Origin: Apoderus coryli
Taxonomy: Eukaryota > Arthropoda > Insecta > Coleoptera > Attelabidae
Length of the DNA stretch: 64,000 nucleotides
Direction: 5' to 3'
Assembly (NCBI GenBank): GCA_911728435.2
Contig: OU452201.1
Location: 27,032,001 to 27,096,000, forward strand
A program made the position numbers and the translations under genes. The notes under the pieces were generated by a model. It ran no database searches and was not told the origin of the DNA. It saw only the letters and a program-made list of their open reading frames with translations. Shown here one piece after another: positions 1-64,000 of the stretch; the stretch's first letter is position 1, and each line of letters begins with the position of its first letter.

Positions 1-823
1 TCTATCTATGGACAGTATCTGATTGTATGTATCAATTAACTATCTAATACAATCAATCTTAATATCATTACTATAATTACCCTCGCGAGAATCAACTGAT
101 TTCATTTGATCGAATTTAAAAAAAAAAGTACAAATAGAATTTGTGAAAACCAATTCCATATTATAGCTTGTTATAATCCAGCAGAAAATAAAGTGATATG
201 TGGAAGTCCATAAATATTGGCTGCGTTAGTCGTTAGACGCTTCTACGAAAATTATTCTCCTCTCTTAATACTTTTTTGTCGAAGTAATGTCGATACAAAA
301 AATGATCGGAGAATTCGTTAGACAGAAGGCGCTTTTGGATTGTTTTAGTATAGCTTTTTTTCCTATAAGATGTATTGTTTATAGATTATGCTGTAACATC
401 CACACGCGTGTTTTGATTGTAAACGTAGGTTTTTTTTGTTTGACATAGCGAAGTTTGTTTTATACAATGTTTGTATTTGTTTTATGTGAAATATTTTTTA
501 CTTTTATTTTCAATAAATTAAATTTTAGATTGGTGCCTTTGAAAATTAAAATTAAGTTAGACGATATTAATAAAGTATTTTAACATTTAAATCTATTAAA
601 TAAGAATCTACATGATTGGTGATGTTGGACCTACAAAACCTACTTAAGAAAATAGTGGAACATATTTAAAAAAATGTTAAACCTTCACATTTTCATTCAA
701 TAGGTACATTAATAAATTGTTTAATGTCGAGTAAACAAAAACAAAGTTACCGTAGAAGTATTTTCTGTGTAGCATATTGATTCTGTATGGTTCAGTTTAA
801 TAAAAATAATATACGTCTTTATT
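1..823. other. A+T-rich sequence without recognised gene
   Basis: No coding frame of any length, RNA gene or clear repeat boundary was recognised here. The sequence is A+T-rich with short homopolymer runs. It ends where the dispersed repeat at 824 begins. Confidence 0.5.
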
Positions 824-1532
824 AGTAGATTTTCAAAAATATCTAACTATTCAAGAGATCTACACAACCGAAATTTTGAAAATTTTTTATGCAGTCCTTC
901 ATTTCATGATTCCTGGATCCTAATCCTAATATTTGTTTATTATATGGGATATAGCAAATTCTGCGGCACGTCCTAGGACGCATTTTTTGACCAGTTGAAA
1001 CAAAATTTGGTAAAAAAATAGGTCATGGAATCGCTTGAGTTCGTTGGCGATTGAAATCGGAGGGCTAATTTTAAAATAACGGCCTGTCAAAGTTTTAAAA
1101 AGATCATATTTTTTTAAGTGTTAATAGAAAATACCGATGTGATATATCAAATGATAGACCACTTAAATCTCTACAATGTCTATTTGAAGAGTTTTTTCAT
1201 CGCTGGCATATTTAAGTAAATGTAAGTCAATATAAAGTAACAAAAAATAAAAAATATATCATCACCTGCTACACCTATAATTATTTTTGACAAATAAACA
1301 CCTGTGAAATAACAATAAGACCGTACTTACGTATTTATTATAGTATAATGGGTATTTCAGTTAAAATAACTGTCAATATGAGAATTTGGTTATATTTGGC
1401 GACTGTCAGAATATTCTAATATTTGTTTATTAATAGTGGGTGTCAGTGGTAGACTAAGTAGATATATATAAATAAAAAATATATAAATCGAAAATCTACT
1501 TTTCCGACTGACTGCCATCGAGATTTTTTTTT
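824..1532. repeat. Dispersed TIR-like repeat, copy A
   Basis: This stretch is clearly homologous over about 700 bp to 46433-47132, in the same orientation and with small indels. Both copies begin with AGTAGATTTTC and carry the inverted match GAAAATCTACT near the end (about 1490-1500). That suggests a non-autonomous DNA element with TIRs of about 11 bp. The homology runs about 30 bp further into a poly-T run, so the true 3' end is uncertain. No protein is encoded. Confidence 0.7.
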
Positions 1533-1559
1533 TAATCAGAAAATATTTTGTTGACAATA

Positions 1560-2098
1560 TTCCATATACGTTTATTCTAATGGCGAAGTTAAGCCAAACG
1601 GCTAATCTTACACTTAACCATTATACCAATAATATAATACTTACATACAAATGATAACATATTCATCAAAAAAACAACAATAATAATAAAAATCACAGAA
1701 ACAATACAGAACCGTATGGCATATATATATTGTTAAATAAAGCAAAATAAAAAAATAGAAAAAAAATATATAATAATAAATAAAACAATCTTCTTACTAC
1801 GGAAAAGGTATCAGTCTTTAACTTTCCGACGAGACGGGCGAGTTGGTAGGCATTTCATTTGAATGTCTAAAGAATTATACTGCTTTATAGCGTTGTAAGT
1901 ATATGATCTTTTAAATATTGCAGTAAAGTACGATGCATGTGGAAGGTATTTCTCTGTCGAACATTTTACATCGTAAGTGTGATGGCGATATAGAAATTTC
2001 TCTCTTAAATAAACCGGCAATGAAGAATTCAAGATTTTTGTCACTGTAATACAAAGATCTTCAATTTTTAATAAGGCATGCGATATATTCAGAGACAT
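1560..2098 (-). pseudogene. LINE 3' end with RT C-terminal ORF fragment
   Basis: The minus strand has an open frame (2098 to 1811) of 95 codons. Its pattern (SSLPVYLREKF, then basic residues and YNAIKQYNSLD) resembles the C-terminal tail after the reverse-transcriptase domain of Jockey/CR1-type LINEs. Downstream on the minus strand is an A/T-rich 3' UTR ending in a GGCTTAACTTCGCC-type segment near 1570-1600. The RT core is absent, so this is a 5'-truncated or decayed fragment. Family assignment is by pattern only. Confidence 0.45.
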
Positions 2099-2099
2099 G

Positions 2100-2205
2100 A
2101 TCGTATTTTTTTAGATTGAATATTAAGTGAGGAGGCTTAAGCCTCGACTTCGCCTATTGTATACTTTTTTGCAATAAAGTTTTTATTATTTTTATTATTA
2201 TTAAT
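2100..2205 (+). repeat. LINE 3' UTR end, + strand
   Basis: A small hairpin (AGGCTTAAGCCT) is followed by GACTTCGCC, then GCAATAAAG and a TTATTATTATT tail. The minus-strand LINE ending near 16266 has a similar GCAATAAAGCTTATTATTATT end. This looks like the 3' terminus of a LINE lying head-to-head with the minus-strand fragment at 1560-2098. No coding part remains. Confidence 0.4.
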
Positions 2206-3221
2206 TGGCAATATGTATTTTGGACACGCCTCCTTGCGACAAACTTTAAGCACGGGTAATACCTATATTAATAGAATAGAGCAGGATTGGCAACAACAAA
2301 CTTACACAAAGTTTCTTTCTAAATTTAAAAGTTAATACATTCCTGTTAGTGCAAAGTATTTTAAGCCGCAAATACAGAGCCTCTGTTAGTCTGTTAACAT
2401 TTGTCCTCCCCCACCACGGATAACGTCGCTTAGCATGCTTCTTATGATCCTTCGGATACTTTATTTAAATATTCTTTCCTGCTCCGTGATTAACGCTTTT
2501 TCTTTCTGCTGAAGTGTTTGAGGTGCATCAGGATGGATTCCAGGCCAATACATGGTTTAAAGATTTCGTTTTTGTAGGAGGTTTGTGTTCAGGGCCCTCT
2601 TATTATGTGATGATATTCAAGAAGAGACCTGATTTCGTGTTTGATACTGGAGTTCCATTAGATTTTTCATTGAAATTTGTTAAATGTAATATTCATGCAC
2701 CAATCATCAACACATATTGAACACATCTAATAATGTTCTTGCATTAAAAAAATTGGCAAATTATCTAGTTACGTTCAAATTAAATAAAAACACTAACTAG
2801 TATAATCTTCTGTGCAAGAATTTTGCAATTAACCAGTTTATATATTTTAAAAAAGTATACGGATAATGTTACCTCTGAGTGAACATAAGGCGTTATTAAA
2901 GTAATCGAAGTCAGTGAGTCTACTTGAAAATTTAAATGTAAAGAGAGACGTATTAATTTATGAGCATATGTTTTCTTATGGGATAAATATTTAAAACCGT
3001 TGCAATTATTTTATGCGAATTACTATCTAACCAGCAAGTGCTAAGTTGATAAGCATATTTAAGGAGTTATTTTTGTCGGTACAAAGCTATATTTTTATAA
3101 TAAGTTCACAACACAAAAAGCAAACTAATTTTGTTTCATCATTACACGGAGTAACGGTTGATGTTACAATCTAAATGATATAAACAATTTAGTGCACTAT
3201 AATTTATATCATAATTTTAAT
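2206..3221. other. No recognised gene
   Basis: A 68-codon open frame at 2514-2720 (+) has no recognisable motif, signal peptide or flanking splice sites. I do not regard it as a gene. The remainder is A+T-rich. Confidence 0.4.
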
Positions 3222-3294
3222 ATAGTACGATAGTTTCAGGTTGTGATTAAGAGGATATGATACTCTTAATCACAACCTGAAACTATCGTACTAT
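3222..3294. repeat. Perfect 32-bp inverted repeat (hairpin)
   Basis: The arms 3222-3253 and 3263-3294 are exact reverse complements, separated by 9 nt. A transcript would fold into an uninterrupted 32-bp stem. It lacks the hammerhead motif found in the longer palindromes of this window. Confidence 0.85.
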
Positions 3295-3369
3295 TGCTTT
3301 AACTTCAAATTATGGAAAGTGCTTTGAGATAATACTTCACGAAAAAATTATTCTACATGTGACATGACA

Positions 3370-4620
3370 AACTGATAAATAGCTGGCTTTCTTCCTGGTA
3401 GATCCACCACAACCACTCTCGTTCACATTACGCAGTTCCTTTTCCAGCATATAGAATCATTTATCCAATTTTGTAAATCATATTTACTTTATCGTCGTTA
3501 CTTCTTGTGTCCCTCAAGGATCGGTCTTGGGGCCATTGCTTTTCCATGGTTTTGTTAACGATATTGCATTTACTCTCAACTGTAAATGCCTATTGTATGC
3601 TGATGACATGAAATTGTATTTAAATGTTACATCAGTATCTGATTGTCTTATTTTACTAAATAATTTAATTGGCCTAAGGTCGTTGTGTGAAAATAATAAG
3701 CTAGACCTTAATATTGATAAATGTGTTGTCATGTCACTTTCAATATAAATCTTCCTATGATTATGAGCTGAACTCTTCTATACTAAAGCGATGCGATACT
3801 TACAAAGATCTGGGGGTGTGGGTTGACTCGAAAATGACTTATTACCTTTTACAAAGTATATAATTCTTTGAGGGCGTTACGTACTACTATACGTAACTCA
3901 AAGTGTTTCTCAAACATAGAAACTGTTATGACCCTCTATAGCTTTTTGTGCGAAGTCGCTTGGAGTATTCCTGTTGTGTGGAACCCAAAGTTCATGCTCA
4001 TAATATAGAGAAGGTTCAGCGAAAATTGTATAAATATCTATGGTATAAGCCTCTTTCTTTCTTTTATATTCATTTATAAATTAACAATAAATTAGATTGC
4101 TCTGAACTACTTAGTGATTCTTTTATGTTTTTCACAAAATAAAGTCGACGTACAGATTCGTAATACCAGACAAAACCTGAATGCTATATAGTATCGAGAA
4201 TGAACAAATCGATAGGCCAGAGATCCTTCGCCTACGTTGTACCAAAAATGTTTAACATGTTAGACGACAATTTAAAATCAAAAATAAGACTTTAGCGTTT
4301 TAAGAAAATTATCTCGAGGTGGTTGCTACAGACCGTTATTGATATATTCGATTAGGCTGGGTGGGAAAAAAAGAGGAAAGGAAAAGAAATAATATGTTTG
4401 TTTTCTTTTGGTTTTGTGAAACGTACGGGGAGTTGTCAAAGTATTGATGATCATTGTTGATTGTATACGTGTTAAATAAATCGAAAATTAATTAGTTTGA
4501 CCTATAATGTAACTAATAATTTGTAGCATATTGTATTGATTTTTATGTAAATTGATATTCCTGCTCAGTTAGTGGAGTATTACTCTGTACGAGCAGTATA
4601 TTCTTAAATAAATAAATAAA
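3370..4620 (+). pseudogene. Jockey/CR1-like LINE reverse transcriptase, decayed
   Basis: The + strand shows ordered RT motifs in shifting frames. LPGRSTTTTLVH lies near 3395. VPQGSVLGPLLF follows near 3510. The catalytic box LLYADDMKLY (near 3590) keeps both aspartates in the 3527-3748 frame. NKLDLNIDKC and YKDLGVWVDSKM follow. A C-terminal RSFAYVVPKMFN near 4230 precedes a 3' UTR ending in TAAATAAATAAAT (about 4600-4620), a typical LINE tail. Several frameshifts and stops make it non-functional, and the endonuclease half is missing. RT copies the element RNA at a nicked target. Confidence 0.75.
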
Positions 4621-4749
4621 TTAAAATTATTTCATTTATTAATATTCATTCAAAATACGATTTTCTATTACTCAGTTCGATATTTTGATATTACTTCAAA
4701 AACCTAGCAGGTTCACATCCAAAAATATCAGTCAGATGATGTTAATTAT

Positions 4750-5021
4750 TTTTCCGTCGACCGTCCATTAATTATGTATTTTAACGCACTCAAAATCGTT
4801 CATTGATGACCCCTATTAATCAACGATTTTCTATTGATCAACGAACTTGTTATACTGCAACCAAACATACACAGTTATCCAGTAAACATTTGAAATGAAG
4901 TAGCTGTTAGTACTATCTGTCATTGTAGGTCATTACTTATTTTATTGTTATAATATCTTAAGATTCTATGTATAACTTAAAATTCAAAGATGGATAGTGA
5001 CGAAGTATGGTCGACGGAAAA
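4750..5021. mobile_element. Small TIR element (MITE-like)
   Basis: The 13-bp ends TTTTCCGTCGACC (4750-4762) and its reverse complement (5009-5021) bound 272 bp with no coding capacity. I see no convincing target-site duplication. The superfamily is not identified. Confidence 0.5.
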
Positions 5022-5051
5022 GTTTTGTAACCAACTCGTGAATTAAAATCT

Positions 5052-5119
5052 CGATTAACAATCTCGAACATTAACGCGCTCGCTCCGTTCGCGCGTTAAA
5101 TTATCTCGATTGTTAATCG
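5052..5119. repeat. Imperfect palindrome of about 28 bp arms
   Basis: CGATTAACAATC...TTAACGCGC at 5052-5079 is mirrored at 5091-5119 with a few mismatches and an 11-nt spacer. It may be the stem of another small fold-back element. Function is unknown. Confidence 0.5.
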
Positions 5120-5299
5120 CCCTTATTAATACACTTGTTCTTTAAATAACTATTAATAAACACCCCACAGTTCAACCGGAACAATTAATTTATATGATTA
5201 TATTTTGATTAGTTATTCATAATTTGTTATTGACTTTACTTTATATTGAGTTTGGATATTCTTATTATGCTTTAGTGGTAGTATTACTATTTATTACTA

Positions 5300-5535
5300 A
5301 TAAAACACGTACGTCCTCTCGACTAAATTTGCTAAATCAAAAAAAACATTTAAACATGTTTCGGAGACAAAGCTCTATCATCAGGGCTATTCTAACTTCA
5401 AATAAATGCCAATGCAAATTTCAATTTAGCATAAGGATGATGATGGAGATTTGTCTCCAAAACATGTTGTTGACATTTGTCAAATGTGCTTTGGCGTTAG
5501 CAAATGTAGTCGAGAGGACGTATGTGTTTTATTTT
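5300..5535. mobile_element. Fold-back element with hammerhead-like motifs
   Basis: The outer arms (AATAAAACAC..GTCCTCTCGACTA at the left, its complement at about 5497-5535) are inverted repeats. Inside the left arm, on the minus strand (5354-5384), is CTGATGAT, a partly decayed stem, then CCGAAACATGT. The right arm holds a more decayed + strand counterpart near 5440-5475 (AAAAC in place of GAAAC). Layout matches the palindromes at 13.5, 38.0 and 54.1 kb. No clean TSD was found. Confidence 0.55.
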
Positions 5536-5584
5536 TGGGAAAGAATTAGGCAATTTGAGTACTGACAACCCTTAATAAAATTTA

Positions 5585-5870
5585 CAGGGTGTTCCATTTG
5601 AGACAATCAAATTGAAGTCATTTAAATGGCGATAAGTTTTGGTTATTAATTGTGAACACCCTAAACAACTTAAAAGAAGATATATTTACAAGTTTTCATG
5701 AAATTGAATATAAATACCGAAATATTAATTTTTTACCAAAGCTCTATATTTTTTGAAAGAGATCAAGGGTCTATTAAAAAAACATAAATTTGATATGCAT
5801 CTCGTTTTAGGGCCCAGACCTCATTGAGGAAGTAGTTTTGATACAGTAACATCTTGCTAGACGCACCCTG
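5585..5870. mobile_element. MITE with CAGGGTG ends and TA duplication
   Basis: CAGGGTG at 5585-5591 and CACCCTG at 5864-5870 are inverted. Each is flanked outside by TA (5583-5584, 5871-5872), as expected for Tc1/mariner-type target duplication. The 286-bp interior has no coding frame. Confidence 0.65.
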
Positions 5871-6454
5871 TATGTATATGGATTTAAACATTTCACACCT
5901 TTGAATCAAAATTTTACCATATCATGTATGTTTCGCCGAAATGTTGGTAGTAAAAAAACTAAATATAAATTTGCACAAATTTGATTAAGTTATAAAAGTC
6001 CTCACAAAAACTTGACAGCTGTTTTGTATAGTAGATTTTTCGGTAGTCATGCAAAATAGAAAATAAATAACCAATATTTTACAATAATACGCTTGAGAAA
6101 AAACTATAAGAGAAGAGTGTGGGGTTTGCAAAAATTCTATTAAAATTTGTCGGCCTTTTACAAATAAAAGGAAGTGGGATATGCATTATTAAAATGTAAC
6201 ATAAACCTTTTTTTATTCTTCGGGGCCTAATATTTCGCTAAAATTTTAACGCAGGTATAACTACTTGAGTTATTATAATCAAGTTCTATAGAATATATTT
6301 TTATTTATTTATTTAGATTCTATTATATACCCAGGCAGAAATAAATCCAATTACATGGTGTGTCCAAAAATGATACATTTAGTATAATATATTAATATAC
6401 AAAGTACGAGTATAAAAAAATAACTTCCATTTAAAATAAACATGACAATCATAA

Positions 6455-7423
6455 AAACGCAAAATTCAATATTTATGTAAAAAAATTTTTGTCAGAAAGA
6501 GTTTATTAATTTCTAAATTAAATTCTTTACAATTACCTACTGAAGAAAGACAAATAAAAATAAACAATTTTGACGACTTAGCTTTGAAAACTTTCATACG
6601 AGGACTCTCAGGACAAGTTCAAAATAATGTTAGACTTAGGAACCCAGACAGCTTAGAAAAGGCTATGTCTTTAGTTATAGAAGAAGAAAATTTCTTTTAT
6701 TTTCAAAATCGTGGTAATACACTAAACTCTCAAAATAATTTTAAACCATCTCTAAGATTAACGCCAATAAGACCAAATTTACCTTTTATACCAAATACAA
6801 GACCAAATTTCAATTTAACACCATCACAACTAACTTTTAGACCAACCTTTCCAACACCTAATTTCCAAACTCCTATGAGACCATTTATTTCACAACCACC
6901 AAACAATCAAAACTTCTCATGGAAACCTAACAATAATTTTCCAACACAAAAACACCCCTTTTTCCAACAAAGATCAAGCCAAATCCAAAGAAACCCATTT
7001 TTTAACCAACAAGGAAACTTTCAACAAATGAAGCCACCATATAAACCAGAACCAATGGACACATCATCAGGAAACACTATAAGGCAACCCCAACCTTCCA
7101 ATAGAAACTTCACAAGTACAGAACTACATCTTCAAGATATTCAAGAATTTGAAAATCCATTTGAAAATCAACAATATTACGAAGAAGAAAATACAGAATA
7201 CAATTATGAAAACCCTTATCCAGACGAATTTAACTATCCTTATTATGAAAATCCGTATACTTATTCCCAATCTTATTCCAAAAACCCCTATACATCACAT
7301 GAACCCACACAGAACGATATATATAGTACGACGCTAACTAATCAAAATAAAAACAATACTATAAGTACCATTGACCCGAACATAAATTTTCAACAGGACA
7401 ATACCCAAGACGAGAAAACATAA
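6455..7423 (+). CDS. gag: gag, N-terminally truncated
   Basis: The frame is open from 6455 to the stop at 7421-7423 with no convincing ATG. The start has been lost with the 5' part of the element. The segment ALKTFIRGLSG...NPDSLEKAMSL is the conserved C-terminal capsid region of Ty3/gypsy gag proteins. It is followed by a long Asn/Pro/Gln/Phe-rich tail containing PEPMDTSSG, common in insect gypsy-group gag. There is no CCHC zinc knuckle, which is usual for errantiviruses. Gag would form the RNA-packaging particle. Its end overlaps the pol frame, and a shift-prone heptamer lies in the overlap. Confidence 0.85.
   Translation, partial: KRKIQYLCKKIFVRKSLLISKLNSLQLPTEERQIKINNFDDLALKTFIRGLSGQVQNNVRLRNPDSLEKAMSLVIEEENFFYFQNRGNTLNSQNNFKPSLRLTPIRPNLPFIPNTRPNFNLTPSQLTFRPTFPTPNFQTPMRPFISQPPNNQNFSWKPNNNFPTQKHPFFQQRSSQIQRNPFFNQQGNFQQMKPPYKPEPMDTSSGNTIRQPQPSNRNFTSTELHLQDIQEFENPFENQQYYEEENTEYNYENPYPDEFNYPYYENPYTYSQSYSKNPYTSHEPTQNDIYSTTLTNQNKNNTISTIDPNINFQQDNTQDEKT
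7384..7390 (+). promoter_or_regulatory. Canonical -1 frameshift heptamer A AAT TTT
   Basis: In the gag frame the bases read A AAT TTT, the X XXY YYZ slippery pattern. The pol frame is the -1 frame of gag and is open from 7375, so the heptamer lies within the 49-nt gag/pol overlap (7375-7423). A slip here would give a Gag-Pol fusion, the usual expression route in this group. I did not find an obvious downstream stimulatory hairpin. Confidence 0.75.
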
Positions 7424-7437
7424 TAAACATCAACCTT

Positions 7438-10400
7438 ATGAAAACTGACCTACCTTATATTTATGTCCCTGAAATCAATGCAAAATTTTTAATTGACACA
7501 GGCAGCACTCGAAGTTTAATGAACCCTGATTTAGCATACAAATTTTATAAAGATAATATTTTTGAAGAAAACTTTACTATTCAAACTGCTCATAACTCAT
7601 CCTTTCATAATAAAGCAATGTTTATACCATCTTTTAAAATTTTTAAAACAAACGACTTTCATAAATTTTTCTTATTTAAATTTAGCAACAAATTTGACGG
7701 ATTAATAGGCATAGATTTAATAACACAATTAAGAGCCAATGTTGACTTCCATAATAATAAAATAAAAATACAAACTGTCGAAATTCCAATTCACTATGAA
7801 CATGACAATATCAATCCGAACAATTCTAACACACCTTTCAAAATTTTCAAATTATCTATTCCAAGTAGAACACAACAAGTAGTTAAAATCCCAGTAACAA
7901 CTGAAAACGGCATAGGAATTTTAGAATACAAAAAATTTGAAAATAATGTAGAAATGCCTCAAGCTGTAGTAAATATTAATAACTTTTATGCTTTTACAAC
8001 AATTACAAATTCAAATATAAACCCTATTGAAATCATAATTGACAAACCTCTAAACATCGAACCCTTACAAATAAATGAAATAAATTTTATTGAAAAAATG
8101 GAAACTGACGAAATTTTAGATAAACAACAAGACAATATTCAAAAAGCTAATTTAAAAAATTTAAGATTAGACCATTGTAACATAGAAGAAAAACAAGCTA
8201 TTAGGAAATTATGTTTTGAATATCGTGACATATTTTACAATGAAAACATCCCTCTAACTTTCACAAACAAAATTCAGCATAGAATAAAATTATCAGACGA
8301 CACCCCTATTTTTACTAAAACATATAGATATCCAGAAGTCCACAAAAAAGAAGTAAAATCCCAAATAGACAAAATGCTTTCCCAAGGAATAATAGAAAAT
8401 TCTGTATCACCCTGGTCCAGTCCAATATGGGTAGTACCAAAAAAATTGGACGCATCAAATAAAAGAAAATGGCGTGTAGTTATAGACTACAGGAAGTTAA
8501 ACGAACACACAATCAACGACAAATACCCACTACCAAATATAACGGACATACTTGACAAACTTGGAAAATCACAATATTTTACAACACTTGACTTAGCTAA
8601 CGGTTTTCACCAAATACAAATGCACCCAGATGACATAGACAAAACTGCTTTTTCAACCGAGAATGGACATTATCAATTTAAAAGAATGCCATTTGGATTA
8701 AAAAACGCTCCAAGTACATTTCAACGCGTTATGGACAATATACTACGAGGAATTCAGAATGAAACATGTTTAGTTTATTTAGACGATATTGTTATTTTTA
8801 GCACATCATTACAAGAACATATTCAACGATTAAAATCAGTATTTGACAGACTAAGACAAGCAAACTTTAAAGTACAATTAGACAAATCGGAATTTCTCAG
8901 AAAAGAAGTAAATTATTTAGGACATGTTATTACACCCGACGGAGTAAAACCTGACCCCAACAAAATTAATGCAGTAAAAAACTTTCCCATCCCGAAAACT
9001 CAAAAAGAAATAAAATCATATTTAGGATTATTAGGATACTATAGAAAATATATACCTGACTTTGCACAAATTACAAAACCTTTAACTCTTTGTCTTAAAA
9101 AGAATTCAAAAATAATACATAACGAAAAATTCATATCTGCTTTTAATACTTCAAAAAATTTACTTATTAACGCACCTATTTTACAATACCCTGATTTTAC
9201 TAAGCCTTTTATTTTGACAACAGATGCTTCAAATATAGCTTTAGGAGCGGTATTATCACAAGGATCAATAAATTCAGACAAACCTGTAGCTTATGCATCT
9301 CGAACTTTGAACGAAACGGAACAACGATACAGCACAATCGAAAAGGAACTTTTAGCCATAGTATGGGCCTGCAAATACTTTAGACCCTATCTTTTTGGTC
9401 GAAAATTCACTATTTACACAGATCATCGTCCTTTAATGTGGTTATTTAGATTACGAGAACCAAATTCGAAACTAATACGTTGGAGACTTAAATTAGAAGA
9501 ATACGATTACGACATTGTATATAAAAAAGGGAAATTAAATTTAAACGCCGATGCCTTATCACGTATTAACTTAAATGCAATTAATGACAAATTAGACAGT
9601 GAATCAATTCAAAATAACCCTGGTGACATTAATTTCGAATCACTAGAATACCTTAGAAATTTAGCCGAACAAATGGAACATGAACTCCCTAATGAACCTC
9701 GAAATCAAATTCAACTAACCGAAAATTCTCAAAAACCTAAAATAAAAATTCTTTCCGATATACAAATTAGACCTCCGAATATTAGCAATAAATCTGATCA
9801 AACAACACAACATAGCACATTTAATGAGACCACTAACTCTGGAATAAAAATATATGATGAAATAATAAATAACAAAGTCAATCAAATTTTAGTATACCCA
9901 AATGTACATTTTAAACTCGATGTAGAACATTCAACATATGACAATCACAAAATTATGACAATCAAAATACCTGTAAAGAATAATGAAAACTTAATTTTGA
10001 AATTTCTTAAAGAATACACTATCAAAGAAAAATCATATTGTATGTACTTTCATACAGATGAATTATATAAACAATTTAGTAAAGTCTTTATCGAACACTT
10101 TAGCGAAAGAGGACCAAAACTGATTAGATGTTTAAAATTAGTAGAAACAATTCCAAGACTAGATGACCAATTAGAATTTATTAAAACATATCATGAAGGT
10201 AAAACGAATCACAGAGGAATTGACGAAACTTATGAATCTTTGAAAAGACATTATTATTGGAAAAACATGAAAATATCCATTACAAATTATATTAACACAT
10301 GCGACATATGCCAAAGAACAAAATATGCAAGAAAAACCCCATATACCCCACTCGTTGTAACTGAAACAGCCTCAAAACCATTTCAAATTTTACATGTAGA

Positions 10401-11241
10401 TGTTTTCTTTTATGATCGAAAAAATTATTTAACAATTATTGATTCTTTTAGTAAATTTGCACAATCAATACAAATTGATTCAAAATCATCAATCGACATT
10501 AGTAATGCCTTAATTAAATATTTTTCATCTTTCGGAATCCCTGAAAAAATTATTTTAGATAAAGGAACTGAATTTAACAATGAAACAGTAAGAGAAATTT
10601 TGAAAATACATAAAATCAATATACATTTTACCACAACTGGGCATCATGAATCTAATGGAGTTGCTGAACGATATCATTCAACCCTTATTGAACATTTACG
10701 CATACTTAAAGAAAAATACCCAAACGAAGATCAGAACTTAATATTTTATGCTTTAATCGCATACAATAACTCTATTCATAACTCTACTCGTTATACTCCT
10801 TTTGAACTAATATTTGGACATACTCATTCTAGAAACCCAAACGAAATATTTCTACCAACCACATTTTATTCAGACTACGCCGAAAATCATAAAGAAAAAT
10901 TAAAACATGTATATGCAAAAGTAAAAGACACCCTTGAAGAAAACAAAGAAAAAATTGTAAATAAAACAAACATACAAGGTGACACAAACCCAGAATTTAA
11001 AATAGGACAAACAGTTTATAAACGTACAACAAAAACCCGAAATAAAAAACAAAATAAATTTGAAGGACCCTTCGAAATAACTAAATTACTTTCTAGGAAC
11101 CGTGTACAATTAATTGATAAAAACAATAAAAATAAACAATCCATTTTACATATAAAAGAATTACGAAAACCACCTATTATTACAGGTTCCTCCTCGACAT
11201 CTCAAATGGAGACAGACCTTTACCCAAGTTCCACAACTTAA
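7438..11241 (+). CDS. pol: Pol polyprotein: protease, RT, RNase H, integrase
   Basis: This is 1267 codons from the first in-frame ATG. Natural translation probably enters by frameshift from gag, 15 nt of linker separating the gag stop from this ATG. Residues 20-23 (DTGS) are the aspartic protease site. RT carries YLDD at 447-450. RNase H shows D596 (TTDAS), E635 (STIEKEL) and D662 (YTDHRPL). Integrase has an HHCC finger (H919, H925, C955, C958), then a catalytic triad D988, D1041, E1077 with exactly 35 residues between the last two. All key residues are present and there is no stop or frameshift, so the enzyme set looks intact. A long Asn/Lys-rich tether lies between RNase H and integrase. 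Confidence 0.95.
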   Translation: MKTDLPYIYVPEINAKFLIDTGSTRSLMNPDLAYKFYKDNIFEENFTIQTAHNSSFHNKAMFIPSFKIFKTNDFHKFFLFKFSNKFDGLIGIDLITQLRANVDFHNNKIKIQTVEIPIHYEHDNINPNNSNTPFKIFKLSIPSRTQQVVKIPVTTENGIGILEYKKFENNVEMPQAVVNINNFYAFTTITNSNINPIEIIIDKPLNIEPLQINEINFIEKMETDEILDKQQDNIQKANLKNLRLDHCNIEEKQAIRKLCFEYRDIFYNENIPLTFTNKIQHRIKLSDDTPIFTKTYRYPEVHKKEVKSQIDKMLSQGIIENSVSPWSSPIWVVPKKLDASNKRKWRVVIDYRKLNEHTINDKYPLPNITDILDKLGKSQYFTTLDLANGFHQIQMHPDDIDKTAFSTENGHYQFKRMPFGLKNAPSTFQRVMDNILRGIQNETCLVYLDDIVIFSTSLQEHIQRLKSVFDRLRQANFKVQLDKSEFLRKEVNYLGHVITPDGVKPDPNKINAVKNFPIPKTQKEIKSYLGLLGYYRKYIPDFAQITKPLTLCLKKNSKIIHNEKFISAFNTSKNLLINAPILQYPDFTKPFILTTDASNIALGAVLSQGSINSDKPVAYASRTLNETEQRYSTIEKELLAIVWACKYFRPYLFGRKFTIYTDHRPLMWLFRLREPNSKLIRWRLKLEEYDYDIVYKKGKLNLNADALSRINLNAINDKLDSESIQNNPGDINFESLEYLRNLAEQMEHELPNEPRNQIQLTENSQKPKIKILSDIQIRPPNISNKSDQTTQHSTFNETTNSGIKIYDEIINNKVNQILVYPNVHFKLDVEHSTYDNHKIMTIKIPVKNNENLILKFLKEYTIKEKSYCMYFHTDELYKQFSKVFIEHFSERGPKLIRCLKLVETIPRLDDQLEFIKTYHEGKTNHRGIDETYESLKRHYYWKNMKISITNYINTCDICQRTKYARKTPYTPLVVTETASKPFQILHVDVFFYDRKNYLTIIDSFSKFAQSIQIDSKSSIDISNALIKYFSSFGIPEKIILDKGTEFNNETVREILKIHKINIHFTTTGHHESNGVAERYHSTLIEHLRILKEKYPNEDQNLIFYALIAYNNSIHNSTRYTPFELIFGHTHSRNPNEIFLPTTFYSDYAENHKEKLKHVYAKVKDTLEENKEKIVNKTNIQGDTNPEFKIGQTVYKRTTKTRNKKQNKFEGPFEITKLLSRNRVQLIDKNNKNKQSILHIKELRKPPIITGSSSTSQMETDLYPSSTT

Positions 11242-11296
11242 ATGATAATCCCGGACTTTTACCACTAAAACTGGGGAACGCACAAAATAAAATTGA

Positions 11297-12937
11297 CAGT
11301 TGGACATTTCAAATCTAATTGACGAATTTAACTCACTTAACCAAAAATTCCAAATATTAAAAAACGCTTTTGAAAATAATTCCACTACATCACAAAATTA
11401 TAAAACAGAATTCCATAATTCATACAATTTAATTACCACTTTAGAAAAGAAAATATTAACTCAAATTACTCAATTAAACCCATTTTATAAATCATACAAT
11501 AAAAGAAATAAAAGAGGACTAATTAATGGTTTAGGAAATATTATAAAAGCAATTACTGGAAACCTAGACCAAGAAGACGCAGAAAGATATGATAGAGCAA
11601 TTACAACTCTTAGTAACAATCAACTACAAATTAAAACAATATTAAAAGAACAAATAACACTTCTAAAAACATCTATCGATAAATTTAACAATAGCAGTTT
11701 TACTTTAGCTCATAATCAAATGATGCTTCAAAGCAGAATAAACCAAATTGAAACTATTCTTCAAAAAATGGAACTAGCCAGCATAGAAACATTTCAATAT
11801 TTTTTAATAGAAATGGTTATTTCTCAAATAACAACTACTTACCAGATTATCTATGATATTCTAGAAAAAATCGAAGTTGCTATATCATTTTCGAAATTAA
11901 ATACATTTCATAACTCTATTGTAGACCCTATAGACCTTTTAAATGAAATTAAATTAATAAATAAATTCCTAACATCAAATAAATTACCTTTTGAGCCCGT
12001 CATAGAAAACATACTGTTGTATGAGAAAATTATTATAATAAAAAGTTATTCCAAAGGAAATCAAATAATTTTTATCATAGAAATTCCAATAGTGGAGAAT
12101 GAAAATTATATTTTCTATCACCTGTATCCATTACCTGTTCCTAAAAATGACTCCTTTGAAATTATTCTACCAAAATCTACTTACCTCATCCAGAATGAGC
12201 ATCAATTTATATACTTTAACAAAAAATGCCAAGAAGTGAAGAATGAAGAATTCATATGTCAAAAAGACAACCCGATTAAAGAAAAAGATGAAATACCATG
12301 TGAAATCGAAATGTTAAAATTTGCTAAAAACATTACAAACTGTCATATAGTGCCTGTAAATATAAAAAACTATAAAATACAAAAACTCGAAAATTCTAAA
12401 TGGTTAATTATTACATCTAAAAATACCGTCGTTATTCAAAAATGTGAAAATAATAAAGAATATATTCCATTATTGGGTACGTATCTTATGGAATTACCCT
12501 CGTATTGCGAAATTCATTTAAACAATCTAATAATAAGAAACTATAAAGACTCACAATATAAATTTAAAAGCATTGCTTTACCTAAATTAACATTAAACAA
12601 ATTAAAACAAGGAAATTTCGGAAATAAATTAAAACCATTAGAATTAAATAATATTGATTTAGAAGACTTGAAATATGTCAAAAATGCATTACAAATACAG
12701 AGTGAAAAAATAGACACGATTAATGACTTTCCAATAATAAATAAAAACATTAGTGTATGGACAGTTTTAATTTATGTGTTTTTCATAATAATTTTAATAA
12801 CATTTTTATACAAAAAATTAAAATTTATAAGAAGATATACTATACGTCGCCATGGTCCACAAGAAATCCCTCAAATTGAAGAAGCTGGAAATAATGAGAT
12901 GGAAAATCCTGTTGCACACCCCAGAATTTTCATTTAA
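11297..12937 (+). CDS. env: Env-like fusion glycoprotein
   Basis: The frame opens directly after a stop at 11294-11296 and runs about 546 codons to TAA at 12935-12937. It resembles the insect errantivirus Env / baculovirus F family. A furin-type motif RNKR ends at residue 72 (counting from 11300) and is followed by a Gly-rich hydrophobic fusion-peptide-like segment. Next come a helical heptad-like region, a Cys-containing ectodomain, a membrane anchor at about residues 487-509 and a basic cytoplasmic tail of about 36 residues. The first true ATG lies about 140 codons in, beyond the cleavage site. The start codon and signal peptide must therefore come from an upstream spliced exon, absent here. 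Confidence 0.85.
   Translation, partial: QLDISNLIDEFNSLNQKFQILKNAFENNSTTSQNYKTEFHNSYNLITTLEKKILTQITQLNPFYKSYNKRNKRGLINGLGNIIKAITGNLDQEDAERYDRAITTLSNNQLQIKTILKEQITLLKTSIDKFNNSSFTLAHNQMMLQSRINQIETILQKMELASIETFQYFLIEMVISQITTTYQIIYDILEKIEVAISFSKLNTFHNSIVDPIDLLNEIKLINKFLTSNKLPFEPVIENILLYEKIIIIKSYSKGNQIIFIIEIPIVENENYIFYHLYPLPVPKNDSFEIILPKSTYLIQNEHQFIYFNKKCQEVKNEEFICQKDNPIKEKDEIPCEIEMLKFAKNITNCHIVPVNIKNYKIQKLENSKWLIITSKNTVVIQKCENNKEYIPLLGTYLMELPSYCEIHLNNLIIRNYKDSQYKFKSIALPKLTLNKLKQGNFGNKLKPLELNNIDLEDLKYVKNALQIQSEKIDTINDFPIINKNISVWTVLIYVFFIIILITFLYKKLKFIRRYTIRRHGPQEIPQIEEAGNNEMENPVAHPRIFI
11298..11299 (+). promoter_or_regulatory. Probable env splice acceptor
   Basis: An AG in the context TTGACAG occurs immediately after the in-frame stop TGA (11294-11296) that bounds the env frame. 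Errantivirus env is made from a spliced RNA. An acceptor exactly where the frame opens fits that. The donor would lie in the missing 5' region. Confidence 0.5.
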
Positions 12938-12938
12938 C

Positions 12939-12946
12939 GGTGGAGG
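12939..12946 (+). promoter_or_regulatory. Polypurine tract
   Basis: GGTGGAGG directly precedes AGTTAT, the typical start of an errantivirus LTR. It lies 2 nt after the env stop. It would prime plus-strand DNA synthesis. Confidence 0.65.
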
Positions 12947-13232
12947 AGTTATATATTAAGAAACCCTTACGTTGTTATTAATTAAGATTATATTACACTT
13001 ATCATTATGTACTTATTTTTGCTTATGTTTGCTTTTATTTCATTATTGTTGTATTTTACCATATTATAATTTTTAGATTTGTACAAGACGTAGAGACGAA
13101 CAGTCCTATTAAAGACATTTCTCAAAAATAACTTTTAACTTAGTTTTTAAAAACGTTGTCTCTTCGACCACGAAGAAAACTCGGAGTTTTGTTACGATAA
13201 TAAAGTCATATGATTTATATATAACTGTAACT
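12947..13232 (+). repeat. 3' LTR (end uncertain)
   Basis: It begins AGTTAT after the polypurine tract. Ends of this group are usually AGTTA...TAACT, and TAACT occurs at 13228-13232 (an alternative is 13140). AATAAA at 13199-13204 is a fitting polyadenylation signal. No second copy exists in the window, so the boundary cannot be confirmed. Confidence 0.5.
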
Positions 13233-13606
13233 ATCACGGTTTGCAATTTTTTATAAAATAAAATCAGTATGGCGTTTGTTTACATTACTAAGATAGCTAG
13301 GGCGTTAGTTGTCGTTTGCATCCGGAATTGCTGAAATTGCTAAGGGACATATTTTATATTCTCTGTCCTTGTTGTGGGCACCGCTTCTGTGATTCAAGGA
13401 ATGCCTGCACCTATGCTATTTCCATATACTAATTGTATGCTATTTCGCATATACTAATTTTTGGCAGGTACTGATAAGGTTTTGGGCTCTATAGTTAGGC
13501 AACCCGTCAATTTCATTAATCCAAATATTTGAAGTAGGAAATAAAACGTCAGACTCCACGAAATCAGTTTAATTCATCACACTTAATGTGTTATGTCGAT
13601 TAAAGC

Positions 13607-13648
13607 ACCATACATGTTTCGAAGCTCACTAGCTTCATCATCAGTGGT
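13607..13648 (-). ncRNA. Hammerhead-like ribozyme motif, left arm
   Basis: The minus strand reads ACCA, CTGATGA, a single T, a stem GAAGC/GCTTC, GAAAC, AT, GTA, TGGT. ACCA/TGGT forms a 4-bp stem I, AC/GT a minimal stem III, and GTA the cleavage triplet. The one base between CTGATGA and stem II is unusual for a hammerhead. Confidence 0.55.
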
Positions 13649-13747
13649 AACATTTAGTAGAGAAACTGTATTTTGTAATTATTACATTACTCTTAATACA
13701 ATCATATAATGTAATAATTACAAAATACAGTTTCTCTACTAAATGTT

Positions 13748-13789
13748 ACCACTGATGATGAAGCTAGTGAGCTTCGAAACATGTATGAT
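13748..13789 (+). ncRNA. Hammerhead-like ribozyme motif, right arm
   Basis: This mirrors the left-arm motif. Here the stem I 3' strand is TGAT rather than TGGT, so one stem I pair is lost, while the core and stem II are kept. Confidence 0.5.
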
Positions 13790-13900
13790 GCTTTAATCGA
13801 CATAACACATTAAGTGTGATGAATTAAACTGATTTCGTGGAGTCTGACGTTTTATTTCCTACTTCAATACATTCACTCCACTTCAGAATGGACTACTTCT

Positions 13901-15113
13901 TTAAAAAAACCAATTATTGTTTAATTACTACTATTTTCTTTCATGGAAATTTTTTTCTATCTGGGTTGGATAGGGAAATTGTACCAAGATATTGGATGAG
14001 GAATTGATGGCGAGGTAATTAGTGCGGTACGCAGTTAATTTTTGCAGCCTATGAGTGATTGGATTTTACCGCGCATTGTTACCCGTTGAAAGGTTCTGTA
14101 ATTTTTGGTTATTTTGGTTGTTGGAATATTGATGAGCCTATTGACATTTACCCAACATAGTCTGACATAAGTTTACATCTTACAGGCAAACTTCGTCTTT
14201 CCTTATTAATAGGACAACGTGTTTTTAGGGCTTAATTTTCCGCTCCATACAAGTTTTGTAATAGTGGGTCGAGTACATCCTACGGATGATGACGTCCCCT
14301 GGAGCGAGATGTTACTGTGAAGTGTATTATAGGGAACGCTGGCTGTGTGCCTGGAAAATGTATGAGCGGGTGATGGTTTCGTAACACCTGTGGAGCTAAA
14401 CTGTAAGCTAAAAATTTCCTTACCCTTTTTTTCGTTGCTGTCATTGGAATGCTGTAAACAATTTTATAAGTGATAGTGTGGTGATGTTGTATATTTTTGA
14501 AACATTTATTAATTTTTCTCTAAAATATTTTGATAGTAAATTTAGTAAAATTGTAATTTCAACTCTTAATAATCCTGTGGGTATATTTTATTTAACCAAA
14601 AAAAAATTATAGAAGTGTTGTAAAACCCTTCGTGATCACGACTGGTACATAATATCGTTTGTATATTAATTCATTCGTTACTTTCTAAGTTAAAAATATT
14701 AAATTTACATATTTTATTGATATACTTAGGTAGTTACTTAATTTATTACTTTTAGTGTTCTATTGTTTGAATAATTTTTAAATATATTTAGTATATAATT
14801 TAATTCTTCTTATTTCCTTCCGATCTCATAATGATCTGAGGTATACGATCATCGTAGGTTTTCTGGCTTTACCGCGCAAGGCCAGTGGCGCTTTTTTTAT
14901 TAAGGGTGGTTTTTTTTTCCTTGCTATTTTCTTCCTTTTGAACATTACGAACCCACCACCCCAGTGAGTTGGTCCGGCAACTTTTGCTACACAATTACGC
15001 TATCTCATATTATTGTTCTTTTTGGAAGGGATTTTCAATTTGCGTCACTTAGTAATTTGGGCACGTAGGAATTGGTTGCCAACTTACAGACCTTTTTATT
15101 TTGCAATAAAATA
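13901..15113. other. No recognised gene
   Basis: There are no long frames, splice-site-flanked exons or repeat termini I could define. The part around 14.2-14.4 kb is less A+T-rich but shows no coding motif. Confidence 0.4.
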
Positions 15114-15115
15114 TA

Positions 15116-15962
15116 CAGAGTTCGTATAAAGTGTGGAAACCCCTGTATATTTGCAAAAATAATCGTTATTTTGAAAAATATTTTAATCAAAAGTTATTTG
15201 GGATAAATTTTTGCACAATCTGCAGATTGATAGCGATAACAGCTTTGTTGCTATGGCTACCAACTTTGGTTTTTTAAATGATATGGTATATTTTTTTTTT
15301 TCATTTTTAGGCAAACCATTTATTTCTGAATACGACAACATACAATTATTATAGGATTACATTAAAAAATAATTGAGAAAAAAATGGATTTGTGGCCCAT
15401 TAGAATAATAACTCATGAAAAAGTCTGCACACTTCTTCATAAAGCTGTTTTCTGTCACCGTAGCCCATCATCATGAAAATTTCAATTCTTTGTTCTTCCG
15501 TTAATTATGCCATAAGCAATAATGAGTGTTAAATTTGAGTTGAGGTTTCGGTTTTTGTTTGTAAGGAAAACTAACTGAACACAAGCATCTGACAAATTGT
15601 ATTTTTAGTTGACAGGTACAATGTTTTCCATGGTAGTCTTATAAAAATGTAATTTTAATGAACTGTAAACGAAGAACACGATTGTTTTATAATACAGTTT
15701 ATACTCAATTATTTACTGATGGATAAAAATTTTATGTTGTCGTACCCAGAAATATATGGTCTACCTATAAATGAAAAGAAAAATATACGATATCATTTAA
15801 AAATAACAAAGCCATTGCAACAAAGCTGTTAACGCTATAAAAAATTGAACATCGGCAGGTTGTGCCAAAAATTATATCAAATAACTTTTGATTAAAATAT
15901 TTTTCAAAATAACGATTATTTTCGGAAATAAACACGGGTTTCCACACTTTATAATCACTCTG
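15116..15962 (-). mobile_element. TIR transposon relic with long inverted arms
   Basis: The ends CAGAGT (15116) and ACTCTG (to 15962) are flanked by TA on both sides. The terminal 150-200 bp are imperfect inverted repeats of each other. On the minus strand at 15504-15400 a short frame reads LTEEQRIEI..MMGYGDRKQLYEEV..LF. This resembles the N-terminal helix-turn-helix of insect DDE transposases of the Tc1/mariner (IS630) group. The catalytic domain is deleted, so this is an internally deleted copy. Confidence 0.65.
15400..15504 (-). pseudogene. DDE transposase N-terminal fragment
   Basis: An open stretch of about 34 codons ends in a stop at 15400-15402. The MMGYGDRKQ and EEVCRLF motifs are typical of the DNA-binding N-terminus of a family of insect DDE transposases. 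It sits inside the TIR element at 15116-15962. The rest of the transposase is missing. Confidence 0.5.
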
Positions 15963-16265
15963 TATATTCGTATAGTTTACAAAATATCCCTTAACTGATG
16001 CAAAATATTTTAAATCTGGTTTTTTAGAAGAAACTGTGGTCGAAAATTTGTGGTTGAAAATTCCTCTCCCCAAAGTTAAAGCCTTTTCAAGTCAAGGGAA
16101 AATTTTGGTTTTATTTACTATCTGTACTATGGAAGAACTTAGAAGAATTAAATTTAGCAGTTTATGCTAATGAACTGTAAGTCTTTGGTAATGGTTTTAC
16201 AAGCGAGGTAAAAAATCAACCTATAGGTATATTTCTATTTAAAAATTTTGTGTAAATTCTGCAGA

Positions 16266-17465
16266 TCACATTTAATAATAATAAGCTTTATTGCTCAACA
16301 GAATCTATCCATTTACAGAGCAATACATTAAATAGGAAATAAATTTGACAAATACCAACTACATTACAATTTTACAAATTACAATACAATTTAGCTTCAT
16401 CTAAAATTCCCCTCAATAGGGTGAAATGTACACCACACGATTCACACATCACATTATAACAATTTAACATAAAATATATAGGAGAATTCAACATAAGATT
16501 CGTTCGAGCCCTCGGGCAGTAAAAAGTGCTACAATGCCTACCGGACACACGCGGATTACAAAAATTAATTTGGGACAGCAACTCTGTACAATCTATTTTA
16601 TTGTTCAGCAGTCTGTGCAGGGAGGTAAGAGCAACAGTCAACCTACGATATTCTAGGGACTCAATCTGGAGCCTACTTGTCAGATCGGTATACTCAATTC
16701 CTCTAGCAGGGTATACGTTATCACATTTAAGAAATCTTCTCTGTACACGCTCTACAGACGACTTATGACTAATAAGGATTCCAAACCAAACTACAATACT
16801 CCAACTTGGAACGCACAAACGAAAAGAATAAATAGAGCCTTCACGCATACAATATCTGTGAAACCTGTACAATTCCTGACTATAAAACCATAGGACTTCA
16901 TTGCATCCGCAACTTTACTCCCTATATGATCAACAAACGTTAATTGACAATCGAATCAAACTCCAAGATCTCCCATGGAATAAATACGAGATAGTTCACA
17001 ATCCCCAATCGAGTAATGATAAACGTGGAATAATAATCGTCGAGTATAAGTGACAATTTTACATTTCGCAGTGTTTAGCGGCTAGTGATTTCGGACACAC
17101 CAGTCCTGAAACGAATCCAGGTCCGTCTGAAGCCTCACACAGTCCGACAAATTACGAACACTTGTATATATTTTCAAGTCATCAGCGAACAAAAGACTTT
17201 TGCAATTTATAACATTTACAATATCATTAACAAATATTAGAAATAATAAGGGGCCAAGATTAGACCCCTGAGGCACACCAGATGTCACTGTAAATTCATG
17301 TTAGCTAAAGCCATTGCAGCACACAAACTGCTTTCTGTTAGACAGATATGATTTCATAAAACAGACAAAGTCCCCAGAGAAACCAAAACACGACAACTTA
17401 CTAAGTAAGACAGAATGACAAATACGGTCGAATGCCTTAGAAAAATCTATAAGTATTGCTTATTC
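16266..17465 (-). pseudogene. Jockey/CR1-like LINE reverse transcriptase, minus strand
   Basis: Read on the minus strand, DFSKAFDR (RT motif A, near 17430) comes first. SGVPQGSNLGPLLF and the catalytic LLFADDLKIY follow in 17288-17082. A separate frame (16872-16372) holds the thumb/C-terminal region with VERVQRRFLK. The 3' end is GCAATAAAGCTTATTATTATT near 16266. Frame breaks separate the motifs, so it is inactive. The endonuclease is absent and the 5' end is lost near 17465. Confidence 0.75.
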
Positions 17466-18380
17466 TTTATGTCAGGTCAACAAATTAAAATGTATGTTAC
17501 AGAGTGTCTAGGTACCACCAACATAGGACAACAGCATCAAATACCAATCAACGACAGAAGACTACCGCAACAGGACAGAACAAACGAGGACATGGAAAAG
17601 GGATGGTCCCGAGCCAAACAACAAATGAGGGAGAGTTTTAGTGGAGTTAAAGTCTACCACACTACTCAGGGTAGTCGTAAGCAACCCCCTATGAAGAATC
17701 AAATTCTTCACACTACATTATGTAACAAACAAATTTGTAAAATGATTTATATAAAATTTAAACTTTAACTACTTATTAATAATTTATGTTGACCATTATT
17801 TTTAATAATTTGTTTAAGCATATTGTAATTTATTAGTCAAAAAAATCTCTGCATTATGCTTAAACACATAAAGCACGATAGCTTTTCTTAGGTTTCTTAT
17901 AACTAAAATATTTTACTATAAAAATAAATATGCGCCTATTCACATTAATCAACCATAATTAGTATCTACACTGAAACAAAACAAAAATTCGATGTGCTAC
18001 CGAAATTTATTATATACCATCGCTGAGATTAATCTACCGAAACATAATTATTTATATGAGATTTTATATAAAAATATCTTCTCACCTTTTTTTTACACAC
18101 AGAATTTTTTGCTTATAATTATATATAAATGATAAACCCACCCTTTGCTAATAACGGTTCAAAGTTAAAATTTTTCGGCCGCTGCTTTTTACAAAAGGCA
18201 CAACTAATTAGCCTTGAAAATTAAGGGTTTTTGAAGTGGCCCGAATTTTCGATGACCAAAAAGTTTTTACCGAAATCGGTGTTCATATGTGTAATTCGAT
18301 ACTTTTTATTAATCCAACGAAATACATTATAGATCAAGAGCTGGCAAAGTTGTTAGGAAAATTGAACTAAGAATATAACT
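17466..18380. other. No recognised gene
   Basis: A + frame at 17415-17768 (GQQHQIPINDRRLPQQDR...) has no recognisable domain and overlaps the LINE edge. The rest is A+T-rich without boundaries. Confidence 0.35.
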
Positions 18381-18896
18381 CAACTATACAGATTTTATGT
18401 AGCTATTTGTAAATAAGAAATATACTGCACGGAATACATCAATGATAAAACCTAAAATTCTACTTATCGTGTTATCTGAAATAGAATAATCTAGCCATTC
18501 GTTATTGTTAGTTCCACTTCATCAGAACCCCTAGAGTTTCAACCCAACTTAAATAATAATAAAATAATAATTTCTAATTTTGACCAAAATTGTCTCAATC
18601 AAATTAAAACTTGATTGATTTTATCTGTAATTAGGAAAAAATGATTTACATGTAATGAAGTAGAGGCTACAAATATCTTTAACTCCAAACAAAGACAAAG
18701 TGATTGTTCTTTTGTGCAAAAACATGTTCTCGAGATGCTTAGTATTTCTTTTAAAAATATATATATACAATTAAAAATATTATTTTACTTCAATACAATT
18801 TACTTAGACTTTGGGATTTTTTTGTAGTCTCTGAAATAATAAGCACTATTTAAGCGATATGTTTAATCAGAATATACCTATTAATGTGTTTCGTTT
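18381..18896. repeat. Direct duplication, copy 1
   Basis: Highly similar, in the same orientation, to 18956-19515, with an offset of 575 bp. It starts CAACTATACAGATTTTATG and ends AATGTGTTTC. No coding potential or known element ends were seen. Confidence 0.8.
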
Positions 18897-18955
18897 ATAA
18901 ATAAAAAAGCTTGCCCAAAAACAGTTCTCTTAAAGATTTTCAAATAATTTTCGCG

Positions 18956-19515
18956 CAACTATACAGATTTTATGTAGATATTTGTAAATAAGAAATATAC
19001 TGCGCGGAATATATTAATGATAATACCTAAAATTCTACTTATTGTGTTATCTGAAATAGAGAGCTTGGTATTCGTGAACAATCTAGCCATTCGTTATTAT
19101 TAGTTTTTATATGTCTACTAATTGCGTTCCACTTCATCAGAACCCCTCGAGTTCTAACCCAACTTAAATAATAATAAAATAATAATTTCTAATTTTGAGA
19201 AAAATCGTCTCAATCAAATTAAAACTTGATTGATTGATTTTTTCTGTAATTAGGAAAAAATTATTTACATGTAATGAAGTAGAGGCTACAAATATCTTTA
19301 ACTCCAAACAAAGACAAAGTAATTGTTCTTTTGTGCAAAAACGTGTTTTGGCGGTGCTTAGTATTTCTTTTAAAAAAATTAATATACAATTCAAAATATT
19401 ATTTTACTTCAATACAATTTCCTTAGACTTTGGGATTTTTTGTAGTCTGTGAAATAATAAGCACTATTTAAGCGATATGTTTAATCAGAATATACCTATT
19501 AATGTGTTTCCTTTA
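18956..19515. repeat. Direct duplication, copy 2
   Basis: Second copy of the unit at 18381. It carries two short segments missing from copy 1 (around 19060-19080 and 19107-19128). The two copies are separated by about 60 bp. It runs into an ATT-rich microsatellite at 19515-19545. Confidence 0.8.
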
Positions 19516-20000
19516 TTATTATTATTTATTTATTATTATTATTATTTTCAACTAATTTAAGCTTGCATATTGTTTTTTTGTTGTTGTATTTATTTATTAC
19601 ACGAGTCAAATACTTTTATAAATAAAATACATCCGTTTATTAATTAAAGTACATATTACGCAATGGCATCAGTTTTGTAGTTTTGTTTTATTTTCCTTTT
19701 AAAAATTGAAATGGCAATTGGTTGAAGCACCTGCTGTGTCCCAATATTCAGAAATATGGGCAGATGCATTATTTGTTTGGACTTTTTTAAAAGGCATAAC
19801 GTAATAAATACATAAGTACTTACATGAGTTTTGTTAGGCTTCTTTATATTTAGTTTACAGCATATATACGAGTAAATTGAGTTTTGTCTAAATAGTACCG
19901 ATTCATGTGTACAATATTTTAAGGAATCATTAGATATTGTCTTTTTTTTTAGTTTCTCCAATCTAAACATTTCTTAAAATAATGTAAATTCGACACTGAG

Positions 20001-20012
20001 CATAACATATAT
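20001..20012. repeat. Left target-site duplication of retrozyme
   Basis: CATAACATATAT. The right counterpart at 20769-20782 is CATAACACATATAT, the same with one extra CA. Confidence 0.6.
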
Positions 20013-20222
20013 GAGAGAGAGATGTTTTTGGCGACACCTAGCGTGAACAGGCAATATGCCGGGTGAAACACAGTTCACTAACGATGGCCGGACAAGAAGT
20101 AACAACTCCATTATATCCTATTGCCAACACTAGATGCGCCCGAATCCCCTAGCAGGGAGGCTTTATTTAAGAATTGCTTGTTACATAAAGCAACAAGACT
20201 TTAAGTTATGTTGGAAATTTAT

Positions 20223-20301
20223 TTCACACTACCATGCTTCCACCAGACGGCCGTTTCGTCGATCCACGACTCATCAGTGGCGATCGGCAGGCAGTGTGAC
20301 C
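20223..20301 (-). ncRNA. Type I hammerhead ribozyme (minus strand)
   Basis: The minus strand reads stem I, CTGATGA, GTCG-loop-CGAC (stem II), GAAAC, short stem III, GTC, then the stem I partner TGGTGG. The outer stem I TCACACTGCC pairs with GGTAGTGTGA. The core is complete. The stem next to the core is CGCCA against TGGTG, with one mismatch or wobble compared with the 20635 copy. Predicted cleavage lies between + positions 20246 and 20245. Confidence 0.8.
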
Positions 20302-20310
20302 TAAATTTCC

Positions 20311-20385
20311 AACATTTACACTGATGAGTCGTGGATCGATGAAACGGCCGTCTGGTGGAAGCATGGTAGTGTGAAATAAATTTCC
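20311..20385 (+). ncRNA. Hammerhead ribozyme, stem I damaged
   Basis: CTGATGA (20321-20327), stem II GTCG/CGAT with a closing G-U pair, GAAAC and GTC (20350-20352) are kept. The 5' strand of stem I is replaced by the palindrome junction (CATTTACA), so stem I cannot form as in the intact copy. Probably inactive or weak. Confidence 0.65.
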
Positions 20386-20634
20386 AACATAACTTAAAGT
20401 CTTGTTGCTTTATGTAACAAGCAATTCTTAAATAAAACCTCCCTGCTAGGGGATTCGGGCGCATCTAGTGTTGGCAATAGGATATAATGGAGTTGTTACT
20501 TCTTGTCCGGCCATCGTTAGTGAACTGTGTTTCACCCGGCATATTGCCTGTTCACGCTAGGTGTCGCCAAAAACATCTCTCTCTCAATCAATTCTCGTGC
20601 TAGTATAAGCTCTTTGTAAATGTTGGAAATTTAG

Positions 20635-20712
20635 GTCACACTGCCTGCCGATCACCACTGATGAGTCGTGAATCGACGAAACGGCCGTCTGGTGGAAAGC
20701 ATGGTAGTGTGA
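20635..20712 (+). ncRNA. Intact type I hammerhead ribozyme
   Basis: All conserved core bases are present: CTGATGA (20658-20664), GAAA (20678-20681) and cleavage triplet GTC (20687-20689). Stem II is GTCG/CGAC closing the loop TGAAT. Stem I has CACCA/TGGTG next to the core. It then has an internal loop (7 and 8 nt) and a 10-bp outer helix, TCACACTGCC with GGTAGTGTGA. The internal loop sits where tertiary contacts with loop II are usual in natural hammerheads. Stem III is minimal (AC/GT closing GGCC), which often implies action as a dimer. Confidence 0.9.
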
Positions 20713-20768
20713 AATAAATTTCCAACATAACTTAAAGTCTTGTTGCTTTATGTAACAAGCAATTCTTT

Positions 20769-20782
20769 CATAACACATATAT
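20769..20782. repeat. Right target-site duplication of retrozyme
   Basis: CATAACACATATAT, matching 20001-20012 apart from a CA insertion. Confidence 0.6.
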
Positions 20783-21287
20783 TACACTTTTATATCAGAA
20801 TGTTTTATAACAAGTAAAACTTCTAATATAAGGGCATAATTATGAAGAAAAACAGAAGCTTCTTGCAGTACTGCCAATAACTCCAAAATTTTAAAAGTTG
20901 TTCGGGCTTGTTTAACAAAACAAAATTTCAAGAGCTCGAAACTTTATCTGTCACACTTCATGCTCCGAGCGGCGAAGTCTCCAACCACTCTCTTCAAACT
21001 TTACGACACAGAAGTGCAAATAAAAATCTTCCGTAACTTCCTGTTGCATAAAAATTTATAACTTTTGCGTTTTTCCACTCTTTCGAATATCGACCAATCA
21101 AATTGTCTATTCCTGGCGTCGTACCGCTTTTGCGGAAAAATGCCAATCAGCAAATTTTGTCTCTCTACTAGATACAATACCGATGTTAGACTGCTGAACT
21201 TTTATGAACTTCTATAAATTATTAATCAGCGAAAAATACTTAGTTCGACCGGATGAAATATTTTTATTAACTAGTATAATTACTATA

Positions 21288-21918
21288 TACCGGGTGTGAG
21301 AATATCACAATATCAAAATGAAGTCACACCGTTTTTTCAGGTATTTAATTCTCTTTAATAACAATAGTATCAGTGTAATGTATTTATTCCGCGAAACCAG
21401 TGTCCCAGATGTCTAGTCTCAAGTCTAGGTATAACACACCTCGTCTCTACTCCAGGACACCCAGGATATTTTGGGATCGGGCTAGTTTTAACGGTTAAAC
21501 GCTGCCTGGCAGAACGTTCCGCGAAATGCAGGTTTTTGCCTCCTTATCCACTTTTGGATGTGTTGCTTTGTGATGATGTTGGGAGCCTATCTAGAGCAGT
21601 TGCTCAAAGTGGGCACCATTAACCGTTTGCCAATGATCTAACCTTTCGACAAACGAGCGTTGCACGTTTTTTATGATCTCGGGAGTGATCAATTGCATCT
21701 CATTCTGAATGCGGTGTCTTAGTTCATCTAAATTATGTACCCTAAAACATAGGGGTTGCAATTTGAAAAAAAACATGACTTAGATGATGGCGCCGCCATC
21801 CGTCTGATTTCGAACCAAATACGTTGGCTAACATTACTCAAAACTGAAGTGTTTTGGCTCTTCTTTTAAAAATTTTCCATTTTGAAACCAATCGCCCGTT
21901 CCGTTACTTTACCCTGTA
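21288..21918 (-). mobile_element. Deleted DDE transposon
   Basis: The ends TACCGGGTGTG (21288) and ACCCTGTA (to 21918) are imperfect inverted repeats. Inside, the minus strand encodes only the C-terminal tail of a transposase. It appears to be an internally deleted Tc1/mariner-group copy. Confidence 0.5.
21591..21776 (-). pseudogene. DDE transposase C-terminal fragment
   Basis: The frame includes HNLDELRHRIQNEM..ITPEIIKNVQRSF..RL..WQTVNGAHFEQLL. This matches the C-terminal pattern (EELR.RI...ITPE...NV.RSF...NG.HFE.LL) of a widespread insect DDE transposase family. The catalytic part is missing, so it is non-functional. Confidence 0.6.
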
Positions 21919-23250
21919 GGCATATTTATATTACAGAATAATTAGTGATTGATGAAATTGTTACAAGTTTGGAGATGGAGGTAAAAGATGCATAATTGCA
22001 AGTTGGGCATTAATTTCAGCAAATGTTCAATTTCGCTTCCTAAAATCATTAAATATCAACAAAACTGAACCGTACCTTTTACTATATATTTTTTTTACCT
22101 ATTCATTCGACACTTATTGTTTTCTTGATAAACATGTCTATTTCCTACACCTCAGCAACGGCTTTAATGGATTCATAAAGATAACCATAGCCTATTTTAC
22201 TTAAACTAATAAATTTTTGAACTCGAAATAATTTGTTCGGAGATAATATTCGTCGTTTGTGAGGTGTAATTTGGTAACAATTTTATCAATTTTAATTTGT
22301 CTGGTGTGAAAAAAAGGTAGATAGGCAATATTCTCTTTTTTGATACAAGGTTATTTAATCTTTATTCTTACAACATAAAAGAGAAATTAAGGGTGTCTAT
22401 TTTTTAATGATCAAGTAGTAAACGAGATTACGTGTTATTTTCCTATACAACCGATCTAGTTAGTAGTTATTAACAATAATGTTATTTATAAAAGCATTAT
22501 AAATTTTCCTAGCGACGCGACAGACAGAATTCGACGAAATTTGTTAAAAAAAAATTATTGAGTAGGCCGAACACACCCCTTAATAGCATCTATTTTCTTT
22601 CATATCCTAGAAAAGGGCGAAGATTGGATGCGAGACTCAATTAAAGTATCGAATTAAGTTTTAACTTATTGGTATATAATTTAAACATTAGTTTTCGTGA
22701 CTTTTGCTAAAATTGGCCACCGTTATGGAAAAAGCTACCCTCTTATTATGTTATAGAAAATCGTTTAACACCTCTATAGATAAATCAAAAATATACGTTT
22801 AATATGGGGGTAGGTAAAAGTTTTATTTTATATTTTTAAGTAGACCAAAAATGTTGAGGTGAATTAAATAAAGTGCTGAAGTCTAAAGTTGCATAAATAG
22901 TTACGAAATTGGCAACAAATTGATTCTTCCTCGGAGATAAAGGTGCTCAGGCATTCGCCTATTATTGATAATAATTATTAGCATTTTACCTTTATTATTG
23001 TATTGGACGAAAACGATTAGTTTTTAAAAGATTGTTATTTTCAGTAAAGTTAAATTATAAATATATGTGATGTCCCACAAGTTCGTATATAAAACCAGAC
23101 AGATGAAAGTTTTCAGTATTTTTAACATACTAGACCATAATATTTTATTTTTTATTTTTCAAATACGGGAATCTAGCTTTGGACCGCAGTATTTACTTAT
23201 ACAATGACCATGAAAAGACGTATTTCCGATGAAATAAAAAAAAAATCATG
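21919..23250. other. No recognised gene
   Basis: No supported gene or repeat terminus was seen. A+T-rich. Confidence 0.4.
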
Positions 23251-23263
23251 GAACTAATATATT

Positions 23264-25207
23264 ATGAAAATATTAACTGTAACTGTTCCTATAACATACG
23301 CAAGACATTGTACATATCCTCCTTGGTTTACAAATAATATTATATATAATATTAAGCTGAAATCTAATGTTTGGAAAAGGTATAAACAGACCGGACTCGA
23401 TAGTTGTGCGGATGAGTTTAGGGCTATTAGGCATCACGTAAAGTCTGCGATTGATCGATCGTATGTGGATTATTTGAGGTAGACAGAGGCTTAGATTCAG
23501 TTAAACCCAAATAAATGTTGGTCTTTTATAAGCAATCATAGACGTACTGGCCGCTTACCTAATAAAATGACATACAATAATATTGAACTCGCGGGTCCTC
23601 TAGAAATGGATAATTCTTTTGCCGATTATTTTCAAGGATCATATATGCGGTCCGCTCCATTTTGAAGGGATTGCACAAACAACTGCGATTTACAGCTGCT
23701 TCAAATTAGAGAGATTGGTGAAGATGATGTTTTCAGAGCACTGAAATCGTTTAAAGCAAGACATACTTCGGGTCCGGATGGTGTACCTGCCTTTGTCGTC
23801 AAGGACTGTGCCTCAGTCTTCGCTAAACCGATTTCAACTATATTTAATTTGTCATTAAAATGTAATGAGTTTTTCCGAATTTATGGAAACTGTCAAGGAT
23901 GAGCCCCATCTTCAAAAAAGGTGATCGGCAGGATATTAGAAACTACCGGCCTTGCTACACAATCAAATTTTGCCAAGTGTTTTGAGATCGTGTTGCATGA
24001 AGTTGGCTGATCCACTGTTACTAATCTCGTAATGTTGAGCCAGTTTTTGGCAGAAAGCTTGGAAAGGGGGTCAGGTCGACGTTATTTATACGGATTTTAC
24101 CAAAGCCTTTGACAGGTTTGACCCCGGAATTTTGCTGCAAAAGCTTTCGGAATTTGATTTATCTGTGGATCTTTTAACAGTTCTGTCTACTTATCTCTAT
24201 GAACGTAACTTGTATGTGGAGTACCGTGGTTTCAAGTCCGGTATTATCCGTGCAACATCTGGAGTGCCTCAGGGTTCTGTGGGTCCCCTCTTATTTATGT
24301 GTTTTATTAATGACATTGTTAATGGCGTGAAATGTCGCTCCCTACTCTTTGCTGAGGATTTTAAGGTTTATTCACTGATTACCTCAATTTCTAACTGTCT
24401 TCAATTATTGCAGAATGATCTGAATGTCCTGCTTGACTGGTGCACTCAGAACAAGCTTGACCTTAATTTGCATGAGTGTTGTTCTGTAACTCTTACTCGT
24501 AAGGTAAATCCAATAAGATTTGTGTATAGCATTGACTCTGTTCCGCTTAAAATATGCGATGAAGTTAAGGATCTGGGGGTGCTCTTTGACGCTAAACTTA
24601 GTCTTGTGGGGCATGTGGTTGATGTGGTTTCGTCTTCCTATAAGAGTCTGGGTTTTATTATAAGAAATACAAAGCATTTTTGTCACCCAAAACTCTTATT
24701 TTACTGTATAATCCGTTCGATCGAAATTGGAATATGCGTCTCTTGTGTGGAGTCGTGGTTATGCGTTGCACTCGAATAGCTTAGAGAGGATTCAGCGAAG
24801 ATATGTGAAATATTTGTGGTTTAAGTGTGACAGAGTGTATCCAACCATGCGATTTCCCCATGATGAACTTCTGAGTCGTTTTAAGTTGGTACCACTTGAT
24901 CAGCGTAGAGAATATGCCTCACTCCACCAACTTGTTGCTCTTTTCGCCATTGTTTGAGATGCGTTCTGTTTGTGACGCGGTGAGTAACGAGGTTGAAGGG
25001 TTTTTTAATACCATTTCTTATGTTAAAAAAGTGTTTTTTAGATAAATAATTGTTGTTAAAACCTTCTTATTTTGACTTTGTTTATTTGAAGTTTGAAACG
25101 TTATGTACCTATTTATGTTAATCTTATCGCTTTGTAATGTACCTGCCCTGTAAGTAATTGGGTTTGTTTCTGTCTGGGTAGATCTAATCCAAATAAATAA
25201 ATAAATA
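23264..25207 (+). pseudogene. Jockey/CR1-like LINE, decayed
   Basis: The first frame (23264-23482) has PPWFTNNI..I..K and a KSAIDRSYVDYL tail, the linker between endonuclease and RT. The frame after 23500 contains NPNKCWSFI. RT motifs follow at 24132-24779: TSGVPQGS, GPLLF, NKLDLNL and KDLGVLFDAKL. The catalytic YADD/FADD is FAED here, and the VLGP element has lost its Leu codon, so the RT is doubly damaged. The C-terminal region (24727-24957) is in another frame. The 3' tail is AAATAAATAAATA at about 25190-25205. The endonuclease domain is missing. Confidence 0.8.
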
Positions 25208-28150
25208 TAATAAGATAATATAGAGAGCTTGTTAACTTATTGTTTCATGTTCTGTATCCGAGAGATGTCCCACATTTTCCGAGACAGCTTAAGCTTAAGT
25301 GTCTAAATTATATCATAATTTGGCAAAATTAAGATAAATTACCATAGTTGTGTTTCAATTTATGACTATCTGAATAAATTTTAGCATATCATATACAAAT
25401 ATCACAGAAAAAGTAGCAGTATTCTTCATTTAAATACACTTTCGCTGCTCTATATTACATATTTCAACGTTGAATAAATAAAGCAAAATAATGCCGCAGT
25501 AATATAATTATCAAGTGGGTCATTTTACAATGCAAATTTGCATAAATATCAAAATCTACAACACAAGTAAAAAAGATGCAATATTGTTGCTTTGTGGGTT
25601 TTACCGATATTTAATAAAGATTATAGCTAAACAAATATGAGCCACGTTCAATTAAATGCTTCAGATCTTATTATTATATGAAGGTTAATTTATGATAGCC
25701 GATTATATTTGCATACAATTATGCGGTGTTAACCTGCGTAAGTACAGGGCGTTAAAGGTTGAATGCTCTATAAAATGGGTATGCTAGTAGAATAATAAAT
25801 TAGAGCAAATAATTTACGCTCCTTTTGCAAATAGTTGTCTAAGGCCTGGCGTAAATTGAGGCATGCGAAATGTTGTCCGTGACGTGAAATGGCACAGTTC
25901 ACCTTGTTTTGTGCTTCAGTGCGAATGGGCGTATCACGTGACGTACGTTGAGTTATGGCGCAGGTAGTGTAATTCGCAAGAGTGGCACATGTCGTATATG
26001 TATAAATATTTGATAGTTTGAGATTTTATAATTGCTGTCATATACTTTTAAATCCTTGTGAAATTTGTAATTTATATTCGTGCATAGCTATTTTTATTTT
26101 CAATAATTAACGATATAATAAAACAAAATGTTACTTAAACGTTTTGGCTTCAAATGCATGGAGCTTTTCTAGTTATTTCTTCGTGCACTCTCTGAACTTG
26201 CAACCATATGTTTTGAAAAATACGTATACCATGGATATTTGCGAGATTTCTAAATAATCCGTTGCGATTTTCGTATTATAGTGCTCGCGTAGTGATACTT
26301 GTTTCACATCACACGTTCTATGCGTCTCAATTTGCACTTTGCTTAAATAATTGTCAAAAGTAATCACTACTCATACTCTTGTATGATGTCTATTTATTGT
26401 GATCATCCTAATAAATTAAAGGAACGTATTTTTGTCGTGTGTGAGACGAAGTTTAATTATTCCATAAAAGCTCTGCTTCGCCTATGTGCTAATTTGTTTT
26501 AAACCAGTGATCCTGGTGATCTACTTGATGGATTTCTGGGATTATAGATTATCATGAAATTAATACATAAATATTACTATGTTCATTACCTCTTAGCTAA
26601 CTTTTTGCACAACTCACATTAAAAAAGCATGACGTTAAGTTCCGGCTTGGTATCTAGGCCGCATGCGCAGAAATTACCGTACCGCTATTTGAATAGCGCG
26701 ACATGATATGTGTTTGCGATTAGCATGATAAATTCCGTATAACGCTAAATAAAAAGAACTTGAAGATTCAGCTGGCAAATCAATCAAATCTTAAATAATA
26801 AGTAGGTACTTGGATTAGAGTTTTTCGCTTCTATTTCCTTGTTTATTTTACAAATTTTAATTACGCTTTTTGGTTTTCGCTCTTGCTCACTCTTATACTT
26901 AATTTAATAAATTATACTTTTACGTATTTTAGCGTTACCGTAAAATTTATTGTCCAATGTGCAAAGAGTGTTTAATATCTGAGTCTTACTAAATATGATA
27001 CAAAATTAATCAATGACGTCAAATTGAACCATTTACGTAAAATTAATTATAAGCAGCTCTGCAAACCTTGCAATCTGAAACAACTACCAAATTTCGCGTG
27101 GGGAATTTAACATACATCTTTTCTTTTAATTATTTACTTCAATAGTTTTAATATATTCGTGGGCAGTTATAGTCATTTTTATGCAAATGTAATGTGGTTC
27201 TAGAAAGAAAAAGTGTCAAATGCAAGGAATTACAGTCGTTAAAAGCTGTCACTGTGTATTTATTTTGAATTCGTTTCATTTACATGTTAATATTTCGATA
27301 ATTTATCGCAGTTCGATGCATGTTAATAGGAACAAAAATATTTTATATTAATACTAAGTAACATAGCGTCGTTTAAAATAGGTAAGTTGGCTCATAGATT
27401 AAAATCGTGCTAGAAATATGATATGCATAAATTAATATCATCCGAAGATATTTAACAAGGAATTCGGGGTAGAGGGCAGTAAACCCTTAAATATTGCTAC
27501 TGTTGTATTGCATGCAAAGCATAACAAACTTAAATTAGTTGTTGAAAAAATTAATCAGAAAATTAATATATATATATTTCATGTGCATAACGAAAAGTAG
27601 TAGTTTTAACATACCTTAAAATAATTGGAAAAAAGCATATATTCCTAGTGAATTTAAAATTGTCTGGTAATTGGAATTTATTACGAAGCCAAGAACAACT
27701 TGCTCAATTTTATTAAATACGTGTTCATCAGTTGCGCTCTCTTAAAACCTCTGATATAATTTGTGTTTAGTTTATTCTTCAGTAATACATTACCTACTTG
27801 CTTAAAGCTAATTTATGTAATATTATGTATACAATATTTTGTTATACTTTAAATAATATAACACCGTCTCCACTATGGGCACTAATTGTGAAATAATTTA
27901 AAATATACAGAGTGTTTCTTAAATATTGGGAAATCCTGGACCTGGTCATGATTTCATGACGAATAAGCAAAATATATCTTAGGTATATAAATTGAGAAAT
28001 AGGTCTAGTGTCAGAAATTCGTGCAGTTAGTTTGTTTCTCACTGTTCTAATGGCTCTTTGATCATTCTTACGGAGAGTAGCAATTTCGGAGTTATCAAGC
28101 ATTTAACCGAAACTATAACTTTTATATAGGCCGCCCTCGACAACTTAAAA
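25208..28150. other. No recognised gene; possible TIR end near 27906
   Basis: No coding region is supported. TACAGAGTGTTTC near 27910 resembles a TIR transposon end. The minus-strand frame 28102-27842 next to it shows no family motif. A moderately G+C-rich patch lies at 25.85-26.0 kb without identifiable function. Confidence 0.35.
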
Positions 28151-29129
28151 GCCTTATTCGGGTTTGGAAATTAGAACCGTTCTAGGATAGTTCTCGGACT
28201 GTTTGAGAACTGTGCCGAACTGGTTGCGCCCTGGATAAAATTCTCGGACCATTCTATTACTGTTCAAAATTGTGAAAAACCCGAACGCTTCATCTTCATC
28301 TATACCAAACATAAATAATATATAACCTAACTTTAATGTACACACAATAAAATTATATCTACTTGACTAAAATTCATTTTAAAGTTTTTGAAGAAAACAA
28401 GAAATGTTTTTAAATAGTTTTACAAATTATGGTACATCTGACTTCTTCAGATAATTGTTTCACAAACACAGTGGCTATGTGTTGTGTAATAAATTTTCAC
28501 AAAATTATTTAAAAAAATTGTTTTCTTCAAAAAGTTTGATAAAATAAGAGCCAAACATTTATTGTACCTATTCATTTTCTTTTTGTTTTATTTGGATTTT
28601 TCATTTTCATTCAAAATGGGTAGTGAACATAAGTTAACAAAGCATAAAAATTTCATGAAGACAAAATACAAATGTTTAATATAATTATCATTGTCTTCTT
28701 TTAGATATACTAAATATATAATATTGTGTTTTTTAATAAAAAATGTAGCCTACCTTTTTAAATAAAGATAAATTTAATTATAATATAACATCTAATCATA
28801 TAATATATAATTAAATATATTATGTGACAAGATGTACGTTTTTAGTATATTATGTTAAAATTAAACCCAAAACATAAACAACACGTTTATTGATATGCGC
28901 ATGTGTAGTAAATAATCCAAAAACAGTCACAGATCAGTTCTTGCCCAACAGCAGCGATCGATTCTGACAGTTCTACAACCGTTCTCGGACTTTTTTATTT
29001 CAAACCCGAACAGCAAACTGCTGGTTCTAGAACCGTTCTAAATCAGTTCAAGAAAATTCGAACAGGTAAATTTGAACTGCGCACACTTCTGACAGTTCTA
29101 GAACAGTTCTGTACGAACCCGAATAAAGC
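28151..29129. mobile_element. 979-bp TIR element
   Basis: GCCTTATTCGGGTT (28151-28164) and AACCCGAATAAAGC (to 29129) are inverted with one mismatch. TAAAA is present immediately outside both ends (28146-28150 and 29130-29134), a likely 5-bp target duplication. The subterminal parts contain repeated GAACNGTTCT-type motifs on both sides. No transposase is encoded. Superfamily not determined. Confidence 0.65.
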
Positions 29130-29134
29130 TAAAA

Positions 29135-30320
29135 TAAAATGTGTCGAATGAATATTAAATTTCGAAACTTTTCTAAGTTGAATGAAGATCGCCAACTGAG
29201 AAGCACTCATAATAATTTTTAGAATTTGGTTTACGTTTTATCCAGTAGTCAATTGTATCACAGTTTTGAAATAATAATTAAAATAATCATATACAAAATA
29301 ATAAACATGTATTTGAATGGCGATTCATTAAAAAAGCTAAACTAGGTACGTTATGCTCATATTTTTCTTTTTGCATTCGAAAATGTGAAAAACAAAACTC
29401 CTGCGAAATAAGAGTAATGGCTATAGAGTGAAACCACCATTTTGTATTATATTGCACAACATTAAATAACTTTTCTTCAAAACTTATGTATCTTAAAAAA
29501 CAAGAGGCGATTTAATGCGGCAAGAACAATTAATAACGTTGTAAATTATTTCATTACATATGCCTCTTGAAATATCGTATGAAATGTATTCTTTTTGATC
29601 GAAGTCAGATAAAGTACCACTTGCACCACCTCACATCTTTATTTATGGCCACTTTTACTTGTTCATGTGGTTTAAGCTTTTATCTTAATAATTTCAGTTT
29701 AATTTTGCTGAGATATTCTATCCTGTAAAATTAAATAAAAGCAGCATGGTTAATATAACACTTAATGCAAATTTTACTTTATAATGGAAATGCATTCAAA
29801 ACACGAGATGTCAGCAAAGTTAATATTAACATTACAAAGTAAAAAAATATTGATTGCCTCCGCATCAGATTTTGCATATCAATATCAAAATGAAAATTGC
29901 ATGTGTACGACAGCCATATATACATATATTTATTAAAATCCTCCTAATTATACTTGCTCCTTATATTTTCAAGAAAGTCATTTGAATGCCACGAAATAAT
30001 TACATATCGATTGCCGAATTTATATAAATTATAATAAGATATTGTCGTTTCGCTTTCAATGTAGGTAACTATAAAATAAATATACTATAATTTTAATTAA
30101 ATACAGGGCGACATTTCTTATGATGGCACGTGTTGAGAATAATTTCGCAAAAAATATAATGATATATATTAATAATTAAAGACCTTATAATAATTGACAA
30201 TTCACTTTTAAAAGGGAAAAGTTGAAATCTTTGTTTCAATGAAACTTTGCATGAAAACATTTACAAATCAAAAATGCATTAGAAAGTGTTTGACAAATGA
30301 AAATGCTGTCGCATCCAGTA
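29135..30320. other. No recognised gene
   Basis: A+T-rich, with no supported feature. Confidence 0.4.
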
Positions 30321-30324
30321 ATTG

Positions 30325-30680
30325 TTTTTATTCAAAAATACATGTTTCGACCCTAGCTAGGGTCATCATCAGTTAGGTAGAAACGACATTACATAACTCT
30401 AAAGAGGAGAGAAACATTATCAGCAATCATATCGCAAACTAGCACTACAACTTACCTAAGTGGAGAGGTTATATATAGGAAATTTTTATATATAGATTTA
30501 CATCGTCTTAAAACTAACAATTGGTAAAATAAGATTCATGAGGTATCCCATGATTTTAGTTATTCCTATAAGGAACCTCATGAATCGTATTTTACCAATT
30601 GTTAGTTTTAAGACGATGTAAATCTATATATAAAAATTTCCGATATAACCTCTCCACAGTAACATGGACTATTTTGTTAA
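30325..30680. mobile_element. Fold-back element with hammerhead-like motif
   Basis: Inverted arms lie at 30461-30544 and 30575-30656. To the left, the minus strand at 30340-30372 carries CTGATGA, T, a perfect stem GACCCT/AGGGTC, GAAAC and ATGT. To the right is the tail CAGTAACATGGACTATTTTG, similar to the tails at 13.5, 38.0 and 54.1 kb. Stem I of the motif is weak. No TSD is clear. Confidence 0.55.
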
Positions 30681-30701
30681 AAATAAAAAAAAATGTTAAA
30701 A

Positions 30702-30915
30702 ATAATAAATAAGACATAAACAAACATTTACAAATAGCTTCTTGCATAATGTAAGAAGGTTTTAGGTTATGTTGGATATTTACTTCACACTTTAATTCAG
30801 AAATAAAGCCTCCCGCTAGGGAATTCAGGCGTATTTAATGTTGGCAATTGGATTAAATGGAGTTTTTTGTTTCATTCACCGGGCATATTGCCGGCTCACA
30901 CTTACTATGCTCTGA
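30702..30915. mobile_element. Decayed retrozyme copy
   Basis: It shares blocks with the 20.0 and 48.3 kb elements: GTTATGTTGGATATTTACTTCACACTT, AATAAAGCCTCCCGCTAGGG, and CACCGGGCATATTGCC with diverged bases. The hammerhead is absent, as at 48.3 kb. The flanks TAAATAAGACAT and TAAATAAGATAA match at 10 of 12, a possible decayed duplication. Confidence 0.55.
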
Positions 30916-30947
30916 GTTAAATAAGATAAAGAAAAGAATTTGGCCAA

Positions 30948-31110
30948 CCGCGATTTGGGGCAGCGGTGCGTAGTAAAAATTTGTCCGGCTAGCTTAGGTT
31001 CGGGTTTGTGGTTCAAAACCAAAAGTAAACTAGTAATTAGCGCCACTGGCTTACTCGGTTAAAACCAGAAATCCACTGATAAACTAGTGCACCCCAAATC
31101 ACAACTAGTC
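30948..31110. repeat. Small TIR-like repeat
   Basis: GCGATTTGGGG at the left and CCCCAAATCAC at the right are inverted, bounding about 160 bp that also contains weaker internal inverted matches. No coding capacity. Confidence 0.3.
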
Positions 31111-31341
31111 CCTAATAGCCGTAATGATTTAGGAAAACGTATTTAATAATGAAAATTATTATTTACAATGGATGTTTAAGTATGCTTGATTTTATTTAAA
31201 TCAAAAATTTATTATCAGAATGAAATATTAATATCTTAACTCATACGAAATGTGTGATCACATACGGCGTTTACATCTCTCTCGTAATATACAGAAACGC
31301 ATATTTTCATATACTATGCAGCAAATGTAAAATTTCAGATA

Positions 31342-32889
31342 CACTGCTCAAAAAAATTAAAGGAACACTTTTGGATAACCCTGTAATTTTTTGGTTTGCT
31401 CTTATTAATAAATGAAAATTATATTTTCGTAATGTATTTACATTTTATTTTTGTAATTTGTTAAAAAATAAACGTGATTATGCTCATTTATTCGAAATAA
31501 GTTTAATATTTCACAGCAAGTACAAAAAATAAAGTGATTATGAAAATATTCACATTTAGGTTTTATGTCGCAGCAGGCTTAGAGAGCGTCATCGGGCGAC
31601 GGCATGACAGTTTCTAGTTGTCGAATTCATTATCCGTCAAAATGAGAGATCTTAGCGAGATAGAAGTCACTCGTGCTATAGCTTTAGTTGAAATTGGTGT
31701 AAAGATCGACAAGTAGCTAGAACTTTTAATGCCAGTATGTCAGTTATCAAACTTGTGTAAAATCGCTATAGAGAGACTGGACGATATAAAAGACAAACCG
31801 GATAAGGTCGGAATCGCAAAACTACACAAATTCAGGACCGATATTTAGTAGTTTCTTCTTTGCGAAAACGAATAGCGACAGCAAAAGACCTTCAAAGTAC
31901 ACTTAGGATGGCTCATCAGGTAACCATTTCTAACCAGACTGTTAGAAACAGGTTACGGAAGGAGATTTCAAACCAAGAAGGCCTATACGAAAACCTGTTT
32001 TAACTCGACATCATAAAACTATGCGATTAAACTTTGCTCGTGAACATTTGGGATGGCAACTTCGTCAATGGAGGCCAGTACTTTTTACAGGTGCATCAAG
32101 ATTTCATCTCACTCGTTGTGATGACCGATTGCGTGTGTATAGACGTCCGAATGAATGATAATCCATTGCTGCTGTACAAGAAGTATCCAGATTTGGAGAT
32201 AGTCCGATAATGGTCTGAGGTGGAATAAGTTTGGACGCAAAAACCGATCTTGTAGTGATACTGGGAAGCCTTACACCTGCAAGATATATGGATATCAGTC
32301 TGTTAGATCAGGTTATTCCTGCAGCATATGGTGTAGGCCCTGATTTTCTTTTCGTGCAGGATAATGGAAGGCCTCATACTGCTGCGATTACTATAGATTT
32401 TCTTAACGAGCATGAAATTCGTAAAATGGATTGACGTCAATCCAATTGAACCCTTATGGGATATATTGGACAGACGTGTTCGACGTCATCCAAATCCACC
32501 TCAAACCCTTCAGCAATTAACAGAAGCCCTAATCGTCGAGTGGGACAGTATATCACAGGAAGACATTCGAAGGCTCGTGAGAACTATGCCAAGAAGATGC
32601 CTAATAGTCATTCGTGCTGCAGGAGGGCACACGCGATACTAAAACACATTGGTTTTCAGATAGCGGAACATTGCCATTTGAAAAATGTTTTCCTTTCATT
32701 TTGTTATTGGCACTTTTTCTTAAATGTTGATCTTAGTTTACAAATAAAGGATTAGTTGAAAGTCCTATTAATCGGTTTATTACAAGAATATATGTGTCTT
32801 TCAGAATCTAAATGGTCATCTGTATATAACTATCACTTAATAAATTACAGGGATATACAAGAGTGTTCCTTTAATTTTTTTGAGCAGTG
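31342..32889 (+). mobile_element. Tc1-family transposon
   Basis: The ends CACTGCTCAAAAAAATTAAA (31342) and their exact reverse complement (ending 32889) extend to about 27 bp. They are flanked by TA (31340-31341, 32890-32891). This is the well-known end sequence of one insect Tc1-like family. The length of 1548 bp is close to full size, but the transposase is broken. Confidence 0.9.
31642..32642 (+). pseudogene. Tc1-like transposase, inactivated
   Basis: The ATG at 31642 starts MRDLSEIE, followed by stops and frameshifts through the HTH part. The first catalytic motif, normally FTDESRF in the family, reads FTGASRF near 32083, so the Asp is lost. The second Asp is kept in VQDNGRPHTA (32360). 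The third motif is shortened by a deletion before NPIEPLWDIL. The C-terminal frame ends at 32640-32642. It would have cut and pasted the element at TA sites, but is non-functional now. Confidence 0.85.
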
Positions 32890-33099
32890 TATATACCAAA
32901 TAAATAAAATATTTATTTGTAAATCGGAAAACCTGTTCGATGCTATCAGCAGTTGTCGATAACCTCGGACTGGATCAGGATCTTGGTCTGATTCAGCTTT
33001 TTATGTCCAGCATTATGCCATAATATTCAACACCATACCACCCAAATCATACAGCCATAAACCAATGATTGATTACGCAAACACCAACTAGCCCACCGG

Positions 33100-34520
33100 A
33101 GAGGAACATTGACGAAGAGGAATTCAGAGCGTTGACACCAAGTGGAACTGTGTCAACAGCAACCAATACGGCAATCAACTGTTGCTGACAGAAATGGCCA
33201 TCAGGAAAGCACGCGAGAGACATACAGATACGAAGTTGGACATCGCCCTGTCACGTAACGTAGCAGCAAACCTCTCAATGATCAATGCACTGTCATTAGA
33301 CCATCTCCCAGTGGAAATTATTATTAAGAATAACACACTTTTGAACACAACATTGCGTGCAGTCAACAACTACCATGAAGCAGACTGGCAAGGCTTCAGA
33401 TGGACACCACCAGGCAACCACAATCGATAGATATATCGATAACACGGTGACTATAGACAGCGACGCATAAGAGAACTAATCGAAAATATTCAAAATGCTT
33501 CGGCTCTCTACATCCCAAACCAAACCATCTCGAACAATACATTCCTGAGCGAAATTAAGACAGCCATTAACACTCGGTTCTACCGATTCTTTAGTCCTAA
33601 AAACCTGGGAGATATCATTATAAATATGAGTACCAATTTAGCTTCGATTGTACAAATACCTAATGCGCCATGTGTCCAAATTAATCCAACTAAATCCAAA
33701 CTATTACTTTTTGGAAGAAATTCACGTAGGAAACGCTATACGCATTCATTTAAGTTCCCCGTGGGTAATGTACACCTTTACTGTGGAAACACTGCAAGGA
33801 ATGTGGGTTCAATTTTTGAGAGAGTTAAGATTTAGTCAACATGTCTGCTAATTTAATGTAGCAGGCGTTTGTGAACCTTAAATTAGCTTAAAATAGCTGA
33901 AAATTGCTTAATGAACAATCTAAAAAGCATTTATGTGATTCACTGGTTCTTTCACATTTTAAATTCGCGAACTAGTTTAGAGTAGAGTTGAATTCAGGAG
34001 AACGGGACGCGCAGTTTCTAGAAGTTCTGATGGTATATCTCCTGAAAGGTTTTTTCAAAAATTTTGTCCAATTATCTTCTCCCACATACATACATGGGTT
34101 TTATAGACCTTGTTGAGGCGTTCGACTCTGTTCACCATAAGGTCGACTCACGAAATCCGGGAGGACAGTAAAAGAGGTATAAGGATGTTCTTGAGACCAA
34201 CATGAAGAAGTGTGGCTTAGATATGAAGACCAACTGGAAGCAGATCGCAAAAGACTGACCTAGATGGAGGCGTAGCATTTGAACGAGGGTCATCAAGTTT
34301 TTGAAGAGCAGCGTCGACGACATGAGGATGCAAAGAGACAGCAGCGAAAGGAGAGAGAACGCATCGATGGAGCAGCGCACCTACAAGAGCTGGTAAATGG
34401 TGGTTATTGAGTGTGTCAATTTTGTGACAAGGATTGGGGCTCCTCGAGGAGCGGTCTGTTTAGCCATCTTAGAGTTCACAACAGAAGTCCCTGAGTTGGA
34501 ATAATTCATACTCGTTAGGA
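33100..34520 (+). pseudogene. LINE remnants: endonuclease end, RT and C-terminal finger
   Basis: The 33182-33430 frame carries KLDIALSRNV..LSLDHLPVEI, matching the end of a LINE endonuclease (LDIA...SDH.PV). At 33626-33835, INPTKSKLLLFGR matches the post-catalytic RT segment. FIDLVEAFDSVHHKV near 34095 is RT motif A. RYKDVLETNMKKCGLDMKTNW and a CQFCDKDWGSSRSGLFSHLRVH finger follow. The motifs are out of the usual order and frame, so at least two LINE fragments are probably joined. None is functional. Confidence 0.65.
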
Positions 34521-34543
34521 GTGAATGCTGATGATAATGGTGA

Positions 34544-34765
34544 CTAAGTTTCGATAATTTGGTTGGTTAAGGATATACGAACGAACAGAACTTCTAATAA
34601 CCAGAACTCTTGATTAGGTACTTGTATAATCAAATCAAGTTTGGCGCAAAATAATAACTTTGATCCCGTATTTCCTAAACCATCAACATTTGTATAATGC
34701 AACTTTGGATCATTCATCATTAATTGACCCATAGTATCTCCAGTTAACGGTTTTCCCATTTTCAT
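34544..34765 (-). other. Unrecognised minus-strand frame
   Basis: A 73-codon frame beginning MKMGKPLTGDTMGQLMM contains KLLFCAKLDLIIQVPNQEFWLLEVLF. The spacing is loosely like the region after a retroelement protease active site, but no DTG is present. I cannot assign it. Confidence 0.25.
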
Positions 34766-35481
34766 TTGCTTAACTTTTAGGGTTCAGTGAGGATGTATTA
34801 ACTTCAACTAACGCCTTTTGTAAAACAGTAACGTCTTTATTATTATTATTATTCAATATAAAAAAAGCAGGCAGTTTATGTATGGCACACTCTTAAGTGA
34901 ACAATTTCTATAATATTAATTCAATACTCGTAACCATAATAAAACCATATTCGGAATCTGCCCGACAGATAAAACAGCTTTAAAATATCGATTAATTTGC
35001 GCAAAAATGTGAAATAAAAATCATTTGACTTACTTTACTTTATCGGCACCATATAAACAGATGAGTGCTACTGACTAAATTTGGCTAATTAATATTTATT
35101 TCCTGCTATAAATGTGCGTGTTATTAAATATTGTTATTATTTGTTAAACATACATAAGGTAAATTTCAGATAAAAGAAAGACGGAAAAATTAAAACCGAA
35201 TGCGACCAACTAAATATTTATGCAAATGGGTTAATTTTTTTCTGAAAAAGTGGTACATATTGCACTATATAATTTTTGCCATAATAAGAATTATAAAATT
35301 GGGTATGTTGATCAATTTTTTGGAAAGTAAATAATTTTATTTCTCCAAGTTGTTAAATTTAATGTAACACTTTCAAAAATTATTTAGTTTAATTTAGTTA
35401 TTTTAATGGTTCGCAAATAATTTGAATATATAATATGTTTCTTTTTTCTTGAACTCTTCTTTCCTAATTTAAATTTTAAAA

Positions 35482-35695
35482 TATTGTAGGTGAAATAATT
35501 TTTGTTATTTCATGTCAGTATACAACATTTCGGCAACGAATAATTGCCTTCTTCCGGTACATTCTAAATCGTCTCCTATTCACTACAGGCGTTCAATTTT
35601 TCATGAAGAAGGGAATTATGCGTGGCCGAAACTGATATGAAATAACAAAAATTGTTTCACCTACAATCTGTTTTAATTGGAACCTCATCCCACGA
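35482..35695. mobile_element. Fold-back element with hammerhead-like motifs
   Basis: Outer arms ATTGTAGGTGAAATAATTTT and their complement (ending about 35688) bound the element. The left arm, minus strand (35526-35556), carries GGAAGAA, stem GGCAA/TTGCC, GAAATG. The right arm on + has ATGAAGAAGGG...GGCCGAAAC. The initial C of the CUGANGA core has changed in both, so these look decayed. Layout agrees with the other fold-back elements. Confidence 0.45.
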
Positions 35696-36468
35696 AAATA
35701 GCGATGACCAGCTACACTATAAGCTTATTGTCTATTGTCCGTAGTTTTGATTTGCCATTTTTTTTCATTAGGTTTTCTTTCTAATTATATTTATCTAACT
35801 TTAAAATAAATATTAGTCAATACCTCGTCCGGTTGGATAAAAGTTTAAATGTTTGATTTATCGAGATCTACCACTGCCAACACATAACGGTCGTCACATA
35901 ATCTTCAGGTTCAATATTATAGGGCATGAGGTTTCATTTAGACTCACTGGGAAGAGAACTATCTCGTTACATATTGAGAGTAATTGTAGCTACTGTCGAA
36001 CACATACAACATACACGGCTACGATAGCTAACTCAGAGTTCATTATATTGGCTGAATATAAATATATTTCATTCGAAACAAAATTTGTGGTGTTACAATT
36101 CCGAATTTCATTAATTCGTTCGAAACCATAATTTTTCCTTAATAATCACTGTACACCACTTGAAAAGATGGATTACAGGTTTTAATTATAATAATCATGT
36201 TAATGAAAAGGTAGGTACACAGCACAGCAATGTCACTTACAACTTCCTAATTTGATTTACCGGGTTGTGTGGGTCGTCTATTAATGTTCGAACTTCCTAA
36301 TACTATAAAATTTCTCTGCAGGATTCTACATTTATTTCGGTTAATTGGCATTAATTCAGGATACACAGTATTAAACGTGTTACGTATTGTCACGAGTACA
36401 GATTATGTAGATGAGTCATAATTGCTCATGACTTTATAACAGAAACATACGGAAATCGCTGGATTGGC

Positions 36469-36660
36469 CGAGGTGGGCCTCACTTATGGCCTACACGACC
36501 GTCGGATTTAAATCCACTGGATTTTTTCATGTGGGGCTACCTGAAGTCCTTAGTTTACGCTACTTTTGTGGAAAATGTTGAGGACCTAAGGAATCGCATT
36601 ATGGCTGGATGTATTTCGATTAGAAACGATCCTGGTATTTTTAAGAGTGTTCGCCAGTGA
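36469..36660 (+). pseudogene. DDE transposase fragment
   Basis: An open stretch of 63 codons ends at TGA 36658-36660. It contains GPHLWPTRPSDLNPLDFFMW followed by GYLKSLVY and NVEDLRNRI. This is the third catalytic region (PDLNPLDFF..WG) of an insect DDE transposase group. Similar C-terminal and N-terminal pieces occur at 21.6 and 15.4 kb. The start of the protein is missing. Confidence 0.65.
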
Positions 36661-37018
36661 ATGAGGAAAAGATTGGATCCATGTATCCGACAGTGGCGGC
36701 CCGTGAGTCCTGAGGGTTGTGAGGCAGTACAAAGATTTTCATAAAAAACATGTTGATTACCAATTACCAATATTATAATATTATGTATATTATTTGCTAA
36801 TTATTTGGGAACTATAAATAAAGGAAGCTATATTTTGTTTTTTCATGATAAGTAATTTATATTTACATCCAATATGTGCAGCACTTTTGTCGTGAATAGC
36901 CAGAGTATGAGCTAAATTTTTCGAATACCCATTTTTAGACTAAGTATTATTAGATACTGAAAACATGACACAAGGTCAACAAAATAATTTTTTTAACTCC
37001 GCGTTCCCAGCTAACCAA

Positions 37019-37269
37019 TCAACCCCTAGGTTTTCCCGCGGTGCCAATATTTATTAAATATTTACTTAAATCTGGAATAGGCCTCGCTAATTCTTGAACG
37101 ACGTACAGTTTATCGTCGTATCGCTTTGAAATGACCGCCGATATATTAAATAATTGATTATATCCCCAGAATTTCGCATTTCTAAATCTACGCTTACTTG
37201 TACTACTGTCGGTGTTGGTGCACTACAGCCTGGAATTAGAACATCCATATTTTCCATACTATTAACCAT
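37019..37269 (-). pseudogene. Unrecognised coding-like fragment with a frame change
   Basis: A frame from ATG 37267-37269 encodes MVNSMENMDVLIPGCSAP and runs to 37087. A second minus frame overlaps it and continues with FWGYNQLFNISAVISKRY, LYVVQELARPIPDLSKYLI and NIGTAGKPRG, ending at 37019. Together they read like one protein with a frameshift or a missed splice. No family is recognised. It could be a transposon gene or a decayed host exon. Confidence 0.35.
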
Positions 37270-37966
37270 TCACTAGCACAAAAAAATGCTCCACTTAAGA
37301 ATCTTTATATGAAAAATTACTATACCTATTTATTTATTGTATTTATTGCCACTCACTGGTTTCCCTTAATTTATTACGATTATTATAAAGAAAAACTAGA
37401 AAGAAATAATAATTTGCAAAAAATAGGTAGGTACTACCTATAGTAATATTATAATTAAAAATCAAAACATAAGAAAGCCAAAGAAAACAGAAAGATGAAT
37501 TGTACAAAGATCAAAGATAATGTATGATCAATAGGTCAAAGCGAGAGAACACTAAGTAGTAAATGAAGGGGTATAAGACAGACGTGGATGTTTTGTTGCT
37601 GTCACTCAATTTGCTGTATAGCTAAAAACGCATGAAGAGGCACTGCTTCACTTTCCATGTTTGTTTCACACATTAATGTATTGCTGCAGTAATACCTACT
37701 ATGCTAGACAGAATTGTGCAACTCCAATTGATATTAATGTGTATCAAGTTTAACGTTGATAGAGCTAAATGGAGTGTATACTCTTATAATAAATACTTTG
37801 AAAATAAAATACGTACATGAGTACATGCCTGCGATGAATGAATATGCAATTTATAGCAATTCAATAGATTATCAACTCAACTCACATAAATTAGTAAACA
37901 TAAATTATTCAATTAAAAAAAAACTTTGTATACAACACATAAAAATGTGAGCAGTTAACTGTTAGC

Positions 37967-37978
37967 TGATCAGTTTCT
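37967..37978. repeat. Left 12-bp TSD (38.0 kb element)
   Basis: TGATCAGTTTCT, repeated exactly at 38604-38615. The neighbouring bases differ on both sides, so the length is exactly 12. Confidence 0.9.
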
Positions 37979-38052
37979 AAATATTCTTGAAATAAAAGTC
38001 GACCTCCACACAACAAATTTTAATAAATGTCTCCAACAAATTACAATTTGTT

Positions 38053-38093
38053 ACCATACATGTTTCGCAGCTCCGGGCCGCATCATCAGTGGT
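38053..38093 (-). ncRNA. Hammerhead-like ribozyme motif, left arm
   Basis: Same layout as the + strand copy at 38448-38488. The arm has one mismatch just beyond stem I (GGTAAC instead of GGTGAC) and the core is complete. Confidence 0.6.
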
Positions 38094-38447
38094 TATAAGA
38101 GAATCTTACGAAAAGCTATGTTATTTAACTTAGTTAGTACATATTATTTTTGGGAAATCTATTTATCAACTCACTGCGTGAAAAAACTTTTTCTTTCTCA
38201 AGTCATAAAATAAAAAGTTATTGTTAAATTAAGTATCGTTATAAAACATTTAAAACTAATAATTAAGGAACTTAAAAAATCCACATCATTACTAATGTAA
38301 GTTTCATGATATTTTTCTTTTTATAAATCATCGAAAAACCAAAATTTCCCCACGACAACAGTATACGCACTTGATTGATTGCAATTTCACACAACAATCA
38401 GCATATACTAAGTTAAATAACATAGCTTTTCGTAAGATTCTCTTATA

Positions 38448-38488
38448 ACCACTGATGATGCGGCCCGGAGCTGCGAAACATGTATGGT
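38448..38488 (+). ncRNA. Hammerhead-like ribozyme motif, right arm
   Basis: ACCA (38448-38451), CTGATGA (38452-38458), one T, then stem II GCGGC/GCTGC with loop CCGGA. GAAA (38475-38478), C-AT-GT minimal stem III, A at the cleavage position and TGGT (38485-38488) pairing with ACCA complete it. Only the extra T before stem II departs from the standard core. Confidence 0.65.
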
Positions 38489-38603
38489 GACAAATTGTAA
38501 TTTGTTGGAGACATTTATTAAAATTTATTGTGTGGAGGTCGACTTTTATTTCAAGAATATTTAATTATTCTAGTCCACTTCGATATGGACTACTTCTTTC
38601 GAA

Positions 38604-38615
38604 TGATCAGTTTCT
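38604..38615. repeat. Right 12-bp TSD (38.0 kb element)
   Basis: TGATCAGTTTCT, identical to 37967-37978. Confidence 0.9.
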
Positions 38616-39559
38616 GTTTAATAAGAAAATCGGAGACTAATATTAATCAATGTGGTAGTAGATAACAATAATTAAAAGTGGCAACTCGCCGTGCATAGGG
38701 ACTAGAGGCACTGAGATATCTTCCGTAGGCATTATTTAATAAAGCGCAAAGTCAGATTGCCGAATAACAACAAACAATAACAGAGATTCAAAATTGATAT
38801 CTCAACCGATTTTATTCGGCAGTTATAGCTTCCATTTGTGTCCATAAAATTTAATATCTGTTTTCATATATCCTGAGAAAGCATGCGTTCCATATTAAAC
38901 AAATCATAAAATTGAAAATTTATATTGAACGCAATACTATACTGACAATTTACGTAAATAAAACAACAATAATTTAATATAAAACGATATCGGCAAATAA
39001 TACTACAAAACTTAAATGCAGTTTGAATATTTTAAATTTCGAAAATAACGGTTTTAACATTACACATAATATAACTTTTATGTTTTTTTAGAAGGTAATT
39101 TCGGATTGTATAAAATTAAAATCAATTTGGAAAATATCACTCGATTACATGCGGAATATGTATGGTAATTCGAGTACCTATGTCATGTAAAATGTATAAC
39201 AGTCCTTCATTAGCATGCGTGCGTGAGAGCTGAGAAGGAATCGGAGACTATTTTATTTGCGTTGCACGTAATACACTTGACAGTAAAGAGAATGAAATAC
39301 ACACAAAAAACGCAAAAAAAAAAATAAAAGAACTGGTAAAATTATTCAGCATGTGCAAGACAACGTTGATCTACCAGTTCAATTTTGGAAACTCGTAGGT
39401 ATTACATCTCAGAAAGCCCATATATTGTCATTTGGCTATTGCGTTGGAAAATTGGACTCAGAAACTACAAATTCGTACTTCTTGATGGATGTACTACATT
39501 CAGTAACAATACAATAAGTCGGAGCTGACGCTAACCGTATCAATTCTAAAAGGAAGACA

Positions 39560-40765
39560 GCTATTGCTCACTTCATAATGCCTAACGCGAACGGTCAATT
39601 GCTCGACCTCGTTTTATGTAATTTTGAGTATTTTGCCACCATGAATAATGCTGCTGACATTCATCATCCTTCCTTGTTCGTTAATTTCAAAACTTCGCTA
39701 CCTCCTAGAGATAATTTTTGTGTGAATAAAAATTCTCAGAACTAAGTAATTTAATTTTAGAAAAGCGAATTTTCCACTTATATATGAGTTGATTATAAAT
39801 GCAGACTGGTATTGGCGAATATAAACGTGAATGTTTCTTGTGATGAATTGTACCGAATTCTAAACAGTATTTTTAAATTGTGTGTACTTCTGAGAGACAA
39901 GCGTAAGAGACGGTTTCCAGTTTATTAGACTAAGCCTCTTATTGATAACATATATAAAAAGGAGAAAGCCTGCAGGGACTTTCGAAGATCTGGATCCGAG
40001 TATCATCGGGAGAAGTTTAATCCTTTACGAGGATTGGTCGAAAGACAAGTGAGGGAGGCGTACTCCAGGTATGCTACAGATTGTTAGCAATCAATTAAGA
40101 CAGAACCTCATAGGGTTTGCTCATTCTTCCAGGGTAGAAGGAAACACACTAAAATTACCGGTTCTCTGATTGCAGAGGATGCCACGCAAGTTTCATCGCA
40201 GGGAGTGGTTGATGCGTCCCCGAAGTTTTTCCAGAGTTTATATATTGAAACGCACCCTATCGACTATAACTTGGACACATATAGGATTATGGGCCATGGT
40301 TCGCACATTATTGATGTTTTGGAGATTGCTGCTGATTATAAAGACTAGCAAGAGGCTTAAAAGTCGGCTAACTTCGAGCACGGATGGTGTGCCAAGTTTC
40401 GTTGTAAAGAATTTACAATATGTTTATTAAATCATCGATTTATCCCAACTACAAGGATTACTCCTATTCTGAAATCAGGAACATCCAATATCGTATCTAA
40501 TTATAGACCTATACCAATCCTTTTTAATTTCTTCAAGGTCTTTGAGATAAAATATATCCTACTGTTCGAGGTGTCCTTTCGGCTGACCAGCATGGTTTTA
40601 TGAGTGGTAGCTCGTGTGCGTCTAATCTGGCTGTGCTCTCTGACCAGATCTATTCCGCTATTGATGGCTGCCGCCAGGTCGACGTGATCTACGCTGATTT
40701 TCAAAAAGCGTTTGATCGCATTGATCATTGTATTTTACTCACAAAGCTTGACTATTTTGATTTCT
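39560..40765 (+). pseudogene. Jockey/CR1-like LINE, decayed
   Basis: LLDLVLCNFEYFA...NNAADIHHPSLFVNF near 39600 is the end of the endonuclease. The region near 39960-40080 (ACRDFRRSGSEYHREKF, RQVREAYSRY) is the linker. TTRITPILKSG, VSNYRPI and then GFMSGSSCASNLAVL and DVIYADFQKAFDRIDHCILL (near 40675-40740) are RT motifs up to motif A. They are spread over several frames with stops. The element breaks off before the YADD box near 40765. Confidence 0.75.
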
Positions 40766-40775
40766 CATGAGTCTA

Positions 40776-41246
40776 CAGAATTAGACTTAGGCCCTGCTAA
40801 ATTAAACACCAAAAATTTTGGGTGAAGCTACCAGAAGGATAAATGGTCTCCTGCTAGCGTTTTGTGTTTACATTATTACTTTCCCCCATAGGGAAAGTAT
40901 TGTGAACACGCTAAAAAGAAAACTTGAAATAAAGACGGATATAATCATTTTGAAGTTCCTTGAGACGATTAAGACCATTTCCAGATGGAAGTCTGTCTGT
41001 CTGTGTATGTGTCTCACGATAGCGTCCAAACGCTTTAAGCAATTGAGCTAAATTTTGACACCTATGTGAGTTTGGGGCAGTCCTAGGATGAAGCCATTAG
41101 ATTGTGGTTGAAATCGCTTAAGCTCTGTGATAGGGGTGGACACGACCACTAAATTTTCATATATCAGTAGGGGTCGAGTGACACATCATTTTAAAGCAGT
41201 TATAATAACAGCGAACGAATTAGACTGAGGCCCTGTTAAATTAAAT
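40776..41246. repeat. Segment flanked by 28-bp near-direct repeats
   Basis: GAATTAGACTTAGGCCCTGC.. near 40778 recurs as GAATTAGACTGAGGCCCTGT.. near 41217 (26 of 28 matching, including the following TAAATTAAA). The 440 bp between has a GTCTGTCTGTGTATGTGTC microsatellite-like stretch. It may be an insertion with repeated ends or a local duplication. Confidence 0.45.
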
Positions 41247-41340
41247 AAAATCCCTTTTATAGGTAAAACCAGTCATTTTGTCCGCCATGCCACAAAATTA
41301 TTTTTCATTTTATTATATTTACGGACACAAATTCATTGTA

Positions 41341-41675
41341 TACTTTAAGTAATGTTGGAAATTTGTTTCACACTAATATGCTTTCACCAGACGGGTCGTT
41401 TCATTGATCCACAACTCATCAGCGCTGATCGGCAGGCAGTGTGACCCAAACTTCTAACATTTTCGAAGAGCTTATACTAGTACGAGAGATGAATGACAAC
41501 AACATGTTTTTGGCGACATCTAGTCTAGAGCAGACAATCTGAAACTAAGTTAACAAACGATACAGGATATAATGGAGTTTTTACTTCTCTTCCGGCCATC
41601 GTTTGTGAACTTTGTTTCACCGCGCATATTGCCTGCTCACACTAGATGTCGCCAAAAACATGTTGTTAAAAAGCT
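41341..41675. mobile_element. Decayed retrozyme copy with palindromic end
   Basis: The block order on the minus strand matches the 20.6 kb unit: TACTAGTATAAGCTCTTCG, then the hammerhead, then GAAACAAATTTCCAAC. From 41509 the sequence turns into an inverted pair: ACATGTTTTTGGCGACATCTAG is mirrored by CTAGATGTCGCCAAAAACATGT ending about 41665. Two unit ends therefore face each other. No duplication of the target was recognised. Confidence 0.65.
41367..41446 (-). ncRNA. Hammerhead ribozyme, partly decayed
   Basis: The minus strand has CTGATGA, GTTG-TGGAT-CAAT, GAAAC, and GTC before TGGTG. Stem II differs from the 20.6 kb copy at both partners (GTTG/CAAT for GTCG/CGAC) and remains paired. The outer stem I (GTCACACTGCC) is partly kept. 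The inner stem I beside the core is mismatched. Confidence 0.6.
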
Positions 41676-43180
41676 TTTATGTTGAGTCAATAAATAATGA
41701 TAAATTCATCAAAATAAAGCTAAGTATTAATATTGAGAGATGTGTAATAAATTTACATGTACATGGAAGTCAAATAGATACAATAATTGCTTTAAAATTA
41801 GTCGAAGTGATTTTTTTCTTACGTACCTAATAGTAAAGCAACCTACGCATACGTAAGTAACTGTATCACCAAAACACATGAATGGCTTTCTTTCAACTCA
41901 CGACCTGAATGAAACAAGTAAATAATATACAGCAACCTTGAATGGCCTTTATTACAACAGACATGATGCATAATACCTACTTTCGTCTAATGGTAGTATT
42001 ATACGTCTTGTGCATTGCACTCACGTTCCGCTTGAGAGCAGACTCAGTATCATCTGTTAAAGTAAACACGTATCGAGAAATGGTTGTCTTCACTGTGGGT
42101 CTTGTATACCTATATGTAGGTAAGCGCCAGGAAGCTATTCACATTTAGTTTTGTGAAATTATGTCACGATTAGAGTTAACTTGAATAATATTTTCTATGT
42201 TTTATTGGTGGTCTTTTCATTAGATGTTTGCGTAAATTGTGCGTATAAACATAGAAATGGTTTATATATTTTAATGCGATTTGTTTTGTGATGCTTTGAG
42301 AATTAGTAATGCAAAATATACGACAAAGAATGTAAGAGCATAAGGTATGTAACGGAAGACAAGCCAAAAAGGTTAAGAAGGAATGTGACCTAAATTTATA
42401 TATTTTGATTTTATTGTTTATCTTTTTTTTACTGTATAAAAAACTTTTTTTGTTGAAATCTATCCATAATAAAACTAAACTTTAATAGAGCAGAGAATTA
42501 CCGATACAAAAAAGGTAATAGAAATGTACTAAAATGCCATAGTAAATTAAAAAGACTCAAATACGTTCTACTTGGGGCTGAAAAGTGTGTACCTACTTAA
42601 GGATCGACATCAAATCATAATGTTTTGAGGATGAAGGATCAATCTTGATCCAACGAGCAGCTTAAGAAATAAAAATCATCTGAAGCAGAGTATGGTTACT
42701 AATTGGAATCCGAAGGCGCCTGTTATCCAAAGGACATCGTTCGCGACTCTGTACGGTAGAGCCATCCATCTCCTCAGCACGATGGATTTACACCTTAAGA
42801 TTGCGAACTCTCGAGATTGCTACACCGTACCTGGAAGGAGAATTTACCAGGCCCTTGAGGGCAGTAAGTTCAATTTCTTGTTGCCCTACAATTAATTTCT
42901 ATATGAATTAAAAAGATAGTAGAGATATTATAAAAGGTGTAACAGAGTAAGTGTTACAACGTGAAACTGTAAATTCCTTATTAAAAATTTAAATAATTTT
43001 CTGCGGACTTTCGTGTTCGATATTTTGACTAGATTTGAAACAGTACAAATACTCATTTCCTAAGTATTATTATTTTACAAAAACAAAAAAGAAGAATAAA
43101 TGTTGAAACAAAATCACGATATGGCCCTGGCTAACAGTTACAGTTTTATCTGCCGTTTTCCGTTATCATGCACAGCATGC
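41676..43180. other. No recognised gene
   Basis: No gene or repeat boundary is supported. A + frame at 42692-42895 lacks any known motif. Confidence 0.35.
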
Positions 43181-43990
43181 AGGGCCAGTTTTATAGGTAT
43201 AGTTTAAACCAAATGTGGCAGTTAAACTTAAGTTTTTCTTTTTTGTTCGTTTTATAGCTGCAGTTAACCAACCATTAATCTTCAGAATTCTGTAGTTTAA
43301 CTATCAACTGATGATTGAAGTACCCGTTAAACTGTAAACTATAGTTTAAATATACAAATTGTGTAATTTTTAACAGACATACTTGTACCAATTGTTGGTA
43401 AAGCAATAGGTAAATAAAAATATTTGTGAAAGGGTTATAAATAATAAAAATAAAATTACGTATAAAATTAGTACCTACCTAGTACTATTTGCTTGTGTGA
43501 TGTGGAGGATCTATTAGAAGAAATATTTAGGGATTACTGTCTGATGATGAGGATTACGAAAACATTATTGATGTTATTGACGTCCCAGGAAAACTTCGAA
43601 CTTTTAAGGAACGAATAAATGTTATGAATAATTTTTATCGCGATTCATAATTTTAAAAGTGTCTCATGAGTTTTTGCTAGAAAGACTGGGCCCAGTTCTA
43701 GAAAAGCATACAATCCTATAAGTTTTACTTTTACTAACCAATATATATTTTTACCAAGCAATAGATTTTTTATCATGAATCATCCATATCTGCTCTGATA
43801 TTTGAATAAATACTTATTGATATAGAACGGTGTGCAGCTTAGCAAGATAATTTTATATAAAGTGAAGTTAGCTAGATTTTGCAAGTATCTGTAATCTATA
43901 AAACTAACATTTTGAATAACTATGAGTTAAACTAAAGATAAAAGCTGGTGGTTAAACTATAGTTTTACCGTAACCTATAAAACTGGCCCT
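43181..43990 (+). mobile_element. PIF/Harbinger-like non-autonomous element
   Basis: AGGGCCAGTTTTATAGGT at the left is inverted as ACCTATAAAACTGGCCCT at the right end (43990). GGGCC-type ends are typical of animal Harbinger elements. Inside, near 43540-43645 (+), a short frame reads SDDEDYENIIDVIDV..KLRTFKERINVMNNFY. This is similar to the N-terminus of Harbinger transposases (R.F.ER.NPM...). The rest of the gene is gone. No clear 3-bp duplication was seen. Confidence 0.6.
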
Positions 43991-44927
43991 AAATGGCAAA
44001 ACTTGGAGCTTTTTATTTCCCAACATTATCATGAACTCAATGAGGAAATACATATCTGACAGAACAAATAATTCCACACCGGTGATATTTCTTATGTTAA
44101 CATGTTGATTTCTCTCTTTTCCTTAATATGGAGCAAAAATAAAGCTAAACGGTTTTCGTGTTGTTGTTTAAACAGCTCAACTCTATCATTGGAATACATA
44201 ATCGTAAAAATGTATGCATATGGAGTGCTTCAAGACCGATGGTGCTTTAACGCTTACTTATCATTCTGAAATATTTTGAAATCTGTAGCAGAAGTTAACC
44301 ACAATTTTCTTATTTCAATTCGATGAGCATATTATAATTTTAGATATTTTATTCACTTTGTGCTTATAATATCTATTTCAAACTGTTTTAAAAAAATATT
44401 GATTTGGATTTTAGTTGAAAATCAGATTAAGGGAAAAAATATGCAACTTTATATTTTGAATGGAGAAAATGTAAATTATTAAGAATATCTAAGAACAGTG
44501 AACTCTACAATCATATTGGCCCACCAAGTTACGGGTGGTCACAAATTACTGTAGTGTTATAATATATCTACTAAGTTTTATTTACTTTTTTAAATTGAAC
44601 ACCCCTTATAATGTCCGGCGGTTTTAAAGTAGACTGAATTTGCTTTAATTGGCCTAAGTTTCCATAGCAAATACTCGTATTTTGTTACAATGTTTGTTAT
44701 GATTTTTTTATTATTACTATTAATTATTATGACAGCGGCATTGTTAGTTTAGTATATACAATCACCTGTTACTCAGCTCACTTGCATCTTTGTGAGAAAC
44801 GGAACGAAAAACTGTCACATCCATTATTGGGTCTAAAGCATTTTAAGGCTAAACATAATATGAATCAAATATATAAAAAGTTTTGCGGGTTTAGTAAGGA
44901 ACATGTATTCCAAAGAAATAAACCGAA
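43991..44927. other. No recognised gene
   Basis: A+T-rich, no supported feature. Confidence 0.4.
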
Positions 44928-45920
44928 CACTGTGTTTAAGATAAGAATGGGATAACATTCCAATCTTGGAAACGGTAGAAGTTCCAATGAGGATTAAATA
45001 AGAGAAAAGTTGTAGAATTTAAACATCTTTTAAATGGTGTTTTCAAAAGTAAAGTAACTTTAGCCGTTTTCGAGAATTTTTGAAAAAACTTTTTATTTTA
45101 GTTATTATTTATTTCTGACATTATTTGTACAGATATAAATATAATTGAAAAGCACTTCTTCATTGTTACTTTTTGAAGAGTAAAAGATAGCGTTAACAAA
45201 TTGGCACTATGACGTTTCGTTTTTGAAAAAACCATCACAAATTTGTTTTTTAAATCCTGGATTTTTTATTGCTAAATTTAAAGCCATTTTTAATTCAAAA
45301 ATACGTGGTACATCACACGTTATGGTTTAAGCAAGTTTTCAGTATTTTTAGCTGCTATTTAAAATTATTCAAGAAAAATTGGACTTATTTTGCGTAAAAC
45401 ATGCATCTGAGAAAGGCGTTTTTTAATGACTTCAAAAAACACAAAAATTTCTGAGACAGATAATAATAAATAATTATTGTGAGTAACGACGAAAGAATGT
45501 TTTTGCTAAACCTACTACTCTGTATTCCGTCAGTTAAGTGCCAAACTATGGCGATTGTTCTTGAAGAAGTTTAAATAACAGCTAAAAATACTGAAAAGTT
45601 CTTTATACCATTATGTGTGATATACGACCTATTTGTGAATTGAAAATAGCTTTAAATTTAATAATAAAATATCCAAGTATTATAGTATTATATAAAAAAC
45701 GAAGTTGACGATAGTTTTTCAAAAACGAAACGTCGTAGTGAAAAATTGTAAACGCTATCTTATTCTCCTCAAAAAGTAACAATGAGAAAGTGCTTTTAAT
45801 TTCTTTATACCTATCTGTAAAAATAATGTCAGAAATAAATAAAAACTAAAATCTCAAAAAATCATTTATTCAAAAATTCTCGAAAACAGCTAAAGTTAGT
45901 TCGTGATTTATAAACAATGA
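44928..45920. mobile_element. Palindromic MITE family, truncated copy
   Basis: It begins CACTGTGTTTAAGATAAGAATGGGA, nearly the same end as the complete copy at 55414. It contains two inverted arms of roughly 450 bp (AGCCGTTTTCGAGAATTTTTGAA near 45062 mirrored near 45875). The right terminal repeat is lost. Confidence 0.65.
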
Positions 45921-46365
45921 ACAAAAGAAAGTTTGAGCAAATCGAAAATAAGTTCATTCAATACGTGACCAATTCCAATTCATTAACATTTTAATTAAGA
46001 AATATAATTAAGCAACAAATATAGCAAATGTATACAAAATCCATAACAAATTTTCAAACTCACGGCCGCTTGATGCCAAACATTTTAAAATCTAGATTAA
46101 TAGTATAATCAAAGATTATAATACACAAAATCTTTGGTATAATCATTGGTTTATAGGAATATTAAAAAACACGTTTTTCCCTTCACCAAAACACATTACT
46201 ACATTACAGCACAGTATATTACGATGATTACAGTGTACGCAATTCGTTGAATTGGTACAATCGGTCAATCTCTCCAAGTGGTGCCAATTGATTAAATGCG
46301 GGAAAATCTAGAAATCTCCAGGCCTTGACACTACAAAAATTGCTTTATAACTACATAAACGGAGA

Positions 46366-46394
46366 CCAGTTTCGGCCAATAACCATCATCTTCA
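46366..46394 (-). repeat. Isolated hammerhead-like core remnant
   Basis: The minus strand reads TGAAGATGATGGTTATTGGCCGAAACTGG. It has a GGT/GGCC-type short stem and GAAAC. The first C of the core is lost and no stem I is evident. Probably a fragment of another fold-back element. Confidence 0.3.
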
Positions 46395-46432
46395 TAGCTC
46401 TACATAGAAAAAAGTAGTGAGTTTAATTTGTT

Positions 46433-47132
46433 AGTAGATTTTCAAAAAAAAAATCTAACTATTCAGGAGATCGACACAACCGAAATTTTGAAAATTTTTT
46501 ACGCAGTCCTTCATTTCATGACCCCTGGATCCTAAAAATGACCTCAGTGCAAAAGTTTATAATTTCTATATATCACGTTCTAAGCCGCAGTTTTTGACCA
46601 ATCGAAACAAAATTTGGTTAAAAATCGGCTAGGTCAATGTCTCGCTTGAGTTCGTTGGCGATTAAAATCGGAAAGTTTAGTTGTAAAATAGCGGCCAGTC
46701 AAAGTTTTAAAAAAATTATATTTTTTTCATTGCTAATAGAAATTACCGATGATACATATCAAATGATAGAGTACTTAAATCTCTACAATGTTTATTTGGA
46801 AAGTTTTTTCATTGCTGGCATATTTAAGTAAATGTAAGTCAATATATAGTAACAAAAAATTAAAAAAATATCATCACCCACTGCACCACCTGTAATTATT
46901 TTTGACAAATGAACACCTTGTAAAAATAACAATAAGACCGTACTTACGTATGTATTATAGTATAATGGATATTTCAGTTACAATAACTGTCAAGATGATA
47001 CTTATATTTGGCGACTGTCAGAATTTTCTATTATTTGTTTATTAATAGTTGTCAGTGGTAGACTAAGTATAAATAAAAAATATATAATCGAAAATCTACT
47101 TTTTCGACTGGCTGCCATCGGGATTTTTTTTC
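46433..47132. repeat. Dispersed TIR-like repeat, copy B
   Basis: Second copy of the element at 824-1532, in the same orientation, with the same AGTAGATTTTC / GAAAATCTACT ends and the same downstream poly-T. Small indels distinguish the copies. Confidence 0.7.
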
Positions 47133-48294
47133 AATTCTGTTTGACGATGCTAAGTTTTAGCCAAGCGCGTGCCAAAATTAAAAAAAATGTAAAGGTCTTC
47201 TTCAGTGCTGATCAGAAACTTAAATCCTAATAACAGATACGTTAGATATACCTCTAATTTTCCTGAATTGAATGAATAGGGTATAAGGGTTAAAATAGGG
47301 CAATTCATTTTTTATAATGTTGCCTTTATATCAAGTAAATATCTCACCTTTGATCCATAATTAATGAAATTATTCTGTAATCATAAAAACTACCCCATGT
47401 TCATTGCTTGTAAATCAGAATACGTTTATTTCAGCTTTCTGTATGTTATTAATTTTGGAAACCCGTTACAGATATGGATAGGGGAGTTTTCGAATAAAAA
47501 ATACGCGCTATCAACTTCTGGTATAACCGCAAGTGGTACTGCTACTTAAGTAACTACATAGTCATAGGAATCCTCTATCTGCCTTCACGTAAGTAAACAT
47601 TTGCAGTACAATTGAGCTGTGTTTTCTAATAACTTTATTGTGGTTTAACCTTAATTAAAAATTTTAACCACTGATAGATTTTCTAGCTGTGTTTTTTTTA
47701 AGCACAATATGAATAGGTATCTAAATGTTATTGCACTTATTATTATATCAGCCCTGTAGACGGTACACAACTCTGCTTTTATGTAGGGTAACATTTTCTC
47801 GAATTGTGGTGGTGTGCAATAAAAAGCCTCTGGTGGAGATCATCAGCCAGTCGTCGGGGCAGGTGGTTTTTTAAAAACCGAAAAACACCAGGCGCCGTAC
47901 ACTGCACTCTGATTGGTCAGACGACACGAGACCCAACAATGGGGATACATGCTACATAAAAAAAAACATACGTGTATAAATATCGTATAGCAACTCAGTT
48001 GTTATAAATCCATATCACGTTATCTTAATAACGTACACATTTTTATTCTAGTTCCCATAAGCAAAAATGACTCTACATAATATACAAATGTATATTTGTA
48101 TAATAGTGATATTATTATTATTTTCGCTCTTAGAAAATTTAATTTGACTGTGTGAAAATATTTGATACGAATAGATATTGAATAAAACACATTTTTAACT
48201 AAAAGCATAATATTAAAACAGAGGTTTCCAATAAGAAATTAAACTTTTTTTCCATAGAACTTTTACAAATTATCCTACCTACTGATCTAATAAC
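47133..48294. other. No recognised gene
   Basis: A less A+T-rich patch at 47.8-47.95 kb shows no coding or RNA feature I can name. Confidence 0.35.
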
Positions 48295-48306
48295 GAATAA
48301 ATATAT
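48295..48306. repeat. Left 12-bp TSD (48.3 kb element)
   Basis: GAATAAATATAT, repeated exactly at 48575-48586, with differing neighbours. Confidence 0.9.
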
Positions 48307-48574
48307 AAGAATTGCTTGTTACATAGAGCAACAAGACTTTAAGTTATGTTGGAAATTTATTTCACACTTTCCACCGAACATAACTTAAAGTCTTGTTGCT
48401 CTATGTAACAAGCAATTCTTAAATAAAGCCTCCCTGCTAGGGGATTCGGGCGCATCTAGTGTTGGCAATAGGATATAATGGAGTTGTTACTTCTTGTCCG
48501 GCCATCGTAGTGAACTGTGTTTCACCCGGCATATTGCCTGTTCACGCTAGGTGTCGCCACAAACATCTCTTTCT
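48307..48574. mobile_element. Retrozyme-family element lacking the hammerhead
   Basis: A left arm (AAGAATTGCTTGTTACATAG... to GTTATGTT) is mirrored by ...AACATAACTTAAAG to AATTCTT around a short centre. The body then continues as at 20.4 kb (CCTCCCTGCTAGGGGATTCG ... CATATTGCCTGTTCACGC) to ACATCTCTTTCT. The termini (AAGAATTGC and ACATCTCT) are the same two as in the 20.0 kb copy. The 12-bp duplication is exact. The centre where hammerheads would sit is deleted to TTCCACCG. Confidence 0.8.
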
Positions 48575-48586
48575 GAATAAATATAT
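48575..48586. repeat. Right 12-bp TSD (48.3 kb element)
   Basis: GAATAAATATAT, identical to 48295-48306. Confidence 0.9.
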
Positions 48587-48717
48587 TTTATAGGTATGCT
48601 CTAATAACTTAAAGCATATAAAAAATTTTGAATTTGATGCGATTTATATCCTCACGTTATTTAATTTTTCTCTCAACATCACTTTAGATCATTTTCAATT
48701 TTCTCGATTAAGTCAAT

Positions 48718-48729
48718 GTCTAATTTATT
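48718..48729. repeat. Left 12-bp TSD (48.8 kb element)
   Basis: GTCTAATTTATT, repeated exactly at 48960-48971. Confidence 0.9.
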
Positions 48730-48808
48730 TAATCGATGAGTAGAACCTTTGGCGTAGGACACTAAACTGACAATCGTTTTACCACTTCACCAAAACACTT
48801 CTTTTAAA

Positions 48809-48851
48809 TCTCGACGCGCGTTTCGCTAACAATGTTAGCATCCTCAGGAGA
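48809..48851 (-). ncRNA. Hammerhead-like ribozyme motif, left arm
   Basis: Exact mirror of the motif at 48871-48913. Confidence 0.65.
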
Positions 48852-48870
48852 GAATTAAAACCATTAATTC

Positions 48871-48913
48871 TCTCCTGAGGATGCTAACATTGTTAGCGAA
48901 ACGCGCGTCGAGA
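48871..48913 (+). ncRNA. Hammerhead-like ribozyme motif, right arm
   Basis: TCTC (48871-48874), CTGAGGA (48875-48881), one T, stem II GCTAAC/GTTAGC (48883-48897). GAAA (48898-48901), C-GCGC-GT, cleavage triplet GTC ending 48909, then GAGA (48910-48913) pairing with TCTC. The variable core position 7 is G here, which hammerheads allow. Confidence 0.7.
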
Positions 48914-48959
48914 TTTAAAAGAAGTGTTTTGGTGAAGTGGTAAAACGATTGTCAGTTTA

Positions 48960-48971
48960 GTCTAATTTATT
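48960..48971. repeat. Right 12-bp TSD (48.8 kb element)
   Basis: GTCTAATTTATT, identical to 48718-48729. Confidence 0.9.
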
Positions 48972-49184
48972 GTATTAGTATTGTCATTCCATATCTAACA
49001 TTTTTATATACGTTATCTGAGCACATTGTTTATCTCCCAAATATTCTAATTAATTTAAGTAATTTATTCCAAATCTAACATGATTAATAAACGTAAGATA
49101 TTTAGACTGAAGTTGTTCACATTCGTGCAGTGAGTCACGATATAGATAGACTGTAAGCAATTGCCTTAAAAATTTTAACGAAAA

Positions 49185-49890
49185 TAGCTAAACTGAAGTT
49201 TTACGGTTTCGATGATGCGTCTTTGTCCTTATTTAATTCATATTTATCTTTAAGAAAACAAAGGGTTTACCATAATGGCCAGTTTTCGACGGTGTCGGAT
49301 ATTACATCTGGTGTGCCACAGGGTTCAATTCTGGGGCCTCTGTTATTTAATTTATACCTCAGCAATTTGGAGTTCATTTAAATCATTGTAGCATAATATA
49401 GGCTTTTGCGGATGGTACACAGGTTTATTACTCTTTTAAGACGGATGATTGTGTGTATATTCACTTTCCACCGATCATAATTTAAAATTGAATCTATTAA
49501 AATCGCATATGTTGCTGTATAGTAATAGAAATGATTCTGACTATCTTAAAGAAAATGTTGCGGTAATCATTTTCCACTTTGAAACTTTTGTATTCGCATA
49601 GACATCTTTTGAACGGAAAGCTCAAGCGTACTCTCTGTGAATCACTAATTTTATCCAATTTTAATTACTGTGATTTTCTTTACGGTCCCATGTTAGACGT
49701 TTCTGATAGAAGACGTATACAGAATCGCTGTGCTAGATTTGTGGCGGGTCTTAGCAAGTTTGATCGTGTTTCTCTTTTACTTTTCAAAAGCCAGATAATT
49801 TCCTTTTTGAATGCAATGGGGGGACAAAACTTCGAAGATTACGGATGGAGAACATCGAGCTGTTATGATCATGAGCATTACTAATATAGC
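49185..49890 (+). pseudogene. LINE reverse transcriptase fragment
   Basis: FYGFDDASLSLFNSYLSLRKQRV and ITSGVPQGSILGPLLFN (about 49200-49345) are RT motifs. The catalytic box reads AFADGTQVYY, so the second Asp is Gly and the RT is dead. A later frame (49579-49884) carries LYSHRHLLNGKLKRTLCESL and SNFNYCDFLYGP, the RT thumb region. It differs in sequence from the other LINEs here, so it represents another family. Both ends are missing. Confidence 0.7.
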
Positions 49891-52824
49891 CGAAATGCCA
49901 ACTATTGTTAAAGTTAAAATAATTTGTTTTTCACTACTAAAGACTGGAAAATTACAAGCCAAGATAATTTAAATCGCATAAAAAATACAGGCAACTAAAC
50001 ATGTTTGGCTTAAATATATTATTTAATTTCACTTTCCATAATAACACAAAATTAACGATATTTATACTAAACTTACAGTACCATAACCTGTCTAATGGAT
50101 TTAAATAAACAACCATAATTTTCTTTTAAATAATAATAATAGTAATATCATGCGGTTCTTTTCTTAAATTAATAATGATAATATGCAGTACCTACAGTAG
50201 ATTTGCTAGGCATAAACTATTGTGCTGCCGTAAGTAAATGGCTTTTAAATGAGTATGTTATTATTAAAATACTAAACCAGGTGATTCACCAATGATGATA
50301 AATTATACATTTTAAGTATGACTAAAATAAAATGGATTCAGTAGGTACTCTGATGATTTGCCGCTCATAACAAAACACAATATATAAGGACAATTGTTGT
50401 ACATTAGAACACACACAACAACCCAATCCACACAAATTCTTAATCCATGTTTTGAATTCATAATTTCATGTGACAGCTCAAATTCATAAATAATCATTGG
50501 CCTGCAGATTCTGCGATAAACCCTGCTTAAACTTCCTAGCCTTCACATTAAATAGGTTTATATTATTGATGCCCCAAGGTTTGCAATAATTGCAGGAGCG
50601 CCATAAAGGTGTTCTGGATTGTGTGGAACCTTAAAACGTTTGTGATCTGTCGAGTAGGTAAAAATTTATTTGCTGCAATAAATATGGGCAATCGAGCTTG
50701 CTATTAATTAGCTTAAACAAGAACATTTGCGAAACAAAAATTCGACGCTACCGAAAGTGACCACAAGCTAAAACAGATTTTGTGAAAATGGATTTGAACA
50801 CAAAATTAAATTAAATAATATTCTTATTAAAAAATCAAATTACAAACAGTTTTTCCCGTTTTAAAAGTTTGCTTTTTGTTGATCATTTCTCAAATTGAAA
50901 TTATGTGTAAGATTTGGGTTAAGTTTTGTAAAAAAAAATACTTTTTATTTTCGGCACTGATTCCCCAAACTGTTTATAACTTACTTCACGTGCCTAGCCT
51001 TGATTTTATAATAATAACGTGTTAATCTGAAGAACCATTTCGTTTTTAGTTTATGGCGATGTGTGCCCAAGTGCGGGATTTATGCATATTTTTATAACGG
51101 TGAAGATTAATGAGTTCATTTTTAATCAGAAAAGAAAATTAACCAATTTGGCTATAATATTAAAAAAAGCCGAAAAGGACGACCACCTCTCGCACAATTT
51201 AGGATGATCTTATTCATGTAAGGCCGTGCGTGGTGTCTTGCTTAATAAAGCTGATTAACAAGTTATATAACATCACTTTTTAAAAAAATTATTAGCATGT
51301 TTGCGATATATATAATATATTTCAATAAAAAAACTTTTAGGTAATGATTTTGATGCATCCAAAATTTGAAAGCAGATATTTTATTGAAATTGTAAAAATG
51401 TTATATGAATTAATAGTTGAGAAGTAAAAAATATCTAGATGAATGCAGACAAAAGACAATTATTTACAAAGAGATCTTAACATTTTCAAATAAAGAACTG
51501 TTTTTCTATTCTGTAATTTTTTTCATAATAGTAAAGAATTGATTGAAATTGATCAAAATAGATACTGACCAGCTAAAGACAATACCTTCTAAATCGCTTA
51601 CTTTTCGCCACCCTGAAAATATGAGACAAGTTTTTTTAACATTAGTACTGATTTATTTATATAGGCCGGATTTTTTAGCAAAACTTATAAAAATAAACGG
51701 GTAAGCAATTACTAGTGAAGTTATATCTTTAACAGTTCTTAATAATTTTAGATATGATGTAAATACTGAGTATAAAATGGTAAAATTGCGGCTAGCAAAC
51801 ACTTATAATTGCTTAAAAACTTCGATTGTATAATTTTAAAAGTTTACCTTTTCATAATTCTAAAGCAAATCATCAGAATTTATAAAGATAGTTCGAGGCT
51901 ATGGCAGATGATAAGAATATACTCAAATTGCCTTGTACTTTTTCCTGGATAAGACCTTCAAGAAATGGGCATTTTTCACAAGTTCAAACACCTTTGAACA
52001 ACTATTGGTTTACTCATTTATTTTTATTTATTACCTAAGTACCTACATTAGGCCAATATTAAAGTCACAAACCAGGAAAATATGTTTTTTGTTTTTTGGA
52101 AAGCTCTATAATAGTATTTGACGTTAAGAAGTTACATGGTAGAGACTAGCGAGACGATTTATGACGGTCATGTGAAAAGTCTACAAATTTGTTATTGAGC
52201 TTTTTCTATTAAAACTTAATTCCACAGTAAACTTCTAAAAGTGTATTATAGTATTATTAGTAATTTTGTAATTTTTCCCACAAATACGGTTCTAACATAT
52301 ACCTATAGTGAACAGTGACGAAAAAATAAATATAGTTGTGGAAATGTTTTACATCGAACGCGCGATGTTTCAGGAAATGATCAGTCGCGCTTAAGTAGTC
52401 CCTGCGCGTAATGAATATGAATAGTAACCAAATTGCAAAAATGTATGGCCCACCCTACACTGACATCAAAAGAAAAAGCTCTATGTTTCAATCCAAGATG
52501 ATGGTTTATAGTAAGCTAAATATCTACGTTTATGCTAATAAAATAAAAAATATTCATCATTTTGTCATACGCATACATTATTTATGTACAAGAAATTGAG
52601 GTAGAACGGGATATATCGATACGTTTCTGATATCTCTATTAATGAAAGAACCATTTCCATGGCTCAACTTTGAACTTGCACCTTTACGATTACAAAGATT
52701 AAACGTTAACACATAGCGCAACAGGTATGCCATGATTGGTTTTTTAAAATTGTTATTAAATGCATACGCCGGCTGAGAACCTAGATGGCGACGACGGTAA
52801 AATACACATAATTTGAAAAAATTG
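49891..52824. other. No recognised gene
   Basis: About 2.9 kb of A+T-rich sequence without coding, RNA or repeat features I can support. Confidence 0.4.
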
Positions 52825-52937
52825 TCCATTCTTAAGTGGAGTTGTATATTTTTTCAATGACAAATAAAATTCAATATCCACACAAATAAATTTAATATAA
52901 ATTAATAAATATTGTCCAAACATATTTCGGAACTTAC
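52825..52937 (-). mobile_element. Half of a hammerhead-bearing palindrome
   Basis: Minus strand: GAAATATGT, then TTTATTTGTGTGG and CTCCACTTAAGAATGGAC. This corresponds to the outer arm and tail of the 13.5/38/54 kb group. The other half is not seen directly to the right, where the 52.9 kb element starts. Confidence 0.5.
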
Positions 52938-52947
52938 ACTAGTATAT

Positions 52948-53521
52948 TTATAATTTATCACTATATTTCGTATTTTTTGAACCTTCTTCTTGTATATTTT
53001 TATGGTTTACATTTTTGGGGTGTAGGTTCATAGATATTGATACGACTATTTTTGGAAATAAAAATAGTTCATTTTTATTTCTATGTCAAAATTTACAAAC
53101 AACGTTTCGTTGCATTATTTGCAACTTCTTCAGGTTTTTTCTTTTTTTTAACTTTTGACACAAGTTTACTAACAACTTTTTATTGAAATTGATGAATGAG
53201 AATTAATTATGATTATAATTTGAACGACATGATTTTAATTAGATTTATTTTGCGTGTAAGTATTTGAAATTATTGTAACACATGTCAAATGATGTCTTAC
53301 TCTATGTTTATTTATTTATATACACAATTTTAATAAAAAGTTGTTAGTAAACTTGTGTCAAAAAGTTAAAAAAAAAAGAAAACACCTCCAGAAGTTGCAA
53401 ATAATGCAACGAAACGTGGTTTGTAAATTTTGACATAGAAATAAAAATGAACTATTTTTATTTCCAAAAATAGTTGTATCAATATCTACGAACCTACACC
53501 CCAATGTATACCATAAAAAAA
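52948..53521. mobile_element. Fold-back element with hammerhead-like motifs (53 kb)
   Basis: The arms from 53001 and to 53515 are imperfect inverted repeats. The left arm on the minus strand (53101-53133) has CTGAAGA, one A, stem GTTGC/GCAAC, GAAACGT. The right arm on + has the same stem and GAAAC with a damaged CCAGA core. ACTAGTATAT occurs at 52938-52947 and 53522-53531, a possible duplication (10 bp, or 12 with two mismatches). That makes 52948-53000 the one-sided tail. Confidence 0.6.
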
Positions 53522-53531
53522 ACTAGTATAT

Positions 53532-54120
53532 AATAAAATAAAATAAACTTGGGGAAATAAAGTTTATGTTTAATTAAGCATCTGTGCGTGTGTCGGGTGT
53601 AAATAGATTTCGGATTAATTACGGTATTGCGTGAATAATAAGTACGAGGTGTAGGATAGCGATAATTTGAAAGGAATTCTGGCAGCATAGCTTTATAAGA
53701 TTGTATGTTGTTTAAGCGAGTAGATTCCATAAGAATAACACACGAATCTGTTTTCCTTTATAATGACTTTAATTTGATGAAAAAAGTGACGAAATGGTTC
53801 CCTTCAAAGAAGCCTCAACAGAAGTAAACGTTGCATTGCGGTGACTAATTAAGCATAATATGTTAAAACACATGGCATATTTTACACTTGTTTTGATTGC
53901 CAGAAATCCGTGCCGAACTTTACCCTGTTTTCGTTGAAGATTAGAGTGAAGAAGAGCGAACACATTTTATAATAGTTGCCATGCACAACCTTTGATAAAT
54001 TGAAACAACTTTTACAGTTTTGCTGTCAAATTTGAGCCACTGTGTCCATAAGAATAATAATTGCACCTTATATCGTATAATATTATCTAAATGAAAATTA
54101 ATTTTTGTAATTGCATAAAA
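53532..54120. other. No recognised gene
   Basis: Minus-strand frames here show no known motif. Confidence 0.35.
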
Positions 54121-54132
54121 AAGATTATTTTA
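54121..54132. repeat. Left 12-bp TSD (54.1 kb element)
   Basis: AAGATTATTTTA, repeated exactly at 54942-54953. Confidence 0.9.
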
Positions 54133-54238
54133 TTCGAAAGAAGTAGTCCATACTGAAGTGGAGTAGAATAATTGAATATTCTTGAAATAAAAGTCGACCT
54201 CCACACAATAAATTTAATAAAAATCCTCAACAAATGTC

Positions 54239-54279
54239 ACCATACATGTTTCACAGCTCCGGGCTGCATCATCAGTGGT
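54239..54279 (-). ncRNA. Hammerhead-like ribozyme motif, left arm
   Basis: Mirror of 54836-54876: ACCA, CTGATGA, T, GCAGC/GCTGT, GAAAC, AT, GTA, TGGT. Confidence 0.6.
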
Positions 54280-54534
54280 TATAAGAGAAAATTGACGAAA
54301 AGCTATGTTATTTAACTAAATTAGTACATATTATTTTGGGAATTTTATTTATTAACTCTAGAAACAAGAATGTATATATTATTTTCAATTGCACCAAAAA
54401 GATTTGAACTTTGAACTTACCATTGTGTGAAAAAATAAAAAAATTTTTATTGTTAAATTACTTGTTGTTGTTACATATTTAAACTAAAACTAATAAACTC
54501 ACATTATTACTAATGTAAGCTTTGTAACATTTTT

Positions 54535-54580
<46 letters not shown>

Positions 54581-54835
54581 AAAAATGTTACAAAGCTTAC
54601 ATTAGTAATAATGTGAGTTTATTAGTTTTAGTTTAAATATGTAACAACAACAAGTAATTTAACAATAAAATTTTTTTTATTTTTTCACACAATGGTAAGT
54701 TCAAAGTTCAAATCTTTTTGGTGCAATTGAAAATAATATATACATTCTTGTTTCTAGAGTTAATAAATAAAATTCCCAAAATAATATGTACTAATTTAGT
54801 TAAATAACATAGCTTTTCGTCAATTTTCTCTTATA

Positions 54836-54876
54836 ACCACTGATGATGCAGCCCGGAGCTGTGAAACATGTATGGT
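54836..54876 (+). ncRNA. Hammerhead-like ribozyme motif, right arm
   Basis: ACCA (54836-54839), CTGATGA (54840-54846), T, stem II GCAGC/GCTGT, GAAA (54863-54866), C-AT-GT, A, TGGT (54873-54876). Compared with the 38.0 kb copy two stem II bases changed (G to A and C to T). Pairing is kept as A-U and G-U. Confidence 0.65.
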
Positions 54877-54941
54877 GACATTTGTTGAGGATTTTTATTA
54901 AATTTATTGTGTGGAGGTCGACTTTTATTTCAAAAATATTC

Positions 54942-54953
54942 AAGATTATTTTA
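54942..54953. repeat. Right 12-bp TSD (54.1 kb element)
   Basis: AAGATTATTTTA, identical to 54121-54132. Confidence 0.9.
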
Positions 54954-55413
54954 TTTTAAAAGAATAATACTTGTGTGGGTACTACCTTATTAATAATGCA
55001 TGGCATATGTGATACTCTTTAAATAATCAAGAGTGCACTTATTTATATTTTATGCATCTCATAATAAATATATAACCGATATGTAATAAATTAATCGGTG
55101 GAAGAAAAATAAGATATTCGACAAGACGGAATTTTTAATACTTTTACGTGTTTAGCGCGTGTGTCTGTAGGTACAGGTGATTCGCTGGACTACAGGTACC
55201 GTTAATTGGATCACCTGCTTAATAATATGGCTTATTGCGAAAATTTTCAGCCCGTGCGGGCTGTGTTGTCGACCCTGGGTGGTGTTTTGCCGCTGGACCA
55301 CACGTCAACAACCCTTCGTCGAAACACTTTCTATTACATTATTTGTTACTGTATTTTTTAATATAGGATATTCTGGTTAATACTTTTAAAATTCTTTCAA
55401 ACTTTTAAATATA

Positions 55414-56426
55414 CACTGTGTCCAAGATAAGAATGGGACAGGGTGTAAAAGTTACAAGGTCGGATAACTTAGAGAAAAGTTGTACAATTTAAACACCTTT
55501 TAAATGGTGTTCTCAAAATTAAACTAACTTTAGCCGTTTTCAAGAATTTTTTAAAAAACCATTTTTTGCGATTTGAGTTTTTTATTTATTTCTGACATTA
55601 TTTTTACAGATATTAAAAAAATGGAAAGCACTTTCTCATCGTTACTTTTTGAGGAGAGTTAGATAGTGTTTACAAATTTTCACTACGGCGTTTCGTTTTT
55701 AAAAAACCATCATCAACTTGGTTTTTTTAAATACGGCCTTCGACTTTTATTGTTAAATAAATATTTTCAATTGAAAAATAGATGGTAGCTATATCACACG
55801 TAATAATCTAAAAAAGTTTTCAGTGTTTTTAGCTATTATTTAAAAAAAATCGCCATAGTTTGGCACTTATTTTGCGCAAAACATTCATCGAAGAAAGGCG
55901 TTTTTGAATAGCTTTTAAAAAGGCACAAAAATGTCGACTAAATTAAAAAACCGCTTACAGAATAAAATGCTGTACTGAGACAGAAACAGATTGTCAAATA
56001 ATAATAAATAATTGTCAGCAGCGACGAAAGAATGTTCTTGCAAAACCTACTACTCTTCATTCAGTCAATTAAGTTCCAAACTATGGCGATTTTTTTTGAA
56101 TAACTTTAAATAGCAACTAATTACACTGAAAATTTTTTTGAACATTATTTTATTTATTTTTCAATTGAAAATAGCTTTAAATTTCACTATAAAAAATTCA
56201 GGCTGTATTTAAAAAAACCAAGTTGATGAAGGTTGTTGTTAAAAACTAAAATCGCAAAAAATGTTTTTCTTCAAATATTCTCGAAAATGCCTAAAGTTAG
56301 TTAAATTTTGAATACACAATTTAAAAGGTGTTTAATTTGTACCACTTTTCTCTAATTTAACCGAAAATATAATTCCTAGAGTTTCCAAGATTCCAATGCT
56401 GTGTCATTCTTATCTTGGACACAGTG
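55414..56426. mobile_element. Palindromic MITE, complete copy
   Basis: The ends CACTGTGTCCAAGATAAGAA (55414) and TTCTTATCTTGGACACAGTG (ending 56426) are exact inverted repeats. They are flanked by TA/TATA on both sides, suggesting a Tc1/mariner-type mover. The two halves are imperfect inverted copies of about 450-500 bp. No frame is present. Related to 44928-45920. Confidence 0.8.
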
Positions 56427-56840
56427 TATAAACTTTTTATCCACACTGTTCCTTCAAAAAAATAGGATACGTCGTAAAAGGCTCATATTAAAAAAATACT
56501 AGATAATTAGTATAAACAGCAATATCTACAAATAGTTTTAAATTCACTTACCAGTCAAAATTGCGAAAATATCCTTCTAATACTGGACTTGATTTACCGC
56601 GCTTTCCGGCGCAAAAGTGTTACACTTATCCAATAATTCAAATTCTCATTTTCGTTTTTTTTTATTACAATCACAACCCGAGCTATTTTTAATTTAACAA
56701 ATTCTAGAACATCGCAATTATAAAAAATGAAAAACTCATAAGAATTCAAAATTCCCCAAATAAATTAACTCTCTAATTTTTACGTGTTACCGGCGAACCT
56801 TATATGAATTGAAAATTGAATTGATTAAAACAGTACTTAC

Positions 56841-56898
56841 CATGTGACTAGCACTTATTCTTTCTTAATCTTAGGAAATCTAGGGCCTATTAGCACTC
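56841..56898 (-). CDS. Possible terminal coding exon of a host gene
   Basis: On the minus strand TTTGTACATTTCAG is followed by a 58-nt block and then CATG|GTAAGT, so strong acceptor and donor signals bound it. Reading GA|GTG CTA ATA GGC..., it encodes VLIGPRFPKIKKE and a stop (56855-56857), the remainder being 3' UTR. The entry phase (two bases completing a codon) fits the single base left by the exon at 58666-58878. Product unknown. Confidence 0.45.
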
Positions 56899-57008
56899 CT
56901 GAAATGTACAAACAATAAGTTTTATAATAAATTAAAATGTCTTTTAAATATTTCAACCGAAATGTAATAATAAAAACGTTTAGTTGTTAGCACCTGCCAC
57001 ATTATATA

Positions 57009-57430
57009 TAGGGTGTCCGGAAAAAGGAGGTCAATCCGTTAACCGCAGATTCCGTGCGCAAAAATAATATGAGTTTTAAGATGTCATTTTTCATTTTAAC
57101 CCTCCATGTTCGATATACGGGCGTCAAAGTTGAAAATTTAAAACCAATATTTTCAAATATTCTAGTATTTTTTGGGATATTGGATTCAAATTTAGTGTGT
57201 TGCTTCAGCATAAAGAGCTACTTCTTTCCAAAAAAGAACACAAAAAAAAATTTCTAAATAGCCGAAATACGGAATGTTCAGTACCCTTTGACCCCCCCAA
57301 GTTTTTATTACCTACGCCAATGCATTTTAAACTAAGTTTTTATAGGTTACTATGTATTTCTGATTATTTTTTAACTCCTATAAAATTTGGATAAAATCAT
57401 TTGTTTTTGAGATATTTTGAAAAGTAAATT
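57009..57430 (+). mobile_element. TIR element family, partial copy
   Basis: It starts GGGTGTCCGGAAAAAGGAGG and is homologous over about 415 bp to 63134-63546, including the segment near GTGTTGCTTCAGNATAAAGAG. The right half, seen at 63.8-64.0 kb in inverted form, is absent here. On the gene model it sits inside the intron between 56.9 and 58.7 kb. Confidence 0.65.
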
Positions 57431-58665
57431 GTTACTCAAATAAAGCTTGTCCCGCTCGGCCATAAAAAGTGTTCATTGTTAAAATTAAAAATAACTTACA
57501 CCTGATAATCGTTTCTTTGTTTACTCCTAGATACCAATTTCAGCACCAATAATTAGGCTCCATATACCTCCATCACATGACTATTATGTACGCGATAGAC
57601 GCAGTGTTGTTTGCTTTTTTATTAAATATCTGCAAAATAAAAAAGAAAACTAATTATATTTAATTTTTGTAATTTCCCATAAATATGTGGTATATTTATA
57701 TGTTAAATGTTTTATGATATATTCTATTAAATCAATGAAAAATTATTCAATATTTCGGATATAAGAATTATACATATTTGAACCCTTTGTTATACCTCTT
57801 GACTACGCTCAATGTTTTCTAAGAGTTAGTCAGGACCTAGATATATGCTGAAGTATTTTCGTCTCAAAATTTGTTAAAAATCTGTTAAGTAAGTTTTGAG
57901 TTATCGTGGATACAGTATAATATATATTTTTTTAATGTTTACCGACTTCTTACACTATTTCTTGTGCACGCCTGTGTCAACCAATTCTTCTATGTGACGT
58001 TTTTAGGTTATTTGATATCACAACTACGAAACATTATTCCATTTATTTTCACCCCTTTTTCACTATTACGAACGCCTATGTAAGCAAGTTTTTTATGATA
58101 AACTTCATAGGTTATATATTTTCTATCAAAGATCAAAGCTATAAATAACTATTCAATATTTCTTTTATATTTAGGAATTTTTGTAATGTTTTTAACCACT
58201 TATTACTTTTCGAACGCCAATGTTATTTAATTTTTTATATTTATGGTTAATGGGTTAGGTTATTTTTTATTAAACCCATGAACAATTATTCAATATTTCG
58301 GATAAGGGAGAGTAAAATATTAGATTATTAATTAATTATTTCGGAAACTACAAGTTACAAAGTTGCATCAATTTTAAATTCTACATACGATAAAACTAGA
58401 AAAAAATAGGGTTTCATTTAAAAAATTGAGAATGTTATAGAGCGGGCAAAAAATGTCCTTGCTTTATAACAAGATCAAGAAAAATACCTTAATAAATGCC
58501 TCTGAAAAATTTCGACATAAATCTTCAAATACCTTCACCTTCAAAACCTAGGTCAATAACCGCATAGCTATAGGACATCAAATTACATCTAGAATTTGAT
58601 GTAGATTCCAAAAATGCAATAGTATTATAGGATTTTTCATTTAAAATAAGCAAGTTGACACCTAC
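57431..58665. other. No recognised gene (possible intron)
   Basis: A+T-rich sequence between the two candidate minus-strand exons. No other feature is supported. Confidence 0.35.
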
Positions 58666-58878
58666 CAGAAGTGCAAACATCATCGTGGAAATTCGTATAC
58701 TCCCAAATTTTAATCGTTTTTTGATTTGTAGTCATTTCAATACTTATCGCAGCCTTTCCCGGAGAGACACCATGTATAGTAGCGTAAAATTCTGATAGGA
58801 TCCCCAAATAGCTTCTAGCACTTATAACAGATCCTAATACATTACTGAATAATTGCGTAGTGTATAAAACAATATTTT
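58666..58878 (-). CDS. Possible internal coding exon of a host gene
   Basis: The minus strand is open for 70 codons in a strongly A+T-rich setting. It is bounded by ...CTCAAAG (acceptor-like) and TCTG|GTAGGT (donor). It encodes an unremarkable soluble-looking segment including NVLGSVISARSYLGILSEFY, GVSPGKAAISIEM and IKIWEYTNFHDDVC. It leaves one base (G), compatible with the exon at 56841-56898, so the joined reading is ...CTSG then VLIGPRF. No family recognised. Base composition is richer in G+C than its flanks. Confidence 0.45.
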
Positions 58879-59341
58879 CTTTGAGTCATACAAAAATATA
58901 AATTGTAATAGAATATATGTATGCCACAGAAAGGAAATAAAATCGATATATCACCGGGAACGAAAATATATAATAAAAAAATAAATTATTGTAGATTTTG
59001 AGAATAATATTTTCAACTAACGCAAATAGCAAAATAGATACATAAAGAAAAGGTAAACAAATAAGTAATCATTCAGTCAGAATCGTTAATTTTATTTGTT
59101 ACACATCTGATTTAAAATTGTACCTACAATAATACTAAATCGTGATTTTAAAATAATTGGATAACTTTTATTTTACATATCAGCAAATTATAATTATAAT
59201 TCTAATTTTTCGCAGATTTACTCTTTTTCTCCTCAGAATCTTTTACCTTTAAATTTTGCCAAAGTCCAATAACAAACGATTAAGTAAACTGATTTTAATT
59301 AGATATATACCTAATTACATAATTTTAATTATGAAACTTAC

Positions 59342-59406
59342 ATTGTTTTGTAGCCAACGATGGTCATCAGAAAAAACACTTGACAAATTTTTTATTATTG
59401 AATTGC
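59342..59406 (-). CDS. Candidate small exon, minus strand
   Basis: TTGTTTCCTTTGGCAG precedes and GTAAGT follows a 65-nt block. One phase is open (SIIKNLSSVFSDDHRWLQNN). It does not phase directly with the 58.8 kb exon, and a possible small exon between them near 59.25 kb does not resolve this. It could be untranslated. Confidence 0.3.
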
Positions 59407-60465
59407 CTGCCAAAGGAAACAATTTGAGATAAATATATACATTTTAAGCACTTCTTAAATACGAAAGAAATTATCCATATTCGAAGTGTATAGCATGAGT
59501 TTAAATAAAAAATACAATAAAACAAACAAAAACTTCAAAATCAACTTCACAAAGCATTTAATCAAAAATAAAACAAGAGGGGAAACTAGTTTTGGATTAA
59601 GCCATTCTAAAATAAAGATATAAAAATACCTATTTATTAATTGGAGAAATAAATCACAAAACAGAACCTAAAAGCATGTTGTGCTTTATGTGTTGTTTTT
59701 GTTTACAACTTCTTGTGCCTAATAAATTTAGAGTGACTTTTTGGTAGGTTCTATTTTGTGATTTATTTATCTTATTCATTATGTGTTTATCTTTATTTTT
59801 GGATTGATGATGGCTTAAACATGGATGCTCAAAATGTCAACTTTCTGTCACTAATAGAGATTTAAAAATGTATCGATATATTCGATTCGTGTTGCTTAGA
59901 CAACATTTATTTTTTGTAACGTGTCCCAAAATTGTAAAGTTTTGTGAAAATTATTATGAAAGTAAAGTGTCTTTTTAGAGTTGCAGATTTTTTTTTCTAA
60001 ATGACGTTAAGGGGTTGTCAAAACGCACAAGATTGAAATCCACACTATGTCTTTTAAACCGTTCAAGATATGTGGTTTGTGGCGAATTTTTATTTGAGTC
60101 CAAATATAATTAACAACGGTTCCGGAAAATAGCTAATCTGTCTGAGAAAACCTGTCGAGGTTGTCCGAGACGTGACTTTTGTGAAGGCCGCTAAACTCAG
60201 TGAAGACGGGGTGGATTATAAGATGTTAAGGGTAGGCGGTAGACTTATTTACTTCACTAGGCCACTTAAGTTTAGTTCCCCGCTCCTAAATCTTGAAATA
60301 CAACGGAAAACTCTTCAACCTCATATACCAAAGACTAACTCTTGTTCCACCCTGTATAAAACATATGGATACCCCCCCCGTTCAAGTGGTTAACCAAAAT
60401 AAAACGCCCGTGTCAAGACTTCACTTAAAATTTAATAAAGAAATTGTAGCTACCAATTCAAACCA

Positions 60466-60514
60466 ATGATAAATAAACAGGACGATGTGTTACGATACTG
60501 CGTAAATATTGAAG
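60466..60514 (+). CDS. Candidate first coding exon, + strand
   Basis: ATG at 60466 opens MINKQDDVLRYCVNIE, ending in GAAG|GTAAGT, a strong donor. No second exon could be linked by phase. Weak candidate. Confidence 0.2.
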
Positions 60515-61118
60515 GTAAGTATACAATTTTATAACGATTATTAAAATATACTTCAATCCTCAAATTATTATAAAAATGAAACATCAAAACTATAATATAT
60601 ATATGAAAGTACAAAAATGGACCATATCTTCGTGAAAATAGGTACAACTCACTATGACAATTTACGTTAATGATTAGCAAGTAAAATAAAACGCATACAA
60701 TCATTAAGCAAACTACCGCGATACGATCGAACTTTCGGCCGTTCTCCGAACACTCAGCGTGCGCACGCAAAGCTCACATAGGGAGCACACCGCGCCGTTA
60801 AATTATAACAAGAAATATATTAGCTAACTAATATTTACGTCATTTTAATATATTCTGTGGGCTGAAGGCCATACTAATCAAAACACTATTAGCTGAAGGC
60901 GTCTGAATAACTAAATCAATATTCACTTAACGGTTATCCAATGGCTGAGGGCCCAACCATGATTAATAAGAGATATAAAAAAACTTACAATTTGGCAGCT
61001 ACTAATCTAATTATGTCTACCACCTTCTCAACACGTCCTCGTGTCACCAACGCTTGATTGAATTAATCGCGAACATTTGCGGTCTTGAACCTGGCCGGCT
61101 GGTCGCCACATCTTCGCC

Positions 61119-61164
61119 CCAATCATAAGGACATCACAAAATATCAGGAACATCGTCCCAATCA
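61119..61164. promoter_or_regulatory. Two CCAAT boxes, possible promoter
   Basis: CCAATCA occurs at 61119-61125 and 61158-61164, both on the + strand, 39 bp apart. They lie in a less A+T-rich patch next to a minus-strand block ending CCAAATT|GTAAGT (about 60990). This could be the promoter and 5' exon of the minus-strand gene with exons at 58.8 and 56.9 kb. Confidence 0.25.
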
Positions 61165-62094
61165 GAGGAAATTTTACACAAGGAAAAAAAAACCCTAAAA
61201 GTATACATTACTTTTAGTACCAAGTACCTATTACCTATACCCAAGTACTCGAAATACTAACCTCGCGTCCGAGGGTTTTCCTCATAAATGAAAATGATCT
61301 GAATCAGTTCACTCTTCTCTATTGGAAATGAGAGGTGATTTCAGTCGGGCTAAAATTACAATTATACTTGTACGTAACGAGAAAATCGTGGTACAAATTT
61401 GGTTACTCACGTGGTGTCGAAGATAAAACTTATTCCTGCACAATGCAGACGGGAATTCAACAAAATACCTCCAATATCCACTTCAAACTCTTCCCAACGC
61501 CACAACGGCTCCAAATATTCCCCACAGAGGGTTTAAAAATTATTGATAATAATTTTTATATAAAATTCGACACAATGGCCGCCGAGCAGTTATCTTCAAC
61601 AGCACCAAGAATAAAAATGGCCAAATTTCAAAAATTCAACAAGAACGACCAGGATTCGTTATAAATCGAAGTTACCAACATTTAAAACAAAACTTCTGAC
61701 AATACTAGAGGTGCAACAGCCCAAGAATGATCGATCGCCACAAAGTCAATATCGTCATTCCTAACTCAGCTCTACTGAAATGTATTTCTTAGCGCTACGC
61801 CTCTGGTAGGAGTCTACCACACGGAAAAATGTGATGTAACATGGCAAAACACGCATTACGTATGAAATATGTCTAATAAGAAATTGCACGCAACAAAATA
61901 TTACAACCCGGCAACGCTGCATCATTCTCCTGCTGCAAGAATTTCTATAACCTAAAGTCGATGTCAAAATATAATAGACATTACTATTCCCAGCTGATGG
62001 AATACTATTATAATAAATAGTTAACAAATTAACAGGCACTAATTAGTTGGAAAATCTGCATAATTATGAAAGGAAGTTAAATATCAATATAAAG

Positions 62095-62305
62095 AATACG
62101 CGTCTTTGTAGTATTTCCCGTAATTATGCTCTCAACGTACGGTAAGTAAGTATATCACAATAAGTATAACAGACCGGTTTGTTTTGTTTACATTCTGAAT
62201 TCACGTAATTATGTATGATTTTGAATTTTATTTCCAGATCAAAAATGCAAGAAATCTACGGCTAACAAAGCAAAGGATGATCCCAAGCAAGGACAGATAG
62301 AATAA
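62095..62305 (+). CDS. Candidate two-exon C-terminus, + strand
   Basis: Exon 62095-62141 ends ACG|GTAAGTAAG. After a 96-bp intron ending TTTTATTTCCAG, exon 62238-62305 continues in phase. The joined reading is a short hydrophobic run (VFVVFPVIMLS) then a Lys-rich tail (QKCKKSTANKAKDDPKQGQI) and TAA. Splice signals are good, but no upstream exon was identified. Product unknown. Confidence 0.3.
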
Positions 62306-63133
62306 ACAACATATTATGCCAGTAATAAACCCTAAAATAATAATAATAACAGCGGAGCACTAAAAAGAGTGAAATCGAAGATTTAGACAATTGCTAAGGC
62401 CGAAAAACAAGTAAGTATGAGTCAATTGAATAGTTCTTCGCTTGTAGGTGAGCAATCACGAATCTACGTTCAGAAATGAATGATAAATAACTCCGTCAAA
62501 AGACAAGAACAGCAAGGGGCTTAAACAGGACCACCAGTTCACGAAACACGCAATATCAAGCATGAAATCAACTAAAACTAATCCAGAGCACCACCATGGA
62601 CGCACTCCGGGGTATATATATCCTAAAAATTACAATATTTACAAGAAATACTTAGAAAAAGTTTGGCATAATTTTAGAAACGTTTGCGAACGAGGTTTGG
62701 GGAAGAAAACATAGTTACAGTGATGGTAAATGAAGTTCTACTCTCGTGTGCTATAGATATTAAAAATGATGAATAAACGTGGTATGATATTAAGCAATAA
62801 AAGGGTTTTATTTGACTTCCGAGGAGTTGTAAAGCTGAAATTGAGTAAGTACCTAATTTTAATGTCACAAAAGTGGTTCAAAATACGGATCCAAATAAAA
62901 TCAGGTCAATTGTAACGATAGCCGAATTCTGGCGTTACAGGTTTTCGGCAATCGCTTTCTCAAATTAAACGGTCTAGTAAACGTAATGACCCAAGGAAAT
63001 TTACACATTTTCTTAATTTATATAAAGTTTAAGTCGATGGGATCATATAATTTTTTTTTCTTAAATAAATAATATATTATATTAAATAACCTCCCTTCTT
63101 TTAAAACAAAAAATGCCATTACCCCCTAATTAT
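62306..63133. other. No recognised gene
   Basis: No supported feature. Less A+T-rich to about 62.65 kb. Confidence 0.35.
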
Positions 63134-64000
63134 ACAGTGTGTCCGGAAAAAGGAGTTCAATCCGATAAACACAGATTCCTTGAGAAAAAATAATATGAGT
63201 TTTAACATGTCAGTTTTCATTTTAGTCCTCCATGTTCGATATACAGGGCGTCAAACTTGAAAATTTAAAACCAATATTTTTAAATAATTCTAGTATTTAT
63301 TGAGATATTGGATTCCAATTTAGTGTGTTGCTTCAGAATAAAGAGCTACTTCTTTCTAAAAAACAACACAAAAAATAATTTCTTAATAGCCAATATACGG
63401 GATGTTCGGTACACATTGACCACCCCAAGTTTTTATTACGTAGGCCAATGACTTTTAAACTAAGTTTTTATAGGTAACTATGTGTTTTTGATTATTTTTT
63501 TTTATTTGGCTAAAATCATTTGTTTTTGAGATATTTGGAAAAGTATTGGCTCTTGTTTGATGCCTTGGCGGCTATGGCTAATCTTATAATGTTGAAATAT
63601 CAAGCCACTCGGGTATTACCTTGGATACCTACTTACGCAATGTTTTATTGTTGTCACAATTTGACAGTAGTTTAAGGTTTAAAAGTTAATATTTTTAATT
63701 ATCGGTAATTTTATAAGCAAATACAACGAAAATGGATCGTACACGAAACAATTTTATCTGTTTTTCGGAAATGACGGATATGATTTTAACCTTTAACGGC
63801 TACAGTAAAAAAATTACTGAACATCCCCTATTTTGGCTATTAAGAAATTCTACTACTAATTCATAAATATTAAGAAATTGTTTTTTGTGTTGTTTTTTTG
63901 GAAAGAAGTAGCTCTTTATGCTGAAGCAACACACTAAATTTGAATCCAATATCGCAATTAATACTAGAATTATTTAAAAATTTTGGTTTTAAATTTTCAA
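63134..64000. mobile_element. TIR element with long inverted arms, cut by window end
   Basis: It begins TACAGTGTGTCCGGAAAAAGG. From about 63835 to the end the sequence is the reverse complement of about 63270-63405 (GTAGCTCTTTATGCTGAAGCAACAC mirrors the left arm). The right terminus lies beyond 64000. No transposase frame is seen in the 290-bp centre. The left half is shared with 57009-57430. Confidence 0.7.

Follow-up and report, generated by a model that had tools for sequence, protein, structure and literature searches.

Palindromic insertions in the window

Which machinery inserts palindromes that carry facing hammerhead ribozymes, a tail at one end only and a target duplication of 12 bp? 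The stretch of Apoderus coryli DNA analysed here (64,000 nt, hereafter the window) contains several of them, and they are very probably insertions made by Penelope-like elements (PLEs), which encode a reverse transcriptase (RT) and a GIY-YIG endonuclease (EN), through a proposed route with two start sites. Their anatomy has already been published, and truncated PLE insertions are the best reading for most of the palindromes in the window.

Hammerheads were searched for with a strict descriptor that requires the core, a stem II no shorter than 4 bp and a stem III. The window has 14 such sites, whereas 100 dinucleotide shuffles of it have 0.03 on average and never more than 1. The arms are inverted over 98-368 nt with 99-100% identity in the elements at 13.5, 20.0, 38, 48.8 and 54 kb (E13, E20, E38, E48.8 and E54) and over 49 nt with 98% identity in the one at 48.3 kb (E48.3). 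Exact flanking repeats of at least 12 bp occur at 4 of the 10 elements tested and at 7 of 3000 random pairs. The combination reported in the preliminary description, that is, facing hammerheads in inverted arms, a tail at one end and a target duplication of 12 bp, is thus real and far above chance, and the four exact duplications that it listed were all recovered (37967/38604, 48295/48575, 48718/48960 and 54121/54942).

E38 (37979-38603) is a head-to-head PLE-type insertion between exact 12-bp copies of TGATCAGTTTCT (37967-37978 and 38604-38615). Its long left arm has a hammerhead core at 38062-38089 (minus strand, strict descriptor) and no tail; the right arm has a core at 38452-38479 (plus strand), for which the hammerhead is the lowest-energy fold, and ends in a tail (38564-38603, plus strand) lying between two presumed reverse-transcription start sites. 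E54 (54133-54941) is a head-to-head insertion of the same family with the tail on the left (about 54133-54171) and strict cores at 54248-54275 (minus) and 54840-54867 (plus); it is flanked by AAGATTATTTTA (54121-54132 and 54942-54953), the match extending to 14 bp. In E13 (13530-13906), also head-to-head and PLE-type, the left arm lacks the tail and the right arm bears it (about 13868-13906), with strict cores at 13616-13644 (minus) and 13752-13780 (plus). Its flanks match at only 10 of 12 positions (13518-13529 and 13907-13918), which is no more than suggestive of a duplication because 23 of 2000 random pairs score as well. E48.8 (48730-48959) is a near-perfect palindrome with the tail on the left (48730-48760), cores at 48820-48847 (minus, strict descriptor) and 48875-48902 (plus) and exact 12-bp copies of GTCTAATTTATT at 48718-48729 and 48960-48971.

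The body sequences had been called unrelated, which is too strong: the elements at 13.5, 38 and 54 kb have arms and tail in common. Those at 20, 41 and 48.3 kb form one family, and the element at 48.8 kb represents a third. Further members are decayed. A degenerate head-to-head pair (5299-5533) has a decayed right core, a single minimal-class hammerhead at 30344-30372 (minus) has no partner arm that we could find, a diverged copy of the E20 family (41342-41667) keeps one hammerhead (41398-41422, minus), and a separate head-to-head family (53000-53516) has a left hammerhead (53104-53133, minus) and an altered right core. No duplication was detectable at the degenerate members at 5.3, 30.5, 41.3 and 53.0 kb. 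Single arms or fragments lie at 30.3, 30.7 and 52.8 kb, the last being a truncated tail-bearing arm (52811-52902, minus) related to the E38/E54 family.

Inverted arms of this length, with duplications that hardly vary, would also fit terminal-inverted-repeat DNA transposons, moving by cut and paste or of the foldback type, that carry hammerheads by chance. We consider this origin extremely improbable. The tail is present on one side only, so that neither end is an inverted copy of the other, the arms start at variable points in the centre, as in truncated cDNAs, the hammerheads read outward in all seven pairs of the window, and copies with open reading frames (ORFs) enclose RT/EN sequences. 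A tRNA-like tail was not found within the window.

Penelope-like elements elsewhere in the genome

The preliminary description named PLEs as candidates for a single integration machinery, found none encoded in the window and proposed to look for an autonomous partner. A profile search of the window for PLE remnants likewise gave a best E of 1.7. Elsewhere in the 428-Mb genome, however, there are ORF-bearing PLEs that match the palindromes in the anatomy of their ends and in the length of the duplication. We read the palindromes as PLE insertions, and the proposal of one machinery is supported.

At L015, an ORF with an RT is flanked by facing hammerheads, an E38-like tail and an exact 12-bp duplication, and at L016 an ORF with a GIY-YIG domain lies between facing hammerheads. 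The PLE RT/EN profile matches L015, L016 and L026 with E of 8.6e-60, 1.5e-17 and 6.9e-71, respectively; the RT domain (PF00078) is above cut-off in L015 and L026 and the GIY-YIG endonuclease (PF01541) in L016. Pfam detected no GIY-YIG domain in the partial frames of L015, L026 and L049, which match the RT/EN profile only. The hammerhead (48875-48902) and tail of E48.8 recur in the arms of two ORF-bearing head-to-head pairs (L061/L062 and L065/L066). An arms-only palindrome of the L016 family, perfect over 564 nt, is nested at L049:4537-5136 with an exact 12-bp duplication, ATAATTGTAAAC. Close PLE neighbours (at most 6 kb apart, among the 101 matches listed) are head-to-head in 18 of 20 cases, tandem in two and never tail-to-tail.

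In the E38 family, PLE remnants, lying in a stretch of 2.2 kb, are known from a single copy, at C10:29678885-29683483, which has the no-tail and tail ends of E38 and the duplication TCTCCAGTTGTT (match of 13). The remnants (profile E of 4.4e-28 and 8.5e-6) lie between the arms on the expected strand, mostly outside a second palindrome nested in this copy. The two arms resemble each other for about 900 nt, counted from the no-tail end.

The short palindromes might instead form a separate non-autonomous family with an RNA of its own rather than derive from truncated transcripts of ORF-bearing PLEs. The large number of sites (1280 candidates at first look for the E38 arm), the 900-nt arms of the C10 copy and the absence of any PLE profile match in 20 fetched E38-type stretches speak for such a family. 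We regard it as possible, yet rather doubtful: the ends of E48.8 are found on ORF-bearing elements and an E38-family copy encloses PLE remnants, so truncation can explain the short copies and is the probable source of each short family. In the E20 family we came across no copy with an ORF.

The preliminary description also suggested that the machinery recognises the hammerhead, and this part finds no support. E48.3 has no hammerhead, and the strict descriptor, which detects one in 9 of 10 ORF-bearing pairs, found none in L067/L068, although the footprint is present there. In vitro, moreover, a PLE is described as inserting RNA that carries dead hammerheads (PMC11167929).

Length of the target duplication

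A wide scatter of duplication lengths over many copies had been proposed as a reason to abandon the class. In 22 selected copies, namely 12 of the 38/54-kb family (E38 and E54 of the window included) and 10 ORF-bearing pairs, maximal exact matches measure 11-15 bp in every case, and no such scatter appears; among cross-paired flanks, matches of at least 11 bp number 0 of 222. The 12 selected E38-family copies, each with two located ends, match over 12-15 bp (cross-paired, 0/132), and the ORF-bearing pairs over 11-15 bp in 10/10 (cross-paired, 0/90), ends having been examined for 10 of the 18 head-to-head ORF pairs. The match is not always 12; in the E38 family the surplus positions are those at which element and target ends overlap. 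Of 12 two-armed copies of this family, 11 have a duplication that starts at a distance of 0 or 2 nt from one and the same nucleotide of the tail; the exception, L029, has no duplication.

Of 10 head-to-head pairs sampled first, six have exact matches of at least 12 bp, against 1/90 cross-paired; L016 has nine exact, and L017, L018 and L026 have no convincing duplication. Among 20 fetched E38-type stretches of about 1 kb, 11 had no left arm within the stretch; when four of these (L032, L035, L036 and L041) were followed upstream, a tail-less left arm was found only in L032.

Origin of the two arms

Palindromes could also arise by fold-back, in which the cDNA 3' end of one target-primed arm turns back and copies itself. 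Near-perfect palindromes with short central loops (5 nt in E48.8, 17 nt in E13) and the perfect one in L049 fit this route, and self-priming on an antisense template has been proposed for Adineta Penelopes from palindromes at inverted junctions (PMC3846280). A fold-back copy, however, cannot hold what the first arm lacks. The left arm of E38 has about 270-285 nt without counterpart in the right arm, whose tail in turn has no counterpart in the left, and in E48.3 each arm likewise contains sequence missing from the other; simple fold-back is thus excluded for these two elements. It would also put tail and flank in both arms, and this tail asymmetry is the one argument against it that E13, E48.8, E54 and the C10 copy provide. 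The C10 copy, with its arms alike over about 900 nt and its nested second palindrome, does not count as a case that excludes fold-back. For the palindromes in general we judge fold-back improbable.

The arm content of E38 and E48.3 speaks instead for target priming that started twice, once on each cut strand, as far as can be judged from sequence comparison. On balance we lean towards symmetric two-strand priming by a dimeric enzyme with a 12-nt staggered cut, acting also in trans on retrozyme RNAs, the palindromes being the footprint left where PLEs mobilise retrozymes. A hammerhead-bearing RNA would be reverse-transcribed at the target, where the PLE enzyme would cut both strands with a stagger of 12 nt, hence the 12-bp duplication. 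The 3' end of each strand would then prime on its own copy of the same RNA. Synthesis would begin at one or the other of two fixed positions inside that RNA, which are separated by 25-41 nt or, in the E20 family, by about 155 nt; an arm begun at one would have the tail, and an arm begun at the other would lack it. Both cDNAs would grow inward, stop unequally and be joined, leaving head-to-head arms with outward hammerheads. E13, E38, E54 and E48.8 would be insertions that ended before the ORF. Both the priming on two strands, read from the end products, and the stagger itself are what we infer from the finished insertions.

The tail measures 25-41 nt in E13, E38, E54, E48.8 and all 10 ORF-bearing pairs examined, and the no-tail end lies 81-110 nt after A9 of the hammerhead core. 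A conserved tail hairpin was considered as a structure for starting reverse transcription. Only E38 clearly beats its shuffles (z of -2.66); the idea was dropped because E54, E13 and E48.8 do not clearly beat theirs. An A9-U-G trinucleotide is present in E13, E38, E54 and E48.8; we do not claim it as the start codon that is described for Anolis, the frames from it being short when read by eye.

An in vitro study describes the later steps of PLE insertion as yet to be validated (PMC11167929). This genome has thousands of candidate copies, counting at first look 3532 for a PLE protein beside the 1280 for the E38 arm, and those examined preserve both ends, the start sites and the duplication, so that fold-back and two-strand priming can be tested against each other by counting.

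The retrozyme-like family

E20 (20013-20767) had been described as an imperfect case, and it is: of its three arms, two repeat each other directly at a distance of 337 bp. The left arm carries the tail, about 155 nt long, and the right half comprises some 1.3 tandem monomers and ends at the no-tail site. The left hammerhead (20240-20283, minus) and the second right one (20652-20695, plus) match the Rfam type I model (RF00163) with 28.1 and 32.8 bits (E of 0.01 and 2.7e-4 for a search of the window), and neither reaches the gathering score of 34; the first right core (20321-20345, plus) is 5'-truncated at the junction. The monomer between predicted hammerhead cut sites (20353-20689, plus) measures 337 nt with 43% G+C, a spacing of 333 bp is found in L010, and E20 holds no frame of 90 or more amino acids. 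Its duplication is gapped, 12/14 bp (CATAACATATAT / CATAACACATATAT).

E48.3 (48307-48574) lies between exact 12-bp copies of GAATAAATATAT (48295-48306 and 48575-48586). It has arms and tail of the same family (long right tail, 48421-48574) and no core, as the preliminary description held, which explained the gap by deletion of the centre. In both arms the sequence begins 3' of the hammerhead, in the left one at most 1 nt from the predicted cut (read by eye), and possibly the core was never copied at all.

We compared 15 loci with the E20 unit, seven of which, with short matches, were omitted from the duplication test (L001, L005, L027, L028, L073, L075 and L076). Exact duplications measure 12 bp in L010 and E48.3 and 13 bp in L013 and L077; the match at L025 is A-rich, and 6 of 12 rows have no duplication. 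Some copies of this family bear the PLE footprint, as expected if PLEs mobilise retrozymes. PLEs are proposed candidates for mobilising animal retrozymes (PMC7229834; PMC7761336), and the shared end anatomy and duplication length provide genomic evidence for this link. The family would be an ORF-less, retrozyme-like tandem unit that follows the same insertion route, with the PLE enzyme probably acting in trans.

Comparison with known systems

Our literature search returned no paper joining Penelope, head-to-head and hammerhead, and no description of head-to-head retrozymes. Patterns for the minimal-hammerhead DNA had 0 matches in viral_contigs and genome_contigs, where the PLE protein and profile gave pattern matches and no confirmed relative.

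The EN-containing PLEs (Penelope/Poseidon, Pen2a and Pen2 of Adineta vaga) are described with inverted head-to-head pseudo-LTRs (pLTRs) and a target duplication, and those of A. vaga with an optional tail of about 31 bp ending one pseudo-LTR and with trans-mobilisation of unrelated sequence (PMC3846280). The PLE hammerhead lies near the pLTR-ORF junction, and the tail is bounded by two internal RT start sites (PMC11167929). The elements of the window are alike in their head-to-head pLTRs with hammerheads, one-sided tail and target duplication. RT and GIY-YIG domains belong here to ORF-bearing copies elsewhere in the genome, not to the window, and many copies, unlike known PLEs, consist of arms only. 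The duplications reported for Adineta measure 8, 9 and 10 bp (PMC3846280), whereas ours centre on 12; self-priming was proposed there, whereas the content of E38 and E48.3 favours two-strand priming. In Anolis Poseidon, for which cutting and extension of both strands are described, reverse transcription starts 111-118 nt into the ORF (PMC11167929), compared with the no-tail end at 81-110 nt after A9 here. Known PLEs have tails of 30-40 nt, a length that the tail of the E20 family far exceeds.

The minimal hammerheads share with the PLE hammerheads presented in PMC7761336 and PMC6155905 a very short helix III, whose loop is palindromic here (CAUG or CGCGCG), and we noted no difference; Rfam did not recognise those of E38 and E13. 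Metazoan non-LTR retrozymes have a type I hammerhead, a unit of 170-400 nt without ORF, low G+C and a duplication of more than 4 bp (PMC7229834). The E20/E48.3 family resembles them in its canonical type I hammerhead (at sub-gathering scores), its 333-337-nt tandem unit with 43% G+C, the lack of an ORF and a duplication exceeding 4 bp. It differs from them, as described in that source, in its PLE-like head-to-head arms, two fixed ends and 12-bp duplication; the source mentions no head-to-head arms for metazoan retrozymes and no definite length of their duplication. What goes beyond the published anatomy is the arm content of E38 and E48.3, which argues against fold-back, and the PLE footprint on a retrozyme-like family.

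Facing hammerheads in the window

The window (G000:C10:27032001-27096000, in an assembly of 428 Mb; 31% G+C over 64 kb) holds hammerhead cores within long inverted arms at 13.5, 20.0, 38.0, 48.8 and 54.1 kb (E13, E20, E38, E48.8 and E54, named by position); at 48.3 kb (E48.3), arms of the 20-kb family are present and the core is absent. Among 120 reverse-transcriptase (RT) relatives listed, all that bear an organism name are from insects. A strict descriptor finds hammerheads at 14 sites, whereas 100 shuffles of the window averaged 0.03 each; this confirms the facing hammerheads of the preliminary description. Left cores are on the minus strand and right cores on the plus strand in all seven window pairs (E5, E13, E20, E38, E48.8, E53 and E54), the right cores of E5 and E53 being decayed. 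Stem II differs in sequence among families with pairing kept: 83.7% of cells are paired and 10 cells changed on both sides, which none of 500 shuffles reached, and four pairs show two-sided change, a number reached by 67 of 500. This covariation, seen in few and related sequences, supports rather than proves the hammerhead structure. The hammerhead is the predicted lowest-energy RNA fold for E38 and E54, and is not for E20 and E48.8.

Arms and tails (extra sequence at the end of one arm only) of E13, E38 and E54 are related to one another; E20, E41, E48.3 and E30.7 form a second family and E48.8 a third. Left and right arms agree at 110/112 positions in E38, 103/104 in E54, 115/116 in E13 and 87/87 in E48.8, compared with 93-96/103 between E38 and E54. 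Because agreement within elements exceeds that between E38 and E54, a single source sequence gave both arms of each element.

The arms of E54 join at its centre in a long T run (54540-54575). Two related large imperfect palindromes (44975-45901 and 55410-56430), in neither of which a hammerhead was found, are possibly another inverted-repeat family. The window also contains an endogenous errantivirus-like element with three long open frames side by side (6455-12937), a short near-perfect hairpin (3222-3294; 35-nt arms, 3-nt loop) scoring below threshold against miRNA models, and, at 18381-19521, several hundred bp duplicated in direct orientation with 92-95% identity.

A target duplication centred on 12 bp

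The 12-bp target duplication proposed earlier held up: exact flanking repeats of at least 12 bp occur in 4 of 10 window elements tested, compared with 7 of 3000 random pairs. The flanks of E13 match at 10/12 (as good in 23 of 2000 random pairs), the E20 duplication is gapped, and the flank test found none in the degenerate elements at 5.3, 30.5, 41.3 and 53.0 kb. E38 and E54 coincide at their tail ends and at their tail-less ends.

A genome query with the E38 arm plus tail gave 1280 first-look candidates, 40 scored, and 41 matches. We fetched 20 copies by similarity including the tail, so that their common tail end partly reflects selection. The left arm lay inside the stretch in nine, eight of which have duplication matches of 12-15 (L029 has none). 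With E38, E54 and L020 included, 11 of 12 elements have a duplication that starts at one shared tail nucleotide or 2 nt from it. Matches were 12-15 in 12 selected family elements, including a copy on contig C10, and none of 132 cross-pairings reached 11; where matches exceed 12, the excess falls at the overlap of element and target ends. The remaining 11 of the 20 copies showed no left arm in the sequence fetched; of four traced further upstream, L032 alone could be resolved.

A first sample comprised ten head-to-head pairs around hammerhead-pattern places listed in the genome. Exact flanking repeats were 14, 12, 12, 13, 12 and 14 in six (L010 twice, L012, L013, L015, L020), 9 in L016, and 8, 10 and 9 in L017, L018 and L026; in wide zones (~300 nt), 12 was reached by 1/90 cross-pairings and 11 by 7/90. 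At L026:7629-8075, hammerheads belonging to a further family (CTGAAGAAGAC...) face each other with long arms, and no duplication there is convincing. A less selected sample took 60 hammerhead-pattern places, not all hammerheads, listed on contig C1 below 1.45 Mb: neighbours within 3 kb were head-to-head in eight cases, tail-to-tail in two (both with unlike cores) and in direct order in five. Genome-wide counts are 19,788 for the core pattern and 2,546 for its reverse.

Penelope-like partners

No Penelope-like element (PLE) is encoded in the 64-kb window. A PLE protein query of the genome gave 3532 first-look candidates; 101 were scored and listed, and long open frames are common among them. 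Among the 101, 20 neighbour pairs lie within 6 kb, 18 head-to-head, two tandem and none tail-to-tail. Ends were taken for 10 of the 18: both arms carry a descriptor hammerhead in nine, and all ten have a one-sided tail of 25-41 nt and longest direct repeats of 12, 12, 13, 11, 12, 11, 13, 15, 13 and 12 (0/90 cross-paired flanks reached at least 11). The guess of a PLE partner was right, as these ORF-bearing PLEs share hammerheads, one-sided tail and duplication; the suggestion that the integration machinery recognises the hammerhead remains unsupported. Two of the ten carry the E48.8 hammerhead and tail, and the PLE partner of E48.8 is firm. In L015, whose tail resembles that of E38, facing hammerheads enclose an ORF with RT, and AACTTGCGATGA stands at 3039 and 5477; L016 shows the same layout around a GIY-YIG ORF.

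Following L032 led to the C10 copy of the E38 family (29678885-29683483), which ends like E38 on both the no-tail and the tail side and has TCTCCAGTTGTT at either flank and arms 97% alike over ~900 nt. Between the arms are PLE RT/endonuclease remnants (minus strand, L049 3667-4389 and 4290-4556), oriented as expected from the tail-less arm and ~69% identical to the L015 ORF region over 827 nt. Most fall outside a nested palindrome of the L016 family (L049:4537-5136), which has facing hammerheads, a tail, 564 nt in perfect arms and its own exact 12-bp duplication ATAATTGTAAAC at 4525 and 5137. Since the C10 copy is the one witness to the remnants' place in the E38 transcript, a PLE partner of this family is likely, not firm.

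Retrozyme-like copies and insertion

The Rfam type I model matches the E20 hammerhead (E 2.7e-4 over the whole window, just below the gathering score), and no ORF was seen in the family's unit. Fifteen loci were compared with this unit; eight, with four window elements, entered the duplication test. L010 and E48.3 have exact repeats of 12 bp at their flanks, L013, L077 and L025 have 13-bp matches (the last A-rich), and E20 shows its gapped duplication; the best of 132 cross-pairings was 10. Six of the 12 (L017, L018, L074, L078, E41, E30.7) gave no convincing duplication; L017 and L018 probably represent a single locus that was duplicated. L010 has three hammerheads (-,-,+), two in tandem 333 bp apart, and the L013 left arm, read by eye, is just 15 nt yet begins at the tail site. 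The copies with a duplication bear a PLE footprint on a unit that showed no ORF.

Palindromes could in principle arise by fold-back, a single cDNA priming itself. Fold-back is contradicted for E38 and E48.3, where each arm holds sequence missing from the other, which one cDNA cannot give. In the Anolis PLE study (PMC11167929), both strands were cut and extended in vitro, synthesis beginning at two internal sites bounding the genomic tail. Arm content and this behaviour lead us to infer from end products that each element is two target-primed cDNAs: target strands would be cut with a 12-nt stagger, one cDNA primed from each strand, and the two heads joined to give the head-to-head element. The E20 right half has ~1.3 tandem monomers (hammerheads 337 bp apart), which makes its template an uncleaved multimer or a circle. 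At E48.3 the left arm (48307-48377) begins no more than 1 nt from where the hammerhead is predicted to cut, as if copied from self-cleaved RNA; this is one case, judged by eye.

Comparison with known elements

The palindrome anatomy itself is already known. We add that the duplication footprint centres on 12 bp from family to family, that arm content speaks against fold-back in E38 and E48.3, and that some copies in a retrozyme-like family bear the PLE-type footprint as well. The E20 tandem unit (337 nt, 43% G+C) fits the published length and G+C limits of retrozymes, and papers on retrozymes name PLEs as their likely carriers (PMC7229834, PMC7761336).
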